This document shows, piece by piece, positions 1 to 64,000 of a DNA stretch of 64,000 nucleotides. Positions within the stretch are counted from its first letter, which is position 1. Every line of letters begins with the position of its first letter. The notes below the pieces were generated by a model. That model worked only from the letters and a program-made list of their open reading frames with translations. It did not search any database and was not told where the DNA came from. The translations under genes were made by a program, and so were the position numbers. Source of the DNA: Tribonema minus (Eukaryota > Sar > Xanthophyceae > Tribonematales > Tribonemataceae); NCBI GenBank assembly GCA_017506865.1, contig JAFCMP010000001.1:1674001-1738000 (forward strand), given 5' to 3'.

Positions 1-3000
1 AGCTTGATGTGGCCGTTCTCATGGATGAGCACTGCAGCATGGCAAGTTGAGGTTGTGAACTCCGATGTCGCACAGAGCGCTCATGGCATGACATTTGATC
101 AACTGACACTGAATCATGACTACTGCATTCTGCAGTGGCGCAAGCCTTGTGGGTGAGGCGGCCTGCAGTTCAAGTTGAAGTATTTGGAAGTATTGCACAT
201 TCGCATCATGCAGTGTGCACGCCAAGGCGCAGCGATCGACTACTTCAAATAGTGCCTGTACTCCTGGGCGTAACTGAGCGATTCGGAAGCAAATAATGGC
301 TTTGATATGTATCATAATGTATGTGGACATCAACCGCGAGCAACTACTTTAGTTAGTGCCGGTGCTCTGCGGCATCACCTGGCGATCCAGAAGCAAATTG
401 GCCATGCTATGAATGCTGATGTCATCAGCAAATTGGCTACGCTATGAAGTGTTGACATACATGACGTACCGTTTCCGGCTTTGATGTCGCGGTGTATGAT
501 GTGGTTGTCGTGGAGGTACTTGAGGCCCAGCAATACCTGAAGCGCACAGGAGATAAGGGAGAGTCACAGCGTTAAAGGAGAAGTCTGGCGATTGTGGAGG
601 CACTCGAGGCACAGCAGCAACTGATGGAAATACAGGGAGAGCCGCAGGTTTGAACTTCTTGAAACGCGTTGCATCGTGAATGAATGTGATGTCGCAGTGT
701 GATGTGGCTGTCGTGGAGGAACTCGAGGCCCAGCAGCACCTAGGGGGAGGCAGGGAGAGTCACAGCGTCCAATGATAAGTCTGGCGAGTGGACGTACTCA
801 AGGCCCAGCAGCCGCTGACGGAAACGCAGGGAGAGTCACATGGTTGAAAATTGTAGTACTTTGCACCGCGAATAAATGCAGTGTCGATGTAAATGTGGTG
901 GTTGTCTTTGAGGTACTTGAGGCCCAGCAATACCTGGGGCGCATGGGAGGAAGGGAGAGTCTTGGTGTTGTAGTTCCAGTTTGCCCTTCTCGCCCGCTCT
1001 GATGATGATGCGATTGCCGTAGAGGTACTGTGGGCCCCCCGCGGCGAGTCAAGCTACTGCACTTGAAAATGTAGCACACGTTGAAGGTGTACTTGTCGCT
1101 CAACGCCGTCCGGCAGGGGCGTGCGCTACCTCATGCGGCCAGATTGAGCGCCAAAGTGCGGTACCGCTACAGTAGGGTGCGCAGTGCGGTGCAGTACTTC
1201 AGCACCAGAGCCTGCTGTAGTCTGCAGCATGGTTTTCTGATCGAGTGAGACCGGTGCCGCACTTCAGATATGATGTCGCTCTTCGTAAATTCGCGTGAGT
1301 TGCATGCCTGCTGCGCGTAGTCCCTGGCAACGCTCTCGTGCAATGGGCCAACGTCGTCCAACAAGTCGCGCAGCCCAAATTAGGTTCTACAGCAAGCACA
1401 CACCTGCCGTGCGTAGTCCCTGGCGACGCTCTCGCGCAGCGGGTTAAATTTGAAGTTTGTTGTTGAAGTGTTTTTGGCGCATGTACATACCTGCCGTGCG
1501 TAGTCCCTGGCGACGCTCTCGCGCAGCGGGCCAAAGTCGTCCAGAAGATCGCGCAAACTGCCGCCCGGCACCCACTCGCAGAATATGTACAACATGTTGC
1601 TGCGGCGGTGGCGGCGGCGGCGGCGGCGCAGGCACCGAAACAGGGGTACCAATGAGCCATGCGAGAAAATCGGAAAGCTGTGATGTGCATGCTAAGGCGT
1701 TGCCACACAGAGTGTGGCAAGGCGCCGAGGGCCACTGCTACGCTTGCTTCGCGTGCCGCACGCCACCCTGTCTCTGGCCCTGTATCTCTTTGATTCTACT
1801 CGTTGTCTTCAAACAAGTGCTCCTTGCCCTAATCGTGACTCGGAGCTAGCCTCAGGGTGCACGCGGCGACAGGCGCGCGCACCGTGCACACCACCACAAC
1901 TGCATTCTAAGCCGTCAGTGGCCGCGCGCTGCGGTGGCTGACTGCGTGGCGCTGCTCAGTCACATCGCAGCGCTTGCGCCGATGCCAGCAAGCACAGACT
2001 GGTGGTGCCACGAGCAGACTGCCACTTTGCGGGCTGGCGCTGAGGCGGCGAGCCGCGAAACAGTTCTGCGCGGTGGTGAGCCTTGCGCGCAGCAGGGCTG
2101 CTGAGCACTGAGCACGTCACAGCACTCCGCCAGTCCGCCGCAGCGCCAGGGCGGCGCGGCCCCCTTCCGCCGGCGCTTCGAATAATGCCCCGAGATCTGT
2201 CAGGCAGTTGCATGTTCCTTGTCGTCACAAGGAGAAGCGGAGCGACTGCTGCTGCAACGCACAGCGTGGTCGTGCATGCCGGCAACAGCGCGAAGCCAGC
2301 TTAACACACGTGCTATGCTGCCACGAGTGAGACATCCATGAGTCACGCAGTGATGCTGCCGTCTCGCGCGCTCTTCAGCAGGCACGCGACTGGCCTAAGC
2401 TTCCACAATGCTCAGCTCGCTCAGCTCGCTGCGCGCAGCCCTGCGGCGCTTGCTGCAAGCGCACAACGCTGCGCCGTGAGTAGTATCAAACGTCATACTC
2501 TCAAATATGTGCATGCTTATTCAGGGTTGTCGTCCATCGTCAGGGACAGTGCGACGCACAGGTGGTGACGTGGCGCGCGCGAGCAAACCCTGTGCATACA
2601 TACATACCTATTCGGGTTGTAGTCGACGCCCAGGTACTGCACGACGTGCGGGTGGTGCTTGGCGCACGCGAGCAAACTGTGTGCATACATACGCTACGTT
2701 ATGATACGTACCCCCATACATGCATGCTCTCCGGGGCCATCGTCGATTGTCAGGGACTGGGCGACGTGCGGGTGGTGCTTGGCGCACGTGAGCGAACCCA
2801 GTACATACATACGCTACGCTATGATACATACCTGTCGGGTGGTAGCCGACGCTCAGGCACGGCACGACGTGCATGACACACGTCTGTACACACATACATA
2901 AGCACAGATATATACATACATACATACCTATCCGGGTTGTAGTCGACGCCCAGGTACTGCACGACGTGCGGGTGGTGCATGGCGCGCAGCAGGTTCACCT

Positions 3001-5797
3001 CCTGCTCCACGTTCGTCAGCTCTTTGCTGGCGGCGTTGTCGCCCTGAGGGTAATGAGCACGGGGGGGGTTGGGGGGGGGGGGGGGGCAAGTAAGTAAGGT
3101 GGCCACCGCAAGCAGCAGACACGGAGAAAGAGGGGGCGTATGTGCCAGCTTCTGGAGGCAGATGACGACGGCCCGTCGGCTTGTAACAGCGCGGAAAGCA
3201 AATGCGCACCCAAAGCTCAACTTTAACCCCACGCTTGACTCAGGGCCCAAACTTAAACCCTATGACCCCCTTACGTGCTGAGACCCTCACGTATGCTGCT
3301 GGTGTATCGGCTTCTGGCATGCGGCGTGTTGCAACACTTGTGCTCTTTAGTAAGGGGGAGTGTGCTGCACATCATCTGCTGTACGATCCTGGCATGACTG
3401 CCTTGGCAAGATGACAGAGTTGTTGAGGTCAAAGTTCAAGAGATTCAGGGGCAAACCTCAACTCGCTGTGCCATGGCCCTCCTCACCTGTAGCAGTTTTG
3501 CTGCCAACGGAAGCGCCTTCACGGCCACCAGCTGCGCGCACATCGAGACCAGCATCAGCAGGAGCACGTGTGAGCACGGTGTTGCTGATGCCTCCAGTGG
3601 AGAACAAGGGCACGGGCATACCAGAGATCAATCAACTGGTGTCTTCGCCGCCAAGCGTCTAAGCGCGTCCTGTGTGCACAAGACGCCAGTTTGTGGATTT
3701 CCAGCCCACTGCGACAAAAAGGCACAGGCAACGACAGCAACAGCAGCGGAGCATCATCTTGTTTTCTGCCTATTGAGCACATACCAAATCACACGACCAG
3801 GTGATGCCCGCCTACTTTTTTCACCACCCACTTCGGACGCATAGTTGTCCACCGATTCTCACCAGATCTTTTCAACCACAATCTTGAACCACCTTTTCAT
3901 TCATGTATGCTACACATTGAGAGTGAAGCTACCTTTGATCTCCTCGTTTACACAGATGTTGCAACCCGAACCCTAGGGCTGAGGTGGTCAGATGCGCAGC
4001 ACCGACAGACCAGTCTCGGTGTGCCTGGATGCTGAGCGTTGTGATTGTGTTGCACCATCACCGTCTCCACCATCCAAGAAGCGACGCCGACAGTTTTAAA
4101 AAAAGGTACTTCAAGTACCAAATATATATATGTCCGCCAAAGTACGATGCATGCGTGTGCGTGCCCCCAGCTGCTGCTGGGGCCCAGCAGCTGCGTGGGT
4201 GTGGCCTTGCACCCCCCTGACCACAATCCACAGTGTGACGCTACCACAGCAGTCGGTGACTGCTGACAAGGGGTGACGCTGACAAGGGGCAGTTGAGGTT
4301 TGACATGGCACGAGGTAGGCAAGATATGGCAGTTTGACGAACAGAAGAACCGTCGCGTGAAGCGGGCGTGGGCACGGACCCGCTGGAGCGGCGCACAGTG
4401 CTCAACAGTTTCCGGCTTCCCGATGCACCACATTAGAGCCACTGACCTGGCCGGTCTCCCTTGTGGACTGTGCCGTACAATATCTGGCATCCTACTTCAT
4501 ACATCATATCAGAGCCACTGACCTGGCCGGTCTGGACTGTGCCGTACAACATCTGGCATCCTAATGCACCATATTAGAGCCACTGACCTGACCGGTCTCC
4601 TCGTTGAGACCCTTGTGAACTGTGCCGTAGGAGCCGCTGCCGATCTTCGGTCCTAACCGCCATTTGCCCTGCGCAGACAGCACAGCAGCACACGGTGCAT
4701 GTGAAGGCTTGTTTCTTGCAGTCTGATGGTGTGCAGGCTCTGTAGAGTCCACAAGCCTAACCCTAACCCTCACCCTCACCCAAACCCTAGGTTGTGCCAG
4801 CGCTACGGCGTCACACGCAGGTCCTGTTGTGCCCTAACGTGGTGTGCCCTGACCCCAAGGCTGCTCACACTAATCGCCCTATGCTTGAGTTTAAGGCCAA
4901 AATCAAGGACAGGTTAGGTTTCAGCCCTAGCCCTAATGGCGGCCCATCATCACCGCTCGCCAGTGCCCACGCCAACGGGCCCTCGGCCCCTATACAGAGG
5001 GGGCGTGAGCTGCGGCCACAGGCGCGTCCGCATGCTCAGCCCTCAGGCACGTTCCCTAAAACCTCGAGTGCCGCTCCCCACGCATGCTCAGCGCTCATCA
5101 CGCACGCTCCGTCGCACCTGTAGAGCACTAGTGGCAGCGCTCAAGCGCGCTCACCCTGACCTCAGGCAGCAGCGCTCAGGGGACGCGCCACTGCGCACGC
5201 GCCGCGCGCAGCACTCCCAGGCTGCTTGTGCACAACGCCTCCGACTGTGTGCGTGTGCACTGTACGACATTGCCAGCAGCAGCAACGGCGTCCCGCTGCC
5301 CCCGCGTAGCTCACCCCTAACCCTACCCCCCCCCCCCCCCAGTACCAGTTTCAATCCTGGCAAGTTATGACTTGCCATTCTCTGTGACGCACGCGTCTGA
5401 GCGATGGCACAGCCGACGCGCTGCACCGCAACGCCGCTGCCGCGCCTCACCTTCTGCACGTGCCGCAGCGTGCGCAGGTCAAACAGGCCGTACTCCTCCG
5501 CGCCGACGCGCCGCCGCTGCATATATATACTTCGAAGTATATATATATACAGACTTCAAGTAGGTATACATGTACTTCTATGTATGCTTTATATGTGTAT
5601 GCGTCACCGCGGCGGCGCCGCGCGCGGCGGCGGCCCTCTCACCTTCTGCACGTGCCGCAGCGTGCGCAGGTCAAACAGGTCGTACTCCTCCGCGCCAACG
5701 CCGCCGCTGCCCTGGCGGCTCATGGGTGGCCGCAGGCCCCCAGCGGGCGAGCCGACGCCGCTGCGGTGCACCGTGTTGCCGCGCGGCGACGTGGGCC

Positions 5798-5844
<47 letters not shown>

Positions 5845-8223
5845 GAGGCGGTGGCGGCGGCGGAGGCGGAGAGAGGCGGCGCAGGTCAGCGGCGGCGGCC
5901 GCGGCAGTGGCGGCGTGTCCGCAAGTTAGATGTGAATTGATGCTCGCAGCTGTTCGATGGTCGGCGTCGGGGGAGACTGCTGCAGATCAGAGGCGCACTC
6001 GCACAGTCACAGTTGAAGTTCAGTTGTTGAAGTACTGTGCGGCCGTGCCGGCCAGGCGACGCTCGTCCAGGAGTGGGATGCGGCGGCGGTGCGCATCAGT
6101 GCCTGCCGCAGCGGTGCAGCGTCTCTGCGCATTTGGTGTGCCCTACCTCGAGGGCATCGAAGCGTTGCTGCTGCTCTGAGCAAGGGAGACTTCACACGCA
6201 CGTGTTGAGAGCAGAAGTATGAGAGCTGAAGTGCAGCGCGCGGCACTGCAACCAGCAGCATCACGCGGTGAAGGCACGATGCGGCAACGCACGTCAAAAG
6301 GTACTGCTGCCTAGGGCTCTGTGATTTCCAACAAGGACCCTAACCCTGACCCTACCCCAAACTCACAGGCATCATGGCAGTTGCCGCAAAGTCCGCTCGC
6401 AGAATCCACGGATCACATTCGTGCGACCTGCACATGACCTTCTTTGCTTGCTCAGCATCGCAAGAGACGGCCACCTCTGGCGAGCAATGCAGGCGGATCG
6501 CCTGCTAAACCTTGAGGGCGTCATATCCCAACAGGTCCGAAGGCCGGCCCTAATCCTAACCCTAACCCTACCCTCAAACTTAACCTTAAAACTAACCCTT
6601 ACCCAGGCCCAGGACATGCATGCACCTCCTGCTGTGCGCGCCCTGACGCCAAACGCATGACACTTGTTCTATCTCAGACCTTACCCAAACCCTAACGCCT
6701 GCTGTAACCCTGGCGGAACGACCATGAACGTCACGCCGCGCCCCCGCGCACACACACACGGCACTCGCCCCCTTTAGCCCCCCCTGCACACGCGGGGACA
6801 CCCGCGACAAACGCCTTGCGCCGCATGGTGGCGCAACTGCGTGTGACTGCGCACGCGTGCCTGTCGCTGCACCCCCACCCGGCAATCACTGTTCCCCCCC
6901 GCCAAAACGCACATCTTCCACCCCATGCACAAGACACGCCTGCGGTGAGTGCGTGCGTGCGTGCGCATTCCTAGCGTGTGTACGCGAGCGTGTGCGCGGT
7001 GTGCATCCGTGTGTGCGCCCACCTGTCGCCGGACCGCAGACCGCCGATCACCGTGCCCCCCCGTTGAAATTCGCCTGTACCAACCCATGCACGACACGCG
7101 CGCGGGCAGTGCGCGCGTGCGTGCGCGTTCGTAACGCGTGTGCGCTTATGCGCGCTGTGCATCCGTGTGTGCGCCCAGCCCACCTGTCGCCGGACCCCAG
7201 CCCGCCGATCACCGTGACGCGCCCGCCCGCGCTCGCGCGCATCTTCGGCGACCGCAGCTTGCCGCTGTTGCGCTGCTGCGACGCGCGCAGGTGCTGCGCG
7301 CCGCCGCCGCCGCCTGCTGCCAACCCCGCCGCGGATGCGCGCGGCGAGCCCGCGCCGTCGCCGCCGCCGCCGCGCTGCTGCTGCGTGTCGCCCGCGCCGC
7401 GCGGCGTGATGACGCTCTGCGCGCGTGGCATTGGGGGGGGGGGGGGGGGACCAGGGGGGCGGGGGAGAAGGGGGGGGGGGGGGGGGGGGCACAGGGATGA
7501 GCTCAAGCCCGGGCAGTGTGGCGCACAGGGGGGGGGGGGGGCGCGCAGGGATGAGCTCAAGCCCCGGCAGTGAGTGTTATCGCCGCTTTGCGCTCGGCAG
7601 CGCAAGGCACGCGGGTGCCGCGCTGCCGCTGCGTGCGTCGTGCAGTGCGGCTCAGCATCTGTGGACGTGTTTCGCAGGCCCGGCATCAGGCCGCGTGGGC
7701 CGCCCTGGCATGCGGCATGCGAAGCGCGCAGACGCAGGGCAGGGGTTGTTTGGACCTTTAGAGCGGGAGTGGAGCGCCGTGTGCACACGATTACAAGCGC
7801 GTGCACTTTTCGAACCAATCCGGCCCGCACCGCAGCCTTCCCGAACTTTGTTTCGCTTTGGACCAACTGGACAAGTGAGGAAGCATGGCAGTCAAGATGA
7901 AGTTGAACTTGTCTGCAGAATGAAGTTGAGCCCTACCACTTGGATCAGGTGCACCACCCGCGAAGCGGCCGCTCGCCAGGCCTAGGGTCATGTTCATCAC
8001 CCAGAGCCAGGGAAAGACCTACAGGAAGTGCTTGACTCAACGCCCAGAGCCAGGGAAAGACCTACACGGCTACGTTCAACACCCAGAGCCAGGGCAAAAC
8101 TTGCAGCTAGGGCCAAGTAGAGCTGAGACATGCGCACCTGACTGCACGCGTCCTCGCCGTCACGTATCAGCTCCGCCAGGCTTGGCCCACGTGATAGCGG
8201 CCGCGGGCTCGCCGGCTCGACAG

Positions 8224-8280
<57 letters not shown>

Positions 8281-11200
8281 TGCCGCCGCCGTTGGTGCCG
8301 ATTGTGCGCTTGCTTTGGATCATGCTGCTGCGCTGGTTGCGCACAGTTTCCGCCTCCTGCGCGTCGTACTCGTCGCCGGCGAACCGGTACAGGAAGCTGC
8401 CGTTCTTGAAGGTGTGCCGCAGCTGCGCGCGTGGCGGCGGCGGGGCGGCGGGGCAGAGCAGCGCACAACGGCAATGGCGGAGGTCAGCGAATGACCGTTT
8501 TTGTAGTTACCCTGAAAGCTGGTCAGCAGATGAACCTGACTCTACATACCCTTAATGATAATATAATAATGATAAGACCACTCCTGCGCGTCGTACTCAT
8601 CGCCGGCGAACCGGCACAGGAAGTTGCCGTTCATGAAGGTGTGCCGCAGCTGCACGGCGGCGGCGGCGGAGCGGGGCGGCGACAGAGCAACGGCGGCGGC
8701 AGCGGCGGTCAGCGAACAATTTACTTTTGTGTCCTTAAAACCGGTCAGCAGGTAACCCTGACTCAAGCTCTAGCAATGATGATAATAACAACACTGCGCG
8801 CCGTACTCGTCGCTCGCGAAACGGTACAGGAAGTTGCCGTTCTTGACGGTGTGCCGCAGCTGCGCGCGCGGCGGCGGCGGGGCGGCTGCAGCGGCGGCGG
8901 CGCAGGTGGCGGCGGCAGCGTGCGACGGCAATGGCGTCGGTCAGCAAGCGACCCTTTTTGTACCCCTAAGGCCGGTCAGCAGATAACCATGAGTCTAGCT
9001 CTAATGGTAATATAACGCCTAACATACCCCGGCCCTATTGCTCAGATACCCCAGCCCTATTTTGGTGAGCTTAGGCTTGCCCAGGGGCTCGCTGAGCATC
9101 GTGCCGCGGCTGCTCGGCAGCGGCGGCGGCGCAGCCGGGCGCGGGCGAGGAAGCACGTGCGACGGCGGCGGTCGACCGTTGCAGCAGCAGAAGGTAGAAG
9201 CTTAGCCCAAGAACCGTACGCCGCCAGCTGTCTTGACTCTTCTTTCAGCCTCGCCTGTGCAGCGTGCTTGCCACTCGTATAGTGCCAGTACGGACCGTGC
9301 TTGCTTGTAAAGATGCGCGGCGACGAAGTGACCTTAACCCTTACCCCCACCAAAAAAAAATACCCACATACGCCACTCTGACTCCAGCCCTGGCACTGGC
9401 CCCGCGCCCCCCCCCTGATGGCGACAATCAGAGTCTGTAACTACGCCTGGTTCATGTAGGCACGCGCACATAATTCTTACCGCCCCCACCTTTCCGAAGG
9501 CGCGAGGCCGCGGCGGCGGCGCTCACACAGCAGCAGTGCTCCGCTGCAGCGCTGCTCAATGACAACCAGCTGTAACTGCTGCGCCGCAGTGCGTGCGCCC
9601 CCCAACGGCGGCTGCGCCCCCCCTGCTAACTGTTACTCACCCCTGACCGGGCGCAGCGCGGCGCCGCCCCTAGTGGCGATGCGCGCGGGACGGGGGGGGG
9701 GGGCAGCCGGGCTTTGCAGGCACAACAATGCGGCGCCGGCGCAGCACGGCCAGACTTCAACGTTAGCGCTATGAAATTTTGGTAGATGTGCCCCGGGAGC
9801 TTCGCATTTGGGCCCTGGGCGCGAAGGCGGATACTGCCATCGGTCGCCCAGAACTCTGACTGGTTCTCAGAGGCGCGCCGCGGCAGAGCGCTTGGCTGCA
9901 CGGCGGCAGCGCTCAGTCGACTGGCAAGCATACTGCAACATGCATACACACCCCTGTACTTCATCAGCGCTGAGCGGTCGCCGAGGGCGCGCTTTCACGC
10001 ATGCGAGTCGTGGCTGCAGTGCTCAGCGCCCCGCCTCGTGCGTCGCTTTCTCCGCCGCTCCGATGCCGGTGCAATGGACCTGGCGCGTTTGTAGGTGTGC
10101 TGGCTGCTGCTGCTGCTGCTGCCGCTGCCGGTAGCTCGTGCTGTGGCATCGCTCAGCAGCCGGGTGAGTTGCTGCAGATCGCAGGAGCGTCGCCGCCCAA
10201 CCCTAACCCTACTTGCACCGCGACTGTATCAATCCCAACATCCCGTTCCAGCCCTTACCCTGTGCCCCTGACGCGGCTCGCCACGACGCGATGGAAAAGC
10301 CCCTTCTTGCACATCGAGTTCCCCTACAGTGTTGGCAAAGATGTCCTACAGCTCTGACACACGCAAACTCAAGATTTAAAGTTTGAATGCAGGGGTGCGT
10401 CACACTCACCATGACGTGGTGGAAGAATCCCCCTCGAGCATCATGTTCTCCTGCAGTGCTGGCAACAACACTCTACAGCGCTGACACACGCGAGCGCAAG
10501 AGTTGAAGTTTGACAGCAGGAGCGCGTGCGTCACTCACCATGACGTGACGAATTTACTCCTCCTTGAGCATCGAGTTCCCCTACAGTGTTGGCAGATATG
10601 CTCTACAGCACCGACGCACACGAGTGCAAGAGTTGAAGTTTGACTGCAGGAGCGTCACACTCACCATGACGTGGTGGAAGAATCCCTCCTTCAGCATCAT
10701 GTTCCCCACAATTACCGCCTCTAGCTCGTCCCGGCAGTGCCTGCTAGACACCATCCATCGCACCGCCTCCGACCCCACGAAGCACTGGGCACGCGCGTGT
10801 TAAATAACGGGAGACAAATGAGCAATGCCACGTTAGAAAAGTACATGGGGTATGTAGGTCAGGTGATGTCAGTGCTCGACACCATCCATCGCACCGCCTC
10901 CAACCCCACAAAGCACTGGGCGCACGCGCGAATCACAGGAGAAAAGTAAGAAAATTTAGGCGAGAATTGAGAAACACCATGTTTGACGATTACACGGGCA
11001 TGTAGGTTAGTGGACGTCAGTGCTCGGCACCATCTACCGCACAGCCTCCAACCCCATGAAGCACTGGGCATGCGTGTGCATCACGGGAGGAAAATGAGCA
11101 AAGCAACATCGTGTTAGGCAATTACATGGGTGTGGAGGGTAGCTGTTGGCGCTGTGCGCTTGTCCGCCAGCCGCAGCACGCTCATGTCAGCTCACCCTAC

Positions 11201-11560
11201 GGGCAACTACCCCCCCCCCCCCTCCCCCCTCTCCTGTGCGCGCACGCTCCGGCCCTGTTCACAGCGCCAAGTAGCACTAGGAAGCGGCGTGCAGCGAAAT
11301 GGTGTGCAGCAGCAGCGGCAGCGGCAGCGGCAGCAGCAGCGGCAGCAGCGGCAGCGGCGCGCGCGCACCTTCTTGTGCTTGGTGATGCGCGGCCGCCGGT
11401 CGCAGATAGTCACGTTCGCGCGCATGTCCTCCGCCAGCGCGCGCAGCTGGTCGTGCGTCATGTAGTGGTCCAGCGGCACCGCCGCCGCCGCCATGCCGCC
11501 GCCGCCGCTGCCGTCGGCGTACGCGCTGCCGCCGCTGTCGTCCAGCGCGCCGCTACAGCC

Positions 11561-11594
<34 letters not shown>

Positions 11595-12376
11595 TTGTGG
11601 TGCGCGCCCCAGTCGTCGAGGTACGAGTGCGTGGACACGTCGGACACCGTCGGGCGCATGCGCGTCGTGAGCAGGTCGCTCACGTCCGAGGCGCGCGTCT
11701 CGTCGCTCTCCCCCGGCGCGAACGGCGGCGCGCCGCTGCCGTAATACCGCGCCTGCTGCTGCTCCGCGGCGGCGGCGACGGCGGCGGCGGCGCCGCCGCC
11801 GAGGGCGCGGCCGCGCGTGCCGCCGCGCGCCAGCAGCGGCAGCGGCGAGATGGTGGACGGCATGCGCCCGTCAGCGTTGCGTTTCAAGCCGCCGCCGTCG
11901 GTGGCAGAGGCGCTGCTGCGTGCAACAGCGCTCCGCACCTCGCTGCTCTCGTTGGATGCCATCCTGCCCCTGCCGCCGTGGCTCTGGTCCGCCGGCGGCA
12001 GCGCGGCGGCGGCGGCAGCGGCGGCGGCGGCATCGGAGGATGGCCGCCGCCGCTGCAGCTGCGGCTGATCCTGCGCCAGGGCGCGCTCGATGGCCTCTAC
12101 GACACCCGGCTGCTGCATCAGTGCCACTCGGTACTTGTCCGCCACCCCCGACGCCAGGAACGATGACGTAGTGCCCCCCGATTTGACATGGGTTCTCAGG
12201 TCCGCCTCCGCCTGGGCCAGGGACCGGGTTGTCATGCCCATTTCCGACAGTACCCCCTGTATCTTTTGCACAGATACAGACCGCCTAGGCTTCGGTCTCT
12301 CACCGGTCCCAGATGCTGCCGCTCCATCGTTGCCGCCACTGTTCTCCGCGACTGCCACGGACGCCGTGCCGCCCAT
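1..12376 (-). CDS. DEP-domain MAP3K-like (MEKK/STE11 type) Ser/Thr protein kinase, 3' end beyond window
   Basis: Eleven exons on the minus strand: 12376-11369, 10784-10665, 8422-8138, 7416-7184, 5796-5643, 4668-4588, 3531-3487, 3043-2928, 1599-1491, 536-470, 31-1 (cut by the edge). All junctions are GT-AG and keep frame, giving about 749 residues so far. It starts MGGTAS, which fits the N-myristoylation pattern MGxxxS (inference). Residues 1-300 are low-complexity. A DEP domain runs from about 305 to 396: HDQLRALAEDMRANV, then CFVGSEAVRWMV, GFFHHVM, and HTFKNGSFLYRF. A Gly/Ser-rich linker follows. The kinase domain begins near 605: Gly loop GSGSYG (610-615), VAVK lysine 632, helix-C Glu about 655 (VEQEV), hinge LYIFCEWVPGGS, and catalytic loop IIHRDIKAGN (Asp 734, Asn 739). 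The last exon reads VLIHENGHIKL, the approach to DFG, which lies outside. Spacing matches the MEKK/NPK1 group of MAP kinase kinase kinases, which phosphorylate MAP2Ks. DEP domains usually direct membrane or GPCR/G-protein association. The downstream partner is unknown. Confidence 0.85.
584..980 (-). repeat. Acceptor-side echo array of the HRD exon of the kinase gene
   Basis: The first part of exon 536-470 (acceptor plus the codons for LLGLKYLHDN) recurs with changes at about 596-631, 706-746, 789-822 and 896-943. Each copy is followed by a related CAGGGAGAGTC-like intron block (plus strand). All lie upstream of the intact exon in the sense direction. Confidence 0.75.
1305..1446 (-). repeat. 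Donor-side echoes of the kinase hinge exon
   Basis: Two diverged copies of the end of exon 1599-1491 (coding GPLRESVARDYARQ plus donor) lie at about 1401-1446 and 1308-1375, downstream of the real exon in the sense direction. Confidence 0.75.
2500..2890 (-). repeat. Donor-side echo array of the kinase helix-C exon
   Basis: Four degraded copies of the tail of exon 3043-2928 (HHPHVVQYLGVDYNPD plus GTATGTATG donor) lie at about 2519-2570, 2608-2680, 2729-2795 and 2833-2880. Several retain the CATACATAC donor run (plus strand). Confidence 0.75.
4425..4587 (-). repeat. Donor-side echoes of the Gly-loop exon
   Basis: Two copies of the end of exon 4668-4588 and its intron start (plus-strand word GAGCCACTGACCTG) lie at about 4436-4485 and 4511-4565. 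Confidence 0.7.
5446..5520 (-). repeat. Donor-side echo of exon 5796-5643
   Basis: A close copy of the last about 75 bases of the exon (VGAEEYDLFDLRTLRHVQK plus donor), about 200 bp downstream. It still encodes VGAEEYGLFDLRTLRHVQK, so it is young or constrained. Confidence 0.75.
6866..7145 (-). repeat. Donor-side echoes of exon 7416-7184
   Basis: Two copies of the exon end and intron start (plus-strand CCACCTGTCGCCGGACC followed by GTGCGTGCG runs) lie at about 7019-7145 and 6866-7015. They support the donor GCGACAG|GTGGGC as the used site. Confidence 0.65.
7985..8105. repeat. Short tandem repeat in a kinase-gene intron
   Basis: The word CCAGAGCCAGGGAAAGACC (and CCAGAGCCAGGGCAAAAC) occurs three times with a spacing of about 40-50 bp. 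Confidence 0.8.
8575..8940 (-). repeat. Acceptor-side echo array of the DEP-end exon
   Basis: The start of exon 8422-8138 (LRHTFKNGSFLYRFAGDEYD) recurs at about 8581-8660 and 8795-8880, with flanking GGTCAGC-type intron sequence. The first echo still reads HTFMNGNFLCRFAGDEYDAQ. Confidence 0.8.
10280..10600 (-). repeat. Donor-side echo array of the central DEP exon
   Basis: Three copies of the exon tail (MLKEGFFHHVM plus GTGAGTGTGACG donor) at about 10280-10345, 10410-10470 and 10540-10600, each followed by a similar GAGTTGAAGTTTGAC-type block (plus strand). Confidence 0.8.
10866..11080 (-). repeat. Acceptor-side echo array of the central DEP exon
   Basis: Two copies of the exon head (TGCTTYGTGGGG...GCGGTGCGATGG on the sense strand) at about 10868-10930 and 11010-11075. 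The real exon 10784-10665 therefore has echoes on both sides. Confidence 0.8.
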
Positions 12377-14362
12377 CGCCCTGTTGGTGGGACGCCAACA
12401 GCGGGGGGCTGCAGAGAGAAAGGTGGCGCTACCGTTGCTGCTGCGTTCAACGACTGCCGCTATTGCGCTACTAGGCAGAGTGGTCGGCCGTGACTGGGCG
12501 AAGACATACCAGCATGAAAGGGTGCTCTACTCTCTGAGAGCTCTTGCTTGCGTCAATATCGTCGTTGGCGCAGCTCGCCGCCACCGCAGTCGCAAGAGAA
12601 GCACTGTTTTCTGCAGCGTCTCAGCGAGCGGGCGTGTCGTAAGTCAGCGCACATCAGGACTTGACTCCAGTACCCACCTGAGGCGGAAGTGCCTGCTGCA
12701 GGAGAAACAAAGCTCAACTTGCTTGAACTGACAGTTACAAAACCGTTATTTGTGAGGAAAAAATTCATGCTGCACGATTGCGATTGCATCTTCACCACTC
12801 ACAGTGGCAGTTGAACTCAACAGGCAATTGAATTGGCAATGTGCCATTTGCGCACAAAGTATGGCATTCTCTTGTTGCAATCACACAATTTATAAATGAA
12901 TACTCTTGTTTGCACACTATACGCAACAGCTTGCTGCTGCAAAGCATGACCAAAAGGGTGCGTGGGATTCTGGTCTGTGTGTATCAGGGGCAAAGGGAAA
13001 GAACTTGTCTCATCTACCATCATCAAAATGTAGCTTTGGTGCAGGCACAGAAGTCAAGAGTTATGGTGCTTCGAATGTGAGATGTTATGCTTCTTCTAGG
13101 GGTAAGGTTGCGCGCAATGCGCGCGCAACCCTAGCCCTAAGATTAATTTGTCGGGAGCTGCACACCAAAAATTCACACTGCATGCACACTGCATCACTGT
13201 TCAAGACACACCGTGCACGACGTCTGATCTCAGTCTGGGACCGCAGTGCAGCGAGAGACCTAAGCCTTGAGTCGATGGATCCATGGTGCCAACCCCAAGT
13301 CGTGGTACTAGGCGGGTTGAGTCCTTGTTTGCATGGGCAACAACTTGAACTTTGTAGAATTCATTCAGAGCGATCACGATCCAGCTCTCTGAGCCCTAGC
13401 GACAAGTCCCACCTTCTGGTCACATCACAAGGCAAGGTTGCCTCAGGGGGGGGGGTGCACTGTGACCCACTAAAGATGTTGGCTGCTTGCTACCTGGCAT
13501 TTTGCAGCACACCTTTTGTCGAGCCAAACAATATGCTGGCCATGTCAGCAGTGGGGCATGGTTCGAAGCGCTGGTGCATGGCCGACTGATTCCAGTTTTC
13601 AACATCTTGTTGATTTGAGATGAACGCACGTGGAAGCACAATGTCCGCCGCGTGTAGATGGCATGCGTGCCGGAGCGAACTGAAGTGCACATCAAAGTGT
13701 CGCAGTCATCTTCCACTCCGCATGCGTGTTTCAACTGCCAGAATATTGTTCGCACGCTGGCGCACATCAGTTGCTATCATCAACAGGCTTCAAGGGCGTA
13801 AACAAAAGCACAGGTGCTCCAATCGCTCATCTCATTCGCCCGCATCGGGCAGCTTCGCAGCGGGCGCATTCCACGCGCAGCCATCGAACCTGCGGCCCCA
13901 CTTCCACGCGCTCAGCGCAATCTACGACAATGCGACAGCTGGCAATGCTGTCCAGGTGCCGCCGAGCCAGCACAGCGCCGCGCCTCCCCCCCGGCTGAGG
14001 CGTGCCACGGGCACAACAGCGCTCGACGCGGCGCCGGCGTCAGCAGCAGCAGCGCCACGACGGGGGCTGGGCGGCACTGGCACTACTGGCGCACGCGTGG
14101 GCGCTTGCGGCTGCCAGGGCGCGGCGTTGCCGTATGGCAGGCGCGCGCTCGCGGCAGTGCTCACACGCCAGTGTGATCATGCGCGCTTGCGTCAACTGAC
14201 CAGCAAGCCACCAGCCGCTCCGTGGCCGCCCCTCGGTGTCCCCCACTTCTACCGGCATGTACCGCAGGCGAGTCCTCCTCGCGGAGAGAGCCTATTAAAT
14301 TGCGCGTCGCTGGCGTGGAAGCCGCCGCGGTCCGCTGCGCCGCGGCATCGCCGCCTGCGCCC
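12377..14362. other. Intergenic, kinase start to Der end
   Basis: About 2 kb with no convincing gene. It should hold the kinase promoter and the Der 3' UTR. The sequence is mixed, with a perfect 10-bp stem hairpin at 13106-13130 and a G-run near 13446. Long open frames here lack protein-like composition. Confidence 0.5.
13106..13130. other. Perfect hairpin in an intergenic region
   Basis: GGTTGCGCGC, a 5-nt loop and GCGCGCAACC. The 10-bp GC-rich stem has no T-run after it. Its role is unknown. Confidence 0.5.
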
Positions 14363-17300
14363 CTACTCCTGCTCGCTAGGGCGCCGCCCGGCCCACTTGG
14401 GCTTGGTGGGCTTCCAGTCCTTGCGCGTGCCGCGGTTCACGGCGCCCGCGCGCGTGTTGGGCTTGATGACCGACGGTTTCTCCTGCGCGACAGGAGAACG
14501 CCGGGGGGGGGGGGGGGAGGGGGGGGGGGTAGAGGGGGTCAGCCCAACAGGCGCAATTGCAGCGTCAGAGTGCGAGACTTTTTCGATCCTGGGTGTGGGC
14601 GCGAGTCCATTCTCCGTCTGTGTGTGCGTGTGAGTAAGTGAGTGAGTGTCAGTGTCAGTGCTCGTCAACTGTGAGATGCCCTGGCAGCTCATATGGCTGT
14701 ACGCCTCGTCCAGCGCAGCCGGCATCACACAGGCCTTCGCATGTGAAGATCTTCTGAGGGTCGCCTCACCTTGAAAGGGTTTGTCCGCCTTGCGCAGCGT
14801 AGCTCACGTCATATAGCGATCGAAAGGTAGTATGTTCGGTGTACACCTTCGGAGGTGCACGCAGGCGCTGCGAGACGTGCGCATCGACAATGGTGCGTCA
14901 CCTCAAGGAACTGTCCGCCTGGTCGACATCGCGCGGCACTTCACAGCTGGAGATCTTCTGAGGGTCGCCTCACCTCGAAGGGGTTGTCCGCCTTGCGCAG
15001 CGCAGCTGATTTGCTACGTGATTGAAAGGTGTCTTGACGCACAACTTCGGAAACTCACGCAGGCGCTGCGAGACGTGCGCATCGACAATGGTGCGTCACC
15101 TCAAGGGGCTGTCCGCCTGGTCGACATCACGCAGCACTTCACAGCTGAAGATCTTCCGAGGTCGCCGCACCTTGAAGAGGTTGTCCGCCTTGCGCAGCAT
15201 AGCTGTACAACTTTGGAAACGCGTGCAGGCACTGCGAGGTGTGCGCATCGGCAACGTTTCGTTACGTCACCGCAAGGGGCTGTATGCCTCGTGCAGCGCA
15301 GTCGACATCATGCAGCACTTCACAGCTGAAGATCTTCTGAGGGTCACCTCACCCTGAAGGGGTTGTCGCTCAAGCGGCTGTATGGCCTCGTGCAGCGCAG
15401 TAGACATCATGCAGCACTTCGCATTTGAACATCCTTCGATATCCTCACCTTGAAGGGGTTGTCGGCCTTGCGCAGGGCAGCTGATTTCATGAAGCAATGG
15501 GCAGGTCGTCTGTCTGATTTACGCCTTTATAAACACGTGCAGGCACTGCGAGACGCACGCTTTGACAACCTCGCGTCACCTCACGGGGTCTTCCACCTTG
15601 CGCAGCGCAGTCCACATCACGTAGCATTTCACATTAAAAGATCTGAAAAGATCTACGAAGTCATCTCACCTTGAAGGGGTTGTCGGCCTTGCGTAGCGTG
15701 AGCCGCACCGGCATGCCGTGGAAGCCAAACTCCGCCTGCAGCCCCTTGATGAGGTAGCGCTGGTACGAGTCCAGCAGCGTGTGGGTGTTGCTCCACAGGC
15801 AGAACGTGGGGGGGGCGCGCGACACCTGCAGACTCCGGGGGGAAGGGAGACGGAGGGTCTTATACTACGGTATACGATGGGGGGGTCTTATACAAGAGGG
15901 GGGGTTTATACTCCGTGATCTACGGTAGTACTGCCGCCAGAGGAGAATCGCCCCTCCAGCTCCCGCGGTGGTCAATTAACGGGGGAGATCAACTGAAGAT
16001 TAGGTTTAGAAACAGAAAATCCCTGTAAATAAAGACAAGACGGAATGATTCGTCACATGGCGCTGCAGAAAAAGCACCGAATTGCGAGCGCCGCGGCGCC
16101 GCTGTACGCAAGAGTCCGTACTCAAGAGTCCGGGTCAGATATTCAAGTCGCAGAGCGACTCAGCTCGACGCCGCTCAAACTCGAAAGCCACAAAGTGGTA
16201 CCGTGGATCACGGAGTATAAATCCTCCCCGTTTTAGCAGGTTGCGAGGCCCGTGTTCGGAAGACGGGGGGTCTTATACGGGGGGGGGGGGTCTTACACAA
16301 CGTACCCCCCGTCTTGTACGCGCGTGAGTGGCTGCGGTAGCATATATCGCATGATATATACTGCTGCACACACCTACTGCAAGCAGCAGGCCAGCAAATG
16401 AACGTTCTGCAGCTCCAACCCTAGCACGCCTGGTTCAAACAAGCCCTTAGCACTACAAACTCACGGCTGCAGAGGCATTGCGCAGGAACGCAGCTCGTAC
16501 CACCTGCTTTCGCGCTGCACCACAACTTGTCCCTCGCGCTGAATTTGCCGTACGACTTGAAGTTTGCGTAACTGCCATGTTCCTTTTTCTACAACCCCGG
16601 CCTTATACAACACGTGCTTACCCCGGTCTTATACAGCGTACCCCCGGTCTTGCGCACACACACACACCTCCCTAGAAAAACGGGGGGTCTTATACTACAG
16701 TATACGATGGGGGGTCTTATACAAGAGGGGGCGTTTATACTCCGTGATCTACGATACTGCCGCCAGACGAGAGTCTTCCCCCCGGATCCCGCGCCGGTTC
16801 AGAACGATTCGCCACACGGCGCAGGCAACGCACCGCGAGCGCAGCGGCGCCACAAAGTAGTTCTGCCACCAGGGGAGAACCCCCCCTCAGATAAAAAACA
16901 GGGGAATATCAACTGAAGATTAGTTTTTGGAAATCTCGAAACCCCCTGGCGGAATGATTCGCCACATGGCGCTGCAGAAAAAGCACCAAACTGCGAGCGC
17001 CGCGGCGCCGCCGTACGCCCAACCCTAACCCTAACCTGAGTCAGGTACTTGAGTCGCGTGACGCGGCTAAGCCCGGCCTTGCCGCCCTTGGCGGCGCCGG
17101 CAGTGTCGCGCGGCGGCGGGTGCACACGCTCGACCTGCACCGAGGGGGTGCGCCAGCAACGGCAGCACATGCACGTCAATGCTTAGACGCAAGGGGTGAG
17201 TGCAACACAAATTCGCGGGTGTCGCGCGGCAGCGGGTGCACGCGTTCGGCCTGCGCGGAACCGTGCCAGCGACGGCGGCGGCACACGTGCGTCAGTGCTC

Positions 17301-20300
17301 TGATGCAAGGGAGTAGGCTTAGAGTTGGTGTGAGGGTTAGGTGCCGCGCGGCGGCGGGTGCACGCGCTCCACCTGCACGGAAGGGGCACGCCGGCGACGG
17401 CGGCACACAAGCTTCAGTGCTCAGATGCAAGGGGTGTCAGTTCAGTTCTGAGCAGAATGAGCTGTTAACGAATCACGGCCAGATGAGCACAACGCCCGAC
17501 CTGCAGAGCCGTGCCATCGGCGGCGACATGGCTGACTGAAAGCGCGAGAAATCGTGGTTATCGTTGCCGAGAGACGCGGGGGCGCATCAGCGCCCAGCTG
17601 TTGGGTCTGCGAGTGACTCGTTGCCGGGCGCATCTGACGTTCAGCAGCCGGCGCGGGGGCGTCACGACCGGCGCCGCCGCAAGACGGAGGCGCATCAGCG
17701 ACAGCGACGCAGGCACGTCGAGCTCAGGTGACTGAGGCGCAGGTGGTGAAGGCGATTGCTGCCGTTGCCTGCGGTGAGCGACGCTGCAGATGGAAGCGAC
17801 GGCTGCGAACACGCTCGTGCACATGCGCGTAAAATACATAAATACTTTTAAATATCTGAAAGCGGGAGTACGATATAGAGCTGACCATAGATGCGCGCAT
17901 CACATGCGTCAAAGTACTACAGAGTGTGTGTAGTTGTGAAGGACGCGTCGAGACGGGGTACGCATCATATCCTGCAGAGTGCGTGCATACATACAAGGCG
18001 CGCCGAGACGCGGCAGCCGAGGCGCGCGCGCCCTTCGTAAGTACAGAACGCCGTGCGTGATCAGCGCCTCATTGTTGCATTGTGTGGTGTTGCATTCTGC
18101 AAAGCCTACGTTTTGATCACTCTGACAGAGCCCCCTCGCCTCGCCTCGCAGCCACTGGCTGAGAAGCGCTGTGCGGAAGCACAGATAGAGCTAACCATGG
18201 AGGCGCGCATCATATACGTCAAAGTGCGTGTATGCACGTATGAGCTAATCATGCATGCGCGCATCATATATGCCAAAATGCGCGTGCATGCACGGAGAAC
18301 GCGTCGAGATGCGGCAGCCGACGTGCGCGCCCCTCACCTTGCGCAGCCACTGGTTGAGCAATGCCGTGGGCACGCGCTGGCGCCAGCGGTCGTGGGCGTC
18401 CACCACCTGCAGCGCCGCGCGCACCGCAGAGGCATGTGTTGGGTCAGTGAAGCATAAAACGTGTGCATACATGCATGCGAAGCCAGAACAGAAACATGGA
18501 AACGAATGGCATAAGTGCCATACAATCATTTCGACAAAGGGATAGGTAGTGTAGCAGAGCTGGCGGCGGTGCCGCGCTACCTGCCTGCCCGCCCCCGCCC
18601 TCAAAGGTGCAGGGAGAGGCGCAAGCATCATGATGTCTGGCGACCCGCGTAACCCCAAGCGCAGGTCACACCCCAACACGGACGCATGCACAGCGTCCCC
18701 GCTCAGTGCACAAGGCCACAGCTAGGGCTAGAGATACATAGAGCCTCAGGCCATGCCAGCGCTCACCGCGTTCATGAGTTTGTTGACGCCAGAGCCCTTG
18801 TGAGGCTGCGCATGCGCACGTCCGGCTACAACTAGGGCTAGGGCTAGGGTCCAGCGGCAGCGCTCACCGCGTTCCTGAGCTCCTCGGCACCATCTTGAGC
18901 GAGGCTGCACGTGGCCACGCCGGGCAGCGCGCACCCGCTCGGTGTGTCCAGCCTCAGCTAGGGTCAGAGTTAGATTGAGGGGCAGACGAGCGCTCACCGC
19001 GTTCATGAGCTCGTTGACACTGCAGCCCGTGAAGCTGCACGTGGACACATGTCAGGCTACAACTAGGGCTAGGGCCAGGGTCAAGCGGCAGCGCTCACCG
19101 CGTTCATGAGCTCGTCGACGCCATAGCCGGTGAGGCTGCAGACGGGGATCACGGGCGGCGCGCCCGTGTCCGGCAGCAGCGCGTCGACCTGCGACTGCAC
19201 GCCCGCGCGGTACTCCTCCGCGCTGACGCCCGAGATGTCAGCCTGCGTGTGTGTGGGGGGGGGGGGGCGGGGGGTGGCAGGGGGTTGGGGAAGGGGGGGG
19301 GGGCATGTGAGCTAGTGTCCGGTGGCGCGGTGCGGCTGCGCGCGATGGTGTGCGTCGAGCAGTGCTGCAGGGCGAGACGACACTCGGTCATATAAGGAAA
19401 TGCGGACGCGAATATGCTTTTAAGGCCTGCGCGGTACTCCTCCGCGCTGACGCCCGAGATGTCACCCTGCATGCGGGGGGGGGGGGGGGGGCGGGGGGGT
19501 GGCGCAGGGGGTTGGGGGAGGGGGGAGGGGCATATGAGACAGTGTCCGGAGTCGCAGCGCTGGCGCGGTGCAGCTGCGCGTGATGGCGTGCGTCGAGCGA
19601 TGCTGCGCAGCGAGATGACAGCCGTCGATGTGGGAAACGCGAACGCGCACATGCTTTTGGGGCGCGGCGCACGGAAGGGGGGGGCGTGCGCAGTTCCCCT
19701 CTCACCTTTAGCATGTGCTTTTCTGAAGTATTTCTTCGCTTGGGCAGGGTCACCCATCACGGTTGATGGCGTTCTTTGCAGGGCGGCGCGGGGGGGAGGG
19801 GGGGGGGGGGTGGTAATCGCCATCTCAGACGAACTGTGAAGCAAAACAATACGGCGAGCTCTTGCGATTATTAACGGCCCGATCCTCTCTGAAGCGCACT
19901 CCTTAGCCAGAGCCAATGCAGCACACGACGCGCGCATGCAGACACTTCAACACGTGACGTGCCTTGTTGGCCGCCACCACGAGCGCCCTGCCCTCCGCCA
20001 GCGACACGGAGGCAAGCGACATCTCGCCGCGCCGCAGCACGCCCTCAGAGCCATCCACGACGAGCACCACCACCTGTCTCACGGGGGCGGGGGGGGGGGG
20101 GGGGGGCAAGCGCGTGGGGAATTGGTGGCGAGCGGAATTGCAGCGGGCCCACCCCTGCACACAAGAGCATGAGGCAAGCGCTGACGCCACGGAGCCCTTC
20201 ACAACGAGCACTGCGACTTTGCTGTTGTTTTCCCATCATCTTCTCCAAAAGTGTTGTTTTCTTGAGCAAACATACAAGCACCACAGTGAAACCGTTGCGG

Positions 20301-23300
20301 CGCACAGCTGCAGCGCCTGCGTGAGGCCAATGGCATTGAGCGCTGCCTTGACGGACAGCGCCTCCTGCTCCTGAAGCTAGGGTTGGGATTGGCACTGCCA
20401 GGGCAACAAGAGCTGCTTACAACAACAGACACATCAGCACAAGGCGGTGGTACGCTTGCTGAGCACTGGCGCAGTACCTGAGCGAGGCCAATGGCGTTGA
20501 GCGCTTCCTTGACGGACAGCGCCTCCAGCGCCTCGCCGGCGGCGGCCGCCGCGTTTCTGCTGTTGGGCCTGCGAGCGCGCGGGCGACGCCGTGCACGCGT
20601 GGGAGACGTCAGAACATGTGTTTTGTCTGTTTTGGTGTGCATGATGCACTAGGGTTCGGGCTGAGGCTAACTCTAGGTGCAGGGTTAGGGTCACGTCCAG
20701 CCCTGATCCTGATCACGTAGGCCAACCCTGAACGTGAAGATTCACGCTGAGTCGGGGCAAGGTAGTTGGAGCAGTGTGCTGCACGTGAGCCACTGCAAAA
20801 AGAAACGATCGCATGGCGCAATGCTTTTCCGCATGTTTGTTACAACCCAAAGCAGCCTGATGCACACCTTGCACTGTGTACACCAAGCACGCCGCGCGCT
20901 CGATCCGCAGGCCGCGCCGCGAGTGCAGCGGCATTGCACGGGGAGCGTCGCCGCCACAGACTTCAACAACTCTATCCTGACTCTACTCACGACGCGGGCG
21001 TGCTGTGTGGCGCGTCTGGCTTCTTGAAAGCACACAGGAAACGGCGCAGTGGCACGCCTACACACCTGTCGTACTTCAACCCTGTACCACGTATACACAT
21101 ACTTTACAGTAATGCGTGCCGAACCCTAGGGCATTGCGGTGCAGGCGCGCTGCCGCGCGGCGCCACCTGCCTCCCGATGCCCGCGGCATCATCACACGGG
21201 GAGCGTCACAGCGGTAGTTCCGCACAGCCGCCATACTTCAACAACTCTATTCCCGACTCTACATGATGGCGCAGGCGTGCAATACGGTGCGTCCCCCTCT
21301 CTGAGCATGGGGGGAACGTCGCAGCGGCACGCCTGCACACCTGTCGCGCTGCCGCCCGGTGCCCTTCACCCCCTCACACATGACTAGTTGTACGCAGGCG
21401 ACCGCTGCACAGCTGCACGCAAAACCTACATACCTACCTATGCCGGCAGTGTCGACCAACCGCACGCGCCCGCCGGGCGCGGGTGCGCCACGTACACACG
21501 ACAGCGTCACGGCCACGTAAAAGGGTCCTTCAGCCCTTCACATGCAGCAGTGTCCTCATCATCCTGTGCTTTCGTAGATCTCAAGATACCGCTGCTGCTT
21601 TTGACTGGGACATGACTAGTCTACGCAGACCCCGCCGCTGCGCGCGATACCTACATACCTTCGCATGCCTGCCTTGTCTGCCAGGCGCACGGGCCGCTTG
21701 TCCCGCTCCCACTCTACGCGGCCGCTGCCCTTCAGCCCTTCACACAAGACTGGTTCTGCGCAGGCCCCACCGTTGCACGCGGTACCTACATACCTTCTTA
21801 TGCCCGCAGTGTCGACCAGGCGCACGGGCCGCCCGTCCCACTCCCACTCCACGGCGACGGCGTCGCGCGTGAGGCCGGGCGTCGGCCCCGTCATCGCCCT
21901 GGCAGGGATATGTCAAGGAGCGCAGTTGGAATCAGGGCCACGAGCTGGGTTAGACTAGGATGGTAGGGTTTGGGATAGGGAAATGAGTCGCATGCAGTAA
22001 ATGTCATGGTGCCATGGGGTCAGGCTTACAACGCGGGGGTAAGGATCGTGAATTGCCCCGACTGTCTCCATGGCCGCGGCAGCGCAGGTGAGCCGGGGGA
22101 TGGTCCGGCTGTAGCCCTACGAGGGTCAGGTGTAGGGTTTTAGGCGAGAGTCGAGAGGCACGTACGGGGGCGCCGCCGGACGCTCGCACACCAGGTCTCT
22201 ACCGCAGACGGGCGCGTTGCGTGGCTTGAGGACGTGCGCAGCAGCGCGCAGCACTCTGAGGCATAAAATTGGGGTCAGGGTGCAAAGCATTGGACTCTGC
22301 GCACGCGCGCGGCACGAGTGCGCGTAAGGCAGCAGCAGCCGCGGCGTCCGTCAGCATGTGTCACATCTAAAAACCCAAATATTTCGACTGTTTTGGCCGG
22401 TTTGGGATTGTGCACCCGAAGTATGACAGTAAATCTAATGACGAATTCTGTCAGTTATTTACGTTTGGAGGTGATGGACACCAATGGTGTAAGAAAAAAT
22501 TGTTTCATGTCATTTTCAGAACATGAGAAAAATGCAGAGCCCCGCACACCTGCCCTGGTCGAGTGCGAGCGCGCACGTCAGCGCGTAAACTAAGCCTAAC
22601 CTACGCTGGCGCCATGCGCCCACAGCGAGCGAAGGCAACTACCTGCTGCAGCGACGGGCATCAGGCGTTGACACACCTAACCCTAACCCTAACCCTGACC
22701 CTACCTCTAACCCTAACCTGATTCTGCTTCCTCCTCCGCCTCTGACCATCGTCGCGAGGCGCTACGGACGCACACATACACACCTACACCCACACGCACA
22801 CACCTGTCCTCGTCGAGTATGGCGTTGAGCATGCTGCTCTTGCCCACGTTGGGGCGCCCGATGATGGCCAGCTGGACTGTGCGCCCGGGGCCGCCATCGT
22901 CCTCCTGAGCGCTGCCCCTGCGCATACATGGGGACAACACTTTAACATTAGTGTTTCAACTGTGATGTGCTTCGTGAGTAATAGACAGCAATATGGGGCC
23001 GCCGTCGTCCTCCTGAGCGCTGCCCCTGCGCATACATGAGGACAACACACTGTAACATTAGTGTACTACAGTACTCCATGGCTGCTTTGAGTACATCAAT
23101 ATGTGGCCGCCGTCGTCCTCCTGAGCGCTGCCCCTGCTTATACATGAGGACAACACACAGTAACATGAGTGAATTACTCTATGGCTTCTTTGAGTAGCAT
23201 ACATCAATACGGGGCCGCCGTCGTCCTCCGAGCGCTGGCCCTGAGCGTACACACACGACTTGAATTCTAAACTGAATCTTCGCCCGTCCCTCATTTTAAT

Positions 23301-26300
23301 CGCCGTCTACTGGGATTAACCCCGCCCCGCCCACTCATTTGACCCGCTCCCCTACTCATGCACCCGCTGACTCACTCAAGCACCAGCTCGCGGCGCTCCT
23401 CCATCCGCACCTCGCAGGCTTTGATGAGCCGTGTGAACGCAGTCTCTGCCGTATCGTGAGCATGCTCGCCTTTGATTGAGTCGTCCACGCACTGTGGCGC
23501 AAGCGCGCCGTGCCCTCGTGCGCGCATCGCAGGCGTTGACCGGCGCCGCAAAGCTGTCGCCGGCCACGGGCGCGGACAGGGACGCGTCGAGCACAGCCAG
23601 CGGCGGCGGCGGCGGCGGCACGCACTCGCGCCAACCCTCCTCCGGCGGCGGCGGCGGCGGCACCCACTCGCGTCAGTCATCCGGTCACCACTGGCGGCAG
23701 TCCTCGGACGCGGACGCGGCGGCGGCGGTCGCGGCAGACACGATGTCCGCCGCCGCATTGTGATCAAACTCACGCACTTACTCAATGACACTCAGTGGCT
23801 CGCTGACTCACTCCGGCGCCAGGTCGCCGCACTCCTGCACGTCTCCCACGCGCACCTTGCAGGCGCCGCAAGCGGCGCAGTCGCGAACGCAATGTCCGCC
23901 GTGCCGTCGCGTCAACGTTTGACTCCTTCACTTCTCTACTCGCTGAATGACTCGTTGACTCACTCTGGCACGAGCTCGCCGCGCTCCTCCATGCCCCTCG
24001 CGCGCACCTCGTACGCATCGGACGACAGTAGCGCATCGCGATTGTGGACTTGATCATCAAGTCCGCCGTGCCGCCGCTTCAAGTACATCAAGGCATGTGA
24101 CTCTCTCCCCTTCACGACTCTGGCTCGAGCTCGCCGCGCTCCTCCATCGCCGCCACACGCGCCTCGTACGCGTTGTACGACAATAGCGCAATTGCGGACG
24201 CAATGTCCGCCGTGCCGCCGCTTCAAGAACTGCAAGGAAGTTGACTCACTTCCCTACTCATTGACTCGACTCAACGACTCACTCTGGCACGAGCTCGCCG
24301 CGCTCCTCCATCGCCGCCACGCGCGCCTCGTACGCGTCGTACAGCGGCGCGATCGCGGACGCGATGTCCGACATGCCGTCGCCGTGCGCGGCGGACACGG
24401 CCAGCGGCTCGCCGAAGCCGAGGCGGCCGCAGTCGGCCAGCGTTTCCTGTGGCAGCGGTGGCGGCGGAGGCAATGGAGAGGGGAAGCGTGGAGAGCCCTT
24501 ACGGAATATGATGCCTACGTGCCCTGCAAAGCATATACCTACCGTACCATACCTACATGCGAGGCTCCCACAGGCGGCCAGCGGTTTCTGCGGCGGCAGC
24601 GGCGGTGCGGCGGCGGCAGCGCCAGTGCGGCGGCGGCGGCAGCGCCAGTGCGGCGGCGGCGGCGGCGGCAGCGGCGCGGGGGAGGCACGGTGACTGCGCT
24701 CGCCGTGCCGTACGCGCGTTGTGAGCGCACGCGCTGTCAACAGAAGTGTGGCGCAACGCGCGCGTCCCAGCGCCGTTCCAGGTCGTGAGGACCAGTCTCA
24801 TCGCTGCGGCGGCAGGCGGCGCTGCCGCGGCGGCGCGCCCCCGCAGCAACCCTCACAATCACAATACATGTACTTCGAAAGCGCACGCTTTGAATACCAT
24901 ACACCGCAGCAGCTGCGACCACGGTTATTAGTGGACGGCATTTGCAGCTGACCACACCTGATCACCTGGAGGACTACGATGTTTTTATTCGTTTCTAACT
25001 ACATACATACATACCTCCATCTGACCGGTGAGCCCGCCCTCCGTCGTGTTGACCAGCACGTACGCGCGCTGCCACGGCGGCGCGGCGCCTAGCATCGCTA
25101 ACAATCATACATACATACTCTTATTTTTAATCAATACATACATACCTCAGTTTGGTCGGTGAGCCCGCCCTCCGTCTTGTTGACCAACACATAGGCTCGC
25201 TGCCACGGCGGCGGGCCGCCCAGCATCACTTACAATCACACATACATACCCCCACTTTCCATCAATACATACATACCTCCATTTGGTCGGTGAGCCCGCC
25301 CTCCGTCTTGTTGACCAGCACGTAGGCTCGCTGCCACGGAGGTGCGCCGCCCAGCGTGCGCACCCACCGCGCGTAGTGCCTGTCGGCCTCCGTCAGGCCC
25401 TGTCGAGGGGTGCGCAGTGCACGCGGGGGGGGGGGGGGGGGCAAGGGCGCGGGGACAGCAGCAGCGCTCAGCACCTGAAACACAAGCGTGACGGTCTCCA
25501 TGTCACGCGACGCGTCTCTGCATCGCGAGAGCTTCGCAGCAGTTGAAGTTTGCACGACATTCGCGGCCTCTCAGGTCACAGTCGGCACTGCAGTGCCGCG
25601 CGGAGAGCTCGAGCACAGGCGTGCAGCAACGCCGACACGCGGTGTTCGAGCCTCTCGGGGGCCGCTCGCACACCGCGCCACGCCGCGCGGCGCGCTCGTG
25701 AGAGCGAGACCCGTGCCGTCACAGCTGCCGCACAATGCTCCTACAGCGGCGGCGGTGGCGGCAGCGGCGCGGCGGCGCAGGCACCTCGCGCCCGTCGACA
25801 ACGAAGAGCACGGCGTCCGCGGCGCGCACCGCCTCCGCCGTCTTGCGCAGCACATGCGCGAAGCGTTTCTCTCTCGTCAGCTCCTTCTAACAAAACATCA
25901 GGCGTCGTACTTCAAGGCCGTGGTACAGTTGCTCACACGGCGGCGGCAGCGACGGCGGCAGCGGCGGCGGTGGTGCGGCGCAACGGCGCACGCACCTCGC
26001 GCCCGTCGACAACGAAAAGCACGGCGTCCGCGGCGCGCACCGCTTCCGCCGTCTTGCGCAGCACACGCGCGCAGCAGGAATGTCTCGTCAGCGCGTGCTG
26101 ATACTACACCAGGCAGAGAAGTCTGCAAGTACGTAGTACAGCACACCCCGCAGTACCACCAAGCAGCGGCAGCGGCGCCGCGCGAGGCACAAGTGCGTAA
26201 GAGAGGGCGCAGCGCAGAAGTCCTCTGAGGAGCGGTATGGGCCAAAGAGGACAGGGGTCACATGGCGGCGGCGGCGGCGACAGCGGCAGCGGCGCACGCA

Positions 26301-27923
26301 CCTCGCGCCCGTCGACGACGAAGAGCACGGCGTCCGCGCCGCGCACCGCCTCCGCCGTCTTGCGCAGCACGTACGCGGAGAGCACGTGCGCGCCGCGCAG
26401 CGCGTCGGCGCCGTCCTCGAGGCCGCCCGTGTCGACCAGCGTGAGGTCCATGCCGGCGAGGCGCGCGACCGCCTCCTTGCGGTCCCGCGTCGTGCCCGCG
26501 ATGGGAGACACGATGGCGCGGTGGCGGCGCGCGAATCTGGGGGGGGCGAGGGGGGGGGGGGCGGGGGCGACTTCGATTTCTATGCAGCGCCGTGCGTGCA
26601 GGGTTGAGGGTGGCAATTAATCGAAGCAACAGGGGGCACGTCAGGCCCTCGCGGTGGCGCGGCGTGCCCGCGATGGGCGACACAATGGCGCGGTGGCGGC
26701 GCGCGAATCTGGCGCGTAGTTTGTTTTGTTTGAGGGGGGGAGAGGGGGGGGGCGGACTTCGATGAAGTGCCGTGCGTTCGGGGCTGTGTATGGCAGGTTA
26801 TCGAAGCAGCTGCCGTTGTGATGATGGTCTGTAGTTATGAAGCAGGTCAGGCCCTTGCAGGTCGCGCGTCGTGCCCGCGATGGGCGACAGATGGCGCAGT
26901 GGCGGCGCGCGAATCTCGGGGGCGTTTAAAGACAAGGGCGGGGGGGGGGGGGTCAAACTTCCCATAAAACGCCGCTTGCTACCGCCCCGCGGGTGGGCAG
27001 TTTTCTACAGAGCTTCATTGACAGATGACAACTGATGGCAAAGTGTCAGCAGGCCGGTGACCACTGCCGTGGCGTCTTTCCCCTCCTGCCGTGCACCTGC
27101 AAAGGGGGCGACAAATGCCCTGATCCTCGCAGGTCCGCAGAGAAGGTTTTAAGGCAGCGAGCTCATGAGCAGGCAGAGGTTCCTACTGCAGGCAACCGAT
27201 TTGATGACTACCCCTGTTGTGTGATGAAATGCTATGGCAGCAAGCACCACCCCACCCCTTCCACAGCTTGTTCGTACTGCAATGCAACAGTTTCCAGCCT
27301 GTCCTCCCTCATGCCATGGTGCTAGCGGGTGGGCGCACCACGAGTGCGCCCCTGCAGAGACAACAATAAGGAGTCATGACACCGCCAAGACAGTGACAGC
27401 TAGCATGTGGCCGTGTACTCACCCCCCTCATTGCCCCATCAAGGTGAGATAAACACGAAGACCATGGCTCGTGCTGCGCGCACCCCACCGCGGAGACAGC
27501 AAGAAGCACTGTGCAGCAGCACATCATTGTCGTTGCGGTGGCGTCACCTGTTGAAACGCGTGCTCGTGCCGACGTTCGGGCGCCCCACGACGGCCACCCG
27601 GAAGCCCGGCCTTGCAAAAAACACTGACCATGGCTCGTGCAGTGCGCACGCCACCACAGAGACAGCGATAAGAACTTACTGCGCAGCACGACATTGTCAT
27701 TGCAGTAGCGTCACCTGTTGAAGAGCGTGCTCTTGCCGACGTTCGGGCGCCCCACGACGGCCACCTTGAAGCGCGGCCGCTGAACCTTCGGGCCCTGCAG
27801 CGCTGACTGAGCGCTGCTGCCATCACCCTGAGCGCTGCTGCTGGGAGCGTCGTCGTTCCACCGCTGCTGCTGCGCTGGGGCGCTCGCCGCGCGCTGAGGG
27901 CGCGGGGGCATGGCGGGCGGCAT
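14363..27923 (-). CDS. der: Der/EngA double-GTPase ribosome-assembly factor, 13 exons, complete
   Basis: Exons: 27923-27715, 26536-26302, 25399-25277, 24446-24283, 22917-22804, 21898-21794, 20556-20478, 20073-19963, 19242-19099, 18406-18338, 17134-17036, 15825-15670, 14482-14363. They total 1728 nt (575 aa plus TAG) and every junction is in phase. G domain 1: GRPNVGKS (58-65), IAGTTRD (Thr 86), DTGG (105-108), NKTE (178-181), SAA (207-209). G domain 2: GRPNVGKS (264-271), TPGLTRD (292 region), DTAGIR (311-316), NKAD (379-382), SLTG (416-419). A KH-like C-terminal domain holds [27 protein letters not shown] and DSYQRYL, then a Lys/Arg-rich tail. Der binds the large ribosomal subunit and drives its late assembly. 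NKTE in place of NKxD resembles the plant plastid form, so a plastid (or mitochondrial) role is likely. No leader is obvious in the first 50 residues, so an upstream leader exon may be missing. The intron at 19962 uses a GC donor. Confidence 0.92.
14750..15660 (-). repeat. Large donor-side echo array of Der exon 15825-15670
   Basis: The exon end KADNPFK plus donor (plus-strand CACCTTGAAGGGGTTGTC) recurs at about 14769, 14900, 14969, 15097, 15168, 15265, 15349, 15445 and 15575. The copies alternate between two related subtypes, so the higher-order unit is about 200 bp and also holds GCGCTGCGAGACGTGCGCAT and CACAGCTGAAGATCTTC. It is the longest echo array in the window. Confidence 0.85.
15855..16225. 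mobile_element. MITE-like element with imperfect terminal inverted repeats (copy 1)
   Basis: A block bounded by TTTATACTCCGTGATC near 15905 and its inverse GATCACGGAGTATAAA near 16204; the inverted match extends to about 24 bp with mismatches. GGTCTTATAC-type words flank it. It has no coding capacity and lies in the last-but-one Der intron region. Confidence 0.55.
16685..17020. mobile_element. Second diverged copy of the MITE-like element
   Basis: It shares with copy 1, in the same order, GTCTTATACTACAGTATACG, TTTATACTCCGTGATC, ATCAACTGAAGATTAG, GGAATGATTCGCCACATGGC and AAGCACC...GCGAGCGCCGCGGCGCCG. The right inverted end is not clear in this copy. It stops against telomere-like repeats at 17020. 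Confidence 0.5.
17207..17430 (-). repeat. Acceptor-side echoes of Der exon 17134-17036
   Basis: Two copies of the exon start ([11 protein letters not shown] with its acceptor) lie at about 17207-17290 and 17338-17430, together with the intron word CTTCAGTGCTCAGATGCAAG and its variants. Confidence 0.75.
17870..18335 (-). repeat. Intronic tandem repeats next to Der exon 18406-18338
   Basis: Blocks containing AGAGCTAACCATGGAGGCGCGCATC, and related GCGTCGAGACG...GCAGCCGACG words, recur near 17872-17945, 17995-18040, 18182-18245 and 18240-18330. The last leads into the real donor. Confidence 0.6.
18745..19095 (-). repeat. Donor-side echo array of Der G5 exon, period about 113 bp
   Basis: Copies of GCGCTCACCGCGTTCATGAG (plus strand: exon end DELMNA plus donor) start at about 18757, 18867 and 18982; the real one is at 19093. 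The intron part of each unit carries a telomere-like CTAGGGCTAGGG word. Confidence 0.85.
19430..19815 (-). repeat. Acceptor-side echoes of Der G5 exon, period about 230 bp
   Basis: The exon head ([13 protein letters not shown]) is repeated at about 19430-19478 with its own upstream G-run. The following intron block with GTGTCCGG and GTGCGTCGAGC is also duplicated (19315-19400 against 19545-19640). A further G-run is at 19790-19812. Confidence 0.75.
20290..20385 (-). repeat. Donor-side echo of Der exon 20556-20478
   Basis: One copy of the exon tail ([16 protein letters not shown]) about 140 bp downstream, reading [16 protein letters not shown]. It is well preserved. Confidence 0.75.
21427..21720 (-). 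repeat. Donor-side echoes of Der G3 exon
   Basis: Two copies of the end of exon 21898-21794 ([13 protein letters not shown] plus GTATGTAGG donor) at about 21427-21500 and 21650-21720. Both keep DTAG-like coding. Confidence 0.8.
22677..22722. repeat. Interstitial telomere-like repeat
   Basis: About seven CCCTAA-type units (plus strand) with a few variants, inside a Der intron. Confidence 0.85.
22990..23240 (-). repeat. Acceptor-side echo array of Der G1-2 exon
   Basis: Three copies of the start of exon 22917-22804 (plus-strand GGCCGCCGTCGTCCTCCTGAG, coding [10 protein letters not shown]) at about 22995, 23105 and 23213, period about 110 bp. Confidence 0.85.
23370..24240 (-). repeat. Donor-side echo array of Der exon 24446-24283
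   Basis: Four copies of the exon end ([15 protein letters not shown] plus GTGAGT donor) at about 23376-23440, 23810-23890, 23965-24060 and 24118-24200, spaced about 150-430 bp. The intron part carries GACTCACT-rich words and a GTCCGCCGTGCCGCCGCTTC block. Confidence 0.8.
25010..25215 (-). repeat. Donor-side echoes of Der G4-1 exon
   Basis: Two copies of the end of exon 25399-25277 ([19 protein letters not shown] plus GTATGTATGTATG donor) at about 25010-25090 and 25143-25215, period about 125 bp. Confidence 0.85.
25745..26070 (-). repeat. Donor-side echoes of Der exon 26536-26302
   Basis: Two copies of the exon tail ([19 protein letters not shown]) at about 25780-25865 and 25995-26070, each with GGC-rich intron sequence. 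Confidence 0.85.
26660..26945 (-). repeat. Acceptor-side echoes of Der exon 26536-26302
   Basis: Two copies of the exon head ([17 protein letters not shown]) at about 26660-26715 and 26860-26920, each preceded (sense) by its own C-run. Confidence 0.8.
27460..27625 (-). repeat. Donor-side echo of Der first exon
   Basis: A copy of [18 protein letters not shown] plus donor at about 27546-27605 with about 80 bp of shared intron (plus-strand ACCATGGCTCGTGC, GAGACAGC). The period is about 175 bp. Confidence 0.8.
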
Positions 27924-30092
27924 GTGCAAGGCAGTTTCAGTGGCAGTGAAGCAGTTTTGTCACAATGACTGTTACACTTTGGTTGTTCACGAGGTGTGCT
28001 GAGCCGTGTGACTGTCGTGCTGCAGTGATGGGCTGCCACAGTGAGACACCTGACATTTGTTTACTCTGACGTGCGTTGTTTTTGTTTTGTTTACGCTGAC
28101 TTGCGGTCACTCTGGGTCGCTCGGCACTTCAACGGCCGGGTGCCCCCGCCTCTACACTGCTGCTCGCGATGCTGGTCGCACGCTCGGACCAGAGATGCTA
28201 TGGACGACTCACATGCAGCAATAATTTGTCATAGCTTACTGCGAAATACATTTCATGTAATGCAGCTGATCGTCAGGCGAACTGGCAGTGAAGGGAAGGG
28301 GGGCGGCTGGTGGACGAGAGAGGGACACAGGCCTCAGGCGTGAGCCCGAAAGTCATCAGACCCTGACGTTATGTACATGTAGGAGTACATGTGCAGTGCT
28401 GCTCCACAGCTTGGCAACAACTAAGAGGATGCATCCCACGCCAGCGCCGGGCCCGAGGCAGCACTGAGGAAACTCTTGCACGATGTCACACGCGTGTGGA
28501 AGTCCAGATGTCTTGACTCAATGACGCAGGACCCGGCATACTGTTAAATTGCCCCTGCACTGCACACGTGACCGGATCTCAACTGCGCAAGCCATCCCTG
28601 ACAGAGGCGTCGGAGTCCGGGGGTGCCCCATGTAGCTGTGTGCTAGCGCCGCCGGCATAGCACAGATAATCATAAACTTGCAGCTGATGTGAGCTGGTTC
28701 TAGATTGCAGGCTAGGTCTGTTCATTCTCTGTTGTAATCAGTGGGGGTTCGTTCCTACGAGGGCGAAAACATATAATTTTGACCTCCCCGTTGCTGCAGT
28801 ATGCAGGACTGCACTCTACTTCCGTTCTGAGCTGTAAGCATACTGCCGGCAGTCTGCATCAGCAGTGCCTCCACTGCTGAGCAGCACTGACATGCAATAC
28901 TCTGAAGTACCTCAGCAGCCCCAAATCAACAGAGTGACTACTATCCTGCAGTCCGCTGGCGCGCAATTGGTTACTTGTTTGGCAATGTAGCAGGGGTTGA
29001 GTTTATGAGTTTCATGCAGCAGCTCCCGTCAACAGAGTCATCGTGCAACCCTATTGGATTGGCGCGCAATTGAGTACGTTTTTTCGGCAATGTAACAGAG
29101 GTTGGTTTATTGACACCACAGGTGCTTTATGACCCAAAAACTGCATAGACGCGAGAACATTTCATGCGAAATAATCTCACCTGAGGTCTAGCCCGCTTGC
29201 GACTGCGAGTGGAGAATCCGTGGCTGCTGCCGGCATCATAGGGCTTGAGCCAGGATTGTGCTCCTCCACCACAGACTTCTGGACCCAGGTGCAGGCTCAA
29301 CAGCCGCGACGCAACCGCAAAATTTCGACATGATGCCACATATCGATGTGCCATCATACAGGCACAACGCGTGGATGACAACAACACACAGATTTCATCT
29401 GAGCAGTTGTCTTTCAGTGACTCGCCTCTTTGAAGTTGCAGCGTGCACTGCCGCGAACTTGTTGCCCCCCCATCATCAAGCTGACGACAGGACAGTGAGG
29501 CAAAAGAACGCTTCTGTTGCACGCTGAGACCCTGCACACTGGCAGTGGCATCCGTCAGCAGATCTGCTGCAGATCGTCCTTGAATTTAACAGCGGCACCC
29601 CGCGGTTGACACATCTCAAAAAAGGGCAAAGCATATCTAAATGGCTGAAGATATTTCTGCTTGTGGAGCAGAAGAGTCAGCAGGGGGCGCATGTAGGGAG
29701 GCGACCCTGAGATAAGCAGTCGTGTGTAGCCGCTTGTAAGCGGTGCCTACAGTGTCAATTCAACCACACCATGACTTCCTGAAAGGACTTTGTCAACTGG
29801 CACTGCTTCGGTTGCTGGCAGTGCCTCCACTTCATTGTGGGCTTGCATACAGGACATGGCGTCTGCAACTGAGGTCTTGGCAGAGGTGAGATATTGTCAG
29901 CAGTACATAAGACAGCAGTGATGTGTTTTCATGCTGAACACGTGCATGGCATTTGTGTTCATGATGTTCACGGTACTGTTAACACCAGGAATTGCATCAC
30001 GGCGTGTGACACAGTCACCTGCTGCACCGACGAAATGGCAGGCCGCAGCGGCAGCGGCAAGCGACGACCCCCGGTCAGCGAATGGAGGATGA
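27924..30092. other. Intergenic upstream of Der
   Basis: No gene is recognised. It should contain the Der promoter and possibly a missing 5' leader exon. A tandem pair with the word TGGCGCGCAATTG and GGCAATGTA lies at about 28959-29000 and 29059-29105, so duplication also occurs outside genes. Confidence 0.45.
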
Positions 30093-30769
30093 ATGATTGA
30101 AACTTCAGCTCCTTTTTGTTCGAAGCTGGACATCAATTTGAAGTGCCAACACAACGCCAAGGACGACGACAGCATGGAGGAAGTGAACGCAGCTTTGGAC
30201 AATGCTCCCTATTACGCAGCTGGGGCAGCCCAGTGGTGTATTTTCTCGAATGCTCCGGCCCTGTGCTCGTTTTGATTACCTCAGCACAAAGCTGTCGTCG
30301 AGAGGTCCTCCAGAAGCGTACGCCCTCCCGGGATTCTTCCCTGTCTCGGTCAGAGCTGCCTGGATGCAGTTGCTGCAGAAGGGCGCACCGACCATGATGC
30401 GCATGGTAGTCACGGTGATGCAGGTTCCGTGCACACCGACGATGAAGCCACCTGCCGCAGTGCACCGACGACGGCGCAACTTCTATCATGCTCCTGGCAA
30501 AGTTTGAGAGCGTGCTGAAGGCACAAGGCCTGCAGCTTCCGGACGACCTGGCAGTGGACTTCGTGAAGGACTGGCCAACGATCAAGCAGTACCTGGGCGT
30601 GGTCCGATGCATCAACACTGCATTCAGCGGTCCTGGTGGGCAGGCGAATGTGGGCGGCGGGGGACAGCGGGATGCAGCAGAGCGCGCGGAGCAAGAAGCC
30701 GCGCATCATGGCGCAGAGGGCGTGCCCGAACTCCGCATGCAGGTAGCGCCACATGCCGGTGAGGACTAG
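30093..30769 (+). CDS. Possible small plus-strand gene with very short introns, unrecognised
   Basis: Three coding-like stretches connect in phase if two tiny introns are removed. Exon 30093-30235 contains DDSMEEVNAALDNAPYY; intron 30236-30284 (49 nt, GTGTAT...CCTCAG); exon 30285-30423 contains EAYALPGFFPVSVRAAWM; intron 30424-30460 (37 nt, GTTCCG...CCGCAG); exon 30461-30769 contains LLAKFESVLKAQGL and PDDLAVDFVKDWPTIKQYLG. The phase agreement at both junctions (2 and 0) is what makes this worth listing. The introns are far shorter than those of the three large genes. The C-terminal part after AFSG looks low quality and may not be coding. The opposite strand at 30620-30815 also has a hydrophobic open stretch. 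I recognise no domain. Confidence 0.3.
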
Positions 30770-33670
30770 GTAGGCGGTGGCCGCATGGTCAGTGGTCTGC
30801 TTTCGTCACGACCCTTGCTACACTGACTGAGTGGAATCTACTTGCCTCGAGTGCAGCACTTGGGAAAGCTACTGATGATGAGAAGTCTGCTATATCTTTG
30901 GTGTCCGTCTCCCCCCCCCCCCCCCCACCTCACATGTCTGTCCCCTCCGCGGACGCCTGCCTCCCTTCACCACTCTTGTGGTCGTTGAAATGAGTCTGTC
31001 ACAGTGGATGTTACCCCTCGCTGTGCCTCAACCCTCATGTTCAAGCTGGCCACTTCACATACCCACGTTCCTTCCACCACAATTCAGCACAACAGTGAGG
31101 TCTGGGCCTCGGACGCTGCAGCTGCACTGCAGCAAGCGTATAAACGTCACTACTGCCGCTACGACTACCGCGAGGTTCAGTACCCCTGGCATGATCATGG
31201 ACGTTGCTGTCGTCAAACACAAATGTGGTACTTCAACATCTGCGACTGCTGGGCTCTGTGTCTTTTTTGTCTGCAAACGCCGCCATGCCATGCATTCGCT
31301 ACATGCTCGACACGCAGAGCTGCAGGCAAGAGCCGCGCGCATTTCAACCACTGCTACAGGCGACTTCTGCGCTCGAACTCGAGTTATGGTGCAGCATGCA
31401 GGATGGCGCATTCATGCTGGCTGTGTTGCACTGAGCACATGGACATACCTGATTGCTGTACAAGAGGCACTTGAAAACAATGTCACCTACTGATGATGCC
31501 TACAAATGTGTCATGCCATGATTTGATGCACAATTCCCAAAGGCCGTCAAGCACATCGCGCGCGTATTACACCACCAAGTTGATGAAGAAACTGTTGTTT
31601 GAAGAGCAACCTCTCGTATACATTACATATACTATCAACTAATTTGAACCCTATGCACTTTCAAATGCTAGACGCAGAGCTGCTGAGCGTTGACACAATG
31701 TGCTGCAGATGCTGGCGCGCATGTCCGCCGCAGGGCATTCAGTGCAACAGCAGACCGCGAATGGCATGACGACATGCCGCAGGATGTGGCATGACGACAT
31801 GCCACAGGATGCGCGCCAGCTTCGCCTCTGATAAAAGTCTTGTGTGAGTGCTTTCGTGCTTCACCGGACTGACTCCAGTAGCAGTGGCGTGCCTGACCTC
31901 TGCGGCACAAGTCGTCGCACAACATGTACCGGTGCTCAAGCCATGCTCGGCCCAAGCGCTCCTCAAAGATGTTGATGTGCATGTAGCTTAGAAGTAGTTG
32001 TTTGCCAATGTTAAGGGTGCCCCGATGTCACCGCCAGATGTGCTCTCTCTTGTTGGGTGCATAGAATGTCGCAAGCCAAGCGCAGCAAGAAAGGCGGACT
32101 TGCAAACACACACATAGCGTTTTCCACATGCGCATCGCTCAGCAATCCTCAGGCGTACGTGACGTTTCTGAATGGATCCATGCAGCACAAAATCGAATTT
32201 GGCGGTTGATCTACAGTACGAGATTACACAGCACTTCATATGTATACACGAGGGCGGTTTCTGGTGCACTTTCACAACAACGTGCATGATACCATGCATG
32301 TTTTCAAAAGCTTTTGCGATGTGCACTGAGCAAACCTGCGACGTTGAATGTACACGCTGGGTGACAGCCCTTACTGTGCGACATGCTCTATGCTATGAAT
32401 CAATCAACCACATGCTCCTTTTGCAGGCATGGAGGGAAAGCAGTGGTGCGGTGGGCACCAAAGAAATACCCCCTTCGTGCAGTACATCAGTCCGCCGCAG
32501 TGCATTCAACGCTGAGCCACAGGCGGAGCAAATTTCGGGGCCATGTGTGCAGCGGTGCCACCTCCATGGTGCAGCAGTCTGCAGCATGCAGCCATCTGGC
32601 TCCTGGGTGTAAATGGCATGCTGCTATGAGTTGAGATGCGGCATCTTTCCTGGCCGCGACTCCGCGCTGCTGCTCAGTGATGTTTGTTGACCGCGTGCAC
32701 GATGCACACATAGTTAAGGTTGCAGAAGTCACAACACGACGCCACACTGGAGGCATGGTCTCCGTTGCTTATTTTGCGCAGACGCCCGCCGTGAAGGTGT
32801 CAATCATGAAGGTGCAGACCGCACGCTCACGCTGCGCCAAGCGCAGCTGCCAGCGGCGCGCACACTGTGGTCGTGCGCCAGAGCGAGCTCATGTGTGTTC
32901 AGTGCGCCACACATGTCACCTGATCCTGGCTCTCCGTGCTGCGTCTTTGTGCGGCGGCGGCGGCAGTGCTTCGCGCTGCGCTTCGGGCGGCCTTACGGCG
33001 CCTGCGGCACATGGCGCTTGCGCGTGCAGTGCCCGCACAGCGGTCGTATGCGCTCCCATGCGCGGGGGCCAACAGGCAACAGCATTGCCGCATGCTGCGC
33101 ATGGCAGACGCTCTGGGCCGTTGCAGCGAGTGTCGCGCACGAAGTGAAGTGCTGCTGCTGCTGCTGCGTGCTTGGGCGCGTCATCGATCGAGCGCAGTTT
33201 GAGCGATGCGGTCGGTGCCAGCAGCGCGTGATGCGCGTCACGTGCACCAACCCGCGCAAATCTGAGTGCGCTGAATGCGCCGTTTCTCCGCTGCACGTGC
33301 CACTGGGTGCATGCTCATGACATGTTCCTTGCATGGACAATTGCGCCTATGGCGGCCGTTGCGTGCCGCCGCTGCAGCGCTGATCAGCTCTGCAGTGCCG
33401 CGGCGACGGCATGGACCCTTCTGGCGTGGGCAGCCCTACGCAGCGAGCGGACAGTGCGGAAATGATGCTCAGTATCAGACACTAAAGCAGGGCAGCCTCA
33501 GAGCAGAGAAATCGACTGGCAAAAATGTGAAGAAGCCGTCTGCAAACTCTCGCTGCTGACCCCCAGACAGGCTGAAAGAGTGCCTCCGCCGCATCAGGAA
33601 GAGACGCCAATCGAGCATGCATCATGAGTGCGCCACACCTTTTCTTCAAAAGGATGCTAATTCTGCATCA
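30770..33670. other. Unassigned region downstream of the VFL1-like gene
   Basis: A C-run at about 30911-30927 and GC-rich open stretches around 31000-31480 and 32900-33320 occur here. None has convincing domains or splice-consistent structure. The 3' UTR of the VFL1-like gene is expected at the right end. Confidence 0.4.
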
Positions 33671-36600
33671 TCAATCAAGGCGCTGAAGCAACTCGCGCAT
33701 GACCGCTGCGGCCGCCGCCCTGGCGGCATGAGCGTCTCTATGCCAGGTCCGTACAAGTCATTTCAAAGCGGTAAGGCATGCATGGCCGCATGCGCACATG
33801 CGGTGCCGTGCCGGATGCGCTGAGCACTGCCATCAACTGCGACTGGCGACCAAGCGCCGATCGCTGGGTTATGAACGACATGCGCCAAGCAATGCAAGCA
33901 TCGAGCTCTTTGAAAAAGCGCGCCGCACCTGTCTGCGTCCAGGCTGCAGCAGGATGCGCGTCTCCGCTGCGGCACTGCCACCAATGGCACAAAATGCGAC
34001 AGTGTTCAAGCGACAGTTGCTGACTCTTGGAACCCAAACAAGTACTTCTATTTCCAGTTTTGTACACTAGAAAGCTTTGATAGTGCGCCATACCTGTCTG
34101 CGTCCAGGCGCTGCAGCAGGATGCGCGTCTCCGCTGCGGCCGCAGCAGCGCGCGCCTCGGCATCCGCCTTCGCTGTGCGCAGCGCAGCTTCGGCTGCCGC
34201 CTGTGTCGACGAGAGCAGTGAGAGCCGCAGCAAGTGTTGACCGGTCAACGACGCGTGAGGCCCAGTGTGGATCATTTTTTTTCCCTTTTCTGCCGCGCGT
34301 GTTACAACATGGACCCTCTGGTATACCAATGCCAGCCCGTATGCAGTCGGTGCCATGAGTCCTCAAAGCTGTGACATTCATCTGCGACTGCTTTTTAAAG
34401 TGGACGAAGAACTGAACAAAAAAAGTCCTGTGCGCTTGCGGACAAAGATGTTGTGTGTGTACTCTTGCTGCAAAGCTGCAGCAGTGTGCAAGAACTGGCA
34501 TTGCGGGGGAAGGCCGGCAGTACATGTGATGCAAATCAAATGTGCAGGGCCACGAGACAGCGCCGTGCACAACCACGTGGTGTTTTGCGCAGGGCAGCGA
34601 CGCGTCGCCTCAGCGTGCTGCGCGCAATTGCACGTCAACTTCATGTACGGCAGTTAAAACAGTGCGCGGTTCGCACCTGCTCTGCGGAGCGCCGCCTGTC
34701 GAGCTCTTCCAGCCTCTGTTGCAGCCCCGCCTTGTCCTGCGGAGCGCAGGATTAGGGTTAGGGTTAGGGTTAACCCTAAGACCTGACCACGCGCAGCGTC
34801 AGGTCAGCAATGCAAGTCCATTGGAAGGCAACAGCCATTGAAGTTCACAAGCAGCGCACACCACTGGCGCAGCGGGTTGCAGGTGTTGGAGCAGGATTTC
34901 TGACGAATCGACCCAGAGCATGGCTCGACAAACTTCACCCACAGCCCAAGCAGGGGCTCCTTGGCACGCGCTATCAGTGTGAGCAACCTCCACTATATGC
35001 AGCTTATTCGTGTGGGCAAAAACACTTCGAAGTACCAGGAAGGTGCATGCTGTTACCACCAGCTGAAGCGCAAGCAGTTGCCTGAGTTGCACCATTGCAC
35101 ATCATCACCAAATAGCATTACCTCCCGTGAGCGCCATCTAAGAGCCATGCTTCAACAATGCTGCAGAGCATGCTTGTTTGGTGTGCAATTGCTCGTTGAC
35201 CGGTGCCACGAAAAATATATTCTGCATCAAGTTATAAAAAAAATCGCAGCACGGTGCATCCCGGCATTTATGTCCAAATTACCTGAGTGGAGAATGATAT
35301 GAGACGTGCTGAATCAAGTGAAATCAGTGAAGGCAAATCTAACACAGATCTTTCGATAATACAATCTCAGCAAAAAGCAGTTAGAAAAAGTGAAAGAAAA
35401 AAGCTAGATAACCTTTAAAAAAATTAATTAGCATATCTGAGCAGCGTGCAGTATGTACCGCCACCAGCTGCAGCATGTGCGCTTCCGCAGCGTTAACACG
35501 CCACGCATCAGTATATCACAGTGCAGACAGCACTCAACAATCATTTCTGTTTCAAGTCTGCCATAGACCTCGAGCACATGCGACATGCATTCGTGAAGAC
35601 GGCGCCTTGCAATTGGCACCTTCACAAGTTGCCTTGCTGCAGCATCACTATACATACATCTTCATTTGAGGTAATTCAGAGTAAAGTGTAGTATCACATT
35701 CAGCATGCGCCGCTGAACTGATGAAGTGTGTACTTGTTGTTAATTTTCGCTCAGGGCGCGAAAAAGCCCAGATGAAAGGCATCTAACTTGAATCTTGCTG
35801 TACGGAATCTACATGTCGTGTGACGGTGTGAAAGTGTCTCAACGACAACCCCTCAAACGCCGCCGCCGCCAGATGGCATATCGGGATCCTCCCCTAAGTA
35901 CCTCCAGCATCGACGCACAAACGTGAACGGGAAACTCAACAAGGAATTTCGAAGGTTTAATTTTTCCTTTGCGTCGACAATAATGAGCAGCTTTTCTGTG
36001 GTGGATAAGGAAAATTCACACTACGAAATTTACCTCCATGAGCTGCTTTGCGTGCGTCTCGGCGGCTTTTGCGCGCCGCGAGAGGTCTGCGGCCTCGTTC
36101 ATACTCAAGTTGAAGTATCACTTTGCAATAATAACGGGCGCCCTTCAAAGCAGTTAATAAAACTATGACGGATTACCTCCATGAGCTGCTTCGTATGCAT
36201 CTCGGCGGCATCGGCGCGCCGCGCAAGGTCGGCAGCCGCAATCACAGCAACCAGCATTTGTCACTAATAGTGGGCATCTCAGAAAGAATGAATAAGGAAT
36301 TCTAAAGTTTGAGATGTACCTCCACGAGCTACTTTGCATCAGCAATAGTGAGCAGCCTTTCTTTGTGAAATACAAAATTTCAGGGTGAAATTTACCTCCG
36401 CAAGCTGCTTCGAATGCGCCTCAGCGGCATCGGCGCGCCGCACGAGGTCTGCAGCCTCGCGCTCCAGCGCCGCCTTAACCTGCGCCAGCTCCGCCTCCAC
36501 GTATCTGCGCGCGTGCGGCGGTGTTGCGCAGGTGTAGGTGTGATCGGGCACAGGGGTCGGCAGGTACAGGTTTGCTATTGTCGTTGGCGATACTGCATCA

Positions 36601-39600
36601 CACATGCATGTGATCTGCCCCAGCTTCGCCTGTGCATATCTGTGCTCGCAGTGGTGCATAGGAGGGGGTGTAGGCATTGTGTGCACGGGGGTATGCAGCT
36701 GCATGCTGGCGTGCGTCTGCGTGTAGAGCGGTACGCGGCTCCGGGGGGGGGGCACGCGCAGGCGTGCGCCAAACGCACCATTCGTATTGGGGAAATGTCC
36801 AAATTCAAACTGATATTCACACATTTGTAACGAACAAAAAGCACCGTTTGTGGAGAAAACTCGCAAGAACTGCAAGGAAGCCATCGCTGGGGCCGGTTCA
36901 TGCAGCTGATTGCTTTCATGCATTTACGTAGGCATTGCTGCCTACATGACTCCAACTGTGCGTATTGGCTGCTGAACTCCATTGCTTGTTTATCTCTCTG
37001 AACCAATACAGGTGTCGTCGGGAATGCCATGGCGTAGCTCTTACAGGAGAATTGCGGATATGCCTTTTGAGAGTAGTCTGGGTGGCGCATGGTGCGCACA
37101 CCTCTTAGACAGAAACAGTACTTGTCTGGGCTGCGCAGGCGACGACGACATTCACATCATCAATCTCACCCAAGACTTTTATTTTGTCCCATGTAGACCC
37201 CAAAATACCCCTCCTCCCCCCCTCCTCCTCACAAAACTGCACTGAAACAACTTGCAATTTCTGGCAGCGATGCGCTACTGACTGCACAGGCACATCGTCG
37301 AGCCACCAAGCAACATCAACAGGATTAATTTTCACAGAGGCGCAGCAACCAGGTTGGTAGGTATGTAAGTACCTCATGGCCTCGTCCTTGGCGGCGAGCT
37401 GCCCGCGCCAGCGCTCGTCTGCGGCAGTTACAGCCTCGGTAACCGCGGCGCTGACAGTGTCGGCGTCGGCGCGCGCGTAGGAGCGCAGCTGCGCGAACAC
37501 CTCGCGCAGCTGTTCCTCCATGCCGCCGAAGGCATCCACCTGAGTCGGCAAGAATGATGGTCAAGGGACGGTCGGTATGTCCTGAGTGTGTCTTTATGAA
37601 CAGTTGATCCCATGGCTAAAGAAGTTGCCATCTTAGATCGTAGAGTTGTGCGTAACTTCGAATCAGGGCTAGGGTAGCAAACACCTCGCGCAGCTGGCCT
37701 TCCATGCCGCCGAAGGCATCGACCTGAGTCGGCTCGGATGATGGTAAGGTGTAAATGGGTATGTACCGAGAGATGGGTGTACTTGAAGAAGTATATAAAG
37801 TATACCCCGGTACCTTTGTGCAAACGTGATAGTCTGGATATCTGACAGCCAATGCCTCATGACATCACGGAGGAAGAAGTGTGCCCAGATCTTGTGCGGT
37901 GGTGCGCGCCCTGGAAGTCCACGTGGGCATGCTCCCCTGCGCCTCAGCGCTCAGCCAACGGCATTACATACTTCTACCTGCTCTATGCATTCACATGCTG
38001 CTGCATACTCCGTGTGAAATGAAAACCAAGCAATCATGCAGGCGCCGAGGAACTCTACGCGCAGGAGTGTACAGATCCAAGCAGTGCCTTCAATTTAAAT
38101 TTCAGGACGGTTTCAGGAGCACAACTTACCCCTACAATCTAGGTTCAAAAATGACACTGCTGTACATCCGAGCAGTTGCGATCGTCACCCACCCCGTACC
38201 TGATCCTGCAGCTCCAGGCAGTCGCCCTTGGCCCTGTCCAGCGCGTTGGCCAGGGCATCCTGCTGTCTGCGCGCGTCCGCCAGCTCCGCCTGAGCGCAGC
38301 AGCGGCGGCGGCAGAGATCAGCGCCAGCATAAATATTAAGAACACCTCTCATAATCATATTTCAGTAATCATAACTGATGCCTGTATTTCTTGAGAAAGC
38401 AATAAACAAATTCACAGCTGCCCTGTCCTGCACATCTGCTGGGGCATCCTGCTGCCTGCGCGCGTCCGCTAGCTCCGCCTGAACAGCGGCAGAGATCAGT
38501 GGCAGCGTTGATATCAATGAACTCAAAACCTGATCTGGTATTGTTGAGTTTCCACAATCATAATTTATTCAAAGATTGAATACACAGCCGGCCCTGTCCA
38601 GCGCGACAAGCAGGGCGTCCTGCTGCCTGCGCGCGTCCGCTAGCTCCGCCTGAGCGCAGCTGCAGCAGCGGCTCCGGAGTTGGTATTGATTCACTTGCAT
38701 TTGAAAATATTGAGTTTCGACAAGGTCAAAGAATCAGTCTAGGAGTAATCATACACGGCCGGCCCGCGCCTGCCAGCTTGGCCTGAGGGTTAGGGTTAGG
38801 GTTAGGGTTGGCGGATGACAGCACGTCGGCGCCAACTCCGCCTGAGCGCAGCAGCGGCGGCGACAGAGATCAATACGACAATTTACTCCCAAGTACATTT
38901 ACAGTGAACGCATGCACTCTGAGGCACACACAAAGTTTGCATGCCTCAGAGTAAGGTTTGGGGAAGAAGTGCCACTTCTTGCACAAGAAGAACCACGTGC
39001 ATTTGGTGATGATTTTGTACGTGCAAATTGCACACTTCCCGCATATGAGTAACTCATAGTGCGCGTACAAAAATAAGATCTGGACGACTTCCTCTCATTG
39101 AAATTTTGTTGTGTGCTCTTCTAAGAAGAAACCACTTTTAAGGAGTACCTTTATGTTGTGATGCCATCAACTTCAAATATTGATCACCGTCCGCAAAAGC
39201 CTTTACACAGACACGTAAAACGCTGTAGAACGGCTTCACAGTATAATGTCGACCAGCAAGAGCATCACTTCTTGCACAAAGTCGTGTACACTTGGTCATG
39301 ATCCTGCAGCTATGTACAGAATCCGCAAAATTAGAAAATACACATTCTCCATCAGAACGCATAAATGCGCCTACCAAATTATGACCTGGACTACTCTTGA
39401 GTTACCAACAGACCTTTGTGTGCTGCGAGCCACCAATAAAAAAATCGTTTCAAACCCTGAGTTGATTTGTTGCCACCTGCGGTCATGACATTGTGATACA
39501 GCACGAGTTGTATTCGTGAAATTATAGTATCTACCTCCTACAGAGCTCACATTGTTCATACGCTGTTACAGTTTGGTTGCACTCCTAACCTTTCCTTGTG

Positions 39601-42600
39601 TGCTTCAACCAACCAAGTCACGAAATAAGTTTTGAAAATAAAACGAATTATTCAAAATCTATCCATAATCATTATAATAACAAAGTATACAGAAATGGCA
39701 GGCGCGTGTTAGCCAGCTATGCTTGAGCGCAGCGACAACGGCGGCAGCATACAGCACCGGCACCACTTGCCAATCAGCTACGCTATAATCATTGCTTGTG
39801 CATATTTGCAGCATGGAACGAGGCTGCACATGTTAAAAAGCGTGGATGAGCGCATTGTTCCCACAAAATGAATGCCCTACGGCTTGCAACTTCTTTTTCT
39901 GTTTTACTTGTTTACAAATGATGGCCTGTTATCATCGCGCAGAAAACGCAGTCATGGCATGCACCTGCCTGCGTTAAAAACAGTGCTGAAGAATATGATG
40001 CATGTACTTTTCAGTTGCTTTCAACAAGGCCTGTCGTCATCGCTCGCTAAGGAGTGGAGAACGTGATCACGGCGTGAATCTACATGTATGCCAGAAAACA
40101 GTGAACACAAATTTATGGCCTGTCCCATCCCATTTTCTTTACAGTGTGACTCCTGCATCTGAGGTGGCGGTGGTTCGTCAAATGCTGCTTGCTGCCCCGC
40201 ACAGGTTAGAGGGAAAAAATTGCCTCAATGTGATTGTGAACATCTGGTGTGGTTGAATTGTTTTCAGATGCAAAAACAAAATTGACGCAGATCCAACTCG
40301 GGAAGAAATGAGGCACACAAGTATGCGGGTCACCGCTCACCCGCGCTGCAGCCAAGGCTTCTTTCAGTTCGCGCGCCTGTGAGCAGCGGCGCCAATGGGA
40401 TTCACGAGAGGCGCAGGCAATCACATATTCAGATGGCGTGATCACAGGACACGTATGTGTGAGCTGCACGACAGCATAGAGGCACACCTCCAAAGGCACT
40501 TTCATCGTCATTCCAGAGTATCGTCCGGCATCTTACGGCGGAGTTTTTTTCCAATGCCCTCAACATTGCGGTAGACCACGGTCTCAGCCTCACTCAAAAC
40601 CTAAAACATAGGTTCTGACATGCACTTCTCGCCGCAGCAATGTGCCCTCCTTTCCCCCCTCCAAAGCAAACAAATGCCCCCCCCCGCCCCTCCCGCAAAT
40701 TCTGCTTGCATTGATCTCAACCCCTTCAGTAACGCCCCCCCACCTGAAGCGCGCCGTCTTCAATGACCTTGTCCTTGATGGCCAGGCCCGCTCTGGCCTC
40801 GTTGAGCGCTGACTGCGCCTCCAGCTCGCGCGCAACGATAATTTTGGCAGACCATCGTCTTGGCCTCACTTGAAAACACTGGCTCTGACCCCCCCCCCCA
40901 TACAACTCTGCTTGCGTTGATCTCAGCCCCTAGACAATGATAGAAACGAACCAAAAGATCGTAGACCTCTACAGTAGGTGACATGGAATGGCTAGCCACA
41001 AGTGCCTTCCACAAATTACCGTGGTCGCCGCTGCTGCAGTCATTGGCCACATTGGCCACAAATAATCTCAGCCCTTAGACAATAAATGCCCCCCCCAGCC
41101 CCTCCCTCCCAACTCTGCTTGCATCAATCTCAAACTCTACCAGAATGCCCCCCCACCTGAAGCGCGCCGTCTTCGATGACCTTGTCCTTGATGGCCAGGC
41201 CCGCTCTGGCCTCGCTGAGCGCTGCCTGCGCGTCGTCCAGCTCGCGCGCGACGCGCGCGGCGGCGTCGCGCTCTGCCACGACCGCGCGCGCCAGCTCCCG
41301 CGCCGCGTCGGTTTCCAGGCGCCGGCGCTGCGCCGCGGCCGCCTCCGTGCTCTTCATGTGAACATCCCATGAAATTTAATTATGAATAAATGGATAAATA
41401 CTGCACGTGCTTCGGTAGTATGTGACATGTGCTACTATTGTAGACGTCGATGCATCGCCTTTTACAGTGTGCAGCACGCAAAGTCAGCTCGCGCGTCGCG
41501 TTGGACTCGAGGCGTTGGCGCTGCGCCGCGGCCGCCTCCGTGCTCTGCGAGCAACCATGCATAGAGTTCAAATGCTTTTGAAAAGAGTGTGCTGTATGCT
41601 TCTGCGGCAGAAATTCATGATTGTTTAAAGCATGTTGGCTGCATTTTTTTCAAAAGAATGATCGTGTCTTGTAGGGTTCGAAGGATGCAGTTTACATATA
41701 CATCTGTTAGTTACATGTTGTGTGCCAAGATTGCACAAAGTCTGCTGCCGCGCCGCGTCGAACTCCAGGCGCCGCCGCTGTGCCGCATCTGCCTCCGTGC
41801 TCTGCATGTGAACTCACTGATAGATGAATAAATAGTGCATATACTTCGGGATATCGTGCTTTGGAAGTATGTGACATGTGCACCTACTCTATGCTTTCAT
41901 GAATTGCCCGTCACAAATGCAACACGCAAGAAATGGCAGCTCTCTTGAATGCTGCGCCGTGGCTGCCTCTGCGTTCCGCGAGCAGCCACTCATTATATTC
42001 ACATGCTTCCAAAGTTTGCGGGAAAAAAAAGAAAAAGGTAAGAATTCATGATGCCTCCTGGTACATAGTGGCCATAATATCAATGACACTCCTGCTTCGA
42101 GAAAGCAAAATAAAATTATATTAGCGTTAGTTTGACCCTAATCCTGAAATCTCCCTAACCCTTGCCGTGTGAAGGGCTCGTTCATCTGCATGGTGCGCAA
42201 TGCATGGGCGTGCACAGTAATAATCATGAAGCGCAATCGCGTGTCTGCGGTCGCGCATGCTCGCATACCCTTCCCACTTCCCATGCAAAGTGCACGGACA
42301 TGTGGGCCCAGGTGTACGCTGTGTGTGCAAGTAGCCACACTAACTAACGTGCACCGAAAAAGATCTCCATGGCTTGCGTCAAAGACCTCCACACCGCCGC
42401 AGGGGATGGTGTTGTGGAGTCTGTGAGTGCTGAGACGAGCGCCCGCAGCTGCTGCGTACCAGAGCACAGTGTCTCCCATCGCTTGTAGTCGCTGCGAGTG
42501 CCTGGTGTGCATTCTTGCTTAGGGCTTGACGAAGCCCTAACCCTAACCCTAACCCTAACCCTAACCCTAACCCTAACCCTACCCCGAACCCTAACCCTAA

Positions 42601-45600
42601 CCCTAAATCAGTACCAAGCTTGCTACAAAGGGGTCAAGGCGTAATGGCACAAGTGTTTGTGTCGATCACGACCCACGCAACGGGGGGGGCGGAGACGATG
42701 GACGCTGATTACAAAAGGGTCAAGCGCGATCGCAAACCTCTTTGAAGTGAGCGCAACCACTGCGCGCACATTGTTTGCAATTCGGTCTACCTACATGCCT
42801 TACATTTGCCCCTCGCCCTGATTTTTTTCTTCTTTGTGCTGCCTTGTGTTCCAACTTTTAAGAATACTACAGCTGACCAATTGCATATGTATTTCATTGA
42901 ATATCACTATCAACAAAAATATGTGAGCAGGATTTCTCAGATTTTAAAAGAATGTTCGATTTCACATCTGTAAAAAAAAGTGTTCTTTTGATTTTGAAAG
43001 AAAACCTTTATGGTTACAAAAATCTGCCGCTCGTAATTTTCAGCTATCGATGTGTGCTTAAGTTTACCTCTCTCAGACGCTCAGCCGCCTCCTCCGCCAA
43101 CGCCACCGCCTGCAACAGCTCGCGATCGAGGCGCGCGCGCTGCGCCGCCGGCCGATCATTACCCTCTTTGAAACGAGCCCACATCCATTGCGCGCACATT
43201 GTTTGCAATCCGGTGTACCCTGCCTGTTTAAATCCCCCAGGCCTGATTTGCACTTTTTGTGCTGCCACACGTACCAACTTTGAAAAATGTCAGGGAATTT
43301 TTAAACGTTTTTTTCTCATGCAAAGGCACATAACAAAAACAACAACAGCGAGAGCAGGATGTGAACCTGAATTTGTTTTTCTCATGCAAAGGCACATAAC
43401 AAAAGCAACAACAGCAAGAGCAGGATGTGAACCTGCAAACGCCGATTATGTTCATGGCCGCGCATACATACACACCTCTCTGAGCCGTTCCGCCGCCTCC
43501 TCCACCAGCGCCACCGCCTGCGACACCTCGCGCGCTGCGCCGCCGTTTCATCACGAACCTCTTTGACATGAGCGCACAACCGCTGTGCGCATACTGTTTG
43601 CAATCCGGTGCACCCTACCTTTCCAAACCACCTAGCCCTGATCAGCATTCTTTGTGCTGCCACACGTACCAACTCTAAATAATTTAGATTTTTTCAAAAA
43701 CAATGGCACATGCCAAAAATACAGGCGACAGCAGAATTTGAACCTGCAAACGCCGATTTTTTTCATAGCCACGCATACATACATACCTCTCTGAGCCGCT
43801 CCGCCGCCTCCTCCGCGAGCGCCACTGCCTGCGACACCTCGCGCTCGAGGCGCGCGCGCTGCGCCGCCGCGTCGTCGCGCTCGGCGCGCGCCGCCTGCAG
43901 CGCGGCCTGCTTCGACGCCGCCTGAGCGCGGACGCAGGTGGCGCGCTCAAGTCTGAGTCGAGGCTCGGGCTCATGTGGTGTGAAGCACGCCCGCTCAAGG
44001 CTTACTGGGCTTGATGCGCGGTGCGATGTAGAGCAGCCGTTGACGGCGGCACCGCGCAATAGCTGGTTGGAAGAGAAAAAATTGCCGAACGAAAATACAT
44101 TTGACGCCGCCTGAGCGCCAGGACGCAGGCGGTGCGCTCAGGACTCAGTGAGCGTAGTGCGCGGCGTATGTTGTTAAATCAGCGTACGCATTGGCGCAAG
44201 TAAAAATTAATGCGTCTTTTTGCTTTCAGTGGATCAGTCGTGTCGGTTATGGAATTGCTGGGCCAAGCATTTGTAGTCTTGCGAGGTTTGGTAGTTGTAC
44301 TTTGGAGCAGTCATTGACGGCGGCGCCGTGCCATGGCTGGCTCAAACCAATACAGAAACGAGTGACAAGCCTCAGCTGTCGCACTTCTGAGTCAGGGATT
44401 TTTGCAGCGGTGCGTGTCACGTGCGCCACGGCATCAACGCGCGCCGCCACCGCCGCCGACGCCACATTGTGTGCTCCCGCCACATGACCATTGATATATA
44501 AAATTAACCATCGTGCACACTTCAAAGCCGCTGCTTGTACTCGGCAAGACGTGGGGCTTGCCGCTCGCCGCGCTGCACCGCGGCTGCAGAGAACATCCCA
44601 GCCCCGCAGCTCAGAGCGGTGGCTGCAATTGTGTGAAAGCGGCGCTCTGCGCCTTCCCAGCCAATGCGCACGTCAGCAACACCTGCATTGCGCACTGCGC
44701 CGTGTTTTTTGGTACGTAGACAGGACGCCGCCAGTGCCTCTGCATTGTTGAGATCAAAACCTGCTGGCGAACAAGCAACCAGCAGCAACACAACGCCGGC
44801 TCACCAGCTCCGACATCTCCGCGGCAGCGCTCCGCGCCTCCTCTGCGCGCCGCTCGGCGTCCGCGCGCGCCGCCGCCGCCGCGCGCGCCGCCGCCCCTAC
44901 GCGCCGCAGCGCCTCCTGCAGCTCCGCGCAGCGCGCGCGCTCGCGTCGCAGCGCGTCCGCCGCCGCCGCGGCCTCTGCCTCCGCCGCTGTACGCGATCGC
45001 GTGAGCGCCTCCGCCGCTGCTGCCGTAGTAGCCTGTCGCAGGCGCGCACAGTGCCCGCGGGGTGAGCCGCGGTTTTTCACAGCGGATCTGCTACGGTAAC
45101 CTTGTGTCCGCCTGCGCATCAGTGTTTGCGCTGCACGGGCCATGCATTTCCATCTCCACCATTGCGACGCGTGCGATTCACATGACCAAACGCACATGCG
45201 AAGCAGCAATGCGGCCGCTTCCGCTGCGTTGTTGCACTGGAAAAATACGTGGCGCCGTGGACTCTGCAGCCGCTGACGATGGTCAAACATCATCGCAACC
45301 GAGTCACGCGTGCGCGCCCACCTGCAGCTCGTCGACCCGCCGCTGCAGCGCCGCTGCCTCGCGCCTCGCGTCAGACAGCTCCGCGTCAGCCGCGCGCCGC
45401 GCTGCCGCCGCCGCTGCAGCGCCGTCCTCGCGCGCCGCGCGCTCCTCCGCCAGCGCCGCTGCCGCCGCGCGCGCCGCCGCCGCAGCGGCCGCCACTTCGG
45501 CTTCTATCTCCGAGCGTTGCTGTGCCGCGTCGGAGGCAGCGGCGTCGGCGGCGGCGCGCTCCGCTGCCTTGGCGGCGGCTTCGGCGGCGCGCGCCTGCGC

Positions 45601-48600
45601 CGTTTGAAGCGCACAAGGAGGGTAGGCATGTATCAAAGAAATTATAAATGCTGCTTGAGGTGCGCAAGGTAGGCATGTGTTCACAGTTTTTTTTAGAAGT
45701 TGACGGCGGCGCGCGACCTGGCTTTGCCTCTGAGGTCACGCCAGGGCGTCAGGCAGCACAACCGGCAGCGGCGGCCGCATGCAAGATGCCACCAGCGGTG
45801 AGGCAGGTGCAAGCACGTACAGCACCCCTGCGCGTGCGGTGCGGCCGCCAGTACCTAACCGTAGCCCTAGTTGGTAGCCAACCCTGAATCTGATCTGCAG
45901 TGTCACCCTGCACCTCTCTGTTGGGATGCGCAATCATCGCATACGCGCTCGCTGCGGTGCACAAGAGTCGCTGACGACGCCAGCGCTGCGCTGCGCTACT
46001 TTTGGTGAATCGTTTCTGGCACAAGGCGCGGCACTTTCTAGATCTAAAAAAACATCCTCTATTGAAATACGCCGCCAGCAGCTTGCGACGCCTTACTGTG
46101 GCAGAGCAGTGTGGTTATAGCTGCTGCGCCGCCTGCCATCAGTGCTGAGCGCTGCGCGCTTCCTGGATGAGCACTGCGCGCGCGTGAGCGCTGCTGTCGA
46201 GGACGGCACCGCCGCTTACTGCATCCACAAGTACAGACCCGAACACACCAGAGCATGCCAGTGGGCACTGGACCTTGTAGCACCAACTACTACTAGTACG
46301 TTCATCACAGGGTCAAGGTAGGTATGCTGCATCTCACCTTCTCAACGTCTGCCTGCAGGGTGGCCACCTCCTTGCGTAGCTGCTCCACCATTGCCTGCGG
46401 GCACGGTCAGTGGTAATAGGACATGCAGCTGTGTGCTACGTGTGAGTTCTCGACCTGAGTGGCCTGCATCAATGCCAAGCTTGGCGAGTTCAGCAATGCT
46501 CAGCGGATGGCTGCTGCCGACAGGCACAGTCAATACGACTAGTGAGACTGAGCGATGCAACAGTGAGCTTCTCCCTGTCACCCTCGAGGCCATGAGTTGT
46601 CATGACAGCGGACTTCAGCACTGCAAGCAAGACCTTGAGTGCCGTGTATGATGTGCCAAGAAAAGCTGATGGAATCCTGGCACATTATCCACAACTTATT
46701 TTGAGACCAGTGATCACAACAGTGACAGTACATAGACAGTACAGCAACACTGCAAGGCTGCCCTCAGCTCAGCTCAGTGCTGCCGGCCCTTCGACGGCTA
46801 CCTACAAGAGCTTGTCGAGCCCACCAGAACCCGCACAGCTGCCCCCCCCCCCCCCCCCCCTTGACCCCAACCCCAGCAGCAACAAGCCCCACGCCTACAC
46901 GTCTGCGTCCAGCCCTACCCCCCTCTGCCCTTGCTTAGCGCTGGCTACACGCGAAGAACCTGCATGGAAACGAATCAAAAGATCGTAGAGCTCCAAGTGA
47001 CGAGGAGTGGTTAGCCGTCAAATTGAATGCCTCCCGCCAATACCCGCGGTCGCCGCTGCTGCGGAAATTGGCCACGAGTCAAACAGTGCCACTGCACTAC
47101 CTGCGCGGATACCTACATACCTGCGCCGCCAGCGCGTCCGCCACCGCCTGCTGCGCGCCCGACTCGCGGCCCGCCTCCGCCGCCGCCTGCCATGCGCGCG
47201 CCTCGCCCTGCGCCTCGCTGATCGCTGCCGTGAGTTCGCGCAGCTGCGCGTCCGCCGCCGCGTCTGCCGCCGCCGCCGCGGCCTGAAGCAGCGCAGGCGG
47301 GAAGCGTGAGGCCAGCTGCCCGGCATGCCAGTGCAGCCAGTAGGCATGCAGGGACCCTTGTTGCAGGCCAACACAGCGTGAGTGGGGGTTGTCCACGGGT
47401 CAGGGGAAGTTCAAGTTGAAGCTGGGAGCGCCGCCGCCGCGGCCGGAAGCAGCGCGTGCGGGAGGTGACATGACGTGATGCTGCGACGTAAAGAGCTGCT
47501 GCTCACTAGCCTGTTGCTCCACACCGGCAGAGGTAGACAGAGAATGACCGCGGGTCAGGGGGAAGGGCCAGCTTTGAGTTGAAGGTGGGGGCGCCGGGCG
47601 CCCCCGCTGACCGTCTGCCGTGTGTATGACCGTCACTATGACGGATACACCATGCTTTGCAGGCCTCACAAAACCGGCACTCGAGGGTGTGAGGATGATG
47701 AGCACTGCTGCGCATGTTGAGTGTACATCACTGCGGTGGCAGCCGTAATGGGAGGAAAAACGGCGTAAGCATATATAGAAGTATGTATGCTGAGCACTGA
47801 TGCGCACATCCTCCGGTCAGAGTGAGATTAACATCACCTGCTCATGCGGCGGTGGAGCAGATGCTCCATGTGCAACATCACAGCAGCTCCCCTACCCGCC
47901 CCCCCCCCCTCGATGTCAGACGCGGCACCTGGAGGAGCGTGCAGCAATGGCAGTCCCTCAAATGCACCCCGACCGCAATCACCACTTACACTACAGTACT
48001 TCGAGAGTACTACGGACATAACAACGACACCAGCGACATTTTAAATTGTAATACTTACACGGGCCTCGTCCAGCGCGCCCGCCAGCCGGTCCCGCTCCTC
48101 TGCTGAGCGCGCGACGGTTGCAGCAGCTGCCGTTACGACCTGCAGCAGTCAAGACGCGCGAGCGGCGTTCACGCGCGATACCTGCATGACATACTTTCTC
48201 TGTTTTTTTTCGCGCGTGCGCGCAAGTAGCATTGTCACATGTGCCCATGTCAGCGCACCCGGGGAATACCGCCAAGATACGCGTGATGTTGTCTTTGTGC
48301 AGCAGCCGCAGCGCTCCGCATGACATGACCGCGAGTGGCACGCAGACAGAGGCGTGCGCGTACCTGTGCCGCTGCCGCCGCGCCACGTCTGACACTCTGC
48401 GCGCAATCCGTGCGCACGTCAAAAGTGACACACTTCAGCTGCGTCGCACTGTTGTGGTGACACAGCAGTGATCAGACGTTGACTGCAATTGCACACAATG
48501 AGCAAGGCTGCGCATTTCGCGCGTGTCACAGCTTCAACGCCCTGAACTACAGAGCCCTAGCCCTCACCTCCAGCCCTTCCTCTAAATACAGACTCTATCT

Positions 48601-51206
48601 CATGCTCCGCAAGTGCAGCATTGAAGACAGGGCATCAAGACACACATTACATGTGCTGACTTGCCTGCCACCGAGCGAAGCACGCTGCCAGCCGCCGCGT
48701 TTCCGCGCCGCTGACCGCGCGCCCCAAGTAGCACGCAAATAACGCCTCCCTGCGTCGTTGCTGCTGCTGCTGCAGTGGCGGTGACATGCAGAGCAGGTTC
48801 GCAGCATTTGGATCAGCAGTATGGCAGTGTTGTTGGTACGCACAGCAGTGCTCAATGGTGGCGGTGCAAACTTCACCGTCATGTTGGCTTTGGCTCGTGA
48901 CAATTTGCATACTGCAACGTGGCGGTAAGTGTAGCAAATGATACCATGAAGATACTTGCGCACTGGCACGCTGAGACACTGCCGCCAAGAGTGTGCGTGC
49001 TCTCAACCTCACGGCGACCCTGACCTTGCAACCGCTGCACGCTTCCACGTACTCACACGGCAGCTGTGCTTGCTTCTGGTGCCTCAGTTCATCATCACAT
49101 TGCAGACATACTTCTACTACTCTGCCTCAGGTTATTCATGCATGGGCTCCGGTGACTTTTACTGGTCATACACGTACTGGCTCAAATTGTCACCGAAAGT
49201 TCAACATTGCCCTTTACCCGTACCTCAGCATCGCCTGTCTCATCCAGAGCTGCAGCTGCAGGAGCATCGCCATCGGTCTGCGTCGCGGCAGTAGCTGCTG
49301 ACGCTGCCACCGTCCTTGTCTCCCCCCCGCTTCCCCTCATACGCGGCGGCGCTGAGCAGCAGCACCGACGATCCATCGTCGAGCAGCTGCTGTAGCGGCA
49401 GTGTTCACACAGCCCTGCCGTATCGATCCACTGCTCTGCGCCGCCGCCACCACCACCCGTGTCTGCATCAAACGCGGCCAGCCCGACACTGTCCGCCGCC
49501 GCTGCCGTGCCGCGCGCAATGGCCTGAGCGCTGCTGCCACTCAAGCGCCTGCTGCCGCCGCCGCCGCCGCGGCCGAAGCTGGCTCCGCGCCCGCCGCTGC
49601 TGCTGCTGCGCACTGGCGCCGCAGCAGACGCACGCCTGGCGGGGGACCACGGATTTGGTGCGCCGCTCGCCGGCTTCGCAGTGCTCCCGCCCCCGCTGCC
49701 AGCCGCGCCGCTGCTCGCGCCGCCGCCGCCGCTGCCGCGGCCAGCGCTGCGTCCGCCGCCGTCGGCGCTGCGCCGCTGCGGTGGCGCTGGCGCGGCGGCG
49801 GCAGCGGAGGCGCGGCGCGACGCGTGGAGCCGTGCCGTGAGGGACTCGGTGCGCGCTGCTGCAGCGATGCGCGCCAGGCGCCCCATGAGTCTGCCGTCTG
49901 CATCGCTGTCTGACGCTGCGACGCCATCGGCGGTGGCAGCAGCGGCGGCGGCAGCGGCGGAGGAGGCGTGCGCGGCGGCGCGGCGCTGCTGGCGCCGCTG
50001 CTGCCGCAGCAGCTGCGGGTGGCAAACGAGCAGCGAGTGGTGCCGCAGCGCATGGTATCAGAATGTGTGTCAGCGCGCATACAGAGCTGCACAGGCATGA
50101 TTTGGACAGGCGGCATCACTTGAAATGAGCAGTCGCTCCTGTACCTGGCTGACACAATGAGGTGCACATAGGCCCTACAAAGCGGTCATGCATCCTGTAA
50201 AGACGACGGTGTACCTCAATTACATGCAGTGGGTGCTGACCTCAGAGCCAGCAGATACGCGACAACGCCTGCCGATCGCTGACACGGCTGAACTGCACAC
50301 CAGCGAGGTGTCACAGGCAGGCATGCAAGCATGAGACGAAACGTGTCAGCCATGTATGCGCACCTGCTTGTAACGCGCCGACACCGCATCGAAGTGCGGC
50401 ATGTCCACGCCCGCCTCCGCAGCCGCCGCCGCCGCCGCCTGCGCCGCTGCCGCCTCCGCCGCCGCTGCATGCGCCGCCGCCGCCGCCACCGCCGCCGCGT
50501 CCAGCGCCCCCACCTCCCTGCCGTCGAGCCTCTCCAGGCGCGCGACGCCTGCCGCGGCGAGCGCTGCCGCTCCGTACGCGGGCTCCAGGCACACGGGATT
50601 CGCGCACGCGCCGTCCGCAGAGCGCAGCGCGAGGTCACGCAGCGAAGAGAGAGAGACGAGGACGCGCGCGTGGGGGGCGAGGGGGGGGGCGAGGGCGTTC
50701 GCGCGCAGGTCGAGCGTGCGCAGCCGGGGGGCCAGCGCCTGCAGCCCCTCGAGGGAGGTGAGGGCGTTGTAGGGGAGGAGGAGGGTGTGGAGGTGCGCCA
50801 GGCAGGGCAGGCCCACGAGGGCGCCTACGCGGTTGGCGGCGAGGCTGAGGGTGGAAAGGGAGTGGAGGTGGCCCAGGTGCGGCGCGCAGGCGGCGATGGA
50901 CGCCGTCGTGAGGTCGTTGGAGCTGAGGTCGAGCTGCGTGAGGGAGGGGTATCGCTCGAGGCCCTGGAGAGAGGTCAAGGCGTTGCCGTGCAGGTTGAGC
51001 GACAGCAGATGTTGTGGACTTCTGCTGGGGGTCTCATCCGCAGTGGCGGATGTTTGCAGCCTGAGGGTGAGCTGCTGTATAGAGGTGAGGCCTGCGCCTA
51101 TCAAAGTCAGCGAAGTGCCTGCTGCTGCATGCGGAGGGGAGGTCGGTGCTGGTGTATTGGACGCAGCAGACTCTGCCCCTAACGTGCTTGCGGCGGCAGC
51201 TTTCAT
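33671..51206 (-). CDS. VFL1/LRRCC1-like basal-body protein: N-terminal leucine-rich repeats plus long coiled coil, 18 exons
   Basis: Exons: 51206-50364, 50012-49224, 48760-48665, 48139-48059, 47282-47121, 46394-46338, 45594-45322, 45032-44805, 43921-43787, 41351-41157, 40376-40341, 38289-38200, 37539-37373, 36504-36396, 34736-34677, 34200-34094, 33719-33671. A short segment inside the first 263-codon second exon is low-complexity, and its exact acceptor among CTG/CAG repeats is a choice, as is the start of 48760-48665. The total is 1158 aa plus TGA and stays in frame. Residues about 35-190 carry leucine-rich repeats (LLSLNLHGNALTSLQGLE, LTQLDLSSNDL, LRTLDLRANAL), capped by NPVC and LERLDGREV. 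From about 545 to the end the chain is Ala/Glu/Arg-rich heptad coiled coil (ERDRLAGALDEAR, LEREVSQAVALAEEA, AIKDKVIED). The order and length match Chlamydomonas VFL1 and vertebrate LRRCC1, which mark the rotational polarity of basal bodies/centrioles. The family name is an inference from architecture and short motif matches. It starts at the first in-frame ATG. Confidence 0.78.
33925..33975 (-). repeat. Donor-side echo of VFL1-like exon 34200-34094
   Basis: A single copy of the exon end (ETRILLQRLDAD plus donor) about 165 bp downstream, inside the last intron. Confidence 0.7.
34750..34779. repeat. Telomere-like repeat with a head-to-head inversion
   Basis: Three TTAGGG units run directly into an inverted AACCCTAA, just upstream (sense) of the exon 34736-34677 acceptor. 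Confidence 0.8.
35744..35895 (+). repeat. Dispersed repeat, copy 1
   Basis: It shares about 150 bp with 53985-54137: GGGCGCGAAAAAG, GAATCTACATGTCGTGTGAC, CAACGACAACC and CTCAAACGCCGCCGCCGCC, in order. It lies in a VFL1-like intron and has no coding capacity. Confidence 0.8.
36028..36375 (-). repeat. Donor-side echoes of VFL1-like exon 36504-36396
   Basis: Two good copies (about 36030-36100 and 36175-36240) and one short one (about 36317) of the exon end RRADAAEAHSKQLAE plus donor, reading RRAKAAETHAKQLME in one. Confidence 0.8.
37678..37760 (-). repeat. Acceptor-side echo of VFL1-like exon 37539-37373
   Basis: A copy of the exon head VDAFGGMEEQLREVFA with its CGACTCAG acceptor, about 200 bp upstream. 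Confidence 0.8.
38430..38860 (-). repeat. Acceptor-side echo array of VFL1-like exon 38289-38200
   Basis: Copies of AELADARRQQDAL at about 38440-38480 and 38592-38655, and a shorter one at 38765-38850 that is interrupted by a TTAGGG tract. Confidence 0.8.
38786..38812 (+). repeat. Interstitial telomere-like repeat
   Basis: Four GGGTTA units placed inside an echo copy. Confidence 0.85.
38880..39480. repeat. Intron-internal tandem duplication
   Basis: A block with CACTTCTTGCACAA, GTGCATTTGGTGATGAT and a later CTGGACGACT word near 38968-39100 recurs, diverged, near 39255-39400, a period of about 285 bp. No exon edge is involved. Confidence 0.5.
40560..40900 (-). repeat. Donor-side echo of VFL1-like exon 41351-41157
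   Basis: A copy of the exon end (SEARAGLAIKDKVIEDGALQ as NEARAGLAIKDKVIEDGALQ) at about 40743-40830, plus a repeated intron block with AGACCAYSGTCTYRGCCTCAC at 40572-40600 and 40850-40875. Confidence 0.75.
41470..42000 (-). repeat. Acceptor-side echo array of VFL1-like exon 41351-41157
   Basis: Three copies of STEAAAAQRRRLETDAAREL with acceptor at about 41480-41555, 41740-41805 and 41940-41990, progressively more diverged. The shared intron words include TAGATGAATAAATA. Confidence 0.85.
42534..42607. repeat. Longest interstitial telomere-like tract
   Basis: About 12 CCCTAA units with one variant, deep in a VFL1-like intron. Confidence 0.95.
43060..43560 (-). repeat. Donor-side echo array of VFL1-like exon 43921-43787
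   Basis: Two copies of the exon end (ARLEREVSQAVALAEEAAERL) at about 43065-43150 and 43480-43545, period about 310-420 bp. The intron part carries GAGAGCAGGATGTGAACCTG twice and a related GACAGCAGAATTTGAACCTG beside the real exon. Confidence 0.85.
44090..44150 (-). repeat. Acceptor-side echo of VFL1-like exon 43921-43787
   Basis: A copy of the acceptor region (plus strand GACGCCGCCTGAGCGC...GACGCAGG) about 185 bp upstream. Confidence 0.7.
46841..46860. repeat. C homopolymer
   Basis: About 18-20 consecutive C in a VFL1-like intron. It is one of many homopolymer tracts in the window. Confidence 0.9.
47400..47620 (-). repeat. Acceptor-side echo region of VFL1-like exon 47282-47121
   Basis: The block GCCGCCGCGGCC(G/T)GAAGCAGCGC is repeated at about 47430-47465. 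A second duplicated intron block (GGTCAGGGG...AAG(T)TGAAG...GCGCCG) lies at 47400-47450 and 47550-47600. Confidence 0.65.
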
Positions 51207-51480
51207 CGACGAATGAACCACTGCTTTTCAAGCCGCTGTCATAAGCTCATCGTGTGCCTCTGCAGCGAGCAACTGCCACTTTTTTCCACAATCCTCAAAC
51301 TTCAATTACGAGTTGACCTTCAGAAAAGTGTACCTGCAGCCTGCACTGCAGCTTCTGGCCACGCTTCTCCCTTAACGACCAGCGGCTGCAGCAGTCAAAT
51401 CATTCGAAAGCGGGCTTCGAGCCGTGCGCAAGTGCAGCGACAGATATCTTGTGTGTACAAATCTCCTGAGCCGGCACAAC
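51207..51480. promoter_or_regulatory. Probable bidirectional promoter between VFL1-like and lipocalin-like genes
   Basis: Only 274 bp separate the two start codons of these divergent genes, and the sequence has no coding signal. I see no TATA box or clear factor site. The call rests on geometry alone. Confidence 0.4.
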
Positions 51481-52703
51481 ATGGCGGGCGGCTCAGGCTT
51501 ATTACATGGCGAGTTCACTTCTCTGACCGGGAGCTGGGTGCTGGACAAGAGCCGCAGCGACGTCATGGAACCATATCTACAGTGCCTCAATGTCGCGGAA
51601 TTGGCCATCGAGGCACAGGCGAAGTGCGAAGCGGATTCGGAGTCCCGAAATGTGATCAACATAGATGGCACACAGTTTGCGATACACAAGAGGACCAAGA
51701 TCAATGCCCTCACGGAGCATTTCGAGCTGGGGAAGGAGAGGGAGATGCCTGCCAGGAGCGGCACACGGAAAACCATGGTCACGCTGAGAAAACCTGGAGA
51801 TTACTCAGCTATCGATGTCACCACAGCCATGCCCATTTCTACAGGCGCATTACACTTGCTGGAGACGAGGACGCTCATGGACAAGGGGCATACATGCTTG
51901 CAGGTGAGGTCACTCGGACATCCGCGGAGATGTACCTTGGGCAGCAGTACACAGAATATATCAGCTGAGCTGGAGGTGATCTTACATATGCTCAGCTTCG
52001 ATGCACTGCTGGACTTCCATGACGAGCAGGTGACTGCCGCTGTCACACAAAATGAAAAGTTCTGACATTGGAAGCACAATTGCACTCAGCCCTTATGCTA
52101 AATGTAGACCAACTGCCATGCTGCCGCATGCGCGACGCCGCACTATCGACGTCTTGTTGTTGTGCAGATCAGCTGAGCTTACACATTTGATGGCGCTTTC
52201 TATGGTAGGGGCTGCACTGCGCAGTGCCCTGCGGGGGGGGGAGCCAGCATGCAAGGATTGGGCAGCTGATATGCTTGTGCAGTAAAGCATGGTACCTACA
52301 GCACCTGGGCTCAGGAACCATTACGATCGCTTCTGTGCAGGAACCGAGATTTTAGTGGTGTTCGGCAGTGTGCCATATGGAATCCATGTGCACAATGCAA
52401 CCCCTCTCACCACCCCTCGCTGCTCTGCTTTTTGATGACGTGACGATAGCATCAGCGCCCGTTGACACACCTGCCATGCCCACAAAGCAACAATTTTACC
52501 GCCCCGTGCCATTTTGCTGCTCAATCACGTGCCGATCGCAGGAGCTGCACCTGACGAACCTAGCGACCGGCGCCAAGTGCCTGACGCGGCGAGTGTGGGT
52601 GCGCGTTCCCACAACGCACGAGGACCGCGCAGCCCTGGAGGAGGAGACGCCCCCCCTGACCTGTATGCCAGGGCCAATGACCCCCGGCACCGTAATGACA
52701 TGA
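51481..52703 (+). CDS. Lipocalin/fatty-acid-binding-like small protein, two exons
   Basis: Exons 51481-51903 and 52542-52703 with a GT-AG, phase-0 intron (CTTGCAG|GTGAGG ... GATCGCAG|GAGCTG), 194 aa. The N-terminal half reads FTSLTGSWVLDKSRSD (a GxW entry strand), then LAIEAQAKCE, INIDGTQFAI and INALTEHFELG. The second exon supplies LHLTNLATGAKC and RRVWVRV. This is the pattern of one beta-barrel of the lipocalin/cytosolic FABP fold, which usually binds a small hydrophobic ligand in the cytosol; there is no signal peptide. An ATG in good context begins at MAGGSG. It is divergent from the VFL1-like gene, so the two may share a promoter. The ligand is unknown. The fold call rests on the GxW and repeated beta-strand pattern rather than on a named orthologue. 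Confidence 0.62.
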
Positions 52704-53984
52704 CGAGGCCAGTATTTACAAGACATTATTGGAATGCCCGTACACGTCATAATTGGACACCTCGCCTGCTCTGTGCGTTGCCTGTTTATCGCTGGGAACC
52801 TGCACGCGTGTTGCCTTGATGGTCAGCATATGCTTTTGACCTGGCACAGTCACGTGGGCGCGACACTGGACGTATCGTGAACCATGTTTTCATCCTTGAG
52901 AGAATGTGGTGCTCATGATCTTCATACCTGTCTTTGCACGCCAGTATGCTATGTGATTGTTAACAATTGTGAATAGGATCACGAGGTTTGCCAAGCGGTC
53001 TGTCGGCTTGCACTGCCTCGAACGTTGCTTCACAAATTTGAGTTATCAATAGTGCCTGCAAGTGCAGCCGCCGCGTCAAGATGAGATGTACGTGTACAGG
53101 CATTAGTGATGCAGTCATCCAGTTGGTTGCTGACGGCATGTGTCGCTTGCCGGCAAGCTACGTAGCACTATAGGCGCTTCTTCCTGAGTTTGTCAATGGC
53201 ATGCTCCAGTGATGTTGTTGAGTAATCTGGAATTGAAAGTTTGTGCATGCTCAGCAGCTTTGCACATGCATGATTTTACAGGCCTTGAGGTGGTCTATCT
53301 TGCATTTGCTTCAATGTTAATGATGCCGAGTGGTAGCAAGTGCGCGCCCATTGCGCACATCGGGCCGCAACTCCCAGTTGCTTGCGCACATTCAGCGCGC
53401 AGTCATTGGTTGTAATGCATTGGCAGCAGTTTTGATTAAATTGGTCCGCATATGTGACACATATTATTACCAGGCCGATAGTGCACATGTTGAATGTCTA
53501 GTGCACTCTGCAAATAGAGTTGCACTACTAGTATGCAAAGCGGTAGCACTAGTGTCAGCGGATTGCGTGTTGCGTCTGACCGCAGCACCAGCTGGATCAT
53601 TACCACGGAGGTCTGAGACTGTGGTGTAGTCACGGTGGCAGCACTTGAAAAGCTTGCTGGCTCACGCTGTATAGTGTTGCCCGCATGTAGTAAGCGCCAG
53701 ACTGAGAACCATCGCATATGCCAGTGAGGGTACTACAGTATGGAAGACAATGCAGGCCTGGGAGGAAATTCATATCACTGCTCACTGATGGCCAGCTCTT
53801 CAACTTGAAGTTGCTTGTGAGGCTCTCTTTGCCTCACCTTGCAAGTAAACTCCTGGAACAGCTGCGGCAGTGCCCACTTTAAGTAGTGAGGCCTCCGGAG
53901 CGCGTGAACTGCCACCGCAGGCGACTGCCACCGCGGCGCCGTGCGGGGGGCGTATGCTGCCACTACCATACTGTACTTTTATCA
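52704..53984. other. Intergenic right of the lipocalin-like gene
   Basis: Moderately AT-rich with no gene recognised. The right end (about 53860-53960) carries words of the 55-kb satellite-like family (GAACTGCCACCGCAGGCGAC, GCCACCGCGGCGCCGTGCGG). Confidence 0.45.
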
Positions 53985-54137
53985 ATTCTCGCTAAGGGCG
54001 CGAAAAAGTCCAGATGAATGGCATCTAGCTTGAAGCTTGCTGTATGGAATCTACATGTCGTGTGACAGTCCTGAAAGCGTCCCAACGACAACCTCTCAAA
54101 CGCCGCCGCCGCCGCCAAATGGCATTTCGGGACTACC
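53985..54137 (+). repeat. Dispersed repeat, copy 2
   Basis: Same orientation and order of shared words as 35744-35895, roughly 80-85% alike by eye. No terminal inverted repeat or target-site duplication is obvious. Confidence 0.8.
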
Positions 54138-55029
54138 AGAGCCTGAGGCCACCAGGGCACAGCAAATGAGCCACCTGGTGTGCTGGATTGAACGCGCGCG
54201 CTGCGACTGCAGAGGTGGCCCAGTGCCAGGCACCGGAGCACAGTGCTGCGGCATGGTGCACGTGATTGGGAGAAAGAGGGAAGCAAGCAACCTGAGCATC
54301 ATCGAGATGGCGAGCGCGGCGCCGCCAGTACGTGCCGATGATCATCAGGTAGATGCTTACTGCGGTCGGTATATTCAACACTCGACCGTAGCGTAACAGT
54401 GCGAAAACTGCCTGGTACGGTGCCGAGGGGAGTTCAAACCCCGATTCTGTCATGGAATTTTTCTAGGATAACTCCTTGGACTAGGGCAATCCACCATGGA
54501 TTCCCGACGGCGGACGCCAAGACTTGTCCAATGTAAGGGTTGATGCTCAATTTTCATGATAAGATGACCCCCATAAAATACCCCCCAAATAAACCCCAGA
54601 TGCACCCCACCTGTGTACAAAAGGCTGATAGCTTTTGTTGATTTGATCAATGATCTCAAAACAGTATCACTACAGACAGATAGGTAATATATATTTCATT
54701 TTGGTATTTCTGATGTTTCCTTTCTCCGACCTCAGGCTGGCTGTCATTCCAGACCTTGGATTGTATGCCTGGAGCGGCGCCTGACTTCAGTTGAAGCACA
54801 GGTGCAACTAGACTGCAGGTCACACAGCAACGGGCATATCGGTGTGGTGGGCACTACCAGGAAGCTGAGAGCAGTAGCTGGCAGCAGGTGGTGTGCCTCC
54901 CAGGCCCAGGTAATAATGTTCAAAAAACTGGTCCGAAAGTTGACCTCAACTGAAATTGACAGTATAGATTGTCATCACCACTCATAAGAACAAGTTGGGG
55001 AGCCCTCACTGGCAGGAGTGCACTGAATG

Positions 55030-55810
55030 CATGGACTGCCACCGCAGCGAGACGGCATGCCGCCGCCGCGACGGCCGCCGCCTGAAAGCTTGTGGAGACT
55101 GACAGTGTGTATGCTACAGATGGCGGGGCGTGTTCAACACAGCAAGTAGTCAGAGTGACTCGCCGGCAGCAGTGCTCAGCGTCGGGGAGCCCTCAGGAGC
55201 GCCATGAACTGCCACCCGCAGCGACAGTCACTGCAGTGCCACCGCGGCGCCGCCGTGCGGGCGGCGCGGCGCAGTGTACGCTGCCGCTACCAGTACTGCA
55301 CTATATGGCACGGCAGGTTCAACAGAGCAAGTTGAAGTTAAGATGATGAGAGATGGCACTAGCAGCTGCAGCGCTGGCAGCAGTGCCCAACGTCGGGAAG
55401 CCCTCGGCAGTGTGCATTGCTGATTGCCGCAGCGGAGACTGCCACTGCGACGAGTGCGCGGGCCCGGGGGTGTGTATGCCACCACTACGTGGTAGTATCG
55501 GTGGCACGGGAGGTTCAACAGAGCAAGATGAAGCGCATGATGGGAGCAGTGCGCTGGCAGCAGTGCCCAGCAACAGGGGAGCCCCCACCGGCGGCAGGAG
55601 TGCATGCACTGCCAAGCTCAGCTAGCCGCCGCCGCAGCGACTGCCACCTGCCGCTTGTGCGGAGAGAGCGTACTACTATGCTGCAGATGGCGGGGCGTGT
55701 TCAACACAGCAAGTTGAAGTCAGACTGACTCGTCGGCAGCAGTGCCCAGCGTCGGGGAGCCCTCAGGAGCGCCATGAACTGCCACCCGCAGCTGAGAGCT
55801 GCCATCATGA
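55030..55810 (+). repeat. Satellite-like tandem family
   Basis: Units of about 180-230 bp built from CTACAGATGGCGGGGCRKGT, TTCAACASAGCAAGTTGAAG, CAGCAGTGCCCAGCGTCGGG, GAGCCCTCAGGAGCGCCATG, AACTGCCACCCGCAGCGAC and GCCGTGCGGGCGGCG, with at least four partial to full copies. No protein is evident. Confidence 0.75.
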
Positions 55811-55944
55811 TCATGCTTGTCTGGATGCCGCTGTCAACAGCACAACAGAGCCATGGTGACGTTTCTGCAAGGTTGCACATGAGCGCTGTTACAAATTATC
55901 CCCTGTCAATTGCCTCACCTGAGCAAGCCATGCTTGATTGAGCT

Positions 55945-56640
55945 GTCAGGTCATGCATGGCCAGCTGAGCACTGTCATTGGTGGCTGACCCTCAGTGCGA
56001 GGTCGTTGCAGCACCCGTCACGTTGATCGCTGCCTTCCTCTCTCAAGCTCTGCCGCGCAGCAGCGCACAACAACGTCCGACACACCGTCCGTCAGCTGAG
56101 CACTGTCATGGGCCTCTGTTAAGCGGTCAATTAAGTGGCGCCACTTTGATATCACCGTCGCGGCCATGTATGATCGCGGCATGCATCGTGCGTGGTGGCA
56201 ACAACGGTTGTGCACGTCACGCACATGACGCTCTTCCGATGCTGCTGCAGCTTCAATCTACAATCATTGCCAGCCTCACAACGCTCTCCCTGCCCTTATG
56301 ATACACCCGAATTCTAACAGAATTGAATTTCTAAGGTCAACCATCTGTCGTTGTGCACCCTCTGCAGCCGAGCGCTGTCACAAACTTCAACCACCAAACC
56401 TGTCGATGTTTGAGTATTTCACATGAAGTCATGCGTACCTGACCTGTCGGTCATGGCCAGCTGAGCACTGTAATTGGTGTCTAACCCTCATTCAGCTCAC
56501 TGCAGCGCCTGTCACGTTGACTCAGTGACGTGTCATTGAGCAGACTTCCTCCATGCAGGTCTGCCGCGCCACACTGTCAGGCACATGTCCATTTTGTGTC
56601 AGCTGAGCACTGCCACAAAAGTGTGAGCTGGCACTGTCGC
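55945..56640. repeat. Diverged direct duplication
   Basis: A block with GGTCATG..TGGCCAGCTGAGCACTG, TAACCCTCA and CACGTTGA..C at about 55945-56110 recurs at about 56445-56625. Confidence 0.55.
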
Positions 56641-56739
56641 TCCAACAGGGCATGCGACCAGTGGCTGAGCGCTGCTACAATTAAGTTAGAACAAATATGA
56701 CACATGTCATTGACTGCAGAATGGCTTAGCCACACAAAA

Positions 56740-57075
56740 GTGATACTTCAAACTTGCAGTGCACCAATGCACTACTTACCTTCCATCTTGATGCCGAACA
56801 GTATATACATATGAAGTCGCACTCTAGTCGTTGATGTAACGTACGCTACTTCAAACTTGCAATGAACCATTAGCCACCCATCTCTACGCCGAACAGTGTG
56901 AGATCGCACTCGTCGAGTCATTGTTGTACAGTGCGCCTGTGCTGCTCGAGTCATTGGTGTGCCATGGTATGCATACACCATTCAATTTGGCCATAAATCT
57001 CTACTTCGAACAGTCTCAGATCGCACTCAACTTGAAGTCATTGCAACAACGACGTTACGGTACGCCTCTGCTGCT
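56740..57075. repeat. Three-copy tandem repeat upstream of the unknown gene
   Basis: Units at about 56744-56836, 56838-56945 and 56975-57075 share CTTCAAACTTGCA, CCGAACAGT and the word GATCGCACTC, then a GTACGCC/CTACGCT end. On the minus strand the first unit contains a donor-like GATGGAAG|GTAAGT. Confidence 0.6.
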
Positions 57076-57190
57076 GGTCGACGCTCATTACTGTTGCCGC
57101 TCACGCGCGCAGCCGGACGCATTCTTCACACCGGACGCGCGCCTGCCCGCGAGGTGCGTGGACAGCATCTACAGCGCTCAGGCGGCCGCC

Positions 57191-58840
57191 ATGCGTCAGC
57201 TCAGCATGCTTTGGTGCCCCCCAGACTCCTCACACGAGGACCAGCAAGAATGGGTGTACCCATTGCTGGTGTGCAGCGAGGACGTCGAGCGCAACGTGGG
57301 CGAGACCAAGGCGCAGCGCTGGTTGCGTGACCTAGACTCGCGGCGCAGGAACGCCTGCCATGCAGTGGTCGGCAGCACACAGGAGCTGCAGGACGTGTTC
57401 GCGGCGGGGGGCGTCACCGTGCAGTCTGCCAGCGAGGACGGTTCCGTCACCACGGTGACCCTCTCACGCCTAGATATCCTCTACGTGCACGGCAGAGCGC
57501 TGCTCGCGGCTGAGATGGCGGGAGTGGGGCAGTGGGAAGTAGAGCGCGCGATGCTGGTGCTGTGGCGGGCACACCCACTCACCGGCGAGATGGTGCCGCT
57601 GGAGGAGGGCGAGACGACGGAGCTGGTCGTCACCGACAACGGCACTTCCCACCACCAGAAGTGCTGGTCGTTCTGCCTGGGCGTTCCGGGCACGACGGCC
57701 GAGTGTGCAGGCCCGTCGTCCAGCGGAACTTGGCGCAGTGGTGCCGGCAGCAGCACGACTTGAACGTTCCACGCGGCATCATCGGTCGGCTGGTCGCCGC
57801 TCACCCGGCTGCGCGTGAGACCCTGCTTCGGCAGGGCGCTGGCGACGCCGCTGCCGCAGGCACCATTGACGTGCGAGCCGCGGCGGCCTCTGTGTTGGAG
57901 TGGTGCGGGGGCGACAGCAGCGCCGGCAGCAGCAGTGACGACGGCCCGGTCGATGATGCCGATGAGGCGCTTGCGGAAGACTTTGACGTAGTTGCGCTGG
58001 ACCCCAAAGCGGACGTAGATGTCGTTGATGGCAGCAAGCCAGGCCGTCAGAGGATCGGGCTCGGCGGCATCAGCAGCGACGGCACAGTCGCTTTTGCCTC
58101 AGACCGTCTCGCGGACATGCTAGAGTACACGGCGCAGCAGCGGAACAACTCTGTTTTCGCGGGAGTGCTGCACTGGCAGCGGCGCGGAGAGTTTACGGCG
58201 GGGGAGGTGGCCATGCAGGCGCAGCTCATTGCAGATCAGTTGTTTCACAGCAGTGAGGCCATGCATCATTCTCTGTACCAGGCGCTGGTCAAGGGGGGTC
58301 GTTTCCGTCTCACAGTAGAACAGCTGCCTAGATCTGAGAGCGGAGAGGCGCAGCTGTGCGCGCTACAGGACTGGCAGGTCCCCGACACCCGCGCCACATG
58401 GTTCACGCCCGAGCAGTTCGAGGCCATGGTGAACCACAACGGCGATCTGCTTGTCGCACGCCCCACGGGTCCTGACACGGCACCCAGTGAGCGCTATGTT
58501 CTGTTAGACCTCCACCGCCTGCTGGTGAGCCTGGTGCTCGACCGCTGCGCGCTGGACGGAGTCTTTTACGAGTGGGTCGACGGGCAGCTTTGCGAGTTGG
58601 CGTGGCACAAAGTCATTGTGCTTCAAGGGTACTGCTGCAAGGGGACGAGGCCCTGGATGCAGGTGTGCCTCCCCGGCAGGCGCGGCGGCCGGTCGGGCAT
58701 CAGTGGCTGTGCTGTCGTGGTGGTGAGCGCCGTTCTGGGGGGGCTCACTGCTGCGAAGCCGGTGGCCGACGGGGCGGAGTTCTGTGTGACAGGCGGTATG
58801 CGGATCAGGCCCGCCGCGGGCGCCGCAGCGGCCACATAGA
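57191..58840 (+). CDS. Unrecognised plus-strand coding region, two frames
   Basis: A long GC-rich coding stretch on the plus strand. The first part (57191-about 57700) starts MRQLSMLWCPPDSSHEDQ and includes KAQRWLRDLDSRRRNACH and SRLDILYVHGRALLAAEM. The second part (about 57710-58840) is in the next frame and includes LAQWCRQQHDLNVPRGII, YTAQQRNNSVFAGVLHWQ and RYVLLDLHRLLVSLVLD, ending with a hydrophobic stretch near 58700-58760. Both parts have the composition of real protein. The change of frame near 57700 could be a short intron, a genuine frameshift or an assembly indel. I do not recognise the family. Coding may begin slightly upstream (about 57080), and tandem repeats lie just before it. 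It is the only substantial plus-strand gene besides the lipocalin-like one. Confidence 0.55.
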
Positions 58841-58872
58841 GCTCACACACAGGCCTGCCGCAGGCACCGCAA

Positions 58873-59045
58873 CAGCAACGTAGAGTGCGGCGTACTGCAT
58901 GCGGTCCCTTTTGCCATTGCTACTTCAGGTTATGGTGCGTCCGTACAACGGCATCATACGGACCGTCCGTACAACGGCAACGTAGAGCGCGCACTGCATG
59001 CGGTCACTTTTGCCATTGCTACTTCGGGTTGTGGTCCGTCCGTAT
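58873..59045 (+). repeat. Two-copy tandem repeat after the unknown gene
   Basis: The block CACTGCATGCGGTCACTTTTGCCATTGCTACTTC...GTCCGTCCGTA (in parts) occurs twice, period about 100 bp. Confidence 0.8.
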
Positions 59046-59960
59046 ATTTGACACATCTGCTTTTAAATTATCGACAACTGGCAGCTCCAGCATTTACCTT
59101 TGCACTTACTGCTACAGTGTCTTGCCTGCTTATGCCTGTAATTGTTGACAGATGTCAGTGACAGCTGCGTTTGTATGTTCACCAAGATTTGGCACCGGCA
59201 GGCGCTGACTAAGGCTGCTGCATGGCATTGCGTTGCTTGTGTAGATGGCAAGCGCATTTGATGTGCAGAATAGTATATCAATTGTCTGCGTGTACGTACC
59301 ACTAGTAGGTCTGGCTGGTGGCGCTAGAGTCTGTGTTGCGTATGGCGCCCCATGTAGATATAGTGTGCCATTGAACCACGCGATGATTGAGGTTGCAATG
59401 ATGGCATTGTGAGCGCGGGCTGCCGGTGGCGCTGCAAGGGGTGGGTTAAACTTCATGCCGAACTGCTTCTGCAAGCTGCACGTCGAATCTTCTGGTGTCT
59501 GAGGCAGTCTGTAAAAGGGGCTGTCTGATAGCCTAAGGATGCCATCGTATGCAGCAGTGCAGTGTGCCACCTACTTTCTATTGGGTGCGCCAGGCTCACT
59601 GATGGCATGATGCTGCAGCCATGGCAAGACGTACAGGGTCTGCCAGACTGAGCGTTGTGACAATTTTTTCTGCTGGTGCATTGCAACATGTGCACGCGTA
59701 CCAATGTGCACACGATAACAACAACTTCCACTTGAGGATGCACATGACTGTTAATGCGCGCACGCTCACACACGCGCGTGCACGTGCATGTATGACAGCC
59801 TGAGCCATTGCATTCTACTCTCCCGAGTCCTCAATGAATTGTATGATAGTGTGGTACTTGAGTCACTCAAGGACAGCAAAACTCCGCAGGCAAGGTTGCC
59901 TCCACCGTAGTCATGATGGTGCAAACCACAGCATAGATATCAAGAAATGCTGCGCTCGCC
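59046..59960. other. No gene seen
   Basis: Moderately AT-rich sequence without a coding signal or clear repeat. Confidence 0.4.
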
Positions 59961-60359
59961 TCAGTAGTCATCATCGTTCACATTATGCTCCAGTGCAAAC
60001 TTGCAGGTTGGGGGAAATGCCATGACACTGTGCATTGACGACAGCATCACACCCGCATGATTTGTGCCTGAGGCGCCGCGTGGCTGCACATGAAAAGTGT
60101 TCATCAAGCCACGTGTTGCCGCCTGTCGCATTTTCAAAGAACATTTCTGCAGACAACCGTTCAGCTTGAGCCAACTTGAACTCGACAACGTGACAAGGAG
60201 GAGCTTGCCTGCGCTTTGCACAGGTAGAGCGAGGGTTGTGCCTCCAGGACGTCATCCAGGATCATCCGATCATGGCTGATGTCTCCAATCACGTCTTTGC
60301 CGGTCTCGACCTTGGACAAATTCAACGGACTCAGCCCTGGAGACACGTCTATGAGCACC
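59961..60359 (-). pseudogene. Protein-coding remnant or set of very small exons, unrecognised
   Basis: Short minus-strand stretches with coding character lie close together in different frames. One reads SPGLSPLNLSKVETGKD and GDISHDRMILDDVLEAQPS; the next AERLSAEMFFENATGGNTW; the last NHAGVMLSSMHSVMAFPP, ending VNDDDY and a stop. No normal-length intron fits between them, so this is either a decayed gene or one with tiny introns. I cannot name the family. Confidence 0.3.
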
Positions 60360-61461
60360 TAGGACATGCGCTCAGCAGAGATCCTGTGTGCCTGAGACGA
60401 GGTCTCAGCTGCGTGTCAGCTTGCACAGGACGCATGAGGTCTCACGCTGACGCTGTAAAAGGCTCACATGTGAAATTTGCCATGTACCTGGAGCAGCAGC
60501 AGCAGCAGCAGCAGCAGAATAAACATTCTGCTCATTGCCATGTATGTACTGTAGAAAAAAAAGTACATCAAAAACGTCACACAGCACGATGCCTAGGGCA
60601 CGAGCACCATGAGACTTGACAATTGCAATCATTATGTGTCAATCTAGACTAGACTGCTTGCTGCCCTCTTTGGAAAACTCTGATGCATCATGATGGATGC
60701 ACTCAAACTATGCTACAGAACTACATGTGCATCAAGAGTGCTGTGAGGAGTGTGCATTTTGCTTGCAATGTTCCCTGTCATTCTGTGAGTACTCTTAGCT
60801 GTCTTGCAGGGTGCTTGGCAGTTACACAGTTGTCAGCAGTAATTGCTTAGTGTTGAGAACAGGAAATTGTGAGAAGATTCTTCTTGGCAATGCTTCCTCT
60901 GGCAGAAGACCCTAAGGCTTCAGTATTTTTTGCAGTTGAGTTTGAGTTCAGTCTGGTGGTGCTAGGGAGCACCTGGGGAATAGATACAGTGCTTTGGGGA
61001 TTGAAGACAAGCTCTGCCTTCTGCTTCTGCTACTTGGAGTGTCAGCATAGCTCAGCAGTGGTTTGTCGGTGTCAGTGATACAAGTCTCTGTTTTGCCACT
61101 TGGTGCAAAACACCAGTCGCCTTGACGAGAGACTGTTCCTAGGACGGTTCTCTGGTCCTGGTGCCTGTGCTAGCACGTGGGGAACCTAAGGCTCTTTTTG
61201 CTTTTTGCCAGACTTAGTTGGCAAGCAGACAAGAGACATCCTGCTGGGAGCTAGTGGGCCTCTGGAGCTGAGCCATCCATTGGCTACACCTACATCCACT
61301 CCACCATGTCTCAGGAGGTATGTCTTGCTTCCTCTACTGATGTCAATGTTTCTGCAAGTTGGGGCCTACTTGTGTTCCATTTTTCTGCAGCACTGCAGCT
61401 CCATTGCTCTAGGCATGGACCTTTGGCTGCCAGGCTGCCTTTGTTGTATCATCAGGGTTGA
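60360..61461. other. Non-coding stretch with a CAG microsatellite
   Basis: A (CAG)n run of about nine units lies at 60493-60518. The rest (AT-richer) shows no gene I can support. Confidence 0.45.
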
Positions 61462-61599
61462 TCAACCTGACCCAACGGCTGCTGCTGCAGCACGTGACAC
61501 ACTGTCCTTAAGTGGTGGCAGCATGCCGGGCGCAAAAACAAGCAGCATGCTAGCCGCACCCATGATTCCGAGAATCAGTCCCTCCCTCGTCCTCGCCAT
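61462..61599 (-). CDS. Small candidate membrane protein, 45 aa
   Basis: ATG to TGA on the minus strand: MARTREGLILGIMGAASM, then LLVFAPGMLPPLKDS and an Ala-rich tail. Residues about 8-27 could form one membrane helix after a positively charged N-terminus. It might equally be one exon of a longer gene, or chance. There is no family match. Confidence 0.25.
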   Translation of the reverse strand: MARTREGLILGIMGAASMLLVFAPGMLPPLKDSVSRAAAAAVGSG

Positions 61600-61684
61600 G
61601 GACGTCTCTGTGCATGCATATGGCATCGCGTGTACACAAAAGCCAGCATCATAGGTACGTACACATCAACAACGTTCTAAGCGC

Positions 61685-62045
61685 AGTCCGTCCGCACCTC
61701 AACAGTGACCCACTTCAGCAACGCCGCACTGTTGTGGTGACACAGCAGTGTGCAGACGTTGACTGCAACCAGACGCGATGAGCATCGCTGCGCATTTCGC
61801 GGAAGTCACAAGGTTCAAAGCCTGAACCCCAGCCCTAGCCTTGACCCCCAGCCCTCCTCCTAAACGCATACTCATTCTGATGTTCCACGAGCGCAGCACA
61901 GCATTGATACACGGCGGCGCTGAGCAGCAGCACCTTCGACCCATCGTTGAGCAGCTGCTGCAACGGCAGCGCTCACACAGTCCCGCCATATCGCCCCACT
62001 GCTCTGCGCCGTCGCCGCCTCCACCCGTGTCCGCACCAAGCGTCA
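61685..62045 (-). pseudogene. Displaced partial copy of the VFL1-like gene
   Basis: Two separated blocks of the gene are found side by side here: intron sequence matching 48413-48632 (CGCACTGTTGTGGTGACACA, CAGACGTTGACTGCAA) and exon-2 sequence matching 49328-49480. In the minus sense the latter still reads ADTGGGGDGAEQW and CSSCSTMGRRCCCSAPP. The roughly 690 bp between them in the gene, including exon 48760-48665, is absent. Confidence 0.75.
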
Positions 62046-62450
62046 ACACATGGCATCATGATGAGAGCGCCGCGCCCGCAGCAGTGCCCAGCGTCGGGGA
62101 GCCCTCAGGCCCAGGAGTGCTGCATGCAAGCTGCCGCCGCGACGGCCGCCGCGTCAAAGGTTGTGGAGGCTGGCACTAGTGTGCATGATGCTACAGATGG
62201 CGCGGCGAGTTCAACACAGCAAGTTGAAGTCAGAGGGGCCGTCAACGCATGGCATGATGAGAGCGCAGCGCGGGCAGCGGTGCCCAATGTCGGGGAGCCC
62301 TCAGGAGCTGAGCGCCACGAACTGCCGCCACAGCGACAGTCGCTGCCGCCGCGGCGCCGTGCGGGCGGCGCCGCAGTGTGCGCTGCCACTACCAGTGCGC
62401 TACAGATGGCGGGGCAGGTTCAACAGAGCAAGTTGAAGTCTCAGACCAAG
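62046..62450 (+). repeat. Second locus of the satellite-like family
   Basis: Two units sharing CAGCAGTGCCCAGCGTCGGG, GAGCCCTCAGGAGC, GCGCCGTGCGGGCGGCG and AGCAAGTTGAAGTC with 55030-55810. It directly abuts the displaced VFL1-like fragment. Confidence 0.75.
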
Positions 62451-63850
62451 TAATGCACAATTACTGGGGCTGGAACCACTGAAGACCACAGGCAAACCGT
62501 TGCAACTGTTCAGTCATTATATGACAGACCACTAGGATCATGCCCCACGCTGGCACGATCCGTAGACTCGAGAATGCTGCACTATGCTTCCGCCACGCAT
62601 ACATATCCTCAACCGTACGTGTCATGCAGGCAGGGCGACGGCGGTGAGCACCAGCCCGCAGCGAAGGCACGCAAGGTGCGCAGGAGCAGCAGCGCGTCTT
62701 TGGCGTTAGACCGGCTGGCGTAATGAGGGGCGTGGATGCGGATCTGTCCGCACGAGCGGCGGTTACGTTCAGGTCGCCGTGGACCTGCAAGGAGGGGGGA
62801 GGGGGGGGGGAGGGGGGGGGAGGTGGAAGTGCGCACTGTCACCATTGCTCAAACAGCATAGGGGCTGTCAGTGAGCGGAAATTTAGAGCGCAACACTGCA
62901 GTAGGTGAGAGGCGGCATTCAGGTTGTCTTCCACCTTATAGCGACAGGGGCATGTCTGTGGCTTGGAACGGCGTAACACAACTGCGGCATGGGCAGGTAC
63001 AGCTTATACTTCAAACGCATAAATGCATGGCGCACAGGCTCACTAGCATCAGGAACTCTTCAGCCTTTCTTGCGCTCCCTGCTTTCCTGTTTCACATGTG
63101 ATGCATGGCCCCATTTTGTGCTGCAGAGGCACAAGCAGCACAACGCACTGTATGCAGATGGCTTACCAGGTGGTGCTGTATTGGTGCCAGGGATTAGAGA
63201 GGTAGCGGACATAGGTGAGATGCGAGATTGAGCATCTGTGGGAATCAAATCTTTTGATCTCCGGCACCACACTGAGCCTGACATAGGACAGGACAGGACA
63301 GGTGGGTAGCGCAGCAGCGCAATGCCAGTGGTACTAGTGAAACATTTGAGCGCTGACACATCGAATGACACAGCGTTGCGTGTCCTCAACACCATTACCA
63401 ATGTATGTACAACCAACGGTCCAATGCTGAGGCCATGTGCATGCACACGAAGCCATTGCAGCAGCTGGTGGTGATGCTCCGTCCTCCTACTCCTCCAACC
63501 TTAGGTGTTGGGCATGCGGACGCAGCTCCATGATTGTCCTCTCTCTTCGACATATTGACCCTGTTGACGACATGTGCATGCATCGGCAAAGCCTTTTGCT
63601 GACATGGCCTGCATGTGCACACCTCGCACCGGTTCAACCACAAACATCTCTAAGCGACTGCTTTGAGTGCGTCTCATTCATGGAGGGAAAGATACCAATC
63701 GAATTAACCGATAGTGCAAATCGAAGCAAAATGCCTCAGAGTACGCTTACATGCTTACACACAAGACCTTGCCTCTGCAAGCTCAGTGCAAATTCACAAA
63801 CGCTCTGTGGCATGAAGACCTACGCTTCGGCATCAATGTCATACACATAC
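62451..63850. other. Probable intron or intergenic DNA of the right-edge gene
   Basis: Apart from the candidate exon at 62652-62788, I see a G-rich run at about 62791-62822 (a C-rich tract upstream of that exon's acceptor in sense) and an acceptor/donor-bounded open stretch near 63165-63235 that does not join in phase. Confidence 0.35.
62652..62788 (-). CDS. Possible further exon of the right-edge minus-strand gene
   Basis: An acceptor (CTCCTTGCAG|GTCCAC) with a G/C-run just upstream on the sense strand is followed by an open stretch in the frame reading IRIHAPHYASRSNAKDALLL and on to TLRAFAAG, then a donor-like GCTG|GTGCTC. Another frame, starting VHGDLNVTAARAD, is also open. I could not connect it in phase to the 63851-63925 exon, so it may belong to a different transcript or need an unseen exon. 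Confidence 0.3.
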
Positions 63851-63925
63851 CTCATCAACAGCTGCCTCCTCTCCATCCTCTCCATGCAGCTGCACGAATC
63901 GATGTCCCAGGAGCTTGATGTCTCC
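63851..63925 (-). CDS. Likely exon of a minus-strand gene that enters from the right edge
   Basis: A 25-codon open stretch beginning GDIKLLGHRFVQLHGEDG sits between a good acceptor (GGCGGGCAG|GGAGAC) and a strong donor (GATGAG|GTATGTGTATG). The donor is of the GTATGTATG type used by the three large genes. The strand also agrees with them. The gene is cut by the window edge and its product cannot be named. Confidence 0.4.
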
Positions 63926-64000
63926 CTGCCCGCCCCCCAGGTGTCAGCGACCGCCGAGACCTGCTCCGATTCCGCTGCATGCCGCAGGATCTGCTGAGCC

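Follow-up and report, generated by a model that had tools for sequence, protein, structure and literature searches.

In the window, as we call the whole 64,000-nucleotide stretch of DNA analysed here, short segments crossing exon ends recur as diverged copies in the adjoining introns, suggesting that such DNA is copied repeatedly, that the copies then decay, and that introns can gain length at their borders. The host is an alga related to brown algae, and the three genes examined carry arrays of such copies. All three lie on the minus strand: a Der GTPase gene (12 exons, modelled by spliced alignment, with P0001-P0007 as the profile), a MAP3K-like kinase gene (6 exons modelled) and a coiled-coil/LRR gene (13 exons, built from open reading frames and splice signals only).

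An echo was required to have a summed left and right score of at least 40, with at least 8 on each side and a partner no more than 1500 bp away. By this measure, junction-crossing copies were present at 15/28 donors (Der 8/11, kinase 4/5, coiled-coil gene 3/12) and 8/28 acceptors (4/11, 1/5 and 3/12, respectively), confirming the exon-edge echoes that the initial annotation had reported in all three large genes. One of these donors, that of Der intron 11, is a questionable call, since the partner is 906 bp off and little exon is matched. In reversed sequence, none of the 28 donors or 28 acceptors gave a score of at least 40. Donor copies had been said to lie always downstream and acceptor copies upstream, and copies in the wrong direction were indeed found, at that same score, at 0/28 donors and 0/28 acceptors. 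The intact exon does lie innermost, as had also been noted, but this is no evidence of a mechanism, since the geometry forces it. The earlier figure of about 25 edges is fair if exon-edge arrays outside the 28 introns are added to the 15 donors and 8 acceptors. The scan found 1 to 4 copies per junction where up to nine had been claimed, and the counts of 8/10 kinase, 11/13 Der and 7 VFL1-like exons could not be reproduced, the exon sets being different.

All the features that follow are on the minus strand. In the kinase gene, exon 470-536 has an acceptor-side array at 482-961, with echoes at -203 and -397 bp from the acceptor. Donor-side copies accompany exons 1491-1599 (in 1303-1490), 2928-3043 (three echoes in 2505-2927), 4588-4668 (two, in 4395-4587) and 5643-5760 (one, 5420-5520).

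The Der gene has donor echoes at exons 20478-20556 (+161, with GT changed to GC; 20249-20556), 21794-21898 (+135, +360; with an intron-only pair at 20950-21346, the feature spans 20950-21898), 24283-24446 (+164, +319, +471, +907; 23339-24446), 25277-25399 (+131, +262; 24992-25399) and 27715-27896 (+167; 27451-27896). Acceptor echoes occur at exons 17036-17134 (-116, -238; 17036-17525) and 22804-22917 (-108, -216; 22804-23251), and both kinds at exons 19099-19242 (donor +101, +231, +332, acceptor -224; 18688-19670) and 26302-26536 (donor +306, +517, acceptor -172, -378; 25744-26974). Outside the 28 introns lie the donor-side array 14685-15708 of Der exon 15670-15825 and the arrays of two exons known from the gene-finder model only, namely predicted exon 8138-8422 (acceptor-side array 8354-9173) and predicted exon 10665-10784 (arrays on both sides; 10277-11148).

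In the coiled-coil gene, echoes were seen at exons 36396-36504 (donor-side copies; 35967-36504), 37373-37539 (acceptor, -184; 37373-37770), 38200-38289 (acceptor, -189, -360, -552; 38200-38872), 41157-41351 (donor +413, acceptor -450; 40669-42008) and 43787-43921 (donor +311 and a longer array; 42727-43921). The pair 33908-33973 / 34075-34140, over the donor of exon 34094-34200, falls outside the 28 introns and was not scored as spanning in the 40-array comparison below, because its edge adjoins no predicted intron.

Comparison of junctions with average intron-interior positions gave, for window donors, 15 with copies against 3.4 expected. However, interior copies are often part of junction-anchored arrays, and the direction of the search itself creates a gradient along the intron. 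Consequently, event-based counts of arrays replaced this comparison as the main test, a change that strengthened the evidence for an excess at junctions instead of weakening it. The 28 introns held 24 local duplication arrays, 22 of which crossed a junction, against about 6 expected from random placement. By class, 14 were donor-only, 7 acceptor-only, 1 both and 2 intron-only, the random expectation for the 24 being 2.5 donor, 3.4 acceptor and 0.3 both. Clustering concealed two further intron-only pairs, which would make 4 intron-only in the 28 introns. Coverage of window donors by copies peaked at the junction (0.54) and was 0.17-0.25 at 100-300 bp.

Duplication units were mostly 60-300 bp, and 62/96 direct-repeat pairs in the window were spaced 100-700 bp; no inverted repeat pairs 50 bp to 6 kb apart were found there. 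The proportion of pairs at least 0.9 of a period long was just 7-42%, varying with identity class, and many pairs were separated by other sequence.

The reading we lean towards, as reasonably probable, is that local tandem duplication is frequent, that duplications internal to exons are purged, and that those crossing junctions are tolerated, lengthening introns at their edges. The initial annotation had offered much the same as its simple reading, tolerance depending on a first donor or last acceptor that still works, and it fits best. Its starting point would be the local direct-orientation duplications that are frequent in this genome. A duplication within an exon would alter the protein and be purged, which is supported by the exon interiors: at a score of at least 32, in either direction, 0/316 positions had a copy (kinase exons of 24 loci and of the window), compared with 9-11% of 519 intron positions in the same scan. 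Exon interiors of the coiled-coil gene gave high scores in real and reversed sequence alike, indicative of low complexity, and were for that reason discarded as evidence. When a duplication covers a donor, it is the first copy that remains attached to the body of the exon; its donor would remain usable, and the extra copy would become intron. Over an acceptor, the copy that remains attached is the last one. This arrangement follows from the geometry; that splicing obeys it is presumed. Left in the intron, extra copies would decay as neutral DNA, and introns would therefore lengthen at their edges. The excess of donor over acceptor echoes (26/110 vs 14/110, window and outside combined) is borderline (P = 0.054); one cause may be that splicing is more readily captured by a decoy acceptor lying upstream.

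The window was picked because of its echo pattern, and its rates are not genome averages. Elsewhere, echoes were found at 11 donors and 6 acceptors among 82 introns predicted at other loci (gene-finder settings 18 and 21). The gene finder was checked on 31 exons, two of them with uncertain starts; the training set left out L032, L033, L036 and L042, and the profile models omit introns shorter than 60 bp (one each in L032, L033 and L036). L042, a near-duplicate of L041, was excluded from the 82-intron count, the coverage profile, donor-acceptor similarity and the array event counts, and retained in the exon-interior scan, echo divergence and the repeat-pair and interior-position comparisons.

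Comparison with random placement of the duplications had been proposed as a refuting check. By it, the window excess is more than threefold, whereas at 23 other loci 15-16 of 40 arrays crossed an exon edge against 8.2-10.7 expected, only a 1.5-1.8-fold excess (P 0.007-0.023, three settings). The counts accordingly do not support a genome-wide habit as intense as in the window, the excess elsewhere being comparable to the advantage in detection that older exon-anchored copies have: in simulations scored on the total, junction arrays were 1.3-1.6 times easier to see at per-copy divergence up to 0.25-0.5, the advantage being nil (1.01) for young copies. Older exon-anchored arrays would stay recognisable longer because coding constraint holds one half of them. 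Donors outside the window had 10 of the 40 arrays against 4.8-6.6 under random shifts (1.5-2.1-fold, P 0.003-0.10), and in profile introns there 4 against 1.6 expected from interior positions (P 0.03). Downstream-copy coverage outside stayed flat at 12-15% between a point 30 bp within the exon and one 300 bp into the intron, a profile partly confounded in that some interior positions may themselves be part of junction-anchored arrays.

The window's 22/24 arrays and junction-peaked donor coverage are more than a 1.6-fold advantage in detection could produce, which tells against the tolerance reading. Many window arrays appear so young that intron-only arrays as old as they are ought to be visible. 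Breaks or replication slips might instead cluster at the ends of exons, chiefly at donors (transcription- or chromatin-linked breakage of exon DNA being one example), in which case arrays would arise there and not merely survive. Besides the window excess, intron-only arrays have about the same low frequency inside the window (2 in 28 introns, or 4 counting the merged pairs) as outside it (10 in 82), junction arrays being far denser inside, and the donor excess extends beyond the window. Against this stand the selection of the window for its pattern, the closeness of the outside excess to the detection bias, and exon-side extents of about 40 to 100 bp, with no fixed breakpoint position visible. 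We regard such targeting as distinctly the less probable course, retained because the window excess exceeds what detection bias explains. That duplication is generated preferentially at exon ends, chiefly donors, in particular genes of this lineage, making introns grow from their borders, is held just as tentatively; border growth by a boundary-tied mutational process, not by random intron-wide duplication, is the same claim and equally doubtful. Within the tolerance reading, near-total junction crossing in the three genes could be accounted for either by ancestral introns having been short or by exon DNA duplicating at a higher rate.

The echoes diverged by 12.4% (12-13%) on the exon side and 21.7% (20-22%) on the intron side. 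The intron/exon-side ratio was 1.75 (95% 1.41-2.22; 39/52 echoes aligned on both sides), the unpaired ratios being 1.62 for donors and 1.53 for acceptors. This supports decay as neutral DNA, 1.75 being close to the value of 2 that constraint on the original exon alone would give; conservation of echo sequence beyond neutral decay was not found, the interval being compatible with 2. The initial annotation had also entertained decoy or alternative splice sites. GT/AG is retained in most echoes (7/102 bases changed), and at setting 18 the gene finder calls two Der echoes as 54-bp exons; but the exon-like halves diverge about like a free copy beside a constrained original, near-anchor identity is also raised at 76 control anchors, and GT is lost in six of 35 donor echoes, so the decoy reading goes unsupported and we judge it improbable. 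The differences, as had been argued, speak against duplication in assembly, which is unlikely: copies differ by about 3-30%, with substitutions commoner on the intron side, and an artefact has a negligible chance of explaining the arrays.

A second copy of window positions 20000-28000, sought for haplotype dating, was not found. One candidate allelic pair (92% identity across 5.2 kb, 3 gaps) had no duplication difference there, and another aligned in patches only. Two introns, checked in case they were dispersed elements, had 1 and 2 matches elsewhere besides themselves.

Tandem genomic duplication can create an intron between duplicated AGGT sites, according to two studies (PMC3443670, PMC2891723), and splice-site sequence is likewise duplicated in tandem here. 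The arrays might then be fossils of intron birth from an AG|GT-containing exon segment. Among ORFs of close relatives, the Aurora ORF P0128 (taken as unspliced) lacks the L019 intron, which has one echo at 40 and three weaker ones, and the kinase ORF P0121 (also taken as unspliced) lacks the echo-bearing intron 1490-537; however, kinase intron 32-469, missing in all three informative relatives, has no junction echo. Such an origin predicts that donor and acceptor are similar, the start of an intron resembling the start of the next exon and its end the end of the previous one. In 60 introns this similarity was absent: the likeness of a donor to its own acceptor (1/60 at a score of at least 10, 0/60 at least 12) did not exceed that in other pairings (0.6% and 0.3%). 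We therefore rejected intron birth, now a very unlikely origin.

Under tolerated duplication, the copies themselves may be end-joining products of staggered breaks, as suggested by the few unmatched bases that often separate the youngest adjacent copies. Filler of 3-7 bp was present in 5/6 adjacent pairs at least 90% identical (four loci, three of the six pairs from one locus); one filler was GGC-repeat-like. These few fillers hint at a link to staggered-break repair, for which Vaughn and Bennetzen (2014) reportedly gave a rice case of small tandem duplications. Small tandem duplications from the repair of staggered double-strand breaks, which would arise through nearby opposite-strand nicks and end-joining, are direct and local like ours; they are described as short insertions (<100 bp), with no tie to splice junctions mentioned there (PMC8355091). 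Among the literature matches listed, which scarcely cover subscription papers, none described echo arrays anchored at junctions as characteristic of a genome. Tandem internal gene duplications, which may include exon-intron boundaries, are said to be frequent in eukaryotes (Gao and Lynch in 2009). Ours resemble them in being tandem, within genes and inclusive of such boundaries, and differ in affecting 23/56 junctions of three neighbouring genes, often as arrays, with no new intron.

Intron lengths vary enormously, and the process that lengthens introns is seldom visible. Each array combines a constrained original, the exon, with decaying copies, providing a clock and a direction from which the steps can be read directly. 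If the junction excess fails, the arrays would still show purifying selection on exons shaping where duplications survive; should it hold among young duplications across the genome, it would tie the duplication of DNA to the boundaries of exons.

Exon models were built for three large genes of the window, all on the (-) strand (the kinase, Der and long coiled-coil genes), and each junction was scanned for copies crossing it on both sides, with the reversed sequence as the null. At a score of at least 40, such echoes in the adjoining intron were found at 15/28 donors (Der intron 11 being a doubtful case) and 8/28 acceptors, with 1–4 copies per junction at distances of 65–907 bp; no donor or acceptor among the 28 of each reached score 40 in the reversed sequence. 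The echo arrays that the initial annotation described at exon edges are thus a real and striking local pattern. Opposite-direction copies at the same score occurred at 0/28 donors and 0/28 acceptors. The order, with the intact exon innermost, is uninformative about mechanism, because any tandem duplication in which the body of the exon stays where it is must produce it. At setting 18, the gene finder predicted two Der donor echoes within 24992–25399 (25015–25068 and 25146–25199, 54 bp each) to be exons.

When arrays rather than positions were counted, and same-size units were placed at random for the expectation, 22 of the 24 arrays in the 28 window introns crossed a junction: 14 a donor, 7 an acceptor and 1 both (expected 2.5, 3.4 and 0.3, respectively), with 2 crossing neither. 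The pair listing revealed 2 additional intron-only pairs, hidden by merging into junction arrays. Comparison with random placement, the check proposed at the outset, therefore yields an excess in the window. A gene finder was also trained on other loci; at settings 18 and 21 it recovered 28/31 donors and 22/31 acceptors of the window exactly. With its exon edges, 23/33 arrays crossed an edge, versus 10–11 expected from shifts; at the loosest setting, 24 did so, versus 15.4.

Outside the window, 24 loci were fetched as kinase profile hits without regard to repeats, a best-hit choice that favours long exons; 4 of them were picked as possible allelic pairs. Echoes were observed at 4 donors and 2 acceptors of 33 kinase-profile introns, where interior positions would predict 1.6 and 1.8, and, among gene-finder introns, at 11 donors and 6 acceptors (n = 82, setting 21) or 12 and 10 (n = 102, setting 18). 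At these two settings, 15/40 arrays crossed an exon edge, versus 8.2–9.3 from shifts (P 0.007–0.01; donors 10 versus 4.8–5.5, acceptors 8 versus 5.6–6.5); at the loosest, 16/40 did, versus 10.7 (P 0.02). By event placement, 10 of 19 outside arrays were intron-only, whereas 6 crossed a donor (2.1 expected), 2 an acceptor (2.4) and 1 both (0.7). Repeat pairs covered a mean of 9.6% of the 24 loci (range 0–49%), compared with 27% of the window. Given these counts and coverages, the feature is present elsewhere in the genome (158 Mb, 554 contigs), but is weaker there, and a genome-wide habit as intense as in the window is not supported.

Could frozen exon halves simply make junction arrays easier to find? 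In simulated duplications of varied age with exon halves frozen, the relative detection rate of junction arrays was 1.01–1.52 at total score 40 and 1.03–1.63 at score 50, depending on age, and 0.98–1.26 when the intron half alone was scored. Detection bias can accordingly explain most of the outside excess, but not that of the window. Exons are spared from copies: in kinase exon interiors, copies scoring at least 32 in either direction occurred at 0/316 positions, in contrast to 9–11% of 519 intron positions.

In the 39/52 echoes aligned on both sides, the exon-side halves diverged by 12.4% and the intron-side halves by 21.7%, a ratio of 1.75 (1.41–2.22; unpaired, 1.62 and 1.53). A freely drifting copy beside a constrained original should give 2, a value that silent changes in the original would lower, and exon-like constraint on the copy should raise the ratio above that of a free copy. 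Echo splice dinucleotides had changed at 7/102 bases. Because identity was likewise raised beside 76 control anchors within introns, we infer no selection on echo splice sites, for or against.

Direct pairs in the window were mostly spaced 100–700 bp (62/96), and inverted pairs with spacings between 50 bp and 6 kb were absent. Six adjacent pairs reached ≥90% identity, three of them from one locus; five had 3–7 unmatched bases between copies and one a 5-base overlap. This resembles end-joining after staggered breaks (PMC8355091), a likeness limited by the small sample and by the many older pairs that are not adjacent. Another kinase locus (L038:7424–9999) carries tandem duplications that are young and nested, reaching 98.7% identity over 1112 bp and including units of 325–335 bp, with short fillers. 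A dispersed repeat of ~95 bp is intronic in all its window copies (24903–24997 in Der intron 3, 40941–41040 and 46964–47075 in coiled-coil gene introns 8 and 3) and recurs at 78–86% identity at ≥37 further genome sites. Interstitial CCCTAA/TTAGGG telomere-like arrays lie at 4753–4789, 6548–6599, 22676–22718, 42535–42606 and 17035, three within modelled introns; the short run at 17035 begins exactly at a Der donor.

Database comparison gave brown algae and Chrysoparadoxa as the top named relatives of the Der GTPase (55–57% identity); the window kinase had a Tribonema minus match with 84% identity that covered 31% of the query, and an Aurora kinase encoded outside the window is 78–80% identical to that of Ectocarpus. 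These matches place the source probably among ochrophyte algae close to the brown and yellow-green lineages. Relatives' ORFs were assumed to be unspliced gene calls, the annotated protein P0122 being excluded. Aurora ORF P0128, which shares 95% identity with the searched domain, is continuous across the site of a 2046-base intron (L019:5327–7372) in which one echo has score 40 and three others score lower. The echo-bearing kinase intron 1490–537 is absent in P0121 and apparently present in P0123, P0124, P0126 and P0127. Intron 32–469 (-) of the same gene, where no junction echo was found, is missing from all three informative relatives (P0121, P0126, P0127). The absence of 32–469 and of the 2046-base intron from close relatives' ORFs hints that introns were recently gained or lost in the lineage. 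Intron birth by duplication was also tested, and failed.

The reading that best fits the window pattern is neutral tandem duplication, with constraint on exons acting as a filter. A boundary-linked mutational bias behind the junction-crossing arrays seems rather unlikely, and is kept as a candidate because the window's excess is stronger than the controls explain. Two near-duplicate loci, L041 and L042, are 92% identical along 5.2 kb with only 3 gaps; so many substitutions with hardly any indels would be odd for possible haplotypes. The parallel order of kinase hits on contigs C90/C179 and C144/C223 suggests unmerged haplotypes in the assembly; if they are such, these pairs could serve to date the duplications.
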